Source: a virus. Taken from it: a stretch of 48,402 bases of DNA. The stretch lies in the IMG/VR virus record IMGVR_UViG_3300021378_002465, positions 1 through 48,402 of that record; one strand, 5' to 3'. A model generated the notes under the pieces. The model saw only the letters and a program-made list of their open reading frames with translations, did not search any database and was not told the origin of the DNA. Within the stretch, counting starts at the first letter, position 1; every line of letters begins with the position of its first letter. Below are positions 1-48,402 of the stretch, in pieces. Made by a program: the position numbers and the translations under genes.

Positions 1-1
1 T

Positions 2-1975
2 ATTAATAAGAATATTGGATTAGGTTTTTATGATCCTGAGATACTAGAACTATATACAGAAGAAGAGATTAATATTGCTGATTCCTATATTAATCATAGT
101 CGTGATGAGAATATCGCATATGTGGGTATGGAACAATTTCGTGGAAAGTATCTAGTACAAAATCGTGCAACAGGAATTGTATACGAAACACCACAGATAG
201 CATATATGATGATTGCATTAACATTGTTTAGTGAATATACAGTTGATCGTATGCGTTGGGTAAGAGATTTTTATAATGCAGTAAGTAATTTTGATATTAG
301 TTTGCCTACGCCTATTATGGCAGGTTTAAGAACTCCTCAAAGACAATTTTCTTCTTGCGTTCTAGTTGAAACAGATGATAGTTTGGATAGCATTAATGCT
401 ACTTCAAGTGCTATTGTTAAGTATGTTTCACAGAAGGCGGGCATTGGAGTTGGCGCAGGCAGTATTCGTGCCATCGGTAGCCCTATTCGCAAGGGTGATG
501 CAACACATACAGGTGTTATTCCTTTTTATAAGTTATTTCAGAGTGCAGTTAAGTCTTGCTCACAAGGTGGAGTTAGAGGCGGAGCCGCAACATTGTATTA
601 TCCAATTTGGCATTTAGAAGTAGAAGATTTATTAGTATTAAAAAATAATAAAGGCACAGAAGATAATAGAGTGCGTCATATGGATTATGGTGTACAGTTC
701 AATAAACTTATGTATGAGCGTTTACTCACAGGCGGAAATATTACACTATTTTCACCTGCAGATGTTCCTGGTTTGTATGATGCTTTCTTTGCTGATCAAG
801 ATGAATTTAAACGTTTATATGAAACAGCAGAAAAAGACGATTCTATCAGAAAGAAATCAATTAGTGCAAGTGAACTATTTGGACAGTTTATGGAAGAACG
901 TAAAAACACAGGGCGTGTATACTTAATGAATGTTGATCATGCAAATACACATGGTGCCTTTGTTGAGTCTAAAGCACCAGTAAAACAAAGTAACTTATGT
1001 TGTGAAATTAACTTACCTACAAAACCTTTATCATCTTTTGATGATGCAGAAGGCGAGATTAGCTTATGTACTTTAAGTGCAATCAATTGGGGGAATATTA
1101 AAACTCCTGCAGATTTTGAAAAGCCAGCAATGTTAGCAGTTCGTGCTTTAGATGCTCTTTTAGATTATCAAAAATATCCAGTATTAGCGGCAGAAATCAG
1201 TACAATGAAAAGACGTCCGTTGGGTGTTGGTATTATTAATTTTGCATATTGGCTTGCAAAAAACAATACAAATTACCAAAATCCAGATTTAGCTTTAATT
1301 GACGAGTGGGCAGAAGCATGGAGTTATTACTTAATTAAAGCAAGTGCAGATTTGGCTGTAGAAAAAGGAGCAATTTCAGGCACATTAGAAACAAAATATG
1401 GACATGGAATTACACCTAATCTTACATACAAAAAAGAAGTAGACGAGCTTGTACCACACAAAGAACGTCAGGATTGGAAAGGATTGCGTAAGCAACTTAA
1501 AGAAACTGGTATTCGTAATAGTACATTAATGGCGTTGATGCCCTCAGAGACATCAGCACAAATTAGTAATAGTACAAACGGTATTGAGCCTCCACGTAGC
1601 TATGTAAGTATTAAACAAAGCAAACATGGTGTTCTAAAGCAGGTTGTTCCTGGTTATCCACGTATGAAAAATGCATACGATTTACTTTGGGAGCAGAAGT
1701 CTCCTGAAGGATATTTAAAGATTATGGCAGTATTGCAAAAGTATATTGATCAAGGTATCAGTGTAAATACAAGTTACAATCCTGTCCATTACGAAGACGA
1801 GAAGATTCCAATGAGTACAATGCTACAACATCTTATTATGTTTTACAAATATGGTGGTAAGCAATTATATTACTTTAACACATATGATGGTGCTGGTGAG
1901 ATGGAATTCAAACAAGATGAAGCACTAGCATTAACCGAGATTGATGATGAAGACTGTGAAGCATGTGTAATATAA
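2..1975 (+). CDS. nrdA: Ribonucleoside-diphosphate reductase alpha subunit, 5'-partial
   Basis: The large subunit of aerobic class Ia ribonucleotide reductase reduces NDPs to dNDPs for phage DNA synthesis. The frame is open from base 2, so the N-terminus (about 100 residues, including the allosteric ATP-cone) lies outside the window; 657 codons are present. Visible signatures are NLCCEINLP with an active-site Cys, the loop MPSETSAQISNSTNGIEPPRS, and a C-terminal CEAC pair that would shuttle electrons to the active site. The gene for the radical-generating partner NrdB starts 13 nt downstream, followed by a glutaredoxin, the usual order in T4-like marine phages. GTG at 122 is internal, not a start. 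Confidence 0.97.
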   Translation: MNKNIGLGFYDPEILELYTEEEINIADSYINHSRDENIAYVGMEQFRGKYLVQNRATGIVYETPQIAYMMIALTLFSEYTVDRMRWVRDFYNAVSNFDISLPTPIMAGLRTPQRQFSSCVLVETDDSLDSINATSSAIVKYVSQKAGIGVGAGSIRAIGSPIRKGDATHTGVIPFYKLFQSAVKSCSQGGVRGGAATLYYPIWHLEVEDLLVLKNNKGTEDNRVRHMDYGVQFNKLMYERLLTGGNITLFSPADVPGLYDAFFADQDEFKRLYETAEKDDSIRKKSISASELFGQFMEERKNTGRVYLMNVDHANTHGAFVESKAPVKQSNLCCEINLPTKPLSSFDDAEGEISLCTLSAINWGNIKTPADFEKPAMLAVRALDALLDYQKYPVLAAEISTMKRRPLGVGIINFAYWLAKNNTNYQNPDLALIDEWAEAWSYYLIKASADLAVEKGAISGTLETKYGHGITPNLTYKKEVDELVPHKERQDWKGLRKQLKETGIRNSTLMALMPSETSAQISNSTNGIEPPRSYVSIKQSKHGVLKQVVPGYPRMKNAYDLLWEQKSPEGYLKIMAVLQKYIDQGISVNTSYNPVHYEDEKIPMSTMLQHLIMFYKYGGKQLYYFNTYDGAGEMEFKQDEALALTEIDDEDCEACVI

Positions 1976-1988
1976 AGGATCTAGTGAC

Positions 1989-3116
1989 ATGGCTGTTTTA
2001 AATACAAACGCAACAAAAGAACATACAGAGAATTTAGCATTTCTAGATGAGGGTCTAGGTATGCAACGATACGATACTATGAAGTATAAACAATTTGATA
2101 AATTAACTGATAAACAGTTAGGGTTCTTCTGGCGCCCTGAAGAAATAGACATCAGTAAAGATTCAAAAGACTTTAAAGATCTTACGGAACATGAACAACA
2201 TATTTTTACAAGTAATCTAAAACGTCAGATTCTTTTAGATACAGTACAGGGTAGAGCACCTGCTGAAAGTTTTAATCCTATTGTTAGTTTACCAGAACTT
2301 GAAAACTGGATTACTACATGGACATTTAGTGAAACAATTCACTCACGTTCATATACCCATATTATTCGTAATATCTTTCCTAATCCAACAGCAGTTTTTG
2401 ATGATCTGTTAAACGTTGATGAGATTTTAGATTGTGCGGATGACATTACAAAGTATTACGATTCATTAATTTCTGATAGTATGTATTATCAGTTATTGGG
2501 TGAAGGAGAACATACTGTTAATCGTAAGAAGATTGTGGTTGACAAATATGAATTAAAGAAAAAAATATGGCTGACACTTAATAGTGTTAACATATTAGAA
2601 GGTGTTCGTTTCTATGTAAGTTTTGCTTGCTCTTGGGCATTTGCAGAACTTAAGAAAATGGAAGGCAACGCAAAAATTATTAAACTAATCGCCAGAGATG
2701 AAAATGTTCATCTAGGCAGTACACAATATATGTTAACAAAAGTCCTCACAAAAGAGGATCCAGATTTTGCTAAAATTGCAGAAGAATGTAGAGAAGAAGT
2801 ACAAGCTATGTTTATAGATGCAGTTGAACAAGAAAAGCAATGGGCAGACTATCTGTTTAAAGATGGATCAATGATTGGCTTAAATGCTAAATTATTGCAT
2901 GATTATATTGAATGGATCTGTTGTAAACGTATGACGGCACTAGGATTAAAATGCCCATATACAACTACACAAGCCAATCCGTTGCCATGGACACAAAAGT
3001 GGATTTCAGGTGCAGAAGTGCAAGTAGCACCACAAGAAACTGAAATTACTAGTTATATTATTGGCGGTACTAAACAAGATGTAGATGATAAGACATTTAA
3101 TGGCTTATCCCTATAG
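1989..3116 (+). CDS. nrdB: Ribonucleoside-diphosphate reductase beta subunit
   Basis: The R2 subunit houses the di-iron/tyrosyl radical that starts catalysis in NrdA. The 375-aa length equals that of E. coli NrdB, and the positions align closely: Asp84 (LLDTVQG), Glu115 and His118 (FSETIHS) as metal ligands, and Tyr122 in SRSYTHIIRN as radical site. The second ligand set sits in LIARDENVHL. The C-terminus, which docks into NrdA, is present. Start ATG lies 13 nt after nrdA. All key residues are intact, so the enzyme should be active. Confidence 0.97.
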   Translation: MAVLNTNATKEHTENLAFLDEGLGMQRYDTMKYKQFDKLTDKQLGFFWRPEEIDISKDSKDFKDLTEHEQHIFTSNLKRQILLDTVQGRAPAESFNPIVSLPELENWITTWTFSETIHSRSYTHIIRNIFPNPTAVFDDLLNVDEILDCADDITKYYDSLISDSMYYQLLGEGEHTVNRKKIVVDKYELKKKIWLTLNSVNILEGVRFYVSFACSWAFAELKKMEGNAKIIKLIARDENVHLGSTQYMLTKVLTKEDPDFAKIAEECREEVQAMFIDAVEQEKQWADYLFKDGSMIGLNAKLLHDYIEWICCKRMTALGLKCPYTTTQANPLPWTQKWISGAEVQVAPQETEITSYIIGGTKQDVDDKTFNGLSL

Positions 3117-3127
3117 TAGGAGAAGTA

Positions 3128-3382
3128 ATGAGTATAATAACAATATACGGTAAGACAGCTTGTTCGTATTGCAATGCGGCCAAGCAATTTTGTGAAACAC
3201 GTGGTTATAAATATGAATACAAACAGTTAGACACGGACTTCACAAGAGAAGATGTTTTTGAAACCTTTCCAGGAGCAAGAACATTCCCACAAATAATAGT
3301 TGGCGGCACAAAAGTCGGCGGCTATAACGAAATGCTAAGTTACATTGAAAACACTGGTTACAATGGAACTGGTTACAATTAG
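3128..3382 (+). CDS. Glutaredoxin (electron donor for RNR)
   Basis: An 84-aa single-domain thioredoxin-fold protein with a dithiol active site CSYC (Cys12, Cys15) and the conserved cis-Pro/GG region TFPQIIVGGTKVGG. Glutaredoxins re-reduce the C-terminal cysteines of NrdA; its place 11 nt after nrdB supports this role. A short direct repeat (GYNGTGYN) forms the C-terminus. The SD TAGGAGAAG precedes the ATG. It corresponds to T4 nrdC by position and function, though the sequence is a typical Grx. Confidence 0.93.
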   Translation: MSIITIYGKTACSYCNAAKQFCETRGYKYEYKQLDTDFTREDVFETFPGARTFPQIIVGGTKVGGYNEMLSYIENTGYNGTGYN

Positions 3383-3392
3383 GAAATAAAAA

Positions 3393-3686
3393 ATGATAAT
3401 CGAAACCCCTTATAAAGTTGGCGATACTGTCAGCATTAAATTAAGCTCAGGCGAGGAAATGGTAGCTCGTCTAGAGGAAGAAAAGGATGATCACATTGTG
3501 ATTAAAAAACCACTCATGTTAATAGCAAATGAAAAAGGCCCAGGCCTTGCACCATTTATGTTTACAGTGGATCAAGAAGCAAAGGTAAAACTACGGCTAA
3601 ATAGTATTATATGTATAGTAAAGACTGCAAAAGATGCTAGTGATACATACACAAAAAGTACTACAGGAATAGCAATGGTGAACTAA
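3393..3686 (+). CDS. Small protein with Sm-like N-terminal half
   Basis: 97 aa. I recognise no exact family. The segment at residues 6-36 (VGDTVSIKLSSGEEMVARLE, then a basic strand and IKKP) resembles the Sm1 half of Hfq/LSm folds: a charged turn followed by a bent beta strand. The middle (KGPGLAPFMF) and the beta strand at 65-77 would complete a small beta barrel. It sits between glutaredoxin and the PAAR gene and its stop overlaps the PAAR start by 1 nt, so it could equally be a virion accessory protein. RNA binding is inference only. Confidence 0.75.
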   Translation: MIIETPYKVGDTVSIKLSSGEEMVARLEEEKDDHIVIKKPLMLIANEKGPGLAPFMFTVDQEAKVKLRLNSIICIVKTAKDASDTYTKSTTGIAMVN

Positions 3687-3973
3687 TGCCAGCACTACAT
3701 AGAGATACAGATTCAAGAGCATGTGGCGCCGTTACAAATGCGTCATGCAATAACGTTTTTACAAACAATTTGTTATCATCAGTTGATGGTAACCCCAATA
3801 GTCATGGCGGCGGCAATTTAAATGCCCGAAACCCTAATGTTTATATTGGAAACATCTTGGTTGTTATTAATGGAAACCATGCAAGTCCAGATTCTCTATG
3901 CCCAATACCTGGAGGATCACACTGTACACCACGTGCTACTAGTGGTAGCCCAAATGTTTATATTGGAGGATAG
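3686..3973 (+). CDS. PAAR-motif tail spike tip protein
   Basis: 95 aa. PAAR proteins form the pointed metal-bound cone on the end of the central tail spike (T4 gp5.4 role) and pierce the host envelope. The sequence shows the Pro/Ala/Gly/Ser/Asn-rich composition, His and Cys residues (SHGGG, NHASPDSLCP, GSHC) able to bind the apical metal, and two copies of a PNVYIG strand motif, the second closing the protein as GSPNVYIGG. Start overlaps the preceding stop (TAATG); the next gene begins directly after it, so it is co-transcribed with a structural gene. Confidence 0.85.
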   Translation: MPALHRDTDSRACGAVTNASCNNVFTNNLLSSVDGNPNSHGGGNLNARNPNVYIGNILVVINGNHASPDSLCPIPGGSHCTPRATSGSPNVYIGG

Positions 3974-5662
3974 ATGTCGGATTTTCAAGACGGTTTAACA
4001 AACGTAGATGAATACCTAAACAGAACAGTAAGTATACCAACTGGCGCAGAAATAGATCCAACCACTGGTGTTGTTACTACGACTGAGTCTAGCTTCACAA
4101 TGCGTGAACTTATATGTAGTTTGTTAGCTGGAAATGGATTGAAGTTACCTAATCTACAAATTTGTATTAAAGCTAATTTAGGTAGATTGCTAAACAATGC
4201 AGGTGTTGATTGGCAAGGAGCTCTAGCAGAACTAGAGGGAGCTCTTAAAGAAGCTGAAACGGCCTTGGAAGAATTTACTGCACATACTGATATTGAAAAT
4301 GTTTTAGGACGTATTAATGGTGCTATAGCAGAATTTGCGGCTATTGCAAACATGATTAACTTCTGTGGAACACCTATTCAACCACGTGCAATTCCAAATG
4401 TTTTAGGTGATATGTTTGGTAGTTTTACTGGCGAAGGTAAAAGAATGCTGGATAACTTAGGACAATTAGCTGATAGTGATATTGGTGGATGTATTAATTC
4501 TGATGGAACATTTAAACCAATATTTGCTGGCGGTATTCTAAAAGATATCCAAGACAATCTAAGCAATCTAGCAAATCTACCACAGTCAACACTTGATAAC
4601 TTTACAAACACACTAAAAGCATTTAAAGCAGATATAGACAACCTTATAAAGTTTGAAAATAACTTTGGAACAGGATCTACTGAATCAGCTGGCGGTGGTG
4701 GCGGCGGTGGCGGCGGCGGCGGTGGTGCCGGTGGTATTAACGGAAAAGGCGGAAGCCTATTCGCACCTACTGATAGAATACATACTGGAATTGGTGTAGG
4801 TATTGACCCTAACATTATGACATTAATGCAAGCACAGGGTATTGCAAATAATTTAAAAGCAAATTATGATGCATTAAAAAGTTATGAAGTTGATGGACAA
4901 GGAAATAATATTTTCCATTACTTATTAGAGCCAGAACTAATAGCAAAATTAGATGATGCAGATAACAACGACCCTATTGCTACAATAGGAGGTCAAAATC
5001 CTGTATATGATTACTGTGGTAAAATTATAGGATACACAACAGCAAATGTGCAAGAAAATACAAAAACAAGTACAGGATCAGCGGCAACTATTACTACACA
5101 GCCCGGACTTTCCGGATTATCAACTTCTGGACAAGTAGTTCATAATGCTCCTACTGCAACTACAAACCTAGCAGGAACCAGTACTGCAACTACATCAGGT
5201 GGTGGAAGTGCAACAACATTAAACTTGTCAGTTACCACTGCAAATCCTTCATTAAATCCTGCATTAACTTATAATAATTCAACTGGAGTACTTACATATA
5301 CTCCGCCTAACTTATCAGCATATACGCAGACAACTAACCTGGCGGCTGTTGCATTAAGTAATGATTACTATAGTTTGGACAATTTACCAAGTGTTTCAGT
5401 ACCCACAGTAGTAAGTGCATTTACTAATGATAGCGGATATATTACGTCAAATATAGCCAAATCTGCCCTTAGCGTAACGTCTGCTAGTGCAGGCAGTCCT
5501 AGCTTAACATATAATAATAGCTCTGGTGTTTTTACATATACACCACCAGATTTAAGTGTTTATGCTACAATAGCAACAACAATTACCCTAGCTACTCTTA
5601 AAACAACAGTAGCAGACAGCACCGATTTTGCTGACTTCCAAGCCCGCATTGCGGCACTTTAG
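3974..5662 (+). CDS. Large tail/baseplate-associated structural protein
   Basis: 562 aa. The N-terminal 200 residues are helical and Ala/Leu/Asn-rich. A run of 12 glycines (about residues 240-251) forms a flexible hinge. The C-terminal third is beta-rich and repetitive: two copies of LTYNNS(T/S)GV(L/F)TYTPP (near 5260 and 5505 nt) and a YSLDNLPSV...SAFTNDSGYIT segment, a type common in tail fibres of marine T4-like phages. It starts immediately after the PAAR gene. A fibre or spike-attached adhesin is the best inference. The protein ends in a short helix (DFADFQARIAAL) like a trimerisation or docking tail. Confidence 0.8.
   Translation: MSDFQDGLTNVDEYLNRTVSIPTGAEIDPTTGVVTTTESSFTMRELICSLLAGNGLKLPNLQICIKANLGRLLNNAGVDWQGALAELEGALKEAETALEEFTAHTDIENVLGRINGAIAEFAAIANMINFCGTPIQPRAIPNVLGDMFGSFTGEGKRMLDNLGQLADSDIGGCINSDGTFKPIFAGGILKDIQDNLSNLANLPQSTLDNFTNTLKAFKADIDNLIKFENNFGTGSTESAGGGGGGGGGGGGAGGINGKGGSLFAPTDRIHTGIGVGIDPNIMTLMQAQGIANNLKANYDALKSYEVDGQGNNIFHYLLEPELIAKLDDADNNDPIATIGGQNPVYDYCGKIIGYTTANVQENTKTSTGSAATITTQPGLSGLSTSGQVVHNAPTATTNLAGTSTATTSGGGSATTLNLSVTTANPSLNPALTYNNSTGVLTYTPPNLSAYTQTTNLAAVALSNDYYSLDNLPSVSVPTVVSAFTNDSGYITSNIAKSALSVTSASAGSPSLTYNNSSGVFTYTPPDLSVYATIATTITLATLKTTVADSTDFADFQARIAAL
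4691..4735 (+). repeat. GGN-repeat encoding polyglycine hinge
   Basis: Twelve consecutive Gly codons (GGC/GGT), then Ala and two more Gly. This is the most GC-rich short stretch in an otherwise AT-rich gene, and it separates the helical N-terminal half from the beta-repeat half. The codons are mixed, so purifying selection for Gly rather than recent slippage is plausible. Length polymorphism between relatives would be expected. Confidence 0.85.
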
Positions 5663-5713
5663 TAACATTTATTACATAAAGTAAGATTATTTCAGAAAAG
5701 TAAGAAATAATGG

Positions 5714-5741
5714 TTGACACCAGCCTGTTATATGCTATAAT
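5714..5741 (+). promoter_or_regulatory. Sigma70-type promoter
   Basis: TTGACA (5714-5719), 16-bp spacer, TATAAT (5736-5741): a perfect consensus pair upstream of the 5799 gene. A perfect 8-bp inverted repeat (ATTATTTC/GAAATAAT, 5686-5711) ends just before the -35. Three AGTAAG hexamers lie at 5680, 5699 and 5748; this hexamer is also the half-site of the palindrome in the promoters at 16860, 17310 and 45140. Confidence 0.8.
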
Positions 5742-5798
5742 GTGTTTAGTAAGTAAAGAAACCATTTTAGTAATTGAAAGGTAAAGAGAAGAAAGAAT

Positions 5799-6086
5799 AT
5801 GAGAGCACAAATATATCCAGATGGTGCTAAACGTATTAACGCAAAGATTGTGATCCCTATGGACCACAAGGACGTTAGTGATTATATTCTAAGTGCGATC
5901 GTTTCTGAACAAGTGAATTTACAACAAATTCAAAAGTTGAACAAACGTGAACTACTTAGGGTAGCCAAGGACGAGATCTTTTGTTTAGGCGTTGAAGCAC
6001 CGAAAGCACGTATTCATACAGTTGATAAAGAAACTGACATAATCGTACGTAATTATATTAAACAGATGTTTCCAGAGTTAGTGTAA
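5799..6086 (+). CDS. Hypothetical protein, first gene after a strong promoter
   Basis: 95 aa, no family recognised. Mixed alpha/beta composition with a charged middle (QKLNKRELLRVAKDEIF) and no membrane segment or signal peptide. It lies about 50 nt downstream of a consensus sigma70 promoter, which suggests early or host-polymerase-driven expression. The SD is a purine run (AAAGAGAAGAAAG). The next small gene starts on its stop codon. Confidence 0.75.
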   Translation: MRAQIYPDGAKRINAKIVIPMDHKDVSDYILSAIVSEQVNLQQIQKLNKRELLRVAKDEIFCLGVEAPKARIHTVDKETDIIVRNYIKQMFPELV

Positions 6087-6256
6087 TGGGTTACGATTTA
6101 TTCGGAAATGAAATCGTCTATAGTACAGATACTGTTGTACAAGACATGTATGATGACTTTAGACGAGAAATTAATGAGGATCAATTAGAGTTCAATTTTG
6201 AGAAAGAGCTTGGTATTGATATTAAATTAATGGTTGACAAGGCTATGAATACATAG
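6086..6256 (+). CDS. Small acidic hypothetical protein
   Basis: 56 aa, from the ATG that overlaps the previous stop (TAATG). Acidic and probably helical (DDFRREINEDQLEFNFEKE). No known family. Translational coupling to the upstream gene is suggested by the 1-nt overlap. Its last codons contain the -35 of the promoter for the following gene. Confidence 0.6.
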   Translation: MGYDLFGNEIVYSTDTVVQDMYDDFRREINEDQLEFNFEKELGIDIKLMVDKAMNT

Positions 6257-6262
6257 TAATAT
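6234..6262 (+). promoter_or_regulatory. Sigma70-type promoter inside the end of the upstream gene
   Basis: TTGACA (6234-6239), 17-bp spacer, TAATAT (6257-6262). It would transcribe the lipoprotein gene at 6292 and possibly the tRNA-Thr behind it. Confidence 0.65.
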
Positions 6263-6291
6263 AAGACAATATTAAAACACAGGAGTAAGTT

Positions 6292-6825
6292 ATGAAACTT
6301 TCAGGAATTATTGCCACAAGTATTTTGGCGCTATCAGCATGTTCACCAGCACTTGCATTTTCAGGTGCAACGGGTTCATTTACTGTACATGGAACAGTAA
6401 CGCAAGTAAAGCCTTATTATGTGACTGTAGAAGAGCGAATCCCCAATACCTCATGTGGTATGGTTGAAGTACCTATCTACAAACAAGGTAATGGTAAAAA
6501 TAGTGGTGATGCTATTATTGGTGCTATTATTGGTGGTGTGATTGGTAACCAGTTTGGTAAAGGTGATGGCAACAAAGCCGCCACTGCTATTGGAGCGGCC
6601 ATTGGTGCAGTTAAAGGTTCACAAAACGGACAGAGTAATGTAGAAATTATTGGCTATAAGAGTGTTGAGAAGTGCAATACAACATATACGACTCAACAAT
6701 ATGAAAAAGTAACTGGTAATCAAATTGTAATTGAATATGCTGGTGGAGCTCTTAAATTCCGTACAGATAAGTTGTATAATGTTGGTGATAAAATACCAAT
6801 GAATATGGAACTTACTGTTAAATAA
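6292..6825 (+). CDS. Exported glycine-zipper (17 kDa antigen-like) protein
   Basis: 177 aa. N-terminal export signal with an LSAC lipobox-like site (residues 14-17) and an alternative ALAFSG cleavage site. The central region (about residues 80-105) is a glycine-zipper 2TM segment: GDAIIGAIIGGVIGNQFGKG and a second AIGAAIGAVKG helix. This resembles the rickettsial 17-kDa antigen/SlyB-type outer-membrane proteins of proteobacteria. A phage copy would insert in the host envelope, perhaps to change permeability or block superinfection (inference). Good SD (AGGAGTAAG) and its own promoter. Confidence 0.8.
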   Translation: MKLSGIIATSILALSACSPALAFSGATGSFTVHGTVTQVKPYYVTVEERIPNTSCGMVEVPIYKQGNGKNSGDAIIGAIIGGVIGNQFGKGDGNKAATAIGAAIGAVKGSQNGQSNVEIIGYKSVEKCNTTYTTQQYEKVTGNQIVIEYAGGALKFRTDKLYNVGDKIPMNMELTVK

Positions 6826-6835
6826 ATAAAGTTAA

Positions 6836-6911
<76 letters not shown>

Positions 6912-6948
6912 TAAACACGTAGTTTATGATCCAGCGAAAGGGTATGTT

Positions 6949-7155
6949 ATGAATGTTGGAGAAGCAATACTTGAAGCGGCTAAGAAGCAAGCTGAAGGCG
7001 AAATAGCAGTTCACACAGCTAATATTAAAGTTTATCAAACTATGCCTGCAGGCATAGGTGAGCACTCAGATGTAACTGAAGCAGTTATAGAAGAACTAAA
7101 CAAGCTCGCATCTGCAGATGACAGATTAGAAATGCTTAATAAGTATTTCGGATAG
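6949..7155 (+). CDS. Small hypothetical protein between tRNA genes
   Basis: 68 aa from ATG 6949, chosen over an upstream in-frame ATG at 6898 that falls inside tRNA-Thr; AAAGGG lies 6 nt upstream. The protein is acidic and helical (AILEAAKKQAEGEIAVHTAN, then VIEELNKLASADDRLEMLNK). No family recognised. The gene sits between tRNA-Thr and tRNA-Leu. A small hairpin (AGTGGC/GCCACT, 7168-7188) follows. Confidence 0.7.
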   Translation: MNVGEAILEAAKKQAEGEIAVHTANIKVYQTMPAGIGEHSDVTEAVIEELNKLASADDRLEMLNKYFG

Positions 7156-7214
7156 GGTGGTTACTCAATAAACCCGCAGTGGCCAACGGTTAGCCACTTT
7201 CGGACTTAACGTAG

Positions 7215-7299
7215 GCCCATGTGGTGAAATTGGTAGACACGCAGGTTTTAGGTACCTGTTCTTTACGGAGTGGGGGTTCAAGTCCCTCCATGGGCACCA
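7215..7299 (+). tRNA. tRNA-Leu(UAG)
   Basis: 85-nt class II tRNA with encoded CCA. Acceptor GCCCATG/CATGGGC; Leu-type D arm GGTAGACAC; anticodon stem CAGGT/ACCTG with loop TTTAGGT gives UAG (reads CUA). A variable arm of normal length, useful for comparison with the odd tRNA at 16731. Confidence 0.95.
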
Positions 7300-7392
7300 T
7301 AACTTATGACTAAACAATTATGAAACGCAACACGGACGGCGGGCTGAAATAGGCAATACGTAGGAAATACAATACAAACTAAATATTTAATG

Positions 7393-7419
7393 ATAAGGCT
7401 GAGGTTAACTCAGTCTTAT
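7393..7419 (+). other. Stable stem-loop upstream of a small gene
   Basis: 11-bp stem (ATAAGGCTGAG/CTCAGTCTTAT, one G-U pair) with loop GTTAA, ending 19 nt before the ATG at 7439. No long T-tract follows, so it looks like an mRNA-processing or 5'-leader structure rather than a classic terminator. A CTAAATA element lies at 7379. Confidence 0.6.
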
Positions 7420-7438
7420 TCATTATAGGAGAAACGCA

Positions 7439-7669
<231 letters not shown>

Positions 7670-7671
7670 AG

Positions 7672-7748
7672 CTCAGTGTAGCTTAGTCTGGTAAAGCGCC
7701 TGGTTTGGGACCAGGAGATCGTAGGTTCGAATCCTACCACTGAGACCA
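7672..7748 (+). tRNA. tRNA-Pro(UGG)
   Basis: 77 nt with CCA, 2 nt after tRNA-Trp. Acceptor CTCAGTG/CACTGAG is fully paired; anticodon stem CCTGG/CCAGG, loop TTTGGGA gives UGG (reads CCA). Confidence 0.95.
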
Positions 7749-7776
7749 AAGTTGGCGCTAACGGAGTTAGCACTCA

Positions 7777-7783
7777 CTAAATA
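7777..7783 (+). promoter_or_regulatory. Late-promoter-like CTAAATA
   Basis: CTAAATA ends 9 nt before the ATG at 7793. It matches the 3' part of the T4 late consensus TATAAATA. If used, transcription would begin at or near the start codon. Confidence 0.35.
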
Positions 7784-7792
7784 GTAGAGTAT

Positions 7793-7987
7793 ATGGAATA
7801 TTCACATAAAGAAGCCTGTCGTTTATTTTGGATGGTGAAGGGTCACCTAAATACTAGTGATAGTACCATCTTGTCCTCGGCAAACAGTTACTTTAATCGA
7901 CTATGGAGAGATGGTTGTGATGGTGCTCCCATCGCAGATTATGAACAAGGCTTTGAAGAAGCCTATAATGAGCGGTTTAATAAATGA
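7793..7987 (+). CDS. Small hypothetical protein
   Basis: 64 aa, Ser/Asn/aromatic-rich (MEYSHKEACRLFWMVKGHLN...). No family recognised and no membrane segment. It overlaps the next gene by 4 nt (ATGA), implying translational coupling. First gene after the tRNA cluster. Confidence 0.65.
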   Translation: MEYSHKEACRLFWMVKGHLNTSDSTILSSANSYFNRLWRDGCDGAPIADYEQGFEEAYNERFNK

Positions 7988-8865
7988 TAACAGTAATATA
8001 TGGTACTAAAAATGGTACACAAGATAGCATAGCATGGTGGCTATGTCAGCAACCAGGTATAGGCCCTCAAGTATATACGGGTCCAAAGTTCACGTTTAAA
8101 AATAAAGCAGATGAAGATTCTGGTCTAGTTAACGATGCATATAGACATGATGAACATACTGAATGTCATAGATTAATGGAAAATATACGTGGTGATATTA
8201 TTGCACCAATGCGTCCATTAGAAAAAGATTATGACATGCTTGTATGGAGTAATTATTTTGGCAACCTAAAATACTATGATCAAAAAATTGAATGTGATAA
8301 GCTAATTGTCTGTCATCAATCTCCTCTAGAAGATTGCTTTCAATATGTTATGGCTCATGCATTTACACCAATGACAAAAGAAGACGTGGATGGGCATAGT
8401 GAACTGTGGTGGACAGACCATAAACTCGTAAATGGTGAAGTTACAGATAGTTGGAAAGAAGTTTGGTATAGTAAATACCACCAAAAAATGCATGATGCAT
8501 TTGACAATGGCACATTGAAATATATGTGGCAATTAAATTTTATGCATTGGGATCTACATGAAAATATACTCGCAGGTAATGACATACCTATTGAAATGGA
8601 AGATGCTGATAACGTAAAAAGATTGTTATTAGATAAAATATTAGACTACAATGAGAACATGACAGATGTAGTAATTGATTATAATCCAGGATCACTTCTA
8701 ATAGAAGATCCACATTGGTTTAAAGGGCAAAAGCCCCAGATGATTTTAGATTATTTGGATATAAATTGGAGCCCACAATTACGAGATGCTCTTGAGCATT
8801 ATGAACACGCTTATTGGCTTCGCAGAGAATGGTTTGACGATCTAGTTAGAAAGACTCTCTATTAA
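7984..8865 (+). CDS. Hypothetical protein, 293 aa
   Basis: No family recognised. The N-terminus (MITVIYGTKNGTQDSIAWWL) has a beta strand, Gly-rich turn and helix like a nucleotide-binding fold, but without a Walker lysine pattern. The rest is rich in Trp, Asp and His (WSNYFGNLKYY; MHWDLHENIL) with no membrane segment. It resembles in style the gene at 36285. The end overlaps the convergent gene at 8842 by 24 nt. A transferase is possible but unproven. Confidence 0.7.
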   Translation: MITVIYGTKNGTQDSIAWWLCQQPGIGPQVYTGPKFTFKNKADEDSGLVNDAYRHDEHTECHRLMENIRGDIIAPMRPLEKDYDMLVWSNYFGNLKYYDQKIECDKLIVCHQSPLEDCFQYVMAHAFTPMTKEDVDGHSELWWTDHKLVNGEVTDSWKEVWYSKYHQKMHDAFDNGTLKYMWQLNFMHWDLHENILAGNDIPIEMEDADNVKRLLLDKILDYNENMTDVVIDYNPGSLLIEDPHWFKGQKPQMILDYLDINWSPQLRDALEHYEHAYWLRREWFDDLVRKTLY

Positions 8866-9603
8866 CTTGTCGTAACTTCTACACAACAATTCCTTAAAAT
8901 TTTGATTAAACTTGCCGTGTACAATCATATGTATGCGGTCTTCTGTTCCGTTATTAATAACAGCATGTTTTCTGCCAATATCAATAGCACGAACATCTCC
9001 TGGCTCCCACGGAATACAACCAGCTTCCTCCATAGCAAAATCAACTCCTGGTGGATTGCTTACTGCAATATTAAATGCGGCCATTCTCCGTTCATCGTAA
9101 TCTGCATGTGGTTGGATAAATCCACCTGGCTCAATTAACATAAAACGTACACGATCATAATCTGTAAATGGCCATTGTGTTTTAAACCATTTTGTTGTTT
9201 CAGGGCATTGTTCACTTAATTCAGTCCAATGAAACTCTGCTTCAACGCCTGGATATTCTTTTGGTGGATCAGTATATCCTATCCCTTGTCCATGTATACA
9301 CATACTACTCCATCCAGGATGTTGTGGTCCTCTATGTTTTACAAACTGATGATATTGTGCATTGCATTCTTCTAATACTTTTTCATTAGGAAATTCTATA
9401 TCTAGTTTAAGACTAGGACAATTACTTTCACTAACAATCCAAGTTCCATACTCTTGCATTACACCACGATTTTCTTTCCATTCATTAAAATGTTCAGGAC
9501 GTGGAGTTAAGTGTTGGTAATGTTCATGTTCATTACATGCGTCAACAAAAGCTTCAACCTTTGTTTTGAATTCTTCATATTTTTCTTTATTTTTTATGTC
9601 CAT
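8842..9603 (-). CDS. Aspartyl/asparaginyl beta-hydroxylase-like 2OG-Fe(II) oxygenase
   Basis: 253 aa. The core follows the Asp/Asn hydroxylase (PF05118-type) pattern: strand RVRFMLIEPGG, iron ligand His in IQPHADYDE, the strand AAFNIAVSNPPG, a PGDVRAID turn, distal His in GRKHAVINNG and an Arg (EDRIHMIVHG) that would grip 2-oxoglutarate. The N-terminal 110 residues are charged and unassigned. Last of three overlapping minus-strand genes (10-nt overlap with its upstream neighbour). The substrate cannot be read from sequence; protein or peptide hydroxylation is the family norm. Confidence 0.85.
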   Translation of the reverse strand: MDIKNKEKYEEFKTKVEAFVDACNEHEHYQHLTPRPEHFNEWKENRGVMQEYGTWIVSESNCPSLKLDIEFPNEKVLEECNAQYHQFVKHRGPQHPGWSSMCIHGQGIGYTDPPKEYPGVEAEFHWTELSEQCPETTKWFKTQWPFTDYDRVRFMLIEPGGFIQPHADYDERRMAAFNIAVSNPPGVDFAMEEAGCIPWEPGDVRAIDIGRKHAVINNGTEDRIHMIVHGKFNQNFKELLCRSYDKLIESLSN

Positions 9604-11024
9604 GGAAATATCTCTTTCGCTTTTTCTGCACCTTGCATACTGAATGGAATGTAACCATTGTATTCAAATTGTCCTCCTGGACCAATTATATGTAATGTTA
9701 CGTTGGGCAATTCTTCCTTAATATCTCTAAGGTATTGTTCAATATCTGCTTTTATTTTTTCTCTTTCTTTAATATTAAAAAACACAGCAGATTGATAGAA
9801 GTGAAATACATTACTTAAACAAATGTAGACTTCATATTTTGAATCTTTATTATCTCTTGCATCAATAAAAGCCCATTTTTCTAATATATGTTTGAAGTCA
9901 TCAACATCAAACAAATCTAATTCTTCAAAGTCTCTAGGAACTTGATTGAATGTATCTTCATAGTATTCTTTAAATCCATCATGATATTGTACATATTCAC
10001 TCATAGATTTTAACCTATGCTTTCCTTGAATTATTTTTCTCTGCCATTTATATTTTCCAAGATAGTCAGAACACCAATCAAAGTATGTTTCTTTACTAGG
10101 CTTAAATTCGTTAAAAATAGTATCTGAAAGTCCCAAGGCAACACCTGATCTATCCATTACAATAACATGCTGGTCTGCCGTAACATTACCAAAGTGATTA
10201 TATGTTAAAAATGGTGCCATTAGTCCACCACTAGTACAGAACATTCTACGTTTTATGCTTGGATCTACTTTTGGTGGTTGGTCAGGAAGTGTAAAGTCTT
10301 CTGTATTTGCAATATAGAATGATTCTTTATTTTGTAAAGCACCAATAATCTTTGCCTTCTTACCCACGTAGTCATCTAGTACTTCACCATACGCATACCA
10401 ATAAGTTTCTCTAATTTTTTGAGGCCAAATACCAATACCATTTTTATGTTGTAATCCAGCTTCTACTACATTGTACCCCCAACAAGATCCTTCATAAATT
10501 TTATCCACACCAACACCTCGAACCCATTTGGGTGTGTACGCACCATGGAAGTTTTCTGCACTTCTTATAGGCTCAGCTGTTTTCCACTTTCTACCTCTGA
10601 AGCGTTGTGAAAATTCTCCACATCTATTATTAAACCAATCAACATCAACTAGCATACATTGTGGATGAATTTCGTAATATAGATCACCTTTATCTAAAAC
10701 ATGTCCAACAAATACTTCTCCATTGTAGTAGTTTTCAAACCATTCCGTAAACTTGTCAAATAATTGTTGTGGAAATAACCCTACCTTACATATCAACATA
10801 TGTGAACAGCCAGCTTCTTGTGCTTTCTTACATAGTTCAGCAGGATTTTCATCATAAAATTGATACTTAAATCCATGCACTTCTGCTTCTACACAATAAA
10901 ATTCCGCTACATTCTGCAACATGTTTTTCCATAACGGGTCTGCAATTCTTGGATTCCCTAACCATCCTATTGCAACTCTGTCGGAAATTCTGTGTCCTTC
11001 TTCACTAGTTCCTGAGTAAAGCAT
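9594..11024 (-). CDS. Large hypothetical protein, Rossmann-like, paralogue of the next gene
   Basis: 476 aa. Unrecognised family, but with visible similarity to the 348-aa product at 11005. Shared blocks: an N-terminal strand (AIGWLGNPRIADPLW / VIWIDNPEISDTL), a central TSGGL...TYNHFG...VIVMDRSGVAL block and FHFYQSAVFF near the end. The central block has a strand, Gly loop, helix, and an acidic residue ending the second strand, as in Rossmann enzymes binding SAM or NAD. SD GAGAGGA precedes the ATG, which overlaps the upstream gene by 20 nt. Confidence 0.75.
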   Translation of the reverse strand: MLYSGTSEEGHRISDRVAIGWLGNPRIADPLWKNMLQNVAEFYCVEAEVHGFKYQFYDENPAELCKKAQEAGCSHMLICKVGLFPQQLFDKFTEWFENYYNGEVFVGHVLDKGDLYYEIHPQCMLVDVDWFNNRCGEFSQRFRGRKWKTAEPIRSAENFHGAYTPKWVRGVGVDKIYEGSCWGYNVVEAGLQHKNGIGIWPQKIRETYWYAYGEVLDDYVGKKAKIIGALQNKESFYIANTEDFTLPDQPPKVDPSIKRRMFCTSGGLMAPFLTYNHFGNVTADQHVIVMDRSGVALGLSDTIFNEFKPSKETYFDWCSDYLGKYKWQRKIIQGKHRLKSMSEYVQYHDGFKEYYEDTFNQVPRDFEELDLFDVDDFKHILEKWAFIDARDNKDSKYEVYICLSNVFHFYQSAVFFNIKEREKIKADIEQYLRDIKEELPNVTLHIIGPGGQFEYNGYIPFSMQGAEKAKEIFPWT

Positions 11025-12051
11025 TCATATTCCTCTCTTTAAATTTAGTTCCTTTTGTTTGTTCATGAAGTAAAAATATTTCATTAAACTTTTCTCTTCT
11101 TTCTGATTGTGACCATAGTAATGCAGTAGGATAATACATGTATGCATTACTGTAATCAACAAAATTCTTAAAGGCTTTGCAATCTTTATGTATTTCTATA
11201 AGTTTTTTACTATCTCTTATTATGTCAATTTTAACACATACTAAATTAGATGGTTTTATTATATTATTCCACCTGTAATGAAATTTAGTAAAATCTAAAA
11301 AATCACTATATTCTTGTAACGATTCCATAGCAATCCAATCCTTGGCTAGTATTGGATTTTCTTCAGCATATTCTCTTATAAACTTTGCATAATGCATACC
11401 GTCCCAATTCTTATGCATATAATTTGACATGTGCAATGCCTGAATTGAATTATCTAAAACGTTTATTTTACCTGGCTTCTTAGCAAAATTAATGTATGCT
11501 TCTATAGCCCATGTAAGCCCACCACCAGTAGTCCATATTTCGTTAGCAGAATCCTTTTCGTCCTCTATCCATATACTCTTTGTTTCAGTATTAGTTACAT
11601 ACCATTTAGTATTCACTTCATCTATAACGTGTAGATATCTGTCCTTTAGTGATAGTCTATACTTGTTTAGTTGTTTATCTATCATAGCACTAATTTTTCC
11701 TGGAGGATCACTTTTGTTATCATTTTTTAAATCAATATATCCACACCAGTCTGTTGCCCAATTTGTAGTATCATGTTTTAATATTTCTACTAAAAAATCA
11801 TGAGCATTTAGTAAACCTTTTTTAATCCATATAAATTTGCTGATACCTAGACTTAATGCTTCAGCCATATCAGTTACTTCTATTGTTTTTATTGAATGGT
11901 AAACATCAAATAATGACCTATGAAAATCAACATCATTTTTTATAAAACCCTGGGTAAGGGTATCGCTTATTTCTGGATTATCTATCCATATGACTGGGTG
12001 ATCCTCTAGGCTTATATGAGATACATGCACAAATTGCTTATTATCCGTCAT
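11005..12051 (-). CDS. Hypothetical protein, Rossmann-like, paralogue of the previous gene
   Basis: 348 aa, promoter-proximal gene of the minus-strand trio. The central block (IWTTGGGLTWAIEAYINFAK, then INVLDNSIQALHM) matches the equivalent block of the 476-aa paralogue and looks like a dinucleotide- or SAM-binding beta-alpha-beta unit. Start ATG has an AAGGG SD 7 nt upstream. It lacks the long middle insertion of its relative, suggesting duplication with later divergence. Function unknown; neighbours are oxygenases and a methyltransferase. Confidence 0.75.
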   Translation of the reverse strand: MTDNKQFVHVSHISLEDHPVIWIDNPEISDTLTQGFIKNDVDFHRSLFDVYHSIKTIEVTDMAEALSLGISKFIWIKKGLLNAHDFLVEILKHDTTNWATDWCGYIDLKNDNKSDPPGKISAMIDKQLNKYRLSLKDRYLHVIDEVNTKWYVTNTETKSIWIEDEKDSANEIWTTGGGLTWAIEAYINFAKKPGKINVLDNSIQALHMSNYMHKNWDGMHYAKFIREYAEENPILAKDWIAMESLQEYSDFLDFTKFHYRWNNIIKPSNLVCVKIDIIRDSKKLIEIHKDCKAFKNFVDYSNAYMYYPTALLWSQSERREKFNEIFLLHEQTKGTKFKERNMNALLRN

Positions 12052-12074
12052 CTGTAGCCCTTAGTTTTCTTTTG

Positions 12075-12081
12075 CTAAATA
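12075..12081 (+). promoter_or_regulatory. Late-promoter-like CTAAATA at the divergent gene boundary
   Basis: Lies 5 nt before ATG 12087 in the 35-nt gap between divergently transcribed genes. There is no SD in this gap for the plus-strand gene, so a leaderless transcript is possible. Confidence 0.35.
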
Positions 12082-12086
12082 TATTT

Positions 12087-12803
12087 ATGTTAAGAACAAA
12101 TGATGAAAAACAGGAAATTCTTAGCAGATTAGAACCAACACAAGTTCATACCAATGTAGTACCACCTGATTTAATGTCAGATTTGTTAGAAGCATGGCAT
12201 TCAGGACCTAAAAATCACAAAAACACAGGTCCAGTAACATACGACTATTACCCTAATAAAGAAGAACATACTGATTGGTGGATTAAGACTGATAAATTTA
12301 TTACAGAATTTGTTGGAGATCATTGGACTTTTGCAACAAACTTCTTTGAAGTTAAGCACCCGCATATATTACATAACGATGATAGCGTTCGTTGGAAACC
12401 TAAACTGCATAAGACAATAGTTATACCAATGGAGATTGCAGAGCCCACAAACTTTGCAATATTCAAACAGTGCTATTTGGATGGGCCAGTAAAACTTAGA
12501 CATGGTGGCGTTCCACAAGGTAAAAATCATAACAACCCACAGGTATATTACAATCAAGATTTATTAACTAATGAAGATCTAATAGGATATACTGGTTGCA
12601 TGTTTGATGAAGTAGTGTATAATAAGTATTTGACACATTTACCAATTGAAAGGTTTACAGGACTCGAAATAGAGTGTATAGTACAATGGAAACCTGGCGA
12701 TATAATTGTATTTGATACAGCAAGAATACATTGTGCTTGTAATTTTTTAAAACAAGGAATTACACGCAAGTTAGGTTACAGTATTTTTACGGCATTAAAA
12801 TGA
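12087..12803 (+). CDS. 2OG-Fe(II) oxygenase-like protein
   Basis: 238 aa from ATG 12087; an in-frame TTG at 12072 is possible but has no SD. Facial-triad candidates are HxD in ILHNDDS and the distal His in FDTARIHCACNF, with Arg downstream (GITRKLGYSIF) for 2-oxoglutarate. The WKPGDIIVFD turn before the distal His is typical of the double-stranded beta-helix fold. First gene of a plus-strand operon of two oxygenases, a methyltransferase and a flavin reductase, the genes overlapping or abutting by a few nt. Confidence 0.75.
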   Translation: MLRTNDEKQEILSRLEPTQVHTNVVPPDLMSDLLEAWHSGPKNHKNTGPVTYDYYPNKEEHTDWWIKTDKFITEFVGDHWTFATNFFEVKHPHILHNDDSVRWKPKLHKTIVIPMEIAEPTNFAIFKQCYLDGPVKLRHGGVPQGKNHNNPQVYYNQDLLTNEDLIGYTGCMFDEVVYNKYLTHLPIERFTGLEIECIVQWKPGDIIVFDTARIHCACNFLKQGITRKLGYSIFTALK

Positions 12804-13561
12804 TAGACAATATAAAAAAATACCATAGCGAAATTACAAAAAGTTTCTCTCCAGCTAAAACTTTTACAGGCGCACTTACCTCTGAACAAGTAAATGAGTT
12901 ATTCCAGCAACAGTTTATTTTAGCAGAAGGAGCAAAATGGACACCTTCTAGCAGAAATATACAAACAAGTGTTGATATAGATACTTTATTTGTAAATTGT
13001 CCTTGGTTAGATAGCGTATTCTCTAATGTAATTGGAGATTACTACAAACATCATAGTGGTAACTTTTATATCACTACACAATTACATGATGCACATGTTG
13101 ATTTACTTACATATGAAGAAACACAACGATTTGAATGGGCAAAAAATGTTATACCTTGGAAAAGTTGTGTGATACCACTTGCTATTACAGATGGAGCAGA
13201 TGCACATACGGCATTTTTTAATGAAAGGCATATTGGCACAAGCATTACATTTGATAGAGTTCAGATTAGCTCTCAACAAAACTCAGATTATGAGATTGCT
13301 CGTGAATATCCTGATTTATATGATATACATGGTAATATAGCAGAAACAGACGAATGGCCAGACAAAACAGGGTTTCTATTCCCTCAGATTCCAAGAGGAA
13401 ATATGCAAGGATTGAGTATAGAATCTGTACTTGAGTTTAAACTTGGTGACATAATGGTATTTGATGCATGTCAAATACATGCAAGTTGTGTTAAGCGTAG
13501 TAAGCCTAATTATAAATGGCTAAAATCAGGAATCAATATACAATTTTATAAGGAAGTATAA
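12800..13561 (+). CDS. 2OG-Fe(II) oxygenase-like protein
   Basis: 253 aa, overlapping its relative by 4 nt (ATGA). Same architecture: HVD in LHDAHVDLLTY, strand KSCVIPLAI, FKLGDIMVFDACQIHASC carrying the distal His, and a basic segment before the final strand SGINIQFY. The 2-oxoglutarate Arg is less clear than in the neighbour, so the cosubstrate assignment is weaker. It is probably a tandem duplicate that has diverged strongly. Confidence 0.7.
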   Translation: MIDNIKKYHSEITKSFSPAKTFTGALTSEQVNELFQQQFILAEGAKWTPSSRNIQTSVDIDTLFVNCPWLDSVFSNVIGDYYKHHSGNFYITTQLHDAHVDLLTYEETQRFEWAKNVIPWKSCVIPLAITDGADAHTAFFNERHIGTSITFDRVQISSQQNSDYEIAREYPDLYDIHGNIAETDEWPDKTGFLFPQIPRGNMQGLSIESVLEFKLGDIMVFDACQIHASCVKRSKPNYKWLKSGINIQFYKEV

Positions 13562-14079
13562 TGGAATACTTGTATGACTATGCAAGAAGATGGCAAGAGT
13601 CTGAAGATATAGATGATCTGATTAAGTTTAAGCCTAAGAGTTGTATATTAGAAATTGGTGCAGGATGTGGTCACCTTGCACATTACCTTGATAAGAAAGG
13701 CCACACAGTAGTAACCACAAATGCACATGATGATGAAATAAGAGATTGTAATTTAATTCCATATGTACAACCAGTATTTTGGGAATATACAGGATTAGGT
13801 TGCCCTATATCAATATTACAACGTTATGGGCTATATGATTATATTATTGCAAATGGTAATGCTATGCATAAGGCTTCAGGCGGCCTAATTGAAACAGATG
13901 AAGAATATGAGTACCTAGTTAAAGGATTACTGAAGATCTTAAGACCAGGTGGAGAAATATGGTTAGGATTTAACCCAAGTCTTAACAATGAATATATGAA
14001 AAAGTATCAGTACCAGGACGAACGGGCTCATGATATGGTATTGGGTAGTAATGTATTTAAATTTACGAGGAAAATATGA
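13561..14079 (+). CDS. Class I SAM-dependent methyltransferase
   Basis: 172 aa. Motif I is CILEIGAGCGHLAHYL (residues about 23-38), the SAM-binding Gly loop. The following strand HTVVTTNA carries the ribose-side position. IIANGNAMHK is the catalytic-strand region, and LLKILRPGGEIWLGF is the usual post-motif-III hairpin. At 172 aa there is little room for a separate substrate domain, so a small molecule or a partner-presented substrate is likely. Start abuts the oxygenase stop (TAATG). Confidence 0.85.
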   Translation: MEYLYDYARRWQESEDIDDLIKFKPKSCILEIGAGCGHLAHYLDKKGHTVVTTNAHDDEIRDCNLIPYVQPVFWEYTGLGCPISILQRYGLYDYIIANGNAMHKASGGLIETDEEYEYLVKGLLKILRPGGEIWLGFNPSLNNEYMKKYQYQDERAHDMVLGSNVFKFTRKI

Positions 14080-14846
14080 ATTTAGAAAAGGTAATGGCTA
14101 TAGAACATTACACAGATGATTTGTTCTGGTTTAGAACAACAAAGAGTGATGCTTGGGAAAAGAAAAACTTTCAACCAGGTGAATTTACAATGATTGGTAT
14201 GGGTGATAAACTCAGTCCAAACCGTGCTTATAGTATTGCAAATAGTCCAGAAGACGATTACTTGGAATTTTTAAGTATTAAGGTAGAAGACGGTCCATTA
14301 ACTAGTAGACTACAAAACATTGCAGTAGGCGATGAGATAGAAGTAAGTCCAAAAGCAATAGGCACATTACTATTACGTAATTTAGAACCAGAGCCATGTA
14401 TAAACGGTAATGGTAGACTTTGGATGATTAGTACAGGCACAGGCTTAGCACCTTTTCTAAGTTTAGCCAGACATCCGGAGGTATATGAATATTATGAAGA
14501 GGTTATTGTTACTCATACTTGTCGTACTAACGCTGAACTCGTGTTCAGACGGGAATTGGAACAAGCCGGTGCTAAAGTGTACCAAACAGTCACAAGAGAG
14601 GCACCTGCCGAGGGAGTCTACAAAGGAAGAATTACAGACAATATCAGGAGCGGTCTCTTGTTTTCTAATTTGGGAGTAGATCCGTTAGTGTTTGATAAAT
14701 CAAGGGATAGAATTATGATATGTGGCGGACCTGCATTCAATAATGAGATACGTGATATGTTAGAAAGCGTTGGATGGATGCATGGCACAATGCGTAGCCC
14801 TGGTGATTTTGTACAGGAACGTGCATTTGTCGAAACCATCGAGTGA
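14076..14846 (+). CDS. fpr: Ferredoxin-NADP+ reductase
   Basis: 256 aa. FAD domain: RAYSIANSP (RxYS, FAD binding) and a GPLTSRL phosphate-binding stretch. NADP domain: ISTGTGLAPFLSL and ICGGPAFNNEIRDMLE. The C-terminus GDFVQERAFVE is the extension typical of the alphaproteobacterial/bacterial subclass of FPR, plus three residues. It moves electrons between NADPH and ferredoxin or flavodoxin. It overlaps the methyltransferase by 4 nt. Reduced ferredoxin could serve RNR-related, radical-SAM or oxygenase chemistry encoded nearby (inference). A host-derived auxiliary gene is likely. Confidence 0.93.
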   Translation: MNLEKVMAIEHYTDDLFWFRTTKSDAWEKKNFQPGEFTMIGMGDKLSPNRAYSIANSPEDDYLEFLSIKVEDGPLTSRLQNIAVGDEIEVSPKAIGTLLLRNLEPEPCINGNGRLWMISTGTGLAPFLSLARHPEVYEYYEEVIVTHTCRTNAELVFRRELEQAGAKVYQTVTREAPAEGVYKGRITDNIRSGLLFSNLGVDPLVFDKSRDRIMICGGPAFNNEIRDMLESVGWMHGTMRSPGDFVQERAFVETIE

Positions 14847-14853
14847 TAAGTAA

Positions 14854-14948
14854 TATAGAACGGGAAACTACGTGGCCAGGTAGAGATTCATTGCTTGCAT
14901 GTCAACACCTATAGGAGAATAGCCCAAAGGACAGTGACCCGTTCTATA
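14854..14948 (+). ncRNA. Candidate structured RNA closed by an 11-bp helix
   Basis: TATAGAACGGG (14854-14864) and CCCGTTCTATA (14938-14948) are perfectly complementary and enclose 73 nt containing a CCTATAGG palindrome and no ORF. The second strand ends 18 nt before the start codon at 14967, so opening or closing this helix could affect the SD AGGAAAGG. It could be a leader regulator, a processed small RNA or a riboswitch-like element. No known family recognised. Confidence 0.5.
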
Positions 14949-14966
14949 ATTAGGAAAGGCAAACTA

Positions 14967-15212
14967 ATGCTTATACAACCAGTAAAGAAAGACGTTAAGT
15001 TAATAATTAACTTGCAAGAAGTATATGATATACGTGATCGTAAACAGCGAGAACTAGAATATTACAATAGAGAACTAGAAAAACTACATGTTAAGATGGG
15101 ATTTATCAAACAGGAAATAAATCTAACACATACTATAATAGATATTATAGAAACTGAAAAAGTAGTAGATCTAAAAGAATATGTGGAGAAAAAAAGGAAT
15201 GAATCATCCTAA
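14967..15212 (+). CDS. Coiled-coil hypothetical protein
   Basis: 81 aa from ATG 14967 (SD AGGAAAGG); an upstream in-frame ATG at 14895 lies inside the structured leader. Residues 20-60 (DRKQRELEYYNRELEKLHVK...) form a heptad-like charged coiled coil. No enzyme motif. It overlaps the next gene. Confidence 0.7.
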   Translation: MLIQPVKKDVKLIINLQEVYDIRDRKQRELEYYNRELEKLHVKMGFIKQEINLTHTIIDIIETEKVVDLKEYVEKKRNESS

Positions 15213-15576
15213 TATAGATAGAGATAACGTTTGGCGTATGAGCCAACCCATTAAATTATACTTGTTTAAAGATGAAGAATCAGTAAAAATAAGTTTCCGT
15301 GTAACTGATTATATGAATATTGGTAGGCAAATGTCAGAAGAACATTTTCAATACATATGTGATAATTGGCGTACCGGTGTTGAAGGTCTAGAAACAAAAA
15401 GTGGCAAGTATTATTGGTATCTTAGTAAATCAGGACCACGTCCTGAACAAGTATCATGTGAATTTGTACAAGTAAACACAGGCCCGTTTAGTTTTAGGTT
15501 TAGCGTAAAGCAAATGGAAGAACTTGTAGAAGAATTTGAGATGCAGAAAATAAGTAAAATGCATTGGGATGATTGA
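15181..15576 (+). CDS. Hypothetical protein, 131 aa
   Basis: No family recognised. Mixed beta/alpha, with a Trp/Tyr-rich middle (TKSGKYYWYLSKSGPRPEQ) and an acidic C-terminal helix (MEELVEEFEMQ). The start is uncertain: ATG 15181 and ATG 15199 are both in frame, and neither has an ideally spaced SD. It overlaps both neighbours, so it belongs to a coupled mini-operon with the coiled-coil and Smr genes. Confidence 0.65.
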   Translation: MWRKKGMNHPNIDRDNVWRMSQPIKLYLFKDEESVKISFRVTDYMNIGRQMSEEHFQYICDNWRTGVEGLETKSGKYYWYLSKSGPRPEQVSCEFVQVNTGPFSFRFSVKQMEELVEEFEMQKISKMHWDD

Positions 15577-15796
15577 TCTTCATGGATATCATGTACATGA
15601 AGCCTGGCGACATTTTAAATCTAAAATAGATGATGCATATTATGCAGGACATAAACGTGTAGAAGTAATTACAGGACAAGGTATAATAATGCGTGAGATG
15701 CCTAATTGGATATCTCAACATTCTAAAATAAGAGAATATAGACAGGCATCATGGAACCCTGGTAGTTTTACTTGTATTTTAATAAAGAAAAAGTAA
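15569..15796 (+). CDS. Smr-domain protein (MutS2 C-terminal type)
   Basis: 75 aa, essentially a stand-alone Smr domain. Signatures are the N-terminal IDLHGYHVHEA (the (L)DLHG motif), VEVITGQG (TGxG) and the terminal strand GSFTCILIKK. Smr domains nick or bind branched DNA or RNA, and bacterial SmrB cleaves mRNA at collided ribosomes. That link is interesting beside a tmRNA-encoding phage genome, but substrate choice is inference. The stop codon is part of a terminator-like hairpin. Confidence 0.85.
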   Translation: MIDLHGYHVHEAWRHFKSKIDDAYYAGHKRVEVITGQGIIMREMPNWISQHSKIREYRQASWNPGSFTCILIKKK

Positions 15797-15811
15797 AAAG
15801 TCTTACTTTTT
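15788..15811 (+). terminator. AT-rich hairpin at the end of the Smr gene
   Basis: Perfect 9-bp inverted repeat AAAAAGTAA/TTACTTTTT with a 6-nt loop AAAGTC. The A-run and T-run make it a possible weak bidirectional terminator. It overlaps the Smr stop codon. Confidence 0.55.
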
Positions 15812-15821
15812 ATGATGTTTG

Positions 15822-15829
15822 TATAAATA
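15822..15829 (+). promoter_or_regulatory. T4-late-type promoter TATAAATA
   Basis: Exact T4 late consensus octamer, 73 nt before ATG 15902. Transcription starting around 15838 would place the hairpin at 15840-15879 at the extreme 5' end of the mRNA. Confidence 0.55.
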
Positions 15830-15839
15830 GACTGATAAC

Positions 15840-15879
15840 AAAATATAGTCTCCTTTTTTTTGACTGACTATATTTTTTT
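15840..15879 (+). terminator. Leader hairpin with T-tract (possible attenuator)
   Basis: Perfect 11-bp stem AAAATATAGTC/GACTATATTTT (15840-15850, 15866-15876), 15-nt T-rich loop, then more T. It lies between the putative promoter and the AsnRS-like gene, where a terminator would be expected to limit expression. An AGGAAAAAG SD follows 11 nt later. Confidence 0.6.
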
Positions 15880-15901
15880 GACTTACAAAAAGGAAAAAGA
15901 A

Positions 15902-16723
15902 ATGACGCAACTGATACAACCAGATAAATTTACAGACACAGTGGGCCTTTTAAGGTCCTTTTTTTTGAGTAAAGGATTCTTAGAAGTCCACACCCAAAAC
16001 AGACTAAGCATACTTGCCGCATGTGAAGATCCATTCAATGTAGCAACATATAATTACGCAGGAAATATTTGGCCACTTCCCCAGACGGGCCAGATGTGGC
16101 TAGAACATGAATTACTTACAAAGCCCGATTCAAAGGGCTTTTTTTGTGTCAGCACGAGCTATAGGCAAGAACCTAATGCAATACCGGGCAGACATGATAT
16201 TATTTTTCCAATGTTTGAATTTGAAATGCCAGGAACAATAGATGATCTAAAGGCAATGGAATATGAACTTTGTGAATATTTAGGATTTGATATACCAACA
16301 GAAAAAACATACGCAGAATGGCAACAAGTTTATAGTGTTGATCCAAATGTAGAAATGGAAGCAGAACACGAAACATTGATGTATAAGGATTTTGTAAGCA
16401 CAATGATTACAGAATTTCCTGAAATGACAAGTCCATTTTGGAATATGTCACGTAACGGAGATGGTACTAGTAGAAAAATTGATGTTATTTTAGGCGGAAT
16501 GGAAACTATTGGATCAGCAGAACGTAGTTGTGATGTTGATATGATGAGAGATACATTCCACACTATTACAGAAGGTGCTTATAGTAATTTACTATTTGAC
16601 TTATTTGGTAAGGAACGTGTAGAAGCAGAACTAGAAGAGTTCCTCAAGTTTGACTTCTTTCCAAGAGTTGGCGGTGGCATTGGTATGACACGTATGATAT
16701 CAGCACTTGATACATTGAAATAA
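15902..16723 (+). CDS. Stand-alone AsnRS-like class IIb aminoacyl-tRNA synthetase core
   Basis: 273 aa from ATG 15902 (SD AGGAAAAAG), not the upstream in-frame ATG at 15860 inside the leader hairpin. Class II signatures: motif 1 around GFLEVHT; TGQMWLE resembling the SGQLxxE stretch of AsnRS; motif 2 SYRQEPNAIPGRHDIIFPMF with the ATP Arg; DVILGGMETIGSAERS matching GExIGGSQRE; motif 3 GGGIGMTRM. The N-terminal OB-fold anticodon domain of AsnRS/AspRS is absent. Candidates: a tRNA-aminoacylating enzyme, an archaeal-type asparagine synthetase, or a protein/tRNA modifier like EpmA. A GUU-anticodon tRNA starts 7 nt downstream. Two terminator-like hairpins are embedded in the coding sequence. Confidence 0.85.
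   Translation: MTQLIQPDKFTDTVGLLRSFFLSKGFLEVHTQNRLSILAACEDPFNVATYNYAGNIWPLPQTGQMWLEHELLTKPDSKGFFCVSTSYRQEPNAIPGRHDIIFPMFEFEMPGTIDDLKAMEYELCEYLGFDIPTEKTYAEWQQVYSVDPNVEMEAEHETLMYKDFVSTMITEFPEMTSPFWNMSRNGDGTSRKIDVILGGMETIGSAERSCDVDMMRDTFHTITEGAYSNLLFDLFGKERVEAELEEFLKFDFFPRVGGGIGMTRMISALDTLK
15943..15966 (+). terminator. Intrinsic-terminator-like hairpin inside the AsnRS-like gene (codons 14-22)
   Basis: Stem GGGCCT/AGGTCC (15943-15948, 15953-15958; one G-U pair), tetraloop TTTA, followed at once by eight T (15959-15966). The frame reads through it as VGLLRSFFL, using GGC, AGG and TCC codons that are uncommon in this AT-rich genome. Confidence 0.65.
16120..16145 (+). terminator. Second intrinsic-terminator-like hairpin inside the AsnRS-like gene
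   Basis: Perfect stem AAAGCCC/GGGCTTT (16120-16126, 16135-16141), 8-nt loop, T-tract through 16145. It encodes TKPDSKGFF, just before motif 2. CCC and GGC codons build the GC part of the stem. Confidence 0.65.
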
Positions 16724-16730
16724 TCAATAA

Positions 16731-16830
16731 TCTGGGGTGATGAAATTGGTAGACATGCACGTCTGTTTAACGTGTGGTAATAACTCGCAAAGTATTTACC
16801 GTGGAGGTTCGAGTCCTTCCCCCAGAGCCA
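16731..16830 (+). tRNA. Unusual class II tRNA with GUU (Asn) anticodon
   Basis: 100 nt. Acceptor TCTGGGG/CCCCAGA is perfect, with discriminator G73 and encoded CCA. Anticodon stem CACGT/ACGTG with loop CTGTTTA gives GUU at 16765-16767. U1-A72, G73 and GUU are tRNA-Asn features. However, the D arm (AAATTGGTAGA, 3-bp stem) is Leu-like and the variable region is 28 nt (16775-16802): stem GGTAA/TTACC, a 2x2 internal loop, ACT/AGT and loop CGCAA. Ordinary tRNA-Asn has a 5-nt variable loop. Position 37 is T, where a purine is normal. T stem GGAGG/CCTTC is intact. It lies 7 nt after the AsnRS-like gene. Confidence 0.8.
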
Positions 16831-16859
16831 AAAAAAGTGAATAAAAGTGAATAAAAAGG

Positions 16860-16888
16860 TTGACAAGTAAGGCATCTTACTGTATTAT
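16860..16888 (+). promoter_or_regulatory. Promoter with palindromic operator, copy 1
   Basis: TTGACA (16860-16865), 17-bp spacer, TATTAT (16883-16888). The spacer holds the inverted repeat AGTAAG-GCAT-CTTACT (16866-16881), which abuts the -35. Nearly identical at 17310 and 45140. It drives the gene at 16921. Confidence 0.8.
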
Positions 16889-16920
16889 GTATATATAAGC
16901 TAAAAAAACAGGAGTTATAC

Positions 16921-17301
16921 ATGTCAAACACTGCACTAAAATTCGAAGATGTAGATCACTTTGTACTTGAAATAGAACATTATGATGATCTTAAGCAACA
17001 ACTAGGCTATAGTACAGTTTGGTCAATGGGTGAAGGTATTATGCAACTAGATCACAAAATTCTTAGTGATAAGGTTAGAGTTGTAAAATACAAGTGTATT
17101 GCTGAAATGGGCGATACGATGGATGATGTTACATGGCAGACATTTACTGCCGTTGCACAAGATGGCACAGTTGGTGAACTTTGGAAGGCCGCAGAGTCTT
17201 GCTTTCAACAAGCTAAACTGGTTTTAGATGATTGGCATTACTTTGTTGAAGATTTTCATGTATGTGAAGACGGTTCAGTTGAACTAGTAACAGGATCTTA
17301 A
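16921..17301 (+). CDS. Hypothetical protein under operator-promoter copy 1
   Basis: 126 aa, acidic, no signal or membrane segment (KFEDVDHFVLEIEHYDDLKQ...). No family recognised. SD AGGAG. A second copy of the same promoter follows directly, so this gene and the next are separately transcribed but probably co-regulated. Confidence 0.75.
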   Translation: MSNTALKFEDVDHFVLEIEHYDDLKQQLGYSTVWSMGEGIMQLDHKILSDKVRVVKYKCIAEMGDTMDDVTWQTFTAVAQDGTVGELWKAAESCFQQAKLVLDDWHYFVEDFHVCEDGSVELVTGS

Positions 17302-17309
17302 AAAAAAGG

Positions 17310-17338
17310 TTGACAAGTAAGGCATCTTACTGTATACT
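17310..17338 (+). promoter_or_regulatory. Promoter with palindromic operator, copy 2
   Basis: TTGACA (17310-17315), 17-bp spacer with AGTAAG-GCAT-CTTACT (17316-17331), TATACT (17333-17338). Identity with copy 3 continues downstream (GTAAGTATAGTTAATAA). Confidence 0.8.
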
Positions 17339-17369
17339 GTAAGTATAGTTAATAACAAAGGAGTTGCAA

Positions 17370-17756
17370 ATGGCATATGTTTCACAAGAAGATAAAAAAG
17401 AACTTGCACCAGCTATCAAGGCTGTACTAAAAAAGTACAATATGAAAGCTAGTATTGGAGTTCAAAATCATTCAACATTGGCTGTTAAGATTAAGTCAGG
17501 TGTTATAAACTTTGAAGATCACTTTACACATGGTGATGGTTATATTCAAGTAAATGAATACCACATTGATAGACATTATGATGGTGTTCAACGTGAATTT
17601 TTAACTGAACTAGTAGACGCTATGAAAGGTCCAAAGTATTTCAACAACGATGACGCAATGACAGACTATTTCCATCGTTCACATTATACCAGCATTTATG
17701 TTGGTGCTTGGAATAAACCATATGAGTATACTGGAACAGAAGCCTGCATGGCGTAA
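17370..17756 (+). CDS. Hypothetical phage protein, 128 aa
   Basis: Start ATG 17370 (GGAG SD, 7-nt spacing); an upstream in-frame TTG at 17364 is less likely. The N-terminal half (ELAPAIKAVLKKYNMKASIG then NHSTLAVKIKSG) looks like the small alpha/beta domain of LPD29-type phage/plasmid proteins (low confidence). The rest is aromatic-rich (DYFHRSHYTSIYVGAW). No membrane segment. Confidence 0.75.
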   Translation: MAYVSQEDKKELAPAIKAVLKKYNMKASIGVQNHSTLAVKIKSGVINFEDHFTHGDGYIQVNEYHIDRHYDGVQREFLTELVDAMKGPKYFNNDDAMTDYFHRSHYTSIYVGAWNKPYEYTGTEACMA

Positions 17757-17762
17757 TAAATA
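17755..17762 (+). promoter_or_regulatory. Late-promoter-like AATAAATA
   Basis: Ends 5 nt before ATG 17768, in the same TAAATACAT context as 21341 and 28084. It overlaps the end of the upstream CDS. Confidence 0.35.
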
Positions 17763-17767
17763 CATGT

Positions 17768-17941
17768 ATGGAAATAGAACTAACATGTGAAGAGATTGAT
17801 CGCCGTGTGCGGTCAATCAAACATAGAATACATGAAGCTAAAAAACGAATAGAATCTCAACAACCAGTTGAGATAAATCCACAACCAAAACATCAACTAA
17901 CTGAATTAGAAAGAATGAAAGATAGTTTAAAACCAAGATGA
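17768..17941 (+). CDS. Small basic helical protein
   Basis: 57 aa (MEIELTCEEIDRRVRSIKHR...). Charged, helix-rich, no membrane segment, function unknown. It overlaps the next ORF by 4 nt. No SD; only a late-type promoter element sits just upstream, so a leaderless start is possible. Confidence 0.55.
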   Translation: MEIELTCEEIDRRVRSIKHRIHEAKKRIESQQPVEINPQPKHQLTELERMKDSLKPR

Positions 17942-18105
17942 ATAAAGCCTTTAATAAATTTAGATATTTTGTGCATAATATGTTTAATGAACATAAGGAT
18001 GAAAAGATGTTTTGGGAGAATAAAGTTGTTGACTACGACTTAAGAACATACTATAATAAGAATAAGAAATTTATTATTGACGCTTTTAAAAGGAGTAAAA
18101 AATGA
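17938..18105 (+). CDS. Small Lys/Asn-rich hypothetical protein
   Basis: 55 aa, very basic and aromatic (MNKAFNKFRYFVHNMFNEHK...). It overlaps genes on both sides by 4 nt, so coupled translation is likely. No family recognised. Confidence 0.5.
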   Translation: MNKAFNKFRYFVHNMFNEHKDEKMFWENKVVDYDLRTYYNKNKKFIIDAFKRSKK

Positions 18106-18338
18106 TTAGTGAATTTGTAGCAGGATATGAAGGTTATTGGGCGGTTGCAATTTGTATGTTTGCCGCATATCTAGCCTTTAAGCAGGGAGAACAACAAGGA
18201 GTTAAAATGGGTATTGAGGCAACTCTTGGAATGCTTGTCGCTAATCGAGCAATTAAAATTAAAACAGACTCTACGGGCGAACAATTCGTCACTTTGCCAG
18301 ACAATACGCCAGTAACTATGCATGTTAAATCAAAATAG
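18102..18338 (+). CDS. Small single-pass membrane protein
   Basis: 78 aa. One hydrophobic segment at residues 11-26 (GYWAVAICMFAAYLAF), then a soluble tail including MGIEATLGMLV. Strong SD (AAGGAG). Its end overlaps the first of three tandem oxygenase genes by 17 nt. Confidence 0.7.
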   Translation: MISEFVAGYEGYWAVAICMFAAYLAFKQGEQQGVKMGIEATLGMLVANRAIKIKTDSTGEQFVTLPDNTPVTMHVKSK

Positions 18339-19134
18339 TCTCAAGGACTTACAGAATACTGGCGAATGGCCAGCATTAGAGTCCGATTTACTTAAAACAA
18401 AATACGCCAATAGATATGAAATGGCATCTGAGCTTTTTAAAGTACTAAGCTCAGATCTTTTTGAATCTTTGAACCATTATGAAGATGAAGTACCCAATAT
18501 TCATGAATGGAAAGATGAGGATATTCCAAATAAAATATATAGCACAAGACATGAAGGTCCATGCTTTGGCTTTGATATTGACTATATGACAGGCCCACAT
18601 GATTGGGAAAATGAAGATAACCCAATTGGTGATTATGTAGTTCGTAAAAAATGCTACATATATGATTGGTCAGCAGAGAAATTAGGAAAAACATTTCCTG
18701 AACTAGAATATTTTTTAGAAATGCATGCCGACTTTTTACCTATTATGAATCAGGGTAAAGAACTATTTCCAAGATCAGATATTAAAAAGTGGCTACATAA
18801 ATTAATGGTAATTGAATATTCTACACCAACTGCTACTCCTGAAAATGTAATGGAACATAGGGCATTCAATACAAATAGATTTGGTGATAGCCATTGTGAT
18901 GAAACATTCGCTGGATTACATTTAGGTGAAAACTTCAGAGAGTTTCAAGCACGTAATACATTTCATGATAATTGGGAATATGTTGATGGATTAGATAAGA
19001 ATTCAATGTTATGGATGTTTGGTGAAGATTCACAGACATGTAATTGGAAACCAACATATCATAGAATGATTCCAAATGTAGATACAAATGGAACACGTTA
19101 TAGTATTATCTTTGATTTACAAGGAAGAACATAA
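18322..19134 (+). CDS. 2OG-Fe(II) oxygenase-like protein, tandem copy 1
   Basis: 270 aa. HxD motif in GDSHCDETFAGLHLGEN (near residue 190), distal His in KPTYHRMIP and Arg in TRYSIIFDL for 2-oxoglutarate. N-terminal helices carry GFDIDYMTGPHDW, a segment echoed in both following genes. It starts inside the preceding membrane-protein gene. Three adjacent paralogues of 270-275 aa point to duplication in place; the substrate is unknown. Confidence 0.7.
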   Translation: MLNQNSLKDLQNTGEWPALESDLLKTKYANRYEMASELFKVLSSDLFESLNHYEDEVPNIHEWKDEDIPNKIYSTRHEGPCFGFDIDYMTGPHDWENEDNPIGDYVVRKKCYIYDWSAEKLGKTFPELEYFLEMHADFLPIMNQGKELFPRSDIKKWLHKLMVIEYSTPTATPENVMEHRAFNTNRFGDSHCDETFAGLHLGENFREFQARNTFHDNWEYVDGLDKNSMLWMFGEDSQTCNWKPTYHRMIPNVDTNGTRYSIIFDLQGRT

Positions 19135-19944
19135 TTGGAACGTATAGATACAAAAGCAAGTATAAAGCTCACTAAATTTTCAGATAGATTTGATTACATA
19201 CATAAACTTTTTACTGAGTTAGATAGTAATGTATGGCAAAAAATGAATGATAGTAGTTACGAACTACGGATAAGTGATACATGGCCTAGAAGAGAATGGA
19301 CACATTCACATAGTGGCCCACAAGTTGGTTGGGATCAAGATCATATTGCGGGTTTACATGATTATTGGCAACCCTATGCAAATCATAAACAAGAACATCA
19401 ACCAGAAGTAGAACGTCAAGGTACTATAATTAATGATAGTGTAACTAGGGATAAAGTTTACATATATTCAGAAGGGTTTGAATACAGTGAGGAAATGTTA
19501 AATTGTTTTCCTAGTCTACGTTATTTTTTAAGAATGCGAGATGAATTTGAATCTGATGTAATGGAAAATGCAGTAGAGTTTGAGAATCAAAATATCAAGC
19601 AATTTAAACCTTGTCTAATGTTAGTTAAATATGATGTTCCAGATAATGTAGATTATCATGCTTATATGCATTGGAATTATTTTAAATTTGGTGGACCACA
19701 TGCAGATGATAATTTGGGTGCATTACATTTAGGAGAAAACCAAACTGCATTTTTTGTAGATGATGAAATGGGTAGGCGAAATTTTAAAGAATTAAAACAT
19801 GCAAATACATTATGGTCATGGGGTGACTATTCTAAAAAGAGTGGAAAAAAACCTACGAAGCATGGAGTAGAATATTTTGGTAGTGAAACAAAGGGACCTA
19901 GGTATAGTATTATATATAACTTAGAGTGTGACTATGATCGTTGA
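19135..19944 (+). CDS. 2OG-Fe(II) oxygenase-like protein, tandem copy 2
   Basis: 269 aa beginning with TTG directly after the TAA of copy 1, with AAGGAAG as SD; the next in-frame ATG would remove 36 residues. Motifs: HADDNLGALHLGEN (iron ligands), LWSWGDYSK, PTKHGVEYFG with distal His, RYSIIYNLE with the cosubstrate Arg. The block order is the same as in copies 1 and 3. Confidence 0.72.
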   Translation: MERIDTKASIKLTKFSDRFDYIHKLFTELDSNVWQKMNDSSYELRISDTWPRREWTHSHSGPQVGWDQDHIAGLHDYWQPYANHKQEHQPEVERQGTIINDSVTRDKVYIYSEGFEYSEEMLNCFPSLRYFLRMRDEFESDVMENAVEFENQNIKQFKPCLMLVKYDVPDNVDYHAYMHWNYFKFGGPHADDNLGALHLGENQTAFFVDDEMGRRNFKELKHANTLWSWGDYSKKSGKKPTKHGVEYFGSETKGPRYSIIYNLECDYDR

Positions 19945-20755
19945 ACAGTGTGATATTTTACAAGCCTACTCTGATAGGTTTTCTGTTATAAGAGAAACAT
20001 TTGAAGCAATTAATGAAACAAGTGTTGAAGAAAAAGCAAAACTGCTTCCTGATAACATATCAAAAAAAGTTGAAGATATGCATAATATGCCTACTAGGTC
20101 ATGGCAACATAGGTGGAATATGCCTGCATCAGGTTTGAGTATAGAATATTTTGCAGGACCTGTTGATTGGTGGAACGGTGTTGGTTATGGACATGATAAT
20201 CCAGATACAGTAGTAAATGATCACCTAACAGTTACTAAGATAGATGTATTTCTAGAAAATAAAGGAGCTCAAGATATGGCTATCGAAAATTTTCCAGAGC
20301 TTAGGTATTGGATTAATTTATTAGATGATTATGTGCCAATATTGAGTGAACGATATCAAGATGTAATTGATCAACACGATAATATAATTGACTGGAGACC
20401 GTTTTTAACTTTAATTGAAAATGCCGCTCCCAATGCAACACCAGAAACATATGATGAACAAATGTCATGGCATTCAGAAAAACATGGATGTGATCATGCA
20501 GACGAACTTATAGGAGCATATCATTTAGGAGAAACTCATAGTGGTTTTTATACTAAAGGTGGACCCTATGGTGATATAAAGACATATTATCCAGATCTAT
20601 TAGGTGGTAAAACAAACCATTTATGGACTTGGGGGCAATATGCAGAACTTAGTGGATACACACCTACTATACATGGAGTAGAGTATATTCAAAGAGAACC
20701 AACTAACCGCTATAGTATATTAATAAACTTAGGCGTAAATTACAAGGAGCAATAA
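19934..20755 (+). CDS. 2OG-Fe(II) oxygenase-like protein, tandem copy 3
   Basis: 273 aa from ATG 19934, overlapping copy 2 by 11 nt (GTG 19928 is an alternative). Motifs: [45 protein letters not shown]. Copies 2 and 3 are more alike than either is to copy 1 in the distal motif. The stop overlaps the clpP start by 1 nt, tying the oxygenases to the protease gene in one transcript. Confidence 0.72.
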
Positions 20756-21345
20756 TGTTAGTACCAATGGTAGTCGAACAGACTGGTAGAGGCGAACGTA
20801 GTTATGATATCTATAGTCGTCTTTTAAAGGATAGATTAATTATCCTAAATGGCGTTGTAGATGATAACTCATCTAATCTAATTGTAGCACAAATGCTATT
20901 TTTAGAAAGCCAAAATTCAGAAGAACCAATTAATTTTTATATCAATAGTCCAGGTGGTGTAATTACATCAGGCATGGCAATTTACGATACAATGCAATTT
21001 ATTAACGCACCAGTTCATACTATTGTAATGGGGCAAGCATGTTCAATGGGCAGTTTCCTCGCACAAGCAGGTGAGCCAGGTAAGCGAATGGTATTACCAA
21101 ATAGTAGAACAATGATTCATCAACCTAGCGGTGGTGCTTCTGGTATGCAAAGTGATATTGAAATTCGTTATAAAGAGATTACATATCTTAAACAACGTCT
21201 AACAGAACTGTATGTAAAGCATAATACAAAGGGTAAAACGTATGAAGATTTTGAACGTGATATGGATCGTGATAAATTTATGACTGCTGAAGATGCGGTT
21301 GCATACGGGCTTGCTGACACAGTAATAGAACGCAAACCTGTATAA
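20755..21345 (+). CDS. clpP: ATP-dependent Clp protease proteolytic subunit
   Basis: 196 aa, the usual length of mature ClpP, which forms a double-heptamer chamber capped by ClpX or ClpA. Catalytic triad: Ser97 (GQACSMGSF), His122 (MIHQPSGG) and Asp169 ([10 protein letters not shown]). Oxyanion-hole Gly pair in [10 protein letters not shown]. The N-terminal axial loop ([19 protein letters not shown]) closely follows bacterial ClpP, so docking with an IGF-loop unfoldase should work. clpX lies 3.8 kb downstream on the same strand. No propeptide or inactivating change is visible. Confidence 0.96.
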
Positions 21346-21348
21346 ATA
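21341..21348 (+). promoter_or_regulatory. T4-late-type promoter TATAAATA
   Basis: Exact octamer overlapping the clpP stop codon and ending 5 nt before ATG 21354 (TATAAATACATACATG). No SD is present between it and the start. Confidence 0.45.
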
Positions 21349-21353
21349 CATAC

Positions 21354-22025
21354 ATGAAGATATTAGAAGTAATAAATCCAATTGAAGAAGGACCAAATGA
21401 TCCAGCAATTTTCAAAGCAATATGGACTGCGGGTGGCCCTGGTGCTGGTAAGAGTTTTGTAGTTAGACACTCAGCTCTTGAAGCAATAGGATTTAAAATT
21501 ATCAATAGTGATTCCGCATTTGAGAAATCTATGCAATTAATGGGTATAGATAGCACTCCTGATAATATCGCAAGTCCACAAGGACAAGAGATTCGTAATA
21601 AAGCAAAAGATGTAACTAAGAGACAGCAAGATCTGTATCAAACAGGTAAGCTAGGATTAGTTATTGATGGCACTGGTAAAGACTATGTGAAAATAGCTAG
21701 GCAAGTGCAAAAGGCAAAGTCTGCTGGATATGAATGTGCAATGATATTTGTGAATACAAATTTAGAAACAGCATTAGCACGTAATGAAAAAAGAGACAGA
21801 ACTTTACCTCCAAATATGGTTAAACGTATGTGGAAAGAAGTTCAAGATAATATTGGTAAATTCCAAAGGTTATTTAAAGATGGCATGATCATTGTTGACA
21901 ACAGTGAGGGTGCAAATATCAAGGCAGACACCACGCAAGCATACAAACAGATATCAGCATGGGCAAGCTCTACGCCAACAAATCCAAAGGCAAAAGCCTG
22001 GCTTAATCAATTTGGAAAAAATTAA
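21354..22025 (+). CDS. Zeta-toxin-like P-loop kinase
   Basis: 223 aa. Walker A GGPGAGKSF near residue 32; NSDSAFEKSM after the next strand; VIDGTGKD and an Arg-rich lid (ARNEKRDRTLPPNMVKRMW). This is the order found in zeta-toxin/AAA-type kinases common in T4-like marine phages. Likely phosphorylates a nucleotide, sugar or RNA end; the substrate is not evident. No antitoxin gene is recognisable next to it. Confidence 0.85.
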   Translation: MKILEVINPIEEGPNDPAIFKAIWTAGGPGAGKSFVVRHSALEAIGFKIINSDSAFEKSMQLMGIDSTPDNIASPQGQEIRNKAKDVTKRQQDLYQTGKLGLVIDGTGKDYVKIARQVQKAKSAGYECAMIFVNTNLETALARNEKRDRTLPPNMVKRMWKEVQDNIGKFQRLFKDGMIIVDNSEGANIKADTTQAYKQISAWASSTPTNPKAKAWLNQFGKN

Positions 22026-22028
22026 ATT

Positions 22029-22241
22029 ATGACAGAAACAAATGAATGGTTGTCCAATTGGGCAAGCAACGTACAATATGCGAGTACTGACGAACTATAT
22101 AAAAAGATACTTAATGAAATAGTAGTTCCAAACATTTTTGAAGGTTGCAACATTAGTTACGGAATGACAGAAGATAATGCTTCTGTTGTGCTAAAAGTAA
22201 CAGGTGAGACTAATACTTCTGTAATATTATCTAAGAAATAA
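22029..22241 (+). CDS. Small hypothetical protein
   Basis: 70 aa, acidic N-terminus with Trp (MTETNEWLSNWASNVQY) and a beta-rich end. No family recognised. 3 nt after the kinase gene. A small hairpin (GTTG/CAAC) lies in the 56-nt gap that follows. Confidence 0.65.
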   Translation: MTETNEWLSNWASNVQYASTDELYKKILNEIVVPNIFEGCNISYGMTEDNASVVLKVTGETNTSVILSKK

Positions 22242-22297
22242 GGTAAATATGTATAAGAAAGTTGTTAAGCAACAATTATAAATGAAGGAATGATAAA

Positions 22298-22663
22298 ATG
22301 TATACTTACAAAGCAAAACTATTGAGAATAGTAGATGGTGATACAGTTGATGCGGAGATCGATTTAGGTTTTGGTGTTTTTATGAAACAACGAATTCGCC
22401 TATATGGAATTAATACTCCTGAATCACGAACAAGAGATTTAGAAGAAAAAGAAAGAGGCTTAGCCGCCAAGGCAAGACTCACAGAGATACTTGGGAAAGA
22501 GTTCGTTATTGAAACAATCCTAAACAAACGTGGCAAGTTCGGAAGAATTTTAGGAACGCTACATACCATTGCCAATGAAGAGACAGGCACAGAATCAGTT
22601 AACATTAACAAACAACTTGTTGAAGAGGGACACGCAGTAGAATATTTCGGCGGATCTCGCTAG
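22298..22663 (+). CDS. Staphylococcal-nuclease-like thermonuclease
   Basis: 121 aa, one SNase barrel. VDGDTVDAEIDLGF holds Ca-binding aspartates, RIRLYGINTPESR the first catalytic Arg and Glu, and KRGKFGRILGTL the second Arg. No signal peptide, so it probably acts in the cytoplasm, for example in host nucleic-acid breakdown for nucleotide recycling. Good SD (AAGGAATG). Confidence 0.9.
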   Translation: MYTYKAKLLRIVDGDTVDAEIDLGFGVFMKQRIRLYGINTPESRTRDLEEKERGLAAKARLTEILGKEFVIETILNKRGKFGRILGTLHTIANEETGTESVNINKQLVEEGHAVEYFGGSR

Positions 22664-22670
22664 GAGGCAC

Positions 22671-24713
22671 ATGGCATTAAGAATATTTGGATTTTGGACA
22701 ATTCTTGTCGCTCTGATTATTTCAGGGGTTGCGGCATATTATAGTATTATTGGATTAGTGGCAATTTTTGCCGCGGCCGCAGTACCTATTATTATAATGG
22801 GTGCCGCACTTGAAGTTGGTAAATTAACCACAGCCGTTTGGCTTCATACGTTCTGGGATAGAGCACATTGGGGAATGAAATACTATTTGAGTTTCGCACT
22901 TGTAGTATTAATGTTCATTACTTCAATGGGTATTTTTGGTTTTCTATCTAAAGCACATATTGAACAAACATCAGCTACTGAGGAAAGTGTAGAACAGACT
23001 TCAAGAGTTATAACTGAGATTGCCAGGTTAGAAGCTATTATTGCAAGATCAGAAATTAAAGTTGAGAAACTTGATAATACTGATAACAACCAAGATGCTA
23101 ATATTCAAGCACAAATAGATAAAGAACAAGTACGTATTGACAAAGCATTTGATCGTATTAAACCCGCAGTAGAACAGCAAAACAAAATTATTACAGATGC
23201 TAGAGCAACAGATAATACAAGAACAAAACCATACGAAGATCAGCTTACAAGTATACAAGCAGAAATATTAAGACTGGAAACTAGTGCAAAGGAATACGAA
23301 GGAAAAATCTCAACATTAGGTACTGATAATAGTGGAGTAGAACCTTTACTGGCACAAATAACTGCATTAGAAGATGAGATTATTCGTGTAACTAATCAAC
23401 TACAATCAACAGAGCAAGGACAAGTTAGAGCAGGACAAGCAATTATTGGTGTTACTAGTGATGGCTTATTTGGTGGTAATACTAGAACTGCTCTTGCCAA
23501 ATGGGTATCAGCACAACGTGATAGAATTACACAAATACAAGGTGAAGTAGCAACAGTACGTGCAGATGCAACTAAAACTGTTAAGATGGAACGTTTTCGT
23601 TTAGCGGGTGTTGTTAAAGATATACGTGAAGTACAGATACCTGCACTCAAAGAACGTGAACTTGTAATGTTAGGTAAGATTGACGAAGTACGTCAAACAG
23701 AATCACCTGTTATACAAACTGCAAGAGATGAAATACAACGTCTACGCACAAGTGCAGAAACAGCCGTTGCTAACAGCCAAACATTAATCAATCAACTACG
23801 TAGCCAATTGGGAGACGTAGGAAATACTGAAGTAATTGATGGTGAAATTGCTAAACTTAATACAAAAATAAAAGAAAGCAATGATGAAATTGATAACCTA
23901 ACAGAAGAGAAATATGCGTTACAAGCAGAATTTCGTAAGTTAGAAGCAGAAGTTGGCCCTGTGAAATACATTGCAGAATTTGTATATGGTGAAGCAGATA
24001 AAAACATATTAGAAGAAGCAGTACGTTGGGTTATACTAATACTTGTATTAGTGTTTGATCCATTGGCTGTTGTTTTAGTACTAGGTGGTATTACATTAAT
24101 TAAATGGAAAAAAGAGGGAGATGAAACACCTCCTCCACCACCTACGGAAGAATTACTTTTTGAAGATGTAGATCAAGAAGTTATAGACTTGGAATTTGCA
24201 AAAGAAACTACAGAGGAAGAAGCAGTAGTAATTACTCCAGAAGTAAAAGAACCTGTAGAGGAAGAAAAGGTAGAAGTAAGGCCAGTACCAGTCAAAAAAA
24301 AGGCTAAAAAGATAAAGCCAAAGAAAGAGGAAAAAGTTCCTGAGATCAAGGAAGAAGACAAAACAGATTACGAAGGATTATACGAAGATACACAAGGCTT
24401 CTATACAGTAGATGCATCAGGAGCTCGTAATTATAGTATTGATCCAGATCAAGAGAAGTTAAACAGAAAAGCAAAACAGATACAACAAACACAAAAACAA
24501 ATTGATAAAGTTGTGACAAGAATGAAGGAAGAAGGTAGGTGGCCAAATCCACCAACACCAACAGAGCGTCCTTCACTAGACCAAATCCTGGAAAGCGACA
24601 AGAGTGGTGAGCTAGAAAAATTATTAGATAAAGCAGATGATGATACACTAGCACAAGTATACCAGGCAATCTTATCAGATATGAAAATTCAGCCAAATCG
24701 AAAAAGTGAATAA
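22671..24713 (+). CDS. Large membrane coiled-coil protein
   Basis: 680 aa. Three hydrophobic segments in residues 1-95, a long coiled coil (about 105-440), another membrane span near 450-475 (WVILILVLVFDPLAVVLVLGG), then a Pro/Glu/Lys-rich tail. Inside the coiled coil, TSDGLFGGNTRTALAKWV resembles a peptidoglycan-binding repeat. Equivalent large proteins occur in T4-like marine phages without known function. A role in envelope remodelling or superinfection control is possible (inference). Confidence 0.75.
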   Translation: MALRIFGFWTILVALIISGVAAYYSIIGLVAIFAAAAVPIIIMGAALEVGKLTTAVWLHTFWDRAHWGMKYYLSFALVVLMFITSMGIFGFLSKAHIEQTSATEESVEQTSRVITEIARLEAIIARSEIKVEKLDNTDNNQDANIQAQIDKEQVRIDKAFDRIKPAVEQQNKIITDARATDNTRTKPYEDQLTSIQAEILRLETSAKEYEGKISTLGTDNSGVEPLLAQITALEDEIIRVTNQLQSTEQGQVRAGQAIIGVTSDGLFGGNTRTALAKWVSAQRDRITQIQGEVATVRADATKTVKMERFRLAGVVKDIREVQIPALKERELVMLGKIDEVRQTESPVIQTARDEIQRLRTSAETAVANSQTLINQLRSQLGDVGNTEVIDGEIAKLNTKIKESNDEIDNLTEEKYALQAEFRKLEAEVGPVKYIAEFVYGEADKNILEEAVRWVILILVLVFDPLAVVLVLGGITLIKWKKEGDETPPPPPTEELLFEDVDQEVIDLEFAKETTEEEAVVITPEVKEPVEEEKVEVRPVPVKKKAKKIKPKKEEKVPEIKEEDKTDYEGLYEDTQGFYTVDASGARNYSIDPDQEKLNRKAKQIQQTQKQIDKVVTRMKEEGRWPNPPTPTERPSLDQILESDKSGELEKLLDKADDDTLAQVYQAILSDMKIQPNRKSE

Positions 24714-24717
24714 ACAA

Positions 24718-25155
24718 ATGATAAACGATAACAGCAGTTTCACAGTAACTGCCCCCGATCTATACCTAACAGACGATGGCATTGGAGTACTTATTATTTC
24801 GCAGAATGCGGAATTTGTAACCAAAGTAAAAACAATGATGGAGAAGTATATTATTTCTAGCATCGTCTTTTTTGAAAATGCAAAACCAACTACAGAACAA
24901 AATGTAGCTTGGGAATATTTTGTAAGTAAACAAGCAGATTTAATGATTGTTGACATGGATTCATGTGAATATGCAGATTTACTAGTAGCAATTACGAGAC
25001 CCATTCCAACAGGAAAGTGGACAATATTCGTTAACCAAAAAGGATCTAAACGTGATGCACTAAGAGTAATTAGTGCTGAAGGTAAATACTTTCAGTTTAG
25101 GAACCTTGAGGATATAGAATTGTTTATACAAACCGAGATACAAGGAATAGAATAA
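24718..25155 (+). CDS. Hypothetical protein with receiver-like fold
   Basis: 145 aa from ATG 24718 (an upstream GTG at 24706 overlaps the previous stop). Alternating strands and helices with GVLIISQNAEF, a LMIVDMDSCEY strand ending in Asp, and KWTIFVNQKGS recall a CheY-like alpha/beta domain, but the acidic pocket at strand 1 is missing. Function unknown. Its stop overlaps the clpX start. Confidence 0.65.
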   Translation: MINDNSSFTVTAPDLYLTDDGIGVLIISQNAEFVTKVKTMMEKYIISSIVFFENAKPTTEQNVAWEYFVSKQADLMIVDMDSCEYADLLVAITRPIPTGKWTIFVNQKGSKRDALRVISAEGKYFQFRNLEDIELFIQTEIQGIE

Positions 25156-26366
25156 TGCAAAAGTGCCATTTTTGTGGCAAATCACAGAAGGAAGTATTTA
25201 AACTGTTAGAAGGAATTGACGGAGTACATATTTGTGACTCATGTGTAGACCTTAGTGAAAACTTACTTCGAAAAGAACGTGAAAAGATAGATGTTGATGG
25301 ACAACGTAGAGTTGTTAGAAAAACATTTAAAATACCTGCACCATCTGCAATTAAGCAACATTTAGACATACATGTAATAGGACAGGATAAAGCAAAAAAA
25401 GGTATTGCTGTCGCGGCTTACAATCATTACAAAAGAGTAATCAATACGTCAGATATTCCAATACAGAAAAGCAATATGCTATTTTTAGGCCCAACAGGTG
25501 TTGGTAAAACTCTTATAGCACAAACAGTGGCTAACTATCTTAATGTACCTTTCATTATATCAGATGCAACATCATTAACTGAACAAGGATATATTGGTGA
25601 TGATGTTGAAGTATTAATACACAGATTAGTACAAAAAGCAGACTATGATATAGCAAAAGCTGAAGTAGGTATTATCTATATAGATGAAATAGATAAAAAA
25701 GCAAAACGTAATGATATGGTTTCATTAAGCAGAGATGTTTCTGGTGAAGGTGTACAACAGAGTTTGCTTAAACTATTAGAAGGTTCAGAAGTAAGAGTAC
25801 CTAACTTACCCAAAAGAGTTCCAGAACAATTAACAATTAAAACTGACAATATACTATTTGTTTTAAGTGGTGCATTTGTTGGTATGGATGATATCGTAAG
25901 AGAACGCATGGGTAAAACAAAAATTGGATTTGGTGAACAGAAAAAAGAAGAATTTGATTGGGTGAATAATGTGGAAACAAAAGACCTAATCGCATATGGA
26001 TTAATACCAGAATTTGTAGGAAGATTGCCAAGTGTTAATATATTACACGATTTATCCAGATCTGATCTAATACAAGTCTTGACAAAACCCAAATTTAGTG
26101 TTATAAAACAATATCAGTCTCTTTTTAAGATTGATGGAGTTGATTTAGAATTTAGGAAAGATGCACTTGAAGCTATTGCAGACAAGTGTATAAAACAAAA
26201 AATAGGAGCCAGAGGGCTTCGCAAAATTTTAGAAGAAAGTTTATTGGAGACACAATATGAACTACCAGAATATACAATGAAAGGGATTACTAAAGTGGTA
26301 ATCACTAAAGAAACAATTGACACCCAGAACTCTCCCTGGAAAATTAAGGAGGGTGGAATTGCGTAA
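25155..26366 (+). CDS. clpX: ClpX, ATP-dependent protein unfoldase
   Basis: 403 aa, full length compared with about 420 in bacteria. N-terminal zinc finger with Cys4, Cys7, Cys27, Cys30 (adaptor/substrate recognition). AAA+ module: Walker A GPTGVGKT (112-119), pore loop GYIG (145-148), Walker B IIYIDE (173-178), pore-2 region SGEGVQQSLL, the ClpP-docking loop KIGFGEQ (IGF 257-259) and sensor-2 GARGLRKIL. All parts needed to unfold and feed substrates, including ssrA-tagged ones, are present. It precedes infC with an 8-nt overlap. The phage genome also encodes ClpP and tmRNA. Confidence 0.97.
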   Translation: MQKCHFCGKSQKEVFKLLEGIDGVHICDSCVDLSENLLRKEREKIDVDGQRRVVRKTFKIPAPSAIKQHLDIHVIGQDKAKKGIAVAAYNHYKRVINTSDIPIQKSNMLFLGPTGVGKTLIAQTVANYLNVPFIISDATSLTEQGYIGDDVEVLIHRLVQKADYDIAKAEVGIIYIDEIDKKAKRNDMVSLSRDVSGEGVQQSLLKLLEGSEVRVPNLPKRVPEQLTIKTDNILFVLSGAFVGMDDIVRERMGKTKIGFGEQKKEEFDWVNNVETKDLIAYGLIPEFVGRLPSVNILHDLSRSDLIQVLTKPKFSVIKQYQSLFKIDGVDLEFRKDALEAIADKCIKQKIGARGLRKILEESLLETQYELPEYTMKGITKVVITKETIDTQNSPWKIKEGGIA

Positions 26367-26886
26367 TCAGAGGAACGATAGAAGACGACCAGGAAAGTCA
26401 GTTCATCCACACAACGGAGATATTAGATTCCCCAATGTAAGAGTCACAGATGTAGATGGTGAATCATTATTACTAACTATACAAGAGGCACAACGTTTAG
26501 CAACTAGCAGAGGATTGGATTTAGTATTAATTGCAGAAAAAGCAGATCCTCCAGTGTGTAAGATTACAAGTCTTAATAAATTTTTATATGAACAAAAGCA
26601 GAAAGAAAAAGAGCAAAAGAAAAAGCAACGTGAAAACTTTAAAGATGCTAAAGAAATTCGTATGACTCTCAATATTGAACAACATGATCTAGAAACAAAA
26701 ACACGTAATGCACGTAAGTTTTTAGAAAAGAACTCTACAGTACAGGTAACTGTTACATTAAAAGGTAGAGAAAGAGGAAGGCAAGATGTTGCCAGACAGC
26801 TACTAGCAAAGTTTGCAGAAATGTGTGGAACAACATTAGAAACCGTACACAATAGTGGCGGAAGAATAAGTGGAAAATTAAAATGA
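26359..26886 (+). CDS. infC: Translation initiation factor IF-3
   Basis: 175 aa, about the length of bacterial IF-3 (180 in E. coli). N domain: IRFPNVRVTDVDGESLLLTI, then EAQRLATSRGLDLVLIAEKADPPVCKI, the family signature. A Lys/Gln-rich linker helix (EQKQKEKEQKKKQRE) joins a C domain with KEIRMTLNIEQHDLETKTRNA and VTVTLKGRERGR. IF-3 keeps 30S free and proofreads the start codon. The chosen start is TTG 26359, 6 nt after AGGAGG and overlapping the end of clpX. Non-AUG starts at infC are used for autoregulation in E. coli (AUU). Confidence 0.95.
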   Translation: MRNQRNDRRRPGKSVHPHNGDIRFPNVRVTDVDGESLLLTIQEAQRLATSRGLDLVLIAEKADPPVCKITSLNKFLYEQKQKEKEQKKKQRENFKDAKEIRMTLNIEQHDLETKTRNARKFLEKNSTVQVTVTLKGRERGRQDVARQLLAKFAEMCGTTLETVHNSGGRISGKLK

Positions 26887-27500
26887 CTTGGAAAAATAGA
26901 TACTTTGTAAGAGATTTTACATCAGAGTTACCGCCACGAGAAGTAGTTGATACTATTGCTGATTGTGTAAATTACATACCTTCACAGATAGCAGACAATG
27001 ATCATTTTTGGGTATTGCTTGAACCAGAGCATAAACATATTAAACAATGGTTAGTAGACAATGTTCACTATCATAACATTGAAGAAAATGGTGATATAGA
27101 AGAAGAACATTTTGCTCATCTAATCGACGCACCTTATGTACTACATTGTGCGTATAATACAGTAACAAAAACAGAAAAAGAATTTGATTTCCAATTACGG
27201 AACTCATTTTTTAGTGCAGGCGCCATTATTGGTGAAATTGTGCATTCAGGGCTTGATAGCACAGTTATAGGATGTACTGAAGGTTTACAAGAAAACATAA
27301 ACAAAAAACGTTTAGAGTATTGTAAACTTTTAAGTGATACTTTTCCTGAACTAAAAGAGTTAGAACTAGATCCATCATTAACTGTTGGATTTGGGTATGG
27401 CGTAAAGCATGACTCAAGAGTCATTTTAGAGGATCATGGCCATAAGTGGTATAGCTTAAAAAACTCACATAAAAGCCCTAATCTAATTAAGTTAAAATAA
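26883..27500 (+). CDS. Nitroreductase-like flavoprotein
   Basis: 205 aa. RYFVRDFTSELPPREVVDTI at the N-terminus resembles the RRSVRxF..xxvp opening of nitroreductases that binds FMN. SAGAIIGEIVHSGLDSTVIGC matches the helix carrying GLxSxxIG in that family. The central region is poorly conserved. It probably acts as an FMN-dependent NAD(P)H reductase of unknown substrate, or as an electron donor. It overlaps infC by 4 nt. Confidence 0.65.
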   Translation: MTWKNRYFVRDFTSELPPREVVDTIADCVNYIPSQIADNDHFWVLLEPEHKHIKQWLVDNVHYHNIEENGDIEEEHFAHLIDAPYVLHCAYNTVTKTEKEFDFQLRNSFFSAGAIIGEIVHSGLDSTVIGCTEGLQENINKKRLEYCKLLSDTFPELKELELDPSLTVGFGYGVKHDSRVILEDHGHKWYSLKNSHKSPNLIKLK

Positions 27501-27514
27501 TTAGATAAATACAC

Positions 27515-27542
27515 TTGACAAACACGTTGTTTGTCGTATAAT
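27515..27542 (+). promoter_or_regulatory. Consensus promoter with spacer palindrome (hsp20)
   Basis: TTGACA (27515-27520), 16-bp spacer, TATAAT (27537-27542). A perfect 7-bp inverted repeat GACAAAC/GTTTGTC (27517-27535) overlaps the -35 and fills the spacer, suggesting repressor control. A late-type GATAAATA lies at 27504. Confidence 0.8.
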
Positions 27543-27604
27543 ATACATATAAGTTTTATTGCCGAAAGGGATAGAATTTATATCTTGCTTAATAGGAGAA
27601 AAAA

Positions 27605-28042
27605 ATGCAAAAATATTTAACAACCCTCGACTTGAATAAGTTGACCCCATACGCAGTAGGATTCGATAGAATCTTTGATGATATGTTCCGCTACGTAGAT
27701 AACTCTTCCAACAGTACTGGATATCCCCCATATAACATTAGGAGCGAAGGCAATCATTATCAGATTGAACTAGCATTAGCAGGCGTTAAGAAGTCTGACC
27801 TAGACGTTAACACGGAGGAAAATAACTTAGTTATTGAACACAATCCAGATGAAGCTGAAGTAGAGAGTGAAAATACTTCCTGGCTACATAGGGGAATTGC
27901 AACACGTAAATTCCGTAGAGTGTTTACACTCGCAGAAGATGTTGTAGTTAATGGCGCAAAACTTGAAGACGGAATGCTTTATATTGATTTAGAGCGTATC
28001 GTTCCAGAAAGCAAAAAGCCAAAATCGATTGACATCAAGTAA
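27605..28042 (+). CDS. hsp20: Hsp20/alpha-crystallin small heat-shock protein
   Basis: 145 aa. N-terminal FDRIFDDMFRYVD as in IbpA-type proteins; alpha-crystallin domain from YNIRSEGNHYQIELALAGVK to a terminal VPESKKPKSIDI tail (the usual xPxxxKPxxI form). It holds unfolded proteins in a refoldable or degradable state. Hsp20 is common in T4-like cyanophages. Here it stands between infC/clpX and clpS, and has its own strong promoter and a 60-nt leader with SD AGGAG. Confidence 0.95.
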   Translation: MQKYLTTLDLNKLTPYAVGFDRIFDDMFRYVDNSSNSTGYPPYNIRSEGNHYQIELALAGVKKSDLDVNTEENNLVIEHNPDEAEVESENTSWLHRGIATRKFRRVFTLAEDVVVNGAKLEDGMLYIDLERIVPESKKPKSIDIK

Positions 28043-28052
28043 GCATAATCGA

Positions 28053-28075
28053 GGGGGAGTGAAATTCACTCCCCC
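28053..28075 (+). terminator. Strong GC hairpin after hsp20, no T-tract
   Basis: GGGGGAGTG/CACTCCCCC stem (9 bp) with loop AAATT, followed by AACCAAAAGG rather than T-run. It may be a 3'-end stabiliser, a processing site, or a terminator of unusual type between hsp20 and clpS. Confidence 0.55.
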
Positions 28076-28083
28076 AACCAAAA

Positions 28084-28091
28084 GGTAAATA
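28084..28091 (+). promoter_or_regulatory. Late-promoter-like GGTAAATA before clpS
   Basis: Ends 5 nt before ATG 28097, in the context TAAATACATACATG that is identical at 21341. The only SD-like bases (AAAGG) overlap it. Confidence 0.4.
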
Positions 28092-28096
28092 CATAC

Positions 28097-28396
28097 ATGA
28101 CACAAGTAACCACTACTGAAAAATCGCAAATAGTAAAACTTAGGGCACCTAATAAGTTCCATGTAATTATGTTGAACGATGATGCAACGCCTATGGATTT
28201 TGTTATTAATATTTTAGTTCAGATTTATAATAAATCACCAGAGCAAGCGAAAGAAGTCATGATAGAAATTCATGAAAAAGGGCGTGGTGTAGCAGGCGCA
28301 TTTAGTTACGAAGTAGCTGAACAAAAATGCACAGAGACAGTCACAGTCGCAAGACGACATAACTTCCCACTAGAAGTAACAATAGAAGAATCATAA
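28097..28396 (+). CDS. clpS: ClpS adaptor (N-end rule)
   Basis: 99 aa, typical size. MLNDDATPMDFVINIL carries the Asp-Asp, Thr and Met residues lining the N-degron pocket, and IHEKGRGVAG the conserved His. The C-terminal strand DNA region reads HNFPLEVTIEES, as in bacterial ClpS. It normally hands N-degron substrates to ClpAP and inhibits ssrA-tag degradation by ClpAP. No clpA is present in the window, so it would act on host ClpA or, less likely, the phage ClpX. Confidence 0.95.
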   Translation: MTQVTTTEKSQIVKLRAPNKFHVIMLNDDATPMDFVINILVQIYNKSPEQAKEVMIEIHEKGRGVAGAFSYEVAEQKCTETVTVARRHNFPLEVTIEES

Positions 28397-28957
28397 ATGA
28401 AAATAGCAATCACGCAACGAGTGATTGATTACAAGAATGGGCCGTATGATGCTCTTGATCATGGATTTTATTCCATGTTTAAAGGACACGAACTAATCCC
28501 AATTCCAAATCAACTTAAACATTTCAGATCAACAGCAATCACTGATGCAGACTTAGTCGTGTTCAGTGGTGGCAATAGTATGGTATCAGATGATTGGCAG
28601 TTTAATCATGAGCGACTAAAAGTCGAAAAACATGTATTGGACTTAGCCCTTTCCTATAAAACAAAAATACTGGGTATTAGTAGAGGAACACAATTCCTTA
28701 CAGTAAGTTTTGGTGGATCAATTAAAGCTGATCCAAATCATAAAGAAGATCACATAGTAAAATATAAAGATTCTAACATAACAGTTAGAAGTAGACATAA
28801 TGAAGTTTTAGGATCTGTTCCAGCAGGAGCAACAGTACTAGCAACAGACGCACAAGGCAATCCAGAATCTTGGATGCTTGAACATATAGGTTGTGTACTG
28901 TGGCATCCTGAACGAATGGATAACCATTGGATGCCAGACGAGTTACACTGGTACTAA
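28397..28957 (+). CDS. Class I glutamine amidotransferase-like protein with Cys-to-Ser nucleophile
   Basis: 186 aa. GATase1 architecture: VVFSGGNSM oxyanion region, ILGISRGTQFLTVSFGG nucleophile elbow and CVLWHPERMDN with the His-x-Glu pair. The elbow Cys of the family (GxCxG) is Ser here (GISRG), so glutaminase activity is probably lost or changed. It may have become a hydrolase or a binding protein. It starts directly after clpS (0-nt gap). Confidence 0.8.
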   Translation: MKIAITQRVIDYKNGPYDALDHGFYSMFKGHELIPIPNQLKHFRSTAITDADLVVFSGGNSMVSDDWQFNHERLKVEKHVLDLALSYKTKILGISRGTQFLTVSFGGSIKADPNHKEDHIVKYKDSNITVRSRHNEVLGSVPAGATVLATDAQGNPESWMLEHIGCVLWHPERMDNHWMPDELHWY

Positions 28958-28965
28958 ATATTTTT

Positions 28966-29009
28966 GTCAGCAATTCAGCTGACTTTGTGAGCGACAGGGT
29001 AAAGCTGTC
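28966..29009 (+). other. Two adjacent stem-loops in a 5' leader
   Basis: GTCAGC/GCTGAC (28966-28971, 28978-28983; loop AATTCA) and GACAG/CTGTC (28993-28997, 29005-29009). They fill the gap between a CTAAATA element at 28954 and the AAGGAG SD of the permease gene, and could control its translation. Confidence 0.5.
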
Positions 29010-29026
29010 AAGCAAAGGAGATAATA

Positions 29027-29986
29027 ATGGACGCACTCACTATATGGATGGCAATAGGATTTCTATTTGCCGGCTATTCAGTAATAGCAAATGATTCAGT
29101 TCAAACACTTGGAACATGGATCGCATCAAACAACGAAAAAGTCAATTGGAAAATTATGTGGGGAGCGGCTTCGGCAGTTCTCCTTTATACTTTGTGGTAT
29201 GGTTGGTATACTAACGGTGGAGACATCAGTTATGGACGACTAAACAAAATACCTTTCCAAGAAATACAATGGTATCACGCAATGGCACCAGGCCTATTGT
29301 TAATACTTACAAGAATAGGTGTGCCAGTTAGCACAAGTTTTCTTGTATTAAGTGCATTTGCAAGCACATTTATATTAGAGAAGATGCTTGTTAAAAGCAT
29401 GATGGGTTATGCTGTCGCGGCTGTGGCGGCATATTGTATTTGGATAGTGGTTACTAAACTACTAGACGAAGCAAAGCCTGTTAAAGAAGAACACAAGAAA
29501 GCATGGCGTATAGCACAATGGTTTACAACAGGCTTCTTATGGTTCACTTGGTTATCACATGACATGGCAAACATTGCTGTGTTCTTGCCAAGAGAAATAC
29601 CATGGGATCTAATGATTCTAATCAGTGCAATGTTTGTATTTGGATTAGGATATATGTTCCGTGAAGGTGGAGGAAAGATACAACAGATTGTAATTGAGAA
29701 GCACAACACAAGATATGTGCGTAGTGCTACAATTATTGATTGTGTATACTTTCTAATACTGTTGTTCTTTAAAGAAATAAACGATATTCCAATGTCAACA
29801 ACTTGGGTGTTTGTAGGATTACTATGTGGTAGAGAACTTGCTATGGCAACTATGACAGGCAAAGAAAAGTTTAAAACAGTATTTCCTTTAATTACCAAAG
29901 ACTTTATCAAAATGATGATTGGCCTAGGCGCATCAGTTGGTGTAGTTTTAGCAATTCATTATGTAATAGTTCCAAATGGACTATAA
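29027..29986 (+). CDS. PitA/PHO4-type phosphate permease-like membrane protein
   Basis: 319 aa with 8-9 hydrophobic segments. Both halves carry degenerate PHO4 signatures: IANDSVQTLGTWIAS near residue 20 (family GxNDxxNxxGT) and SHDMANIAVFLP near 180. The hydrophilic loop KPVKEEHKKAWR lies between the halves, as in Pit transporters. It is shorter than bacterial PitA (about 500 aa). Probable role: phosphate uptake during infection, fitting phoH in the same genome. Preceded by two leader hairpins and SD AAGGAG. Confidence 0.75.
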   Translation: MDALTIWMAIGFLFAGYSVIANDSVQTLGTWIASNNEKVNWKIMWGAASAVLLYTLWYGWYTNGGDISYGRLNKIPFQEIQWYHAMAPGLLLILTRIGVPVSTSFLVLSAFASTFILEKMLVKSMMGYAVAAVAAYCIWIVVTKLLDEAKPVKEEHKKAWRIAQWFTTGFLWFTWLSHDMANIAVFLPREIPWDLMILISAMFVFGLGYMFREGGGKIQQIVIEKHNTRYVRSATIIDCVYFLILLFFKEINDIPMSTTWVFVGLLCGRELAMATMTGKEKFKTVFPLITKDFIKMMIGLGASVGVVLAIHYVIVPNGL

Positions 29987-29990
29987 AAGG

Positions 29991-30018
29991 TTGACAAACA
30001 ACAAGGATTGTGTATAAT
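29991..30018 (+). promoter_or_regulatory. Consensus promoter giving a probably leaderless mRNA
   Basis: TTGACA (29991-29996), 16-bp spacer, TATAAT (30013-30018). ATG 30025 is 6 nt after the -10, about where transcription should start. The spacer contains ACAA-CAAGGA-TTGT. Confidence 0.7.
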
Positions 30019-30024
30019 AATATT

Positions 30025-30564
30025 ATGAGTATACATGCAATGATAGACCTTGAAACACTAGGTACAAAGCCTGACGCCGTTATTCTTACAATTGGTGGCG
30101 TCAAGTTTAATCCCAATGATATGAGTGAGACACATTCACACTTCTATCATCGATTTGAAGTAGATGAACAACTGATAAAAAAACGCACTACAGAAGAATC
30201 TACACTTGAATGGTGGGGTAAGCAAGACCCTGCGGTAAGAGAAGAAGCGTTAGGTGAGCATAATAGAGAGTCTGTGATGCACATTCTACAAGAACTTAAC
30301 AAGTGGTGCGTTGGAGTACATACTATCTGGACTCAAGGACCTGTATTTGATATTGGCATATTAGAGAATATCTATAGGCAATATGATCATCATGTTCCTT
30401 GGCCCTTTTGGAAAATTAAAGATAGTAGAACACTGTTTGGTATAATGCCAACAGATCCTCGCAAAGAGGTTAAATTCGCGGCACATAATGCACTAGAAGA
30501 TTGTAAAGTACAAGCATTGTGTGTTCAGAAGACACTTAAAAAATTAGGATTAATAGTAAAATGA
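30025..30564 (+). CDS. dexA: DEDD-family 3'-5' exonuclease (DexA-like)
   Basis: 179 aa from ATG 30025 ([14 protein letters not shown]); ATG 30040 is an alternative. Exo [10 protein letters not shown] (Asp, Glu), Exo [15 protein letters not shown] (Asp), Exo [15 protein letters not shown] (His...Asp). This is the RNase T/T4 DexA type of exonuclease that degrades single-stranded DNA or RNA. No SD: the promoter -10 lies 6 nt upstream, consistent with leaderless translation. It overlaps guaC by 4 nt. Confidence 0.88.
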
Positions 30565-31739
30565 GAATTGAAGAAGATATTAAACTAGACTATAAGGATG
30601 TATTGATCCGTCCCAAGCGTAGTACACTGGGTAGTCGTAAAGAAGTAGATCTAGAACGTGGATTTACGTTTCGTAATTACAAATCATACGTATCACCTGA
30701 TGTGTTACCAGATGGATATCCTGTTGTAGAAAAACAAGATAGACACTGGCGTGGTGTTCCCCTTATGGCAAGTAACATGGATGGTGTAGGTACATTTCTA
30801 ATGGCAGATACACTTGCTGAACAAAGTATTTTTACATGCCTTGTTAAAACTTACACTGTTAATGAACTTGTAGGTTACTTTGATAATGATTTTGCAAATA
30901 CTCTCAGACAGGATTATGTTGCAATGAGTATTGGCATCACTGATAGAGATGCACAAAAGTTTCGTGATGTATACGAACAAACAGGTACTGAATTAAAATA
31001 TGTCTGTATTGATGTAGCAAACGGATATAGTGAAAGGTTTTTAAACTTTGTATCAGAGTTTAGAACACAATACCCAAACATAGTAATTATTGCTGGTAAT
31101 GTTGTTACTGGTGATCAAACAGAGGAGTTATTACTAAATGGAGCTGATATTGTTAAAGTGGGCATTGGTCCTGGTAGTGTTTGTACTACTCGCATTAAAA
31201 CTGGCGTCGGTTATCCTCAGCTTTCAGCAGTCATCGAATGTGCCGATGCGGCTCATGGACTCGGTGGCCATATTATCGCTGACGGCGGTTGTACTTGCCC
31301 AGGCGATGTAGCAAAAGCATTTGCAGGCGGAGCAGACTTTGTAATGCTAGGCGGTATGCTTGCTGGACATGATCAAGGCGGTGGTGATATCGTAACCAAA
31401 CATACTGCAACAGGTGGAGCATATAAAACACCTGAAGGAACATTTATCCCACATTTTGAAGAAAGACATTTCGTACAATTTTATGGTATGAGCAGTGATG
31501 CCGCAAACACAAAACACTTTGGTGGCTTAAAAGACTATCGTGCTAGTGAAGGCAGAGAAGTATTGGTTCCATATCGTGGATCAGTTAATGATACAATACA
31601 AGGTATTCTAGGAGGTATGCGTAGTACATGCACGTATGCAGGTGCCCTTAGATTAAAGCATTTGAACAAGTGTACAACATTTATTAGATGTACACAACAA
31701 TTCAATGCAACATATGAAAGCACTACAACAAAACTGTGA
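30561..31739 (+). CDS. guaC: GMP reductase
   Basis: 392 aa TIM-barrel of the IMPDH/GMPR family. Catalytic loop [21 protein letters not shown] with Cys208; [17 protein letters not shown] phosphate site; [16 protein letters not shown] then [15 protein letters not shown] and [14 protein letters not shown], the GuaC-specific tail. No CBS domains, which excludes IMPDH. It reduces GMP to IMP with NADPH, so guanine nucleotides can be redirected to adenine. That would suit an AT-rich genome (inference). About 45 aa longer than E. coli GuaC, mainly near residues 40-65. Confidence 0.95.
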
Positions 31740-31800
31740 CTGTTGCGATTTCCGCATGACAGAGTTTACAAAAATAGTACAGCTAGGCTTACTTATTTTG

Positions 31801-31808
31801 TATAAATA
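31801..31808 (+). promoter_or_regulatory. T4-late-type promoter TATAAATA
   Basis: Exact octamer in the 281-nt gap after guaC. It would start a transcript whose first 200 nt are non-coding and structured. Confidence 0.5.
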
Positions 31809-31817
31809 GAAGTGTAG

Positions 31818-31996
31818 GAAAAAGTGCAAAGTTGCAATCTTACAAAGCGACCTCAGCTTAGAAAAAATGAGTGGCACTCGGGAAAGACCAGGGCATAACC
31901 CATGCCTTACAAGTGGCGCATCGTCAGGCGTCGTGGTAGCGGCCAGGAGAGACTGGCAAAAAAATAACGGATGCTTTCCCAAAAACATCCAAATTT
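31818..31996 (+). ncRNA. Candidate structured RNA, relatively GC-rich, between guaC and small genes
   Basis: No ORF. GGGAAAG (31880-31886) pairs perfectly with CTTTCCC (31974-31980), enclosing hairpins GGCAT/ATGCC (31892-31906) and GCCAG/CTGGC (31942-31957) and a GC-rich GGCGCATCG...GGCGTCGTGG segment. A small hairpin GAGT/ACTC sits just 5'. GGATG/CATCC overlaps the closing strand and could compete with it. This has the look of a multi-branch regulatory RNA or a stable small RNA from the TATAAATA at 31801. No known Rfam class recognised. Confidence 0.55.
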
Positions 31997-32020
31997 TAAC
32001 ATATTTAAAGGAGAGTCAGA

Positions 32021-32194
32021 ATGACTAAATTCACTATGAACTTCTTTGCGAGTGTGTTTGGACAAAGTGCAAACAAGTTCGACAGAGAAATGCTAACATA
32101 TGCAAAAACAGAGTATGGAAAAGATTGGCAGTATGCTTATCAATTCATGCTATCCCACAAAGGCAAAGGTCCTAGAATGGGAGTAAATATCTAA
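32021..32194 (+). CDS. Small hypothetical protein
   Basis: 57 aa (MTKFTMNFFASVFGQSANKF...), basic C-terminus. SD AAAGGAGAG. First of five small genes that overlap by 1-8 nt, downstream of the structured RNA. No family recognised. Confidence 0.65.
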   Translation: MTKFTMNFFASVFGQSANKFDREMLTYAKTEYGKDWQYAYQFMLSHKGKGPRMGVNI

Positions 32195-32451
32195 TGGCAC
32201 ATTACGTACTAACAGCATCAAGTTGGATCCAAGATGCAATCGAAGGATTCAGCGATCTACGTAGATCAATGAAACTACGTGCAACACGCAACGCATCATA
32301 CAGAAACACAATAAAAGAACTTAGCAAGTTAAACGACTATGAACTAAACGACATTGGCATTTGCCGTGGCGACATTAGAAACATTGCACGTGGCGATAGA
32401 ACAATCGTACGTGGTATAGAAGTCAACGAAAACTTGAGAGGATCTGTATAA
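32194..32451 (+). CDS. DUF1127-domain protein
   Basis: 85 aa. The C-terminal half, ELSKLNDYELNDIGICRGDI followed by RNIARGD, is the DUF1127 (YjiS-like) signature. It is abundant in Alphaproteobacteria, where members affect RNA-based and phosphate/carbon regulation. The N-terminal part is basic (RRSMKLRATRNASYR). Probably captured from the host. It overlaps both neighbours by 1 nt. Confidence 0.85.
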   Translation: MAHYVLTASSWIQDAIEGFSDLRRSMKLRATRNASYRNTIKELSKLNDYELNDIGICRGDIRNIARGDRTIVRGIEVNENLRGSV

Positions 32452-32666
32452 TGACTGTAGCAACAATGACTAACACAACATGGACTTACACATGTAAAAT
32501 TTGTAATGTAATTTCAAAAGTACTAACTGTTATCTTTATGGGAATAGTTGCTTTTGGTGAAAGCGCCGGAAGAGCCAGAGCGGCCAGTGAGTTATCTCGC
32601 CAAGGATATCATGACGAAGCAAAAGCATTAATGCTATCTCCAAAGGAGTTCGGCAAAGATGTTTAA
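32451..32666 (+). CDS. Small single-pass membrane protein
   Basis: 71 aa. Hydrophobic segment VISKVLTVIFMGIVAFG (residues 21-37), then GRARAASELSRQGYHDEAKALML, a helix echoing the Arg-rich DUF1127-type neighbour. A short CxxC-like CKIC precedes the membrane span. Unknown role. Confidence 0.65.
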   Translation: MTVATMTNTTWTYTCKICNVISKVLTVIFMGIVAFGESAGRARAASELSRQGYHDEAKALMLSPKEFGKDV

Positions 32667-32793
32667 GAAATTTATAAGAGCAATGGAATACAGAAGTTAC
32701 TGTATGGCAATTAGAGAACTAAGAGGCAGAGGCTATTATAAAAAAGCTGAAGAGATCTCTGAATTCAAAAACAGAATGTATCCAACATGCTAG
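32659..32793 (+). CDS. Very small basic protein
   Basis: 44 aa (MFKKFIRAMEYRSYCMAIRE...). It shares the pattern ELRGRGYYKKAEEI with the ELSRQGYHDEAKAL of the preceding gene, so the two may be diverged duplicates. SD AAGGAG; overlaps by 8 nt. Without support beyond context, moderate confidence. Confidence 0.5.
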   Translation: MFKKFIRAMEYRSYCMAIRELRGRGYYKKAEEISEFKNRMYPTC

Positions 32794-32900
32794 ATGCAAT
32801 ACGAGAACTGGTTAATATGATTGAACGTTTAATTAATAAACAATATAAACCAGAAAAGAATTACATGAGAGGTAAAAAAGATGTGGCCTTACACAAATGA
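32787..32900 (+). CDS. Very small hypothetical protein
   Basis: 37 aa (MLDAIRELVNMIERLINKQY...), amphipathic helix plus basic tail. It overlaps the previous gene by 7 nt. A further ORF of 14 codons (MWPYTNEELEFINN, 32881-32925) with an AGAGG SD follows inside it and just before the terminator. Both are tentative. Confidence 0.4.
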   Translation: MLDAIRELVNMIERLINKQYKPEKNYMRGKKDVALHK

Positions 32901-32929
32901 AGAATTAGAATTCATTAATAACTAGAACT

Positions 32930-32952
32930 AAGCCGGCAATGCCGGCTTTTTT
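32930..32952 (+). terminator. Intrinsic terminator
   Basis: AAGCCGGC-AAT-GCCGGCTT followed by a T-run to 32952. It ends the small-gene operon that begins after guaC. Confidence 0.85.
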
Positions 32953-32984
32953 CATGTAAGAGTTGTCGGTGTATTAACTACATA

Positions 32985-32992
32985 GATAAATA
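32985..32992 (+). promoter_or_regulatory. Late-promoter-like GATAAATA
   Basis: 21 nt before ATG 33014, directly after an intrinsic terminator, with SD GAAGAGG between. Confidence 0.5.
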
Positions 32993-33013
32993 GATATAGA
33001 GAAGAGGTTTTTT

Positions 33014-33955
33014 ATGTCTGGACGTCTACCAATGGTAAGGATAATTGCTAACGCACTTATTGAAGCCAAAACAGCTGAAGAAAAAATTCAAGTACTAAAA
33101 AAGTATGATCAGGATCTCTTGTTTAAACGAATAGTATCATTTGCACATAACCCACTTATTCATTTGGGTATGGAAGACTTTGTACCACGTACAACAGTAA
33201 TAGGAAAAGAACATGGCATGGGTATTAGTAAGTTCATGCATCTTCCAGAAGACATTCACCAAGCCAATCTTACACGTAAAGAAGCAGATTTTGCTATTAA
33301 TATGGTTCTCAGTCATATTAATGACGAAGAAGTTGATTTATTTTTAGGAATATTAAAGAAAGATCTTGGATTAGGACTTACACTAGACATTATTAACGCA
33401 GGTTGGGATAACTATATTCCAGCATATCCAGTAATGGAGCCTTCAGAGTATAATGAAGAAGAACTTTCTAAATGGCAAAACATTATCATACAACGATTTG
33501 ATTTTGAAAAGGATTATAGGCGTGTTAATATTATAGTTCGTAATGAGAAAATAGAATTTCGTAATATAGATGGATCAGTTACTGAAGAGTTTAATGAATA
33601 TATACCTCAATTTAAAAAATTAGCACAAGAAGGTAGAATAGTATTTGATTCTTTCTGGAATGGTAAGAAGTTTATACTATTTGATAGCATAAGGTATGAT
33701 GGATTTGTAAAAGGCTCAGATAATAGACTAGGATATAACTGGCGTTATAATGGTATTGAACAAATGTGGTTCTTAAGTAAAATAGACAATCCACCTTGGC
33801 TTTGTCCAGAATATATGACGGTTGCTAGTATAGCTGACATGAAAAAAGAGGTAACAAAACTTGGAAAGCCCTGTTACCTACGTAGTCCTGCCGGAATATG
33901 GCATGATGGTGTAACTACTGACTGGCAGTATGTTACTCCTGATGATGTTTCTTAA
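33014..33955 (+). CDS. Degenerate ATP-dependent DNA ligase-like protein
   Basis: 313 aa. The first 150 residues follow the T4 DNA ligase N-terminal domain (AEEKIQVLKKYDQDLLFKRI; KKDLGLGLTLDIINAGWDNY matching RDLECGASVSIANKVW). Where T4 ligase has the adenylated Lys motif (QLKADGAR), this protein reads IIIQRFDFEKDYRR, with no Lys at the KxDG position; motif III is VFDSFWNG rather than IDGEL. Catalysis by the normal route is unlikely, so it may bind DNA ends without sealing. The assignment is by eye and tentative. Its end overlaps the convergent lipase by 23 nt. Confidence 0.6.
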   Translation: MSGRLPMVRIIANALIEAKTAEEKIQVLKKYDQDLLFKRIVSFAHNPLIHLGMEDFVPRTTVIGKEHGMGISKFMHLPEDIHQANLTRKEADFAINMVLSHINDEEVDLFLGILKKDLGLGLTLDIINAGWDNYIPAYPVMEPSEYNEEELSKWQNIIIQRFDFEKDYRRVNIIVRNEKIEFRNIDGSVTEEFNEYIPQFKKLAQEGRIVFDSFWNGKKFILFDSIRYDGFVKGSDNRLGYNWRYNGIEQMWFLSKIDNPPWLCPEYMTVASIADMKKEVTKLGKPCYLRSPAGIWHDGVTTDWQYVTPDDVS

Positions 33956-34685
33956 CCTTACTTTGGTATAGTGACATACTATGATCAAACGCACCATCAA
34001 AAAGTTGAAACTTCATTAAAGCTCTCCAGCGTCCTCTCATTTTATCTTTAGTTCTTTGCCACCAAGTTGTTTTTCTAATATTTCCGTAATAGTTAATATA
34101 CGTTAGTTCACCAATATGAGTAAAAAACCCATATGGTGGAACAGAAGTAACAATATCATTATTATTAACAAATCTATACACACTCATATCATCAAACTGC
34201 TTGGACCATGTATGATCACCAACTCTAGGTGAACCAAATGTATAAAGTGTAACGTCTCTTCCAGATGCTTTTAATCTGCTTGCGGCTATAGTAGCCATTG
34301 CCGCACCTAAAGAGTGTCCAGTAACAAAAATATGTTTTCCTTTATTTTTTCCCATCATTGTATAGGCTAAAATGTGATCCCATAGCTTATCTAGTTCATG
34401 TTTGAATCCAGCATGAACTTCGCCGTCAGTTTCAGCGTCAACTTGCCATGTTTTTAGGTCAGCCGCAATATCACTAAGTTGTGCTGGTTGCGTACCTCTA
34501 AAACATATCATTATACTGTCTTTATCTATTTGATATACACATGCTTCTGCATTGTCTTTTACAAAAAACTTAAATGATTTTTTTGTATGCACCCATGATT
34601 CAATCATCTCAAAACATAGTGGTTCGTCTGCGTATACAGCATTAGCCGTATCAGCACACATTGTTGCATCTTTCCAATTAATCAT
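33933..34685 (-). CDS. Class 3 lipase-like alpha/beta hydrolase
   Basis: 250 aa from the second ATG (MINWKDATM), which is preceded by GGGGGAG; an ATG 12 nt further upstream lacks an SD. Nucleophile elbow VTGHSLGAAMATIAASRL (Ser), acid in RFVNNNDIVTSVPP, His in YGFFTHIGE: a complete fungal-lipase (class 3) triad. No signal peptide, so it is cytoplasmic unless released at lysis. Possible roles are membrane lipid attack or lipid recycling. Last gene of a four-gene minus-strand cluster. Confidence 0.88.
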   Translation of the reverse strand: MINWKDATMCADTANAVYADEPLCFEMIESWVHTKKSFKFFVKDNAEACVYQIDKDSIMICFRGTQPAQLSDIAADLKTWQVDAETDGEVHAGFKHELDKLWDHILAYTMMGKNKGKHIFVTGHSLGAAMATIAASRLKASGRDVTLYTFGSPRVGDHTWSKQFDDMSVYRFVNNNDIVTSVPPYGFFTHIGELTYINYYGNIRKTTWWQRTKDKMRGRWRALMKFQLFDGAFDHSMSLYQSKVKKHHQE

Positions 34686-35094
34686 CTTCTCCCCCATTAA
34701 TTAATTCTTTTGTTTCTAATAAACTTCCTGGTACATTTCCAAGAACTTCATCATATCTTTCACCACAGTTTAACTTACATATGTGTGGTGGGTTATCACT
34801 TTCCCATCCAGGAGTATATATTCTCTCCCAGAATATTTTATGTTGCATAATATCATCTAATTCATTATGATCTAGATGATTAAATTTAGGGTCTTCCTTC
34901 ATTACTTGATATATTTCATCATCTAAAAAGGTTTTTGCTTCCTGCCAACCATCGCCCCCATCTTTATTTACTAGTGCGAACCTCTTTTCCCATGCATTTG
35001 CATAGTAACAACATGGCCAAACTCTACCTTCAGGTGTTATTTCAAATTCTCGACTTGTATCACTATGTGATGGACATGTTATTTTACATTTCAT
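34678..35094 (-). CDS. SPASM-like iron-sulphur domain protein (separate half of a radical SAM enzyme)
   Basis: 138 aa. Cysteines are arranged as in SPASM/twitch auxiliary cluster domains: CKITCPS, then GRVWPCCYYANAW, then HICKLNCGERYDE. It overlaps the upstream radical SAM gene by 4 nt. In most enzymes this region is the C-terminus of one polypeptide; here it is a separate ORF in another frame. It could be a natural split or a frameshifted single gene. Confidence 0.75.
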   Translation of the reverse strand: MKCKITCPSHSDTSREFEITPEGRVWPCCYYANAWEKRFALVNKDGGDGWQEAKTFLDDEIYQVMKEDPKFNHLDHNELDDIMQHKIFWERIYTPGWESDNPPHICKLNCGERYDEVLGNVPGSLLETKELINGGEDD

Positions 35095-35738
35095 ACATCA
35101 AATTCCTTTAAAAGTTCTACTGCGGCTTGTTTATCCTCATTTGATATCAACCCATGACTTCTATTGTTAAATTTAAAATTAATATATGCACCCATATCCT
35201 TTGCCATTCTACATGCTTCAGGTATTTGATGCCAATTCCAGTCAAATAATAAAAAATGCCAAGCCCCTCTCCCGCCATTGGTAAACCAGGCATGCATATT
35301 TTCATGTGCCTTATCAAAGTTAACACCTTCTCTATATAACCAGTTGGTATCGTGATCAGTACCATCTACCCCAAATTTAAAATAGACACCAGTACGTTTA
35401 CCTCTAAAATTTGTATACGTTTTTGCTAACCTAGTATACCAATCTGGATTACGTAGTCCACCGTTTGTTAATACATGTACATCATTAGTATAATTAAATG
35501 AAGTTTCAACAAACTCGTTAATCTTAGGATGCATACATGGATCACCCATCTCACCACAAAATTGTATATAACCAATTTCATGTGGAAATGGGTCTAACCT
35601 ATTTTTAAAGGTATCAAGTTTCATATGTGAAGTGTTCAACCATTCTTGTTGATCACCTGTATTTTCATTAGTTCTAGCACATGACCTACATTTTGCTTGA
35701 CAGTAAGTTGTCAACCAAAAGTCAAAGTTATAAATCAT
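35091..35738 (-). CDS. Radical SAM catalytic domain
   Basis: 215 aa. Cluster motif CQAKCRSC (CxxxCxxC) at residues 13-20, followed by FCGEMGDPCMHP (GGE-like SAM contact), HVLTNGG and GVDGTDHDTNW. This is the partial TIM barrel of a radical SAM enzyme; the barrel ends where the SPASM half begins in the next gene. The substrate may be a peptide, as in most SPASM enzymes, but no precursor peptide is evident. Confidence 0.85.
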   Translation of the reverse strand: MIYNFDFWLTTYCQAKCRSCARTNENTGDQQEWLNTSHMKLDTFKNRLDPFPHEIGYIQFCGEMGDPCMHPKINEFVETSFNYTNDVHVLTNGGLRNPDWYTRLAKTYTNFRGKRTGVYFKFGVDGTDHDTNWLYREGVNFDKAHENMHAWFTNGGRGAWHFLLFDWNWHQIPEACRMAKDMGAYINFKFNNRSHGLISNEDKQAAVELLKEFDV

Positions 35739-36182
35739 TTATTTTCTCAATTCATTGATAGCGTCTGCATTTTTAGCAATCTGCTTGTCCTGCCCCAAAT
35801 CTATTAATGCTTGTAGCTTCGCCGCTCTCTCGTAATCTGTATCTACATGTAGATCAGGATTAATAACTTTTTCAAGTTTAAGCGAACTAATGCGTTCATT
35901 AGGAACGTATCGCCAAGTGTATCCTCTATCACCATATAAACCAAAAACTGTAGTAGTTAAACCGATTTTAACAATTACACTTTCTTGTCCTTCAAAGATA
36001 ACCTTATCGCCTTCATTAAATGCTTTATCCATTTTGAAAGCCATACCTTTTGCTATTTTAACTGCAAAATCTTTAAACCACAACGTAATAACAAGTAATA
36101 GTAATGCACTTATAAATGGCATTAATAGGTTTGTAAGTTCCATGCCGACTGCATTCGCAGACATAATTTCTTTAGTATCCAT
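35739..36182 (-). CDS. MscS-like small membrane channel protein
   Basis: 147 aa from the ATG at 36182 (GGGGAG nine nt upstream; ATG 36191 touches the SD). One strong membrane segment (LLMPFISALLLLVITLWF), an amphipathic helix, then the MscS beta domain: FNEGDKVIFEGQESVIVKIG and TTVFG...WRYVPNERI. The C-terminal tail is charged. It is the pore-plus-beta-domain core without the cytoplasmic cage, perhaps assembling with host MscS or acting in osmotic protection. Confidence 0.75.
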   Translation of the reverse strand: MDTKEIMSANAVGMELTNLLMPFISALLLLVITLWFKDFAVKIAKGMAFKMDKAFNEGDKVIFEGQESVIVKIGLTTTVFGLYGDRGYTWRYVPNERISSLKLEKVINPDLHVDTDYERAAKLQALIDLGQDKQIAKNADAINELRK

Positions 36183-36202
36183 AGTTCTCATCTCCCCGTT
36201 GG

Positions 36203-36210
36203 TATTTATC
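36203..36210 (-). promoter_or_regulatory. Late-promoter-like GATAAATA on the minus strand
   Basis: 20 nt upstream of the MscS-like start; it would drive the minus-strand MscS/radical SAM/lipase cluster. Confidence 0.45.
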
Positions 36211-36229
36211 TTAATAGATAATTAATGTA

Positions 36230-36258
36230 TTGACATTGACTCATAAATATAGTATAAT
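36230..36258 (+). promoter_or_regulatory. Consensus sigma70 promoter
   Basis: TTGACA (36230-36235), 17-bp spacer, TATAAT (36253-36258), with an embedded CATAAATA. It drives the gene at 36285 and lies in the divergent gap. Confidence 0.75.
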
Positions 36259-36284
36259 AAATCTATAAGTTAGGAGAATGAATA

Positions 36285-37007
36285 TTGTATTACCCCAAAT
36301 CTAAACGTTTTGTATGGGCACATGGTGGACTAGGCATGCAACGTCTGGGCCATATGGTTGCTCCACATAATCATTGTGATGTTGTATTTAATGAATATTT
36401 CTTTGACAGCGGACCAAATGTATATGTAGATCATGCAGATCATTTATGGAATAATCATAGGAACAATTATGAGAAACCTACAGTAGCACACTATAAAGAG
36501 TTGCTACGTTACTTCTCACATTCAAGTCATATTATTATACATGAACATGGATGGGGGCAATATGCTCGTATTCTCCGTATCTTAAAGCATATGCTTAATA
36601 CACAACAATATGAAAAGTATGATCATATACGAGTATCTGATTCTGCATTACCTAATTTTGCAAAACAAGTAAATGAGATTGCAGATAACAATTTTAAAAA
36701 TGGTAGTAAACTATCAAGTATGAGTAAGCACTATGAAATGATGAGTTATCAAATGCATAGGGCAGGGTTGCATGTACTTGATATTGGTTATGATGAATTG
36801 TATGTTAGGCCAAGCGAAGAAGTAGTTGAAGACATTTTTGAACACTTTGATATTCCAGAACGACAATACGTTAATGCCGGTTTTATTGTAAAACAGTTAC
36901 AATCATATCACCAAACAAATGTTGATCTAATCAAAGAAAACTTTCCAGAAATATCAGAAAAATTACAATTATGGCTTGACAAACAGGCTAAACGTAGTAT
37001 AATGTAG
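36285..37007 (+). CDS. Hypothetical protein, 240 aa, TTG start
   Basis: A TGA at 36279 limits the start; TTG 36285 follows TAGGAG at 11 nt. His/Asn-rich N-terminus (WAHGGLGMQRLGHMVAPHNH), soluble, with a C-terminal helical region (FIVKQLQSYHQTNVDLIKEN). No family recognised; a nucleotide-sugar or sulphotransferase-like fold is possible but not shown. The end contains a promoter for the next gene. Confidence 0.7.
   Translation: MYYPKSKRFVWAHGGLGMQRLGHMVAPHNHCDVVFNEYFFDSGPNVYVDHADHLWNNHRNNYEKPTVAHYKELLRYFSHSSHIIIHEHGWGQYARILRILKHMLNTQQYEKYDHIRVSDSALPNFAKQVNEIADNNFKNGSKLSSMSKHYEMMSYQMHRAGLHVLDIGYDELYVRPSEEVVEDIFEHFDIPERQYVNAGFIVKQLQSYHQTNVDLIKENFPEISEKLQLWLDKQAKRSIM
36976..37003 (+). promoter_or_regulatory. 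Intragenic sigma70 promoter
   Basis: TTGACA (36976-36981), 16-bp spacer, TATAAT (36998-37003) inside the last codons of the 36285 gene, upstream of small genes and three tRNAs. Confidence 0.7.
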
Positions 37008-37032
37008 TATAACTTAAATAACGGAGCATGGT

Positions 37033-37266
37033 ATGATATCTAGTAGACAAGTGGTAGAATTAATTGAAAATGAATTAGTCATTGCAACAGATCCTGTTTA
37101 TAAGACAGCATTGACTGATATTATTAAAAAAATTGAAGTATTAGAAGAAATTGAAATGGATTCTATGTATCGTGATTTTGTTGAAAGTGAATCAGCAGAA
37201 CATAAACGTAAATCAGAGATCCGAAAAAAAGCTGAAGAGGAGTTTCAACGTGCCTTTAAGTCCTAA
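37033..37266 (+). CDS. Small acidic coiled-coil protein
   Basis: 77 aa, helix-rich and highly charged (EVLEEIEMDSMYRDFVESES then KRKSEIRKKAEEEFQ). SD GGAG. It overlaps the next gene by 17 nt in another frame. Unknown role. Confidence 0.65.
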   Translation: MISSRQVVELIENELVIATDPVYKTALTDIIKKIEVLEEIEMDSMYRDFVESESAEHKRKSEIRKKAEEEFQRAFKS

Positions 37267-37453
37267 AGTTTGGTATAATAAACAATATATGCAGGATAGA
37301 AACGGCATGTATACAAATGATCAGCTTATTGAAAAAGCATTTAAAGTCAACAGTTGGATGAATATGAATCCCGATAATGATTGGGTACAACTTTTTGGCA
37401 AAAAAATTATTAACGACCTTAATGCATTGTATACGAAAGAAACCATGCACTAA
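37250..37453 (+). CDS. Small hypothetical protein, GTG start
   Basis: 67 aa (MPLSPKVWYNKQYMQDRNGM...) from GTG 37250 with GAGGAG 8 nt upstream; longer upstream starts lie deep in the neighbouring gene. Trp/Asn-rich. No family recognised. The stop overlaps the next start (TAATG). Confidence 0.6.
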   Translation: MPLSPKVWYNKQYMQDRNGMYTNDQLIEKAFKVNSWMNMNPDNDWVQLFGKKIINDLNALYTKETMH

Positions 37454-37626
37454 TGTACGATAATGAAGTAGAAATTGGGTTTGTAATAGAGATTCTCAAT
37501 CAAGAGATTGACTATGCTACAAGCCGTCTACAGCCCCATGACACAGGACATATCCATACTGCTATCAGTTGGATGAAGGAACGTGTACGTGACCTAGAGA
37601 AGGACATAGAGTTATCTAAAAAGTAA
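37453..37626 (+). CDS. Small hypothetical protein abutting tRNA-Arg
   Basis: 57 aa (MYDNEVEIGFVIEILNQEID...), helical, ends exactly one base before the tRNA-Arg acceptor. Conserved-looking HDTGHIHTAISWMKERV segment. Function unknown. Confidence 0.6.
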   Translation: MYDNEVEIGFVIEILNQEIDYATSRLQPHDTGHIHTAISWMKERVRDLEKDIELSKK

Positions 37627-37703
37627 CTGCTCTTAGCTCAGCTGGATAGAGCAACTGCCTTCTAAGCAGTAGGTCACAGGTTCGAATCCTGTAGAGCAGG
37701 CCA
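37627..37703 (+). tRNA. tRNA-Arg(UCU)
   Basis: 77 nt with CCA. Acceptor CTGCTCT/AGAGCAG; anticodon stem ACTGC/GCAGT, loop CTTCTAA gives UCU (reads AGA, frequent here). Confidence 0.95.
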
Positions 37704-37708
37704 ATATA

Positions 37709-37792
37709 GCCTCCATGGTGGAATAGGTAGACACAACAGACTTAAAATCTGTCGCTTATGGCGTCCCGGTTCGAGTCCGGGTGGAGGCACCA
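37709..37792 (+). tRNA. tRNA-Leu(UAA)
   Basis: 84-nt class II tRNA with CCA. Acceptor GCCTCCA/TGGAGGC; anticodon stem ACAGA/TCTGT, loop CTTAAAA gives UAA (reads UUA). Confidence 0.95.
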
Positions 37793-37798
37793 AAGGAA

Positions 37799-37873
37799 GG
37801 TCGTGTAGTTCAATGGTAGAACCCTCCGCTCATAACGGATCTGTCGTAAGTTCGATTCTTACCGCGACCACCA
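37799..37873 (+). tRNA. tRNA with CAU anticodon (Ile2 or elongator Met)
   Basis: 75 nt with CCA. Acceptor GGTCGTG/CGCGACC (one U-G); loop CTCATAA gives CAU. G1-C72 excludes initiator type. Since the other phage tRNAs read A-ending codons, a lysidine-modified Ile tRNA for AUA is the more likely reading (inference). Confidence 0.9.
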
Positions 37874-37887
37874 AGTTTGCAGTCGTA

Positions 37888-38211
37888 TTGATTATATTTT
37901 TATTAATCCCTACGATTGCAAACGTTAAGAGTAATGAAATTGTACATAAATGTTTTGCAGAATTTGAAACATATATGAAAGTCGCCTATTGTATTGATAG
38001 CACTAAAAATGAAATACAAAGGCAAAAAAACGCAGAACAATGGGAGTTTTTAAAAGCCAATCCTCGCTATAGATTTCCAGGACGTAGTTGGGATAAATGT
38101 TTTGGTCAAGAAAAAGAATTAGTAGTAGACAGAGTTGAAACGACGAAAGATAAAGTAGTAGTACATTACAAGAAATCCATTAAGCCATGTATACGTAGAA
38201 AGAGTAAATAA
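37888..38211 (+). CDS. Small exported Cys-containing protein
   Basis: 107 aa from TTG 37888; the only upstream ATG in frame (37813) is inside a tRNA. The N-terminus MIIFLLIPTIANVKSNE would be a short signal peptide or anchor; the rest has four Cys (HKCF, AYCID, DKCFG, KPCIR), possibly two disulphides. No SD is visible, so the start is uncertain. No family recognised. Confidence 0.6.
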   Translation: MIIFLLIPTIANVKSNEIVHKCFAEFETYMKVAYCIDSTKNEIQRQKNAEQWEFLKANPRYRFPGRSWDKCFGQEKELVVDRVETTKDKVVVHYKKSIKPCIRRKSK

Positions 38212-38381
38212 TGGAAAGAATACATATTAACACAGATGAAGCTGATAAATTTGGCGTAACTGACAGAGAACTTATTAAGACACTATATAAAAAAGTAATC
38301 CTGTTAGAAGAACGTATTGGTGAGTTAGAAGTTGATACTGAAGCTTGTGCAGAATGGATAAGGAGACGAGATAATAAATGA
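38211..38381 (+). CDS. Small acidic helical protein
   Basis: 56 aa (MERIHINTDEADKFGVTDRE..., then LYKKVILLEERIGELEVD). Probable coiled coil. It overlaps neighbours at TAATG and ATGA, so translation is coupled to the following amidinotransferase. Confidence 0.6.
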   Translation: MERIHINTDEADKFGVTDRELIKTLYKKVILLEERIGELEVDTEACAEWIRRRDNK

Positions 38382-39469
38382 AATACGGATTTAATAGTTG
38401 GAATAGTTGGGATCCACTTAAAAAATGTTTAGTAGGTAACGTTTACCCTAAAGGGTTTTTCGAAGACTATGAGGATAAACGAGTTGCAGATGCCCTTAGT
38501 ACGGTTAATGAAGATTCACGTGAAGATATACAAAACCTTAAAAATATTTTAACAAGTGCAGGAGTAGAAGTAATACAAACACCTGCTGAAGTTACAATGG
38601 GTGATGGTATTGTTAAAAATGTAAATGAACATATAGATAAAACAAACGGCAAAATATCAAAGCCTTTGATGGCACCTAGAGATGAGTTCATTGTTATGGG
38701 TGATAAAATGCTTAATACAAGTAAAGTTCACACATACAAAAATTGGGGTCCTTGGCAAGGTTGTGAAGATTATATTGAAACAAGACCAGATATTTTTGAC
38801 AAGCATGTTGAACCACCTAGTATTATGCGAGCAGGCAAAGACATACAAGTTGACGTAAGTCATCATAATGGTGAAACAAAAGAGTTTGCACAAGGGCTTA
38901 TGCCTGAGATGTTTCCCAATTTTAGGGTAAATACTATTGAGATGGGTGGGCATTCAGATGCCGTTATATGTCTTGTTAAACCTGGATTACTGTTAAGTCA
39001 TGTGAAGATAAGTAATTATGAGGAAACATATCCTGGGTGGGACGTTATATATGTAGAACGTCCTAACGACGAATACACTGAAGCATATTGGAAATATCGT
39101 GATTCATTACCAAATGTTGTTAATTATTGGGTAAGAGGTCAAGAAGATAACGATAAGTTTCATGAATTTATACAAAGATGGTTTAATACAGGCTATGTAT
39201 ATGAAACTATGTTTAACGTAAATTGTCTAAGTATAGATCCTAATACACTGGTAGCAAATTATTACGATAAGGAGTTAGCAGTTAAACTAAAAAAATACGG
39301 TGTAGAATTGGTTGAAGCACCAATGAAGCATAGACATTTCTGGGATTGTGGCATACATTGTGCTACAGTAGATTTAGTCAGAGATGGCGAACAACAAGAT
39401 TATTTTCCTGGGCGTACAGGCGGACAACACTTTGGCAGGATTTGGGGAGATAATGAAACAAGACGCTAG
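38378..39469 (+). CDS. Amidinotransferase (glycine amidinotransferase-like)
   Basis: 363 aa of the guanidino-modifying superfamily. Signature points: LMAPRDEFIVMG, IEMGGHSDAVICLV (Asp/His region) and KHRHFWDCGIHCATVDLV with the probable nucleophile Cys in GIHCAT. AGAT-type enzymes move the amidino group from arginine to an amine acceptor; deiminase activity is the alternative. Phage copies may alter arginine or polyamine-like pools. A hypervariable accessory gene by context. Confidence 0.85.
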   Translation: MKYGFNSWNSWDPLKKCLVGNVYPKGFFEDYEDKRVADALSTVNEDSREDIQNLKNILTSAGVEVIQTPAEVTMGDGIVKNVNEHIDKTNGKISKPLMAPRDEFIVMGDKMLNTSKVHTYKNWGPWQGCEDYIETRPDIFDKHVEPPSIMRAGKDIQVDVSHHNGETKEFAQGLMPEMFPNFRVNTIEMGGHSDAVICLVKPGLLLSHVKISNYEETYPGWDVIYVERPNDEYTEAYWKYRDSLPNVVNYWVRGQEDNDKFHEFIQRWFNTGYVYETMFNVNCLSIDPNTLVANYYDKELAVKLKKYGVELVEAPMKHRHFWDCGIHCATVDLVRDGEQQDYFPGRTGGQHFGRIWGDNETRR

Positions 39470-39513
39470 TCTAAAGAGAAGAGGGATAAAATCCCCGACA
39501 TGGAGAATGACAG

Positions 39514-39711
39514 ATGGCAATAGCCTTCGTACTAGTGGCAGGATTGTGGTTTACTGACAATAAAATATATGTTGACACAATGAATGCCCAGTTAGCAGAC
39601 GGTTACGTTTGGAATGGTATTAAATGTAGAGAACCAAATAAAGACTTACCCTACATTTCAATTAAATCACCAAATGGTAAGGAATACGTTTGTAACAAAT
39701 TGGAGAAGTAG
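39514..39711 (+). CDS. Small membrane-anchored protein
   Basis: 65 aa. N-terminal hydrophobic segment (MAIAFVLVAGLWFTDNKIY), then a domain with two Cys (IKCREPN and EYVCNKLEK) that could form a disulphide in the periplasm. SD GGAGAATG. 0-nt gap to the next gene. Confidence 0.6.
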   Translation: MAIAFVLVAGLWFTDNKIYVDTMNAQLADGYVWNGIKCREPNKDLPYISIKSPNGKEYVCNKLEK

Positions 39712-39900
39712 ATGAGAGATCATATACTAAACACAAATGAGAATGGTGAATATAGTGTTACATTTATTAAAGACGGTAATGATTTAGGAACCATTTCTTA
39801 TGCTGAACACAGCATACATTATGTAGATAGTGCAATCGAAAACTGGCATGCAGGAGTTTTAACAGAAGAAACTATTGAATGCTATAGACAGGAAAGGTAA
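39712..39900 (+). CDS. Small hypothetical protein
   Basis: 62 aa, acidic, mixed strands and helix (YSVTFIKDGNDLGTISYAEH). SD TTGGAGAAG. It overlaps the next gene by 1 nt. No family recognised. Confidence 0.6.
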   Translation: MRDHILNTNENGEYSVTFIKDGNDLGTISYAEHSIHYVDSAIENWHAGVLTEETIECYRQER

Positions 39901-40097
39901 TGGGACATAGCGTAGAAGAAGTGTACAGAAAATGTGCCGTGTTACACGAAAAAGCAATTATGCTACATCGTAAACGGTACAATTTGGTAGATGACCAATA
40001 TGATGAACAAGAATGTAAACACCTTCTTGAAGATCTACAGGCTCTAGCACTTGAACTAGCATATGACCGTAACGTGGATTTTAAAAAACCACGTTAG
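39900..40097 (+). CDS. Small helical hypothetical protein
   Basis: 65 aa, Leu/His/Glu-rich helices (LLEDLQALALELAYDRNVDF). The 3' end forms a hairpin AACGTGG/CCACGTT. The 148-nt gap after it holds a small CTTTC/GAAAG hairpin and two ATAAATA elements, but no further gene. Confidence 0.6.
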   Translation: MGHSVEEVYRKCAVLHEKAIMLHRKRYNLVDDQYDEQECKHLLEDLQALALELAYDRNVDFKKPR

Positions 40098-40218
40098 CCT
40101 TTCTTAAAGGAAAGATTCTTACACGCATAATCGGCAGGAAGAATCATCAAATAGGCGGAGTAGGGGGCCATATTTGACTTACATAAATAACAATACAGTG
40201 TTTGGATTACCAGATACT

Positions 40219-40226
40219 GATAAATA
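40219..40226 (+). promoter_or_regulatory. Late-promoter-like GATAAATA before the lysis genes
   Basis: 19 nt before ATG 40246 with SD TAGGAGGA between; a second CATAAATA is at 40182. Late control fits a holin/endolysin pair. Confidence 0.55.
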
Positions 40227-40245
40227 CGATTAGGAGGACTATCCT

Positions 40246-40416
40246 ATGTCTATTTTAAAAGCATGGATAGATGCACGTAAAGCAGAACGTACTAGTTGGG
40301 ACGGAGCAATGTTAATTGCTTTAGGACTTATGGTATTGTTCTTAGCGCCATTGGCTAAAATCGCCGCTGGTATCGCTGTTGCTTACGGCATCTGGACATT
40401 ATATAAAAGCGAGTAA
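40246..40416 (+). CDS. Small two-helix membrane protein, holin candidate
   Basis: 56 aa. Basic N-terminus (MSILKAWIDARKAERTSWDG), then two closely spaced hydrophobic segments (AMLIALGLMVLFLAPL and IAAGIAVAYGIWTLY) and a short charged tail. It lies 5 nt before the endolysin gene behind a strong SD (AGGAGG). Size, topology and position suit a holin, but no holin family motif is recognised. Confidence 0.65.
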   Translation: MSILKAWIDARKAERTSWDGAMLIALGLMVLFLAPLAKIAAGIAVAYGIWTLYKSE

Positions 40417-40421
40417 ACAGA

Positions 40422-41273
40422 ATGTACAATATTCAGAATGACTTGCTGTACCGTGCAACGAGTTCGAATAATTGGGAACAGGTTCCATTCTATCCAACAC
40501 CTAATGTTGGTGGATCAATAACCCCACGATTCCTAGTTATTCACTTCACAGCCGGTGCCGCGAATGCTGTTCAAACAGCACAATATTTCCAAAAGCCTGA
40601 AGCAAAAACATCAGCACATCTTAACTTAGATAAAGATGGCACCTGGACACAGAATGTAGAATTCAGTGTAAAAGCGTGGCATGCTGGTAAAAGCTCATGG
40701 GCTGGAATCAGAAACCTCAATAGCACATCAATTGGTATTGAAGTATGTAACCCAGGACCATTAACCATTACTAAAAATGGTTATAAAACTTGGTGGGGCA
40801 AAAGCATTGATGATCCAGATATCATTGAAGCACCACATCCTAATGCGCCTAACGGTGAAGTATATGGATGGCAACCTTTTACAGAAGCACAAGTAAATGC
40901 TCTAATTGAAGTTGGACAAACTTTAATGATACAGTACGGTTTAGAAGAATGTGTAGGTCATGATATGATCTCACCTGGCCGTAAACGTGATCCAGGACCT
41001 TGTATGAACTACAGAGTCTATGAGCAGATTAATGCGGCTATGGACAATCCTAATAATACATGGGAATGGTATGTTGCTAATGTTAAAACAAGTCTTAATG
41101 CCCGTGGTGGACCCGGTACAAGTTATGATATCGTAGGTACACTGCCTAAAGGCACTGCCATAGATGAAATTCTTGCAAAAGAAGGCGTATGGTGGTTTTG
41201 TGAACTAGAAGAAGGTGAGCAAGTTTGGCTACATTCCAAATTTTTAGGAAAACGCCAAGTTCCAAATGGCTGA
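40422..41273 (+). CDS. Endolysin: N-acetylmuramoyl-L-alanine amidase with SH3 domain
   Basis: 283 aa. Amidase_2 domain (residues about 25-200) with zinc ligand His in VIHFTAGAAN, substrate segment KTSAHLNLDKDG, and His/Asp ligands in VGHDMISPGRKRDPG. C-terminal SH3_3 domain (about 215-278): TSLNARGGPGTSYDIVGTLP and VWWFCELEEGEQVWLH. It cuts the peptide from muramic acid at lysis. No signal peptide, so it needs a holin; a candidate is directly upstream. Confidence 0.93.
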   Translation: MYNIQNDLLYRATSSNNWEQVPFYPTPNVGGSITPRFLVIHFTAGAANAVQTAQYFQKPEAKTSAHLNLDKDGTWTQNVEFSVKAWHAGKSSWAGIRNLNSTSIGIEVCNPGPLTITKNGYKTWWGKSIDDPDIIEAPHPNAPNGEVYGWQPFTEAQVNALIEVGQTLMIQYGLEECVGHDMISPGRKRDPGPCMNYRVYEQINAAMDNPNNTWEWYVANVKTSLNARGGPGTSYDIVGTLPKGTAIDEILAKEGVWWFCELEEGEQVWLHSKFLGKRQVPNG

Positions 41274-42492
41274 CTTAAAGCAGTACAACAAACATAGTAG
41301 TACCTGGTGCCCTATTCCTTTTGTAGGTTTAAGCCTACATCCTATGGGGTTCTTAACTCGTTGTATGATGAGTGAAGAGGTAATGAGCAACTCTGATGAA
41401 ATGGATTGGGATAGCCCAGAGTTTCAGAAATTAAGACAGAGTATGCTTGATGGCAAGTGGGATTCACCTGGTTGTGATAATTGCAAAATGAAGGAAGACA
41501 CTGGTGTTCAGAGTCAGAGACAGAACTGGTTAAAGAACACAATTAAGAAGTTTCCAGATGGCGCATATGAAGATCCAGGACTTACTGATAACACAGTAAG
41601 ACACTTGTTTTTAAACTTTAATAATGTTTGTAATTTTAAGTGCCGTATGTGTAGCCCACGTTACAGTAATAGTCTTATTCCTGAACATAAGAGCATACAC
41701 AAGAACTATAAGGAACTGACTGGTGTAAAGTTTGAAGAAGAGAACCATAAGAACATTAACAATGTTATGAAGTTCTTAGAAACAAATAAGCACCGGTTAA
41801 AAAATATAACAAGTATATGGATTACCGGTGGCGAACCTTTCATTGATAATACAATGTATAAGGTTCGCGACCTATTATATGAACATGCCAATCCAGAACA
41901 GATTCGTATGAGTATTACTACAAATGGAAGTAGATGTAGTATTGAAGATATAGCAACGTTTAGTAGATTTAAACAAATACATTTTGATTTAAGTTTAGAT
42001 ACTATTGGTCCTATGTTTGAATATATGCGTAGTGCAGGCGTATATACTTGGAATGAAATGAAAGAATTTATAATAGAGCTTGGAGAGTTTAGAGAACAAA
42101 ATAAAGATTGGTTACTCGTAAGTTTAAATAGCACATATCAGTTATATAATGCACATTTGATTAAAGAATTTTATGAATTTACATATGATCAGCTAGGAGC
42201 AGGTCATGTTAATATGCGTGTGTTAGTAGGCCCTATGAAGTTAGGCTTTCAAGCACGTAATACACCTGAAAGTATTAAAGAGATTGCAAATAAAGAAATA
42301 GAAGAATTACTAAAGCATGATTGGTTAGAAGAAGATGATATTAGAACCATCAACGATTGTGCTACAATGCTTAACAAAGATATTGAATTCAAACATTGGG
42401 AAGCGTTTAAAACATTTTGCAAAGCTCAAGATGATTTCAGAGATGTAAGGTTAGAGGATTATCATCCTCAACTGGCAAAGGAAATGGTATGA
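41266..42492 (+). CDS. Radical SAM/twitch-domain protein
   Basis: 408 aa. N-terminal cysteines (STWCPIPF, LTRCMMSEE, PGCDNCK) resemble the twitch/SPASM auxiliary motif placed before the barrel. The radical SAM motif is NVCNFKCRMC, followed by IWITGGEPF, MSITTNGS and FDLSLDTIG. Such proteins recur in T4-like marine phages, function unknown. It overlaps the endolysin by 8 nt and the following oxygenase by 4 nt, suggesting the radical SAM and oxygenase enzymes work on the same substrate (inference). Confidence 0.85.
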   Translation: MADLKQYNKHSSTWCPIPFVGLSLHPMGFLTRCMMSEEVMSNSDEMDWDSPEFQKLRQSMLDGKWDSPGCDNCKMKEDTGVQSQRQNWLKNTIKKFPDGAYEDPGLTDNTVRHLFLNFNNVCNFKCRMCSPRYSNSLIPEHKSIHKNYKELTGVKFEEENHKNINNVMKFLETNKHRLKNITSIWITGGEPFIDNTMYKVRDLLYEHANPEQIRMSITTNGSRCSIEDIATFSRFKQIHFDLSLDTIGPMFEYMRSAGVYTWNEMKEFIIELGEFREQNKDWLLVSLNSTYQLYNAHLIKEFYEFTYDQLGAGHVNMRVLVGPMKLGFQARNTPESIKEIANKEIEELLKHDWLEEDDIRTINDCATMLNKDIEFKHWEAFKTFCKAQDDFRDVRLEDYHPQLAKEMV

Positions 42493-43061
42493 TAGATTAT
42501 ACAGCATATACTACACCAGAAAAATGGTGGAAGGTACATAACGCCTTCAGAGAATCACAAGTAAAGGAAATGATTAAGTTGTTTCCTAAAGAAGTTCCAG
42601 AAGAAGATAGTTCAGGAAAACGAGATTCTGCAAACAAGTTTAGAACATTTATAACTAGAAATACAAAGGGTGCTGATATATTTAAAGATTGGGATACTCT
42701 TGAAATGCGATTGGGATTGTCAGATATAACTGGTGTTGATATGAAAACAGGAGCCCTGCGTATTGAATTATGCCAAGATGGTCCTGGATTCTGGCTATCA
42801 CAACATGTGGATATTAAAGAAAAGTTAATGACACTACAAATTTACCTAGGTGAAGGTAAAGAGAGTTGGGGTACAGTATTGTATGCACAACCAGATCAAG
42901 TGTTTACGGAATTACCATTTAAGTCAAATACCGGTTGGTTAGGTGTTTTAGGTGAGCCAGTTATACATGGTGTACCTAAGAAAAAGGTTGACGGCGTAAG
43001 AAAAAGTGTTATAATTAATTATGTAACGTCGGACTGGAAAGATACCGATCAACTCTATTAG
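42489..43061 (+). CDS. 2OG-Fe(II) oxygenase-like protein
   Basis: 190 aa. HVD in LSQHVDIKEKLMTLQIYLG, distal His in GEPVIHGVPKKK, and Arg in VRKSVIINYV for 2-oxoglutarate: the compact prolyl-4-hydroxylase-like layout. Co-translated with the radical SAM gene (4-nt overlap). The substrate cannot be inferred. Confidence 0.8.
   Translation: MIDYTAYTTPEKWWKVHNAFRESQVKEMIKLFPKEVPEEDSSGKRDSANKFRTFITRNTKGADIFKDWDTLEMRLGLSDITGVDMKTGALRIELCQDGPGFWLSQHVDIKEKLMTLQIYLGEGKESWGTVLYAQPDQVFTELPFKSNTGWLGVLGEPVIHGVPKKKVDGVRKSVIINYVTSDWKDTDQLY
42988..43015 (+). promoter_or_regulatory. Possible intragenic promoter
   Basis: TTGACG (42988-42993), 16-bp spacer, TATAAT (43010-43015) inside the oxygenase gene, 57 nt before the next start. 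Confidence 0.5.
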
Positions 43062-43071
43062 GAGGTAATTG

Positions 43072-43509
43072 ATGACTATGCACTTAGTTGGTCCTTATAT
43101 GACCACTACAAATTATAATCGTAAAAAGAAGAAAAAAGCACTAAGCGCCAATCAACAAGAAAAGTTAATGGTACAATGGCGTAAGCACAATAAAGATTGC
43201 CGTAGGCGACATATACATTCAGCACAGTTTGATAAGTTTGAAGACTTTATAGATTATGTACATGGTGTTTATACGCCACCAAAGCGTGACATCAAACCAG
43301 AGAAATATGTTCCTCCACAAGTACGTGAGACTCCAGATTATCCTAGTCTTAGTAATAATCTAGGAGGTTCAACTGCACGTAAAGAAGGTATGAAATATAC
43401 AGGTGAGCGTAAGTTGCTTGGTATTGCAACAATGCACAAAAGTAATATGGTACCAATATTTGCAGATAACAAAGAAGAAGCAGTAGAAATTGCAAGGATG
43501 CGGAGATAA
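43072..43509 (+). CDS. Conserved T4-like marine phage protein of unknown function
   Basis: 145 aa from ATG 43072 (SD AGGAGG, 6-nt spacing). Basic N-terminal half beginning MTMHLVGPYMTTTNYNRKKK, an opening I associate with hypothetical proteins of T4-like cyanophages. C-terminal part alpha/beta (LLGIATMHKSNMVPIFADNK). Possibly nucleic-acid binding from its charge. Confidence 0.75.
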   Translation: MTMHLVGPYMTTTNYNRKKKKKALSANQQEKLMVQWRKHNKDCRRRHIHSAQFDKFEDFIDYVHGVYTPPKRDIKPEKYVPPQVRETPDYPSLSNNLGGSTARKEGMKYTGERKLLGIATMHKSNMVPIFADNKEEAVEIARMRR

Positions 43510-43668
43510 TTGAGACGCTCAAGGTTGGGTATAATAGGATTTGGTCATATACAAAGTTCTTGGATATGGACAATGTATGTAGTCAGAGGTAGCAGGCTTA
43601 TTAATATTCCTCTAGTATACCCCCTTTATGTAATTATGAAACAGGTATGGAGAATGAGTCGTGGATAA
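43510..43668 (+). CDS. Possible small hydrophobic protein, TTG start
   Basis: 52 aa ORF filling the gap between two genes (MRRSRLGIIGFGHIQSSWIW..., ending RMSRG). GGAG precedes the TTG, but spacing is short. It overlaps the next gene by 8 nt. Position and fit favour a real gene, though the start codon and composition keep this tentative. Confidence 0.4.
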   Translation: MRRSRLGIIGFGHIQSSWIWTMYVVRGSRLINIPLVYPLYVIMKQVWRMSRG

Positions 43669-43972
43669 ACATGTTTGGAGTGTAACTATTTCAGGTATTA
43701 ATGATTGTGTAGTCTTAGATGATTTTGAAGCGATGCAAGTAAAGATGAAGTTTATGCCAGATATTGAAATGTTTAATATGACTGAACGGCATGGATTAAA
43801 GCCAGAGTTCCTACACAAAGAAGAACGTCAGCAATACTATCCACAAGAACATGAAAATTGGATATGGAATGGCCCATTGCCACAAGCACCATGGAAAAAA
43901 GGTATAGGGCCAGGTCAATTCGGCGGCGCCGCAAAAATGGTCTGGGAATACGAAGATTTAATGGCAATGTAA
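43661..43972 (+). CDS. Hypothetical protein, GTG start
   Basis: 103 aa from GTG 43661 with GGAGAATG 8 nt upstream. N-terminal beta segment (VWSVTISGINDCVVLDD), then a Gln/Pro/Trp-rich tail (NWIWNGPLPQAPWKKGIGPG). No family recognised. Confidence 0.65.
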   Translation: MDKHVWSVTISGINDCVVLDDFEAMQVKMKFMPDIEMFNMTERHGLKPEFLHKEERQQYYPQEHENWIWNGPLPQAPWKKGIGPGQFGGAAKMVWEYEDLMAM

Positions 43973-43982
43973 TCTCTAATTA

Positions 43983-43990
43983 GATAAATA
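43983..43990 (+). promoter_or_regulatory. Late-promoter-like GATAAATA
   Basis: 26 nt before ATG 44017 with SD AAAGGA between. Confidence 0.45.
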
Positions 43991-44016
43991 CCATATCCCA
44001 TAAAAGGAAATATATA

Positions 44017-44388
44017 ATGGAATGGTTGTTATTAGCACTCATGATTAAACATGCAGTGGCAGATTTATTTGTACAAAGTTTTAGAGCGCCTGGCAACAAG
44101 GCGACTTTATTAAGCAAGTCTAACTTGCTTCACAGTGGGGATCATGCAATACTGACAGCCGCTGTAATTGTTGCATTTGGATATACTATACAAACTGCTA
44201 TACTAATGGCAGTTCTAGATTTAGTCCTACATTATACTATTGATGGATCTAAAACAAGATTCATTAAACGTAAAGGATGGAAAAGATCTGGGAAGAAATT
44301 TTGGAGACTACAAGCTCTAGATCAGGCTTTACACTACATTACGTACGGTTTGATCATCTTTTTGGTTGACAATTATGGACTCTTATAG
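44017..44388 (+). CDS. DUF3307-like integral membrane protein
   Basis: 123 aa with three hydrophobic segments and the DUF3307 pattern of polar residues within them: KHAVADLFVQ, HSGDHAILTAAVIV, LHYTIDGSKTRF and ALDQALHYITYGLIIFL. Bacterial and phage members have no firm function. Its last codons contain the -35 of the tmRNA promoter. Confidence 0.8.
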   Translation: MEWLLLALMIKHAVADLFVQSFRAPGNKATLLSKSNLLHSGDHAILTAAVIVAFGYTIQTAILMAVLDLVLHYTIDGSKTRFIKRKGWKRSGKKFWRLQALDQALHYITYGLIIFLVDNYGLL

Positions 44389-44394
44389 TATAAA
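44366..44394 (+). promoter_or_regulatory. tmRNA promoter
   Basis: TTGACA (44366-44371), 17-bp spacer, TATAAA (44389-44394). The -10 is part of TATAAATA (44389-44396), so the site could be read by host sigma70 and by a T4-late-type factor. Confidence 0.75.
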
Positions 44395-44397
44395 TAT

Positions 44398-44695
44398 AGA
44401 TGTTAACGTTGAAGTGACGTAAACATATTCTGGACCTGGGGGCAGTACCCAGCGCCTCCACCATAAGCACACCGTGATAAAAGGTTGCGGTGTTTTTATG
44501 ATGGGGGCGAAAAAGGATCGACAGGTATGGGAGTGAAGTGGAGTTAACCGGATGACTGCGTTATTGGTCAAAAATAATAATTGCAAACGACAATTATAAA
44601 CCTGAGTTAGCCATCGCGGCGTAGAACTCACAGGCCGTAGGGAGCCTCGGAACAGAATCCCTACATTTTTAAATGGCACATTCCGTGCCTTAACT
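44398..44695 (+). ncRNA. ssrA: Circularly permuted (two-piece) transfer-messenger RNA
   Basis: tmRNA frees stalled ribosomes and adds a degradation tag. Acceptor piece first: T arm CTGGG-GGCAGTA-CCCAG (44436-44452), CGCCTCC, A, CCA (44453-44463). An intervening segment with hairpin ACACCG/CGGTGT (44469-44493) follows. Coding piece: GGGGGCG (44503-44509) pairs with CGCCTCC, placing a G-U at position 3-70, the alanine identity pair. Then GGATCGACAGGTATG, and a tag frame 44583-44624 starting GCAAACGAC and encoding ANDNYKPELAIAA-stop. Downstream helices: GTAGGGA/TCCCTAC (44637-44664) and GGCAC/GTGCC (44675-44689). Outer ends are approximate. This permuted order is known from alphaproteobacteria. 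Confidence 0.95.
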
Positions 44696-44710
44696 ATAAG
44701 GAAATAAGTT

Positions 44711-45064
44711 ATGAAAACTATTTTAGTAGCAGGTGCATTAGCACTTATGACTTCTTTTGCGTCAGCAGACACAACTGTAAGTTCACCAGCTGGTATGGAC
44801 ATTAAACCTTACATTGGTTTAGAACGTGCTTTAGAAGCTGAGAAAAATAAATTATACCTAGGTGCAACAACATCATTGGGTGTATTAAATCTTAAAGTCC
44901 AAACCAACGTAGTAGATACTGCGGCGGCATCATGGGCATACACTGGTATGGATTTGGATCTATCCACTAAAGTGTCTGACAATATGGTATTGTTCATGAA
45001 CAATGATATTGACAAAGATTGGAAGCGTTCTGAAACAACAATTGGTGTTAAAGTAAGCTTCTAA
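44711..45064 (+). CDS. Small exported protein (outer-membrane/porin-like)
   Basis: 117 aa. Clear signal peptide (MKTILVAGALALMTSFASA, cleavage before DTTV). The mature part alternates short strands (YIGLERALEAEKNKLYLGAT; LDLSTKVSDNMVLFMNN) and ends in aromatic-terminated IGVKVSF, the C-terminal Phe typical of outer-membrane beta strands. It is too short for a full barrel. It lies 16 nt after the tmRNA and before a terminator, so it probably shares the tmRNA transcript. Confidence 0.75.
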   Translation: MKTILVAGALALMTSFASADTTVSSPAGMDIKPYIGLERALEAEKNKLYLGATTSLGVLNLKVQTNVVDTAAASWAYTGMDLDLSTKVSDNMVLFMNNDIDKDWKRSETTIGVKVSF

Positions 45065-45090
45065 CTGTTTGCACAGTATAATAGCAATTA

Positions 45091-45118
45091 AATCCCCCAT
45101 TATTGGGGGATTTTTTTT
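45091..45118 (+). terminator. Intrinsic terminator
   Basis: AATCCCCCA-TTAT-TGGGGGATT followed by T-run to 45118. It ends the tmRNA/exported-protein unit. Confidence 0.93.
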
Positions 45119-45139
45119 CGAATAAAGTGAATAAAAAGG

Positions 45140-45168
45140 TTGACAAGTAAGGTATCTTACTGTATAGT
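45140..45168 (+). promoter_or_regulatory. Promoter with palindromic operator, copy 3
   Basis: TTGACA (45140-45145), 17-bp spacer with AGTAAG-GTAT-CTTACT (45146-45161), TATAGT (45163-45168). It differs from copies 1 and 2 only in one loop base and in the -10. The upstream AGTGAATAAAAAGG is shared with copy 1. Confidence 0.8.
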
Positions 45169-45194
45169 GTAAGTATAGTTAATAAAGAAAGAAG

Positions 45195-45788
45195 ATGATG
45201 AATAAAACGACAAAAACAATACTCACAGACTGTGATGGTGTAATGCTTAATTGGGAAGCAGGTTTTATAACTTGGATGGCCCAAAAAGGACACAACAAGG
45301 TTGATGCAGATGAGTATGATGTAGCAAAAGCATATGGATTAGAAAAAACGTTTGCTAAAAACCTAGTTAAAGAATTTAACAATAGTGCATGGATGGGACA
45401 TTTACCTGCTCTAAGAGATGCACGAAGCGGTGTTGCTACTCTTGTTGATAACGGTTATACATTTATTTGTATTACTAGTTTAAGTTTAGATGCATATGCT
45501 AAAAAAGCAAGGGTTAAGAACTTGCAAAACATTTTTGGTAAAGATGTGTTTACTGCAAAAAATGTTATTTGTTTGGATACAGGTGCTGATAAAGATGAAG
45601 CCCTAGCTGAATACAAAGACAGCGGGCTATATTGGATTGAAGATAAAACTGAGAATGGTGTACTTGGTAGTGATATGGGATTAAATACACTTCTTATAAA
45701 TCATGGACACAACCAAGATTGTGAGGATTCAAGAATTACAAGAGTAGCTAACTGGGCAGAAATCTCTAATATCGTTCTTAAATCTTAA
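45195..45788 (+). CDS. HAD-family phosphatase, deoxyribonucleotidase-like
   Basis: 197 aa. Motif 1 TILTDCDGVML (DxD nucleophile), motif 2 FICITSLS, motif 3/4 LYWIEDKTENG. The small helical cap (about residues 20-75) is that of 5'(3')-nucleotidase-type HAD enzymes. It likely dephosphorylates nucleotides or a sugar phosphate. ATG 45195 or 45198. Transcribed from operator-promoter copy 3, after the tmRNA terminator. Its stop abuts the convergent phoH. Confidence 0.85.
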   Translation: MMNKTTKTILTDCDGVMLNWEAGFITWMAQKGHNKVDADEYDVAKAYGLEKTFAKNLVKEFNNSAWMGHLPALRDARSGVATLVDNGYTFICITSLSLDAYAKKARVKNLQNIFGKDVFTAKNVICLDTGADKDEALAEYKDSGLYWIEDKTENGVLGSDMGLNTLLINHGHNQDCEDSRITRVANWAEISNIVLKS

Positions 45789-46517
45789 TTATACGTTGTC
45801 GTCTCCGTAAATGTGTAATACTTCTGTAACTGCAGGATGTCTTTCGACATCTTGTTTTTCAAACTCTACAAGTCCAAACATTTTTGAACTAGATACTTTT
45901 AGTAGTTTGATAAATCCTTTAAGGCCATTATCCTCGTACCCCCTATCATGTTGGTTTAGGTCACCTGTAACTACGATGCGAGAATTATCACCAATACGAG
46001 TTAATAACATTTTCATTTGGTTAGGTGTTGCATTTTGCATTTCATCTGCAATAATCCAAGCATTTTTAAATGTTCTACCTCGCATATAAGCAAGTGGTGC
46101 AATTTCGATGACACCGTCAGCAACCATTCCTTCTATTTGTTGTGGAGTCCAATACTCCTCAAATACGTCAAATATAGGTCTGGTCCATGGAGCCATTTTT
46201 TCTACAAGTGTTCCTGGTAAGAATCCGTGTTGTTCGTCAACACTTACAGCAGGTCGTGTAACAATAATCTTCTCACATTTACCAGTGCGTAGGTCTCTGA
46301 TTGCAGACAGTACACCCAGAAGGGTTTTACCGGTTCCTGCAGGACCCATTGCAAATACTATGTGTTTGGATATGTTGTCAAGTAGATCGATGTAATCCTC
46401 CTGACGAAGATTCTTAGGAATAATTGTAACATGTTTTTCCCTAGATCTAAATGCGTTTAATTGTATGACATCACCCTGATGTTGTTGGTTTTTTGTTTTA
46501 CGAGCTCTTTTAGCCAT
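45789..46517 (-). CDS. phoH: PhoH-like ATPase
   Basis: 242 aa. Walker A GPAGTGKTL, IIVTRPAVSVDEQHGFLPG, Walker B AWIIADEMQN and VVTGDLNQHD, all PhoH hallmarks. The N-terminal 30 residues are basic and Gln-rich. PhoH is widespread in marine phages; proposed roles are RNA metabolism and phosphate-stress response, but biochemistry is limited. SD TAGGAG; a GGTAAATA element lies about 50 nt upstream on the minus strand. Confidence 0.95.
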   Translation of the reverse strand: MAKRARKTKNQQHQGDVIQLNAFRSREKHVTIIPKNLRQEDYIDLLDNISKHIVFAMGPAGTGKTLLGVLSAIRDLRTGKCEKIIVTRPAVSVDEQHGFLPGTLVEKMAPWTRPIFDVFEEYWTPQQIEGMVADGVIEIAPLAYMRGRTFKNAWIIADEMQNATPNQMKMLLTRIGDNSRIVVTGDLNQHDRGYEDNGLKGFIKLLKVSSSKMFGLVEFEKQDVERHPAVTEVLHIYGDDNV

Positions 46518-46611
46518 TGCTTCTCCTATCTTATGTTAAAGCCCAGTTAGCTATCTCGTATATGTATTTACCATAGAAAACCTGATTTAACAACTAGTAG
46601 AACTCGTTTTA

Positions 46612-46619
46612 GATAAATA
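46612..46619 (+). promoter_or_regulatory. Late-promoter-like GATAAATA
   Basis: 23 nt before ATG 46643 with SD AGAGGAA between; probably drives the run of genes through infA. Confidence 0.5.
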
Positions 46620-46642
46620 ATATTACAGAGGAATAATAAATT

Positions 46643-47158
46643 ATGGATCAATTAGAAATAATGAAATCGTTGGATTCCAACGTAAGTCGTAAATCAGCTT
46701 TAGATGTATTGATGCAGGTTGATGAATACTTGGAAGCCCTTAACATATATGCATACCCTAACTGGTTTAGTGGTGAAATTGTAGATGGACCACGTATTGA
46801 AAAATACTGGGTAACAGTTACATTAATGTATCCACGTAAAATGATGCCAGATCCTGCAGGTGCAGAGCGTATTATAGCATCAGGTGGTAAAGTTTATTAT
46901 GCAGAAGATAGTTTAATTTCAGCGGCAAAACTTGTTGACCCAGAAGATAGAGCAGAAGTAGCAGATCCTAGGAGACCAGGACAGAATACTGCTAAAAAGG
47001 TAAAACGTCCTATTTGGCTAGTTACTTTGGAAATTCCAAAACAATACATGGACACTGTTACTGCTGATAGATTAGCAGTAGATGATAATAACATTGATTT
47101 GGATAAAACAGAAAAAGCTCAAACTACAGAAATAGAGGGTGGCGATGAATTTGAATAA
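46643..47158 (+). CDS. Conserved T4-like marine phage protein
   Basis: 171 aa. Central beta-rich segment (YPNWFSGEIVDGPRIEKYWV, then TVTLMYPRKMMPDP) and an acidic tail. I associate this pattern with hypothetical proteins conserved in T4-like cyanophages, function unknown. It overlaps the next gene by 14 nt. Confidence 0.75.
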   Translation: MDQLEIMKSLDSNVSRKSALDVLMQVDEYLEALNIYAYPNWFSGEIVDGPRIEKYWVTVTLMYPRKMMPDPAGAERIIASGGKVYYAEDSLISAAKLVDPEDRAEVADPRRPGQNTAKKVKRPIWLVTLEIPKQYMDTVTADRLAVDDNNIDLDKTEKAQTTEIEGGDEFE

Positions 47159-47921
47159 AGAAACAAGGGTGCAAACAATACCTACGTTCTCAGAAAAAAA
47201 GAACGAGTTGGATACTGACGACACAATCGCAGGCTTTAACCCTAAAACACAATATGCTATTAAAAAATTAAAAGCAAAATATCCACAAGCAGACAATTTA
47301 CTTAGTGCGTTACTTGCTGATGTTGAAAAAAATGAAGATGATGATGATGCAAGACATGGCCAAAATAAAAAACATATACAGGACTTAGAGAAAAGGTTAC
47401 TAGATGTTATCCGTAAAAATGGATTAAAGGAAGAAGCAATGATTGTTGAAAGTTTAAAAGAAAATGATTTACGTGGACTTGTTTCACCAAGCATTACTAT
47501 TGATCAGTATAAGTCAAAATTAGGTAAAGATGAAAAAATTATTGTTGCAGGATTTCGTGTTAAAGACCAAGATCCAGCAAAAGACCTAAGTCAGTTTATT
47601 GAAAGTTCATTGCAAGATGATATTTTAGATGTAGATGTCTCGCCAGGACCAAATGCAGATGGTGAATATACAGTATTTGTAGAAGTTCCTAGACATAGTA
47701 ATGCATATGACGTATTGGAAACTATTGTTAATGATATTACAAAAGTTGATAATGACTTTTTAGATGTTAATTTCGCGGCATATGAAAACAAAAACCCACA
47801 ACCTTTTAATAGAGATAACTTTGCAAAGAGCGTTATAGTAGACGCAAGAGATTATCAATTACAACATAATCCAGAAGCAAAAGCAATATCTGAAAGAATG
47901 AAGTTTTTAACTAGGTATTAA
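47145..47921 (+). CDS. Conserved phage protein, possibly virion-associated
   Basis: 258 aa from ATG 47145 (GAGGGTGG SD); GTG 47139 is an alternative. N-terminal helical charged region ([20 protein letters not shown]), C-terminal alpha/beta domain ([20 protein letters not shown]...). The stop overlaps the infA start by 1 nt. No enzymatic motif. A late gene by promoter context. Confidence 0.7.
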
Positions 47922-48139
47922 TGGCCAAGGAAGAATCTCTCAAGTTAAAAGGCAGTGTAACTCAGCTTTTACCCAATGCTCAATTCAAAGTACAACTTGA
48001 AGTTGGAAATGAAATAATATGTACAATAAGTGGTAAAATACGTAGGCATAATATTAATATACTATTAGGTGATGAGGTAGATGTTGAAATGAGCCACTAT
48101 GATCTTACTAAAGGTCGTATAACATATAGGTACAAATAA
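47921..48139 (+). CDS. infA: Translation initiation factor IF-1
   Basis: 72 aa, exactly the length of E. coli IF-1. [20 protein letters not shown] matches the MAKED...xGxVxExLPN opening. [20 protein letters not shown] matches HISGKMRKNYIRILTGDKV, including the basic residues that contact 16S rRNA in the A site. It ends [15 protein letters not shown], as in the YDLxKGRIxxR family end. A single S1/OB fold. It is embedded among phage genes with 1-nt overlaps on both sides, so it is not contaminating host sequence. The same phage carries IF-3. Confidence 0.96.
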
Positions 48140-48402
48140 TGTTAGCAAAATTAAAAGTTTATATTATCATGTTCGCGGCTTTCGCATTATTCGCAGGTGC
48201 GGCGTATTGGTATTATATGGACACCCAAAAAGCATTGAGAACATATGCTGAAAATCAGGGAAAACTGGAGTCAGCCATTCAAACACAAGCACAAGCAAAT
48301 GATGCATTGCGTAACGATATAGTTAATGTGCAAAAAGCATTTACTGAATTATCAACAGAGTTTGAAGAAGCAAGACAACAGGTTAGAGATGTAGAGAAAC
48401 TA
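48139..48402 (+). CDS. Membrane-anchored coiled-coil protein, 3'-partial (Rz/i-spanin-like)
   Basis: 88 codons to the window end. N-in membrane segment (VYIIMFAAFALFAGAAYWYY), then a continuous periplasmic-type coiled coil (QTQAQANDALRNDIVNVQKA...). This topology is that of inner-membrane spanins (T4 PseT.3/lambda Rz role) in host lysis, though other anchored coiled coils are possible. Start overlaps the infA stop (TAATG). Confidence 0.65.
   Translation, partial: MLAKLKVYIIMFAAFALFAGAAYWYYMDTQKALRTYAENQGKLESAIQTQAQANDALRNDIVNVQKAFTELSTEFEEARQQVRDVEKL

Follow-up and report, generated by a model that had tools for sequence, protein, structure and literature searches.

We find that a viral contig from IMG/VR encodes a catalytic core derived from asparaginyl-tRNA synthetase (AsnRS), followed directly by a class II tRNA with a GUU anticodon, and that cellular relatives of this core recurrently lie in operons with genes of pyrimidine synthesis. 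The window, that is, the whole stretch of DNA analysed, comprises 48,402 nt, and its features are collected in Table 1. The enzyme family is previously undescribed, and we consider it probable that the enzyme acts in the pyrimidine pathway. That it forms dihydroorotate directly, a chemistry we predict from gene context and active-site changes, has in our judgement an even chance of being right, and we suggest more tentatively, at a little short of even, that the tRNA is a non-decoding carrier. Taken as a whole explanation, an AsnRS-core family serving pyrimidine synthesis and accompanied in viruses by a private asparagine-carrier tRNA is a proposal that we hold to be evenly balanced.

Table 1. 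Features of the window, with positions counted from its first nucleotide.
Feature	Positions	Strand	Basis	Remarks
AsnRS-derived catalytic core, 273 aa, no anticodon-binding domain	15902–16723	+	PF00152, PHROG 29758, AF2 model and Foldseek, tree	ATG at 15902; stop ends at 16723
Class II tRNA, GUU anticodon, U1-A72, G73, encoded CCA, pyrimidine 37	16731–16830	+	covariance model, covariation in relatives, sequence	16731–16827 plus encoded CCA 16828–16830, 100 nt in all; gap to enzyme stop 7 nt
Anticodon loop CTGTTTA	16763–16769	+		anticodon 16765–16767; position 37 is U at 16768
Variable arm, 28 nt, paired stem	16775–16802	+	sequence; relatives	
First in-frame terminator-like hairpin and T8	15943–15966	+	hairpin scan, shuffle test	about nucleotides 42–66 of the enzyme gene
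Second in-frame terminator-like hairpin and T run	16120–16148	+	hairpin scan, shuffle test	about nucleotides 219–247 of the enzyme gene
Leader hairpin ATATAGTC/GACTATAT, then T run	15843–15879	+	by eye in window and relatives	weak stem; possible third attenuator
Short ORF just upstream of enzyme	15560–15797		by eye	Smr domain-like
Flavin/NAD oxidoreductase	14076–14846		FAD_binding_6 (weak), NAD_binding_1	about 1 kb upstream of enzyme
Aspartyl/asparaginyl beta-hydroxylase-like gene	8842–9603			
Class I glutamine amidotransferase	28397–28957			near the IMP dehydrogenase-like gene
IMP dehydrogenase-like gene	30561–31739		IMPDH, 221 bits	
Radical SAM protein	41266–42492			QueE-like similarity
Permuted phage tmRNA, alphaproteobacterial type	44357–44715			tag ANDNYKPELAIAA

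The enzyme matches the class II D/K/N synthetase domain (PF00152, 58.4 bits, residues 14–269) and no further domain in the Pfam search, and its AF2 model (mean pLDDT 94.6, from an alignment of 98 sequences with two phage-collection rows left out) consists of the class II catalytic domain alone; by both, the N-terminal OB-fold anticodon-binding domain is absent from this single-domain protein. The open reading frame, Pfam and AF2 thus agree with the first-pass annotation, which had described an AsnRS-type core of this length just 5′ of the tRNA. The top PDB structures found by Foldseek were AsnRS and AspRS, and a profile search placed AsnRS first (2xgt, 52 bits), ahead of the best AspRS (39 bits) and the archaeal asparagine synthetase 3p8t (24 bits). 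In a tree with AsnRS, AspRS, LysRS and EpmA, the enzyme is sister to AsnRS (support 94/88) on a very long branch, and it scores 20.3 bits with the AsnRS equivalog model TIGR00457, below the cut-off of 342.6. The enzyme shares with AsnRS the fold, motifs 2 and 3 and the asparagine pocket, where TGQMWLE resembles the SGQLxxE of AsnRS and is unlike the QSPQLxKQ of AspRS. It differs from AsnRS in the missing N-terminal domain, in its pyrimidine gene context and in two signature residues: Ile (or another hydrophobic residue) stands in place of the class IIb Glu in RHxxEF, and Arg in place of the His in PHxG, replacements that suggest a changed chemistry. As the ATP-site and amino-acid-site residues are invariant across 98 enzyme sequences, the enzyme is probably catalytically live. 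A dozen positions mark the tRNA-paired enzymes, mostly shared with unpaired near relatives and hence uninformative. We conclude that the enzyme is AsnRS-derived. HisZ, GluQ-RS and EpmA are likewise synthetase cores without an anticodon domain that have been recruited to metabolism or modification; to our knowledge, neither these nor the archaeal asparagine synthetase act in pyrimidine synthesis or are paired with a tRNA of their own.

The first-pass annotation had named, as the alternative to an AsnRS origin, an asparagine synthetase lying next to an unrelated tRNA; we considered one of the archaeal AS-A type. AS-A (P. abyssi, 3p8t) is also a truncated class IIb core that lacks the anticodon domain, and the weak 3p8t profile match speaks for this identity, but the two belong to different profile families: the NCBIfam asparagine synthetase A model (NF005055), whose cut-off is 389 bits, scores the enzyme at 17.9, the AsnRS matches are stronger, and a Pfam match to AsnA was not found. 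The tree and the profile scores group the enzyme with AsnRS instead. Furthermore, the tRNA is not unrelated, being covarying and conserved as part of the pair, and an asparagine synthetase would leave the pyrimidine context unexplained. We therefore reject this identity and regard the reading as highly improbable.

The family matches PHROG 29758 (433 bits), annotated as of unknown function, and in cyanophages it corresponds to T4-GC 194, ‘tRNA ligase’, which is merely how the gene is given for P-SSM2 and P-SSM7 in the cyanophage paper of 2010 (PMC3037559). Our literature search, which left out preprints and most subscription journals, found no paper linking an AsnRS paralogue to pyrimidines or describing such a tRNA.

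The tRNA combines features of two families, as had been noticed from its Asn identity elements, Leu-like D arm and structured variable arm, and both the sequence and the covariance model bear this out. With bacterial tRNA-Asn it has GUU, G73 and U1-A72 in common, but it carries a long variable arm rather than the short one of class I, a Leu-like D arm and, in the window as in most relatives, no A37 (present in 8 of 111). With class II tRNA-Leu it shares the D arm, the elbow and the long variable arm, but it has GUU in place of a Leu anticodon, G73 in place of A73, U1-A72 and a pyrimidine at position 37. On a covariance model built from 40 tRNA sequences, the window's own included, it scores 93 bits, the two tRNA-Leu of the window 60 and 57, and others 34 or less; since tRNA-Leu comes next, we take the body of the tRNA to be Leu-like. 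The variable arm measures 11–33 nt or more in relatives. The window tRNA was missed by ARAGORN and by Rfam at the gathering threshold, and ARAGORN labels relatives' tRNAs as tRNA-Asp (L171) or tRNA-Glu (L317), which may explain why the tRNA has been overlooked so far.

A chance tRNA-like sequence can be rejected from covariation. Among 40 diverse relatives all 918 cells pair, which is partly a selection effect as the parser had chosen well-paired tRNAs, and both partners have changed in 20 of the 23 pairs, compared with 13.9 in shuffles, a count that the selection leaves unaffected. A shifted anticodon register was also rejected, every variant having a 5-bp stem and a 7-nt loop that contains GUU. 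The elbow and T loop are canonical. U1-A72, G73 and GUU are invariant in 111 of 111 distinct tRNAs, and at position 37 a pyrimidine stands in 103 of them (U in 98, C in 5, A in the other 8); position 33 is not U in 8 of the 111. Control tRNAs from the same loci have U33 and a purine at 37 without exception (66/66). A37 is expected in a tRNA that reads AAC and AAU, and pyrimidine 37 thus makes this tRNA a poor candidate decoder; either its decoding is relaxed or it does not decode. The conservation of GUU could equally reflect decoding. Pyrimidine 37, like the in-frame terminators and the pyrimidine genes near relatives, goes beyond the earlier description of the locus.

Homologues of the enzyme occur in at least 600 viral contigs. 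Conservation of the pair in relatives had been set beforehand as a test of the pairing, and the tRNA is found directly 3′ of the enzyme in 175 of 191 viral loci, nearly always 4–12 nt past the stop. Among the 16 loci without a called tRNA, seven end at a contig edge, and in L066 the covariance model recovered a tRNA that the parser had missed. Genuine absence is seen in L009/L010 (the 187-kb contig L010 has the enzyme, and a class II tRNA-Asn was not found in it), L021, L061 and the megaphage-like L085–L088, so the tRNA is not strictly needed by the enzyme. A search of the megaphages for a hidden class II tRNA-Asn found ordinary tRNA-Asn instead; two of them, L085 (LR756501, 735 kb) and L086 (LR756508, 484 kb), have distant enzyme homologues, and LR756501 has large tRNA clusters including several tRNA-Asn and tRNA-Leu. 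The tRNA-paired enzymes nest within the cellular tree at two places, which makes the tRNA look like a viral addition. Outside the main viral clade, pairing with the tRNA is also seen in a second lineage, that of L177 (tRNA at 4316–4403) and L217 (7077–7167); two pairs in the acceptor stem of the L217 tRNA are mismatched, and this tRNA may have decayed. In P-SSM7 and P-SSM5 an annotated tRNA-Asn comes after the annotated ‘tRNA ligase’. In the P-SSM2 record (AY939844.2) the tRNA sequence comes immediately past the ‘tRNA ligase’ gene at 162073, and GenBank's tRNA-Asn PSSM2_199 (164094–164179) appears to sit about 2 kb from the place that the sequence supports.

The near-universal adjacency of enzyme and tRNA, the AsnRS-type amino-acid pocket, the canonical elbow and T loop, and a GUU that is invariant even though the enzyme lacks an anticodon domain would all suit a private translation pair, in which asparagine would be loaded by the enzyme onto the class II tRNA, perhaps by way of the variable arm, so that AAC and AAU are decoded during infection free of host enzymes or anticodon nucleases. 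The first-pass annotation had favoured such a private aminoacyl-tRNA pair, and what stands of it is the conserved pairing and the AsnRS ancestry. Translation as the main function is opposed by pyrimidine 37, by the viruses that have the enzyme without the tRNA, and by the cellular members, where no such tRNA was seen among the matches read and several genomes also have a full AsnRS; it would also leave unexplained the pyrimidine operons, the exclusion of PyrB and the co-occurrence with PyrE described below. We judge a translation pair to be unlikely.

A scan of 84,980 species gave 105 relatives of the enzyme, carried by Patescibacteria, DPANN archaea, Dependentiae, Midichloriaceae, Gammaproteobacteria, Pasteurella atlantica and others; L169–L171, L177 and L217, which carry the tRNA, probably represent viral contigs within MAGs. 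Of 75 cellular loci, 17 have pyrE, pyrF, pyrD or prs at a distance of about 6 kb or less. The order in P. atlantica is enzyme-pyrF-phosphoribosyltransferase, where the enzyme gene and pyrF are 2 nt apart and pyrD lies just upstream, in Ca. Bandiella it is enzyme-pyrF-phosphoribosyltransferase-pyrD-prs, and in gammaproteobacteria the enzyme adjoins a fused pyrEF. Curated models confirm PyrF, the quinone-type PyrD, the cyanophage PyrE, the PyrEF fusion and Prs, while curated cut-offs are not reached by the short phosphoribosyltransferase at the pyrE position or by the small PyrD-like proteins, all of which are divergent. The enzyme thus shares operon position with pyrD, pyrE and pyrF, as do the genes of the PyrB/PyrC/CarAB pathway, but its fold is unrelated to theirs and its gene is found where they are missing.

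Above the cut-offs, PyrB was found in one, PyrC in one and full CarB in two of 25 enzyme-bearing genomes, many of which are incomplete MAGs or reduced, which weakens the count of PyrB absence; DHODH was found in 17 of the 25, and PyrB in 14 of 14 control genomes. For this reason we compared 36 genomes of a single gammaproteobacterial order, where PyrB is present in none of five enzyme-bearing and in 25 of 31 enzyme-free genomes (Fisher p=0.0012). Pasteurellaceae relatives such as H. influenzae lack the early pyrimidine steps anyway, and one Coatesbacteria genome (G014) has the enzyme alongside PyrB and PyrC. Most carriers among the Patescibacteria and DPANN have no nearby pyr genes and lack PyrD too, so a pyrimidine role there would be conjectural. 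Seven enzyme-bearing genomes encode a full AsnRS, and the enzyme is therefore not their sole asparaginyl synthetase. In the 25 cellular genomes, the best one or two matches per genome were read for their anticodon; these were tRNA-Leu and tRNA-Ser, with no class II tRNA-Asn among them.

In the viruses, the enzyme lies 1.5–4.8 kb from a phosphoribosyltransferase of the PyrE position in 25 of 80 IMG/VR loci, and prs directly follows the tRNA in L262 and L269. Across 460 related phage records (a CobS-based count), the enzyme is confined, as far as isolates are concerned, to P-SSM2, P-SSM5 and P-SSM7, and the same three are the only isolates that encode a close viral PyrE (at least 50% identical to the L129 query), the remaining close matches being uncultured marine single-cell fragments. 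As P-SSM2 and P-SSM5 are of the same genus, this co-occurrence amounts to two independent cases. The short PyrE-position phosphoribosyltransferase, of the P. atlantica or viral-contig type, was found in none of the cultured phages, and a PyrD search of the phage records gave matches unconnected with the enzyme. PyrE, PyrD and PyrF were not found in the window, which is itself a fragment of a larger phage.

The enzyme gene contains terminator-like hairpins in frame. In 164 distinct viral enzyme genes we counted 300, where 35 were expected and the maximum was 46 in 40 synonymous shuffles that preserve protein and codon use; in the enzyme genes of the genome scan we counted 47 where 9.7 were expected, mostly at the same two places, and other viral ORFs 20 against 12. 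The hairpin is retained between clades while the stem sequences differ. Terminators inside a gene would make sense if ribosome coupling decides read-through. The pyrBI operon of E. coli is attenuated by an intrinsic terminator under UTP-dependent coupling of transcription and translation. The likeness here is an intrinsic terminator on a pyrimidine gene; the difference is that two hairpins lie within the structural gene, and control by UTP is our inference. By analogy with enteric pyrBI, the in-frame attenuators probably tune expression via such coupling.

We suggest that in cells the enzyme would stand in for carbamoyl-phosphate synthase (CarAB), PyrB and PyrC. Asparagine and ATP would be bound as in AsnRS and dihydroorotate would most likely be passed to PyrD, the simplest stoichiometry that we infer being Asn + bicarbonate + ATP -> dihydroorotate + AMP + PPi. 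With CarAB, PyrB and PyrC absent, PyrD retained and the active site altered, a one-step dihydroorotate enzyme fits and is the most economical reading. Phages could use the enzyme to boost the supply of pyrimidines, in some cases together with PyrE, PyrD-like or Prs genes.

In the main viral clade, the enzyme is accompanied by this tRNA, which we take for a private tRNA-Asn remodelled from a tRNA-Leu. It retains GUU, G73 and U1-A72, which are read by host Asn-tRNA enzymes, and has lost the purine 37 that the control tRNAs keep; its asparaginyl form would then probably feed the enzyme and not the ribosome. Since the Asn elements read by the host are kept and a decoding feature is lost, a private asparagine carrier is favoured. 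More specifically, tRNA-borne asparagine could be the substrate for dihydroorotate, bypassing CarAB, PyrB and PyrC, and either host enzymes or the core itself would charge the tRNA, although we find this version rather doubtful. Glutamyl-tRNA in tetrapyrrole synthesis, where it is used by HemA, is a precedent for an aminoacyl-tRNA as a metabolic substrate; it differs in using the ordinary tRNA-Glu and in its chemistry.

Alternatively, the pyrimidine enzyme could be independent of tRNA, and the tRNA a regulator or decoy: a feedback ligand, a mark or stabiliser of the mRNA 3′ end, or a sponge for a host tRNA-Asn factor. All the evidence for a pyrimidine role is compatible with this, as are the 7-nt gap that puts the tRNA on the same transcript and the persistence of the enzyme without it in L009/L010, L021 and L061, and the changed anticodon loop would suit a decoy. 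The strict conservation of GUU, U1-A72 and G73, however, exceeds the needs of a structural 3′ end, and we assign this option a low probability, preferring the asparagine carrier.

Other genes of the window touch on metabolism and on the host. Candidate identities for the oxidoreductase 5′ of the enzyme are a ferredoxin reductase and a PyrK-like electron-transfer subunit, and the IMP dehydrogenase-like and glutamine amidotransferase genes suggest purine metabolism. An alphaproteobacterial host had been assumed at first; the type of the tmRNA agrees with this, but NrdA and PhoH are nearest to those of Stenotrophomonas and PA5oct-type Pseudomonas phages, so that an alphaproteobacterial host is no more than possible.

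If our explanation is correct, a single synthetase-derived enzyme has, in scattered bacteria and viruses, taken the place of the three textbook steps that open pyrimidine synthesis, and genomes that have PyrD, PyrE and PyrF without the start of the pathway would be explained. It would further mean that common marine phages, including the cultured P-SSM2 and P-SSM7, retain a tRNA for metabolism and not for decoding, and that attenuators can be located within a gene.

Follow-up and report, generated by a model that had tools for sequence, protein, structure and literature searches.

The presence of a tmRNA, ClpX and ClpP in a single marine phage genome raises the question of whether they work as one circuit, in which the phage tmRNA tags stalled proteins, phage ClpX passes them to phage ClpP and their amino acids are recycled. 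This had been the original prediction for the 48,402-nucleotide stretch of IMG/VR record IMGVR_UViG_3300021378_002465 analyzed here (the window), together with the assignment of the phage to the pelagimyophages and the view that the joint occurrence of these genes would be a notable novelty. We find that the genes are real, phage-owned, conserved and selected together; the tag circuit is doubtful in this clade, and the pelagimyophage label and the novelty did not hold.

Results

The window belongs to a lineage of large marine myophages

The window covers part of the genome of a large marine myophage. Its lineage is widespread and has Atu_ph07, Phosso and RaK2 as distant relatives. This placement is based on shared virion proteins and on the clpX-infC and hsp20-clpS neighbourhoods. 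Contigs of the same clade span up to 184-222 kb, and the complete genome of the window's phage is probably larger than 200 kb. The pelagimyophage identity was rejected on DNA similarity and gene set: near-DNA searches returned no pelagimyophage among the best matches listed (only nrdB and tRNA matches), the gene content does not match that of HTVC008M, Mosig or Melnitz, and the pelagimyophage-like Melnitz is without ClpP, ClpS, ClpA, IF-3 and IF-1.

The proteolysis and translation genes form a conserved module

All seven genes (clpP, clpX, infC, hsp20, clpS, the tmRNA gene and infA) were confirmed at the positions first assigned to them (Table 1). They constitute a conserved module, since 7 records hold the whole set, including that of the isolate Sinorhizobium phage Phosso, and the order ORF-clpX-infC-hsp20-clpS recurs in approximately 80 loci, with clpP upstream within the clade. 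A chimeric assembly is excluded because dozens of independent contigs repeat the gene order and an isolate holds the set. Within the clade, dN/dS was 0.07-0.18 for ClpX, 0.02-0.15 for ClpP, 0.04-0.21 for ClpS and 0.12-0.31 for IF-3; judged by these ratios, the module is maintained in the phage by purifying selection.

Table 1. Positions of the module genes, their diagnostic elements and neighbouring ORFs in the window
Feature	Position	Strand	Details
clpP	20755..21345	+	196 aa; triad S97/H122/D173; without propeptide; axial N-terminal segment kept
ORF upstream of clpX	24706..25155	+	149-aa (beta/alpha)5 protein; stop codon overlaps clpX start
clpX	25155..26366	+	403 aa; zinc finger, Walker A/B, arginine residues and IGF loop intact
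ClpX pore-1 loop	25587..25598	+	GYIG; GYVG in bacteria, GYAG in the remaining clade
ClpX pore-2 loop	25722..25742	+	SLSRDVS; S-I-T199-R-D-V202-S in bacteria, here T199S
ClpX short loop	25797..25829	+	VPNLPKRVPEQ; stands where the ssrA-reading RKH loop would be
ClpX IGF loop	25923..25931	+	ClpP docking; residues 257-259
infC (IF-3)	26359..26886	+	probable TTG start overlapping clpX stop; longest ORF from 26317
hsp20	27605..28042	+	IbpA/B-like small heat-shock protein
clpS	28097..28396	+	N-degron pocket N34 D35 D36 T38 M40 H66, plus E79/K84 (E. coli numbers)
tmRNA gene, permuted two-piece	44370..44715	+	ARAGORN call; Rfam RF01849 match 44357-44667
tmRNA 3' acceptor strand	44453..44463	+	CGCCTCCA + CCA
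tmRNA 5' acceptor strand	44503..44509	+	GGGGGCG; pairs with 3' strand; G3:U70 alanine identity pair
tmRNA tag reading frame	44583..44624	+	ANDNYKPELAIAA, then stop
infA (IF-1)	47921..48139	+	72 aa
ORF off window end	48139..48402	+	shares 75% identity with the ORF that separates IF-1 from ClpA in lineage-mate G070 (L394)

For ClpP, the predicted S97 and H122 of the triad stood and D169 did not, since it is D173 that aligns with D171 of E. coli. The protein passes the PRK00277 subfamily cut-off (295 bits versus 249), lies below the stricter TIGR00493 equivalog cut-off (275.5 versus 308.6), and has the axial segment LVPMV..RGER and the hydrophobic cleft residues except for Y60, a docking-cleft position that is N across the clade. 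IF-3 and IF-1 exceed their equivalog cut-offs (TIGR00168, 139 bits, cut-off 60; TIGR00008, 100 bits, cut-off 61). The infC gene probably starts at TTG 26359, which is preceded by AAGGAGG at 26346-26352. Unusual initiation signals, considered as a reason for carrying IF-3 and IF-1, were not seen in the 58 window ORFs, 32 of which have ordinary Shine-Dalgarno sites.

Hsp20 scored 67.7 against a Pfam cut-off of 20.8. ClpS scored 99 against a Pfam cut-off of 23, lies under every NCBIfam ClpS cut-off, and keeps the residues of the N-degron pocket and those for ClpA binding. It had been listed in one kit with ClpX; ClpS is an adaptor of ClpA, not of ClpX, and a role as ClpX partner only was rejected because lineage-mates have ClpA. 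In these, DnaJ and ClpA directly follow infA, the point at which the window contig ends. ClpA was present in 18 of the 40 clade records and absent from the window itself, absence counts being soft because the records are incomplete; the clade ClpA proteins read retain the KYRG, GYVG and IGF-type loops. The ORF running off the window end is also 47-52% identical to the ORFs between IF-1 and ClpA of G002, G045 and G050. By synteny, DnaJ and ClpA would thus be expected just outside the window.

The tmRNA is a permuted two-piece molecule with a conserved tag end

The tmRNA gene (124.7 bits with RF01849 and 119.7 with RF04321) encodes a two-piece tmRNA of the alphaproteobacterial type, with permuted order, full acceptor pairing, G3:U70, an Ala resume codon, and a tag followed by a stop. 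Its permuted two-piece nature had not been mentioned in the original prediction. All 25 acceptor stems read in the clade were fully paired, with compensatory changes and G3:U70; in L359-L361, for instance, the acceptor strand is GGGGTTG, also with G3:U70. All clade tags end in Ala-Ala. The tag ANNNYAPEMALAA is shared by G034, whose ClpX is canonical, and by G043 and G052, whose ClpX proteins are of the clade type; co-change of tag and ClpX was rejected because identical tags accompany both ClpX types. SmpB was found in none of the 50 records checked, and ribosome rescue would therefore depend on the host. No Rfam riboswitch match was found beside the window tmRNA.

ClpX keeps an intact motor and has altered tag-reading loops

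The window ClpX passes both curated NCBIfam cut-offs (PRK05342, 504 bits, cut-off 359; TIGR00382, 473 bits, cut-off 371). Its zinc finger, Walker A/B and IGF loop were as predicted, and these, like the ClpP triad, are shared with E. coli ClpXP (PMC7652416); the pore loop is GYIG and not GYVG, and the RKH motif is absent. In E. coli ClpXP, the Ala-Ala tag is read by Y153/V154, T199/V202 and R228/H230, and substitutions raise the KM by at least 50-fold (R228A), from 1.3 to 140-240 uM (H230A) or to 6.3 (T199S) (PMC7652416). We compared 30 clade ClpX representatives at 95% identity with 81 bacterial proteins, sampled without particular focus on alphaproteobacteria, and with 81 other phage proteins; in these two comparison sets the ssrA-reading residues are nearly invariant. 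Each of the 81 bacterial and each of the 81 other phage proteins has V154. In the 30 clade representatives this residue is without exception A or I, T199 is always S and the RKH loop is always replaced by a shorter one, conserved as VPN-x-x-x-x-x-PE. Only Y153 and V202 of the tag-reading residues of E. coli are kept in the clade. The same 30 proteins all keep the zinc finger, Walker A/B, the pore tyrosine, K125, Y153, E185, IGF, R307 and R370.

Among matches to the L083 ClpX, all of those with 54% identity or more have the changed loops, and none of those with an RKH-type loop exceeds 51%. When the loop columns were left out of the tree, the clade still formed one branch (SH-aLRT 100). Because both the identity gap and this tree recover the clade, its grouping is independent of the loops. 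Loop decay was rejected in view of the conservation of the new loop and the low dN/dS. The window ClpX is the mildest case of the clade (V154I, T199S, and K-R retained in the loop) and residual tag binding is therefore possible. The predicted ClpX structure (pLDDT 77.6) gave a poor picture of the pore and IGF loops.

An ORF related to the one upstream of clpX precedes clpX throughout the clade and in many other phages. The predicted structure of the window protein is a confident (beta/alpha)5 fold. It most resembles nucleoside-deoxyribosyltransferase-like structures, and receivers and pseudo-receivers match more weakly. A CpdR/RssB-type receiver adaptor, the first impression, was set aside in view of these matches, of the lack of an acidic pair after strand 1 and of weak Pfam Response_reg matches among these ORFs (5/27, best 0.005). 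The protein is a candidate ClpX partner, and an adaptor function is no more than a lead.

The gene set is known from soil jumbo phages

Most or all parts of the set already occur in Atu_ph07 (PMC6102473), AP-J-162 (PMC11242549) and the Phosso record (PV764938), which removes the novelty claimed for their joint occurrence: the proteolysis and translation set itself is already known from soil jumbo phages. Phosso has ClpX directly before IF-3, ClpS, Hsp20, IF-1, a permuted tmRNA and 2 ClpP copies, as well as ClpA, and AP-J-162 is reported to have a tmRNA, 6 Clp ORFs, clpX beside IF-3, and Hsp20; the hosts of both are soil rhizobia, unlike the marine window phage. Atu_ph07 shares the clpX-infC adjacency, ClpS, ClpP, Hsp20 and a related virion protein, and also has ClpA, but no tmRNA or IF-1 was found in it. 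The ClpX of Phosso retains GYVG, T199 and R-K (H230 is N), which are lost in the window clade, and that of Atu_ph07 retains Y-V and R-K.

Parts of the set are found elsewhere. The jumbo myophage PA5oct of Pseudomonas shares the hsp20-clpS adjacency, ClpP and a related virion protein and has a ClpA-like protein, whereas IF-3, IF-1 and a permuted tmRNA were not found in it. Methylophilales phage Melnitz and pelagimyophages (PMC9004378) likewise combine a marine myophage with a tmRNA of the permuted alphaproteobacterial type; the window tmRNA differs in lacking an adjacent riboswitch match. Huge phages (PMC7162821) also carry IF1, IF3 and tmRNA, and have SmpB, unlike the present records; the main text of that paper makes no mention of Clp proteins.

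Discussion

What the sequences show are the genes with their synteny and co-occurrence, the purifying selection on them, the changed residues, the conserved tags and the paired tmRNA strands; the activities and substrates of the module are inferred. The explanation we favour, and consider reasonably probable, is that phage ClpXP, within a module kept by selection, has been re-aimed away from tmRNA-tagged proteins and towards other substrates. The ssrA-tag-reading loops of ClpX would have been swapped out once in the clade; ClpX would dock on phage ClpP through the IGF loop, feed it substrates, and mainly degrade other proteins, of the phage or of the host, which an adaptor may bring to it. The two-piece tmRNA would free stalled ribosomes using host SmpB, AlaRS and EF-Tu, and the Ala-Ala-ended tags would be read by host ClpXP/ClpAP and probably also by the phage ClpA of lineage-mates, to which ClpS would pass N-degron substrates. 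Hsp20, with DnaJ in lineage-mates, may hold unfolded proteins, and IF-3 and IF-1 may support or bias initiation during infection. As a counterpoint to re-aiming, tagged proteins could still reach ClpX by way of a host SspB-type adaptor, tethering them to the zinc-binding domain of ClpX.

That the phage tmRNA, ClpX and ClpP instead form the circuit first proposed, with tagged proteins degraded and their amino acids recycled, appears unlikely. One genome has all 3 components, with a tag ending in Ala-Ala and a ClpX that carries the IGF loop, and amino-acid recycling has already been put forward for Melnitz (PMC9004378). However, reading of the phage tag by phage ClpX is contradicted at the residue level (V154A/I, T199S and loss of RKH; PMC7652416) in every clade ClpX while the tags are unchanged, and the tmRNA of Melnitz, in a genome without ClpP, ClpS, ClpA, IF-3 and IF-1, shows that the parts are separable. 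Somewhat less credible still is a ClpX that serves replication or virion assembly as a non-proteolytic chaperone. Such a role has been suggested for Atu_ph07 (PMC6102473) and for jumbo phages generally (PMC7824862), and many ClpX-bearing contigs show no ClpP; but nearly all clade contigs of sufficient reach have ClpP a few kb upstream of ClpX, and the IGF loop does not vary among the 30 representatives.

It is very improbable that the clpP product is a head-maturation protease and not a Clp peptidase. PHROGs label its best matches as head maturation protease, but the corresponding model gives it 98 bits, under the cut-off of 120, whereas it passes the PRK00277 ClpP model and keeps the axial segment and the hydrophobic cleft residues other than Y60. 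The module genes resemble bacterial housekeeping genes, as would passing host cargo or assembly artefacts functionless in the phage; the low dN/dS, the order conserved over dozens of independent contigs and the isolates carrying the genes already contradict this, and we give it almost no credence.

What is new with re-aimed ClpXP is that in this lineage ClpX has lost its tag-reading parts and probably destroys something other than tagged proteins, as far as sequence can tell. A more specific proposal, which we put forward tentatively, is that the ClpXP of this widespread marine jumbo clade has a private degron code, the tag-reading loops having given way to the VPN-x-x-x-x-x-PE loop with motor and docking untouched. 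The (beta/alpha)5 protein coupled to clpX would be a possible supplier, and the enzyme would selectively destroy host or phage proteins, while the tmRNA and ClpA/ClpS would take care of ordinary tagged and N-degron substrates. A tmRNA and a ClpX in one phage genome need not work together, which corrects an assumption. The altered clade ClpX points to phage-targeted degradation of host proteins, and a large viral clade in which the tag-reading residues are replaced and the motor and ClpP dock are kept is a natural experiment on substrate choice by AAA+ proteases.

Gene content and order in the window and in related phages

All of the features named in the original prediction are present in the sequence where it had placed them; for clpP the gene was confirmed, and the aspartate of the catalytic triad is D173 instead of D169. 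The most likely infC start, a TTG codon with an AAGGAGG site, overlaps the clpX stop codon, so that clpX and infC look translationally coupled. The clpX start is likewise overlapped by the stop codon of the preceding ORF, whose product, a small (beta/alpha)5 protein with ambiguous fold matches, suggests itself as a possible substrate adaptor. Ordinary Shine-Dalgarno sites are found ahead of 32 of the 58 window ORFs versus 8% of background ATGs, and the idea that phage IF-3 and IF-1 bias initiation is therefore unproven.

Features of the window
Feature	Position	Remark
tRNA genes, two clusters	6836-7748; 37627-37873	seven in all; Arg(TCT)-Leu pair resembles cyanophage pairs, and Arg tRNA that of T4-like Acinetobacter phages, at the DNA level
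Aminoacyl-tRNA-synthetase-like ORF	15860-16723	short class II (D/K/N) catalytic domain (PHROG 29758); no match for an anticodon-binding domain
Membrane protein	22671-24713
(beta/alpha)5 protein	24706-25155	precedes clpX
infC start	26359 (most likely)	TTG
Class I glutamine-amidotransferase-like ORF	28397-28957	named from sequence only; just downstream of clpX-clpS, and accompanies these genes in most of the clade
IMPDH/GMP-reductase-like ORF	30561-31739	as for the preceding row
tmRNA acceptor piece, CCA-ending	44453-44463	precedes coding piece (permuted order)
tmRNA coding piece	44503 (5' end)
tmRNA tag frame	44583-44624	encodes ANDNYKPELAIAA

Co-occurrence was analyzed in 50 viral records, mostly fragments and nearly all picked for a ClpX or IF-3 relative, and the counts are conditional on that choice: ClpS and Hsp20 were each found in 46, IF-3 in 36, ClpP above the cut-off in 29, a permuted tmRNA in 27, and IF-1 in 12, while a search for SmpB in these records gave 0/50. 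The order ORF-clpX-infC-hsp20-clpS occurs in most of about 80 loci, and the full seven-part set is present in the window, in records G002, G033, G066, G075, and G076, and in the isolate Sinorhizobium phage Phosso. Published phages already carry most of it: Atu_ph07 encodes ClpX, ClpA, ClpB, ClpP, and ClpS (PMC6102473); AP-J-162, a tmRNA, six Clp ORFs, Hsp20, and clpX beside IF-3 (PMC11242549); huge phages, IF1, IF3, tmRNA, and SmpB (PMC7162821); and Melnitz, a two-piece tmRNA, for which amino-acid recycling was hypothesized (PMC9004378). Moreover, clpX immediately precedes IF-3 in Atu_ph07 and Phosso, and hsp20 precedes clpS in PA5oct, as in the window. Co-occurrence by itself, which the original prediction had called notable, is thus not new.

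Loci L261-L267 encode a membrane protein 64-80% identical to its window homologue, and no match to ClpX or IF-3 was found in the stretches fetched; Hsp20-ClpS is still present in L262 (record G047) and L267 (G048), where a ClpA search gave no AAA match. IF-1 and IF-3 rarely occur together outside the window's clade. Records G011, G019, G024, G026, and kin (loci L018, L036, L044, L048) contain IF-1 and ClpA without IF-3 in the record, and in G011 and G026 a peptide-deformylase-like ORF lies immediately before ClpA.

The tag-reading residues of ClpX are altered in the window's clade

In E. coli ClpX, structures and mutants show that the terminal Ala-Ala of the ssrA tag is read by Y153/V154, T199/V202, and R228/H230 (PMC7652416). 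We aligned the window's relatives with 81 other phage and 81 bacterial ClpX proteins, the latter without specific sampling of Alphaproteobacteria. V154 is invariant in both comparison sets, T199 is kept in 81/81 bacterial and 78/81 phage proteins, R228 and K229 in 81/81 and 80/81, with H or N at position 230. Clade members have A (I in the window) at position 154 and S at position 199, and in them the loop GGRKHPQQEF is usually replaced by VPNKPxxNPEKV, being 3-4 residues shorter in most members. A wider scan enlarged the clade to 59 rows, some of them repeats of the same locus, or 30 representatives at 95% identity; 154, 199, and the loop are altered in every one, and the window is the mildest case. 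The zinc finger, K125, Y153, E185, V202, IGF, R307, and R370 are intact in all rows.

Because the rows had been sorted by their loops, the grouping was re-checked without them. All matches at least 54% identical to the ClpX of locus L083 carry changed loops, and RKH-type matches reach at most 51%. In a tree without loop columns, 16 clade members fall on one branch (SH-aLRT 100; stem of 1.04 changes per site). For ClpX, dN/dS between close members is 0.07-0.18, and for ClpP 0.02-0.15; the ClpX change looks like adaptation under constraint rather than decay. Divergent phage ClpX-like proteins in L342, L343, L346, L347, L349, L350, and L353 lack RKH and have different loops, which suggests that phages may have lost tag-reading on more than one occasion.

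The tmRNA tags did not follow the ClpX change

The acceptor stem of the window tmRNA pairs fully, including the G3:U70 alanine identity element. This element is present in all 25 clade tmRNAs called by ARAGORN, with compensatory changes at inner pairs, and all 25 tags end in Ala-Ala (13 ALAA, 8 AIAA, 3 AMAA, and one ALAA with a double stop). The tag ANNNYAPEMALAA occurs with identical letters beside a canonical ClpX in G034 and beside clade ClpX in G043 and G052. The tags thus did not follow the ClpX change. The original prediction had phage ClpX reading the phage tag; with the reading residues changed clade-wide and the tags still ending in Ala-Ala, the most economical interpretation is that the tag is meant for another reader, either host ClpXP/ClpAP or phage ClpA. 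From its type, the tmRNA would seem to have an alphaproteobacterial source.

In locus L100 (G017, near 86411-86814) ARAGORN called a CTA-anticodon (amber-reading) tRNA at 3070-3145, adjoining the phage permuted tmRNA. Weak partial permuted-tmRNA matches (22.7 bits, model positions 36-95) in G063, G064, and G071 (L384, L383, L382) are perhaps remnants or strongly diverged copies.

ClpA as the likely partner of ClpS

Full-length ClpA-like proteins, with ClpA as best family at scores below the strict cut-off, were found in 16/49 records of a ClpX-baited set and 18/40 of the clade. G002 and G045 share the order PhoH, two virion proteins, IF-1, a small membrane ORF, a lipoprotein, DnaJ, and ClpA. 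The window follows this order until it ends inside the membrane ORF (75% identical to its G070 counterpart), and ClpA would therefore be expected about 1-2 kb beyond. Since these ClpAs retain both pore loops, KYRG and GYVG, as well as an IGF/VGF loop, and window ClpS keeps its N-degron pocket and E79/K84 surface, ClpS most likely serves ClpA, not ClpX.

From the genes, their order, conservation, selection, and residue changes, we infer the following mechanism. Phage ClpX and ClpP would assemble, as the IGF loop and ClpP axial segment suggest, with Y60N in ClpP as a caution, and would degrade substrates without ssrA tags. Phage tmRNA with host SmpB would free ribosomes, unfolded protein would be held by Hsp20 and DnaJ, and ClpA-ClpS-ClpP would degrade N-degron proteins and perhaps tagged ones too.
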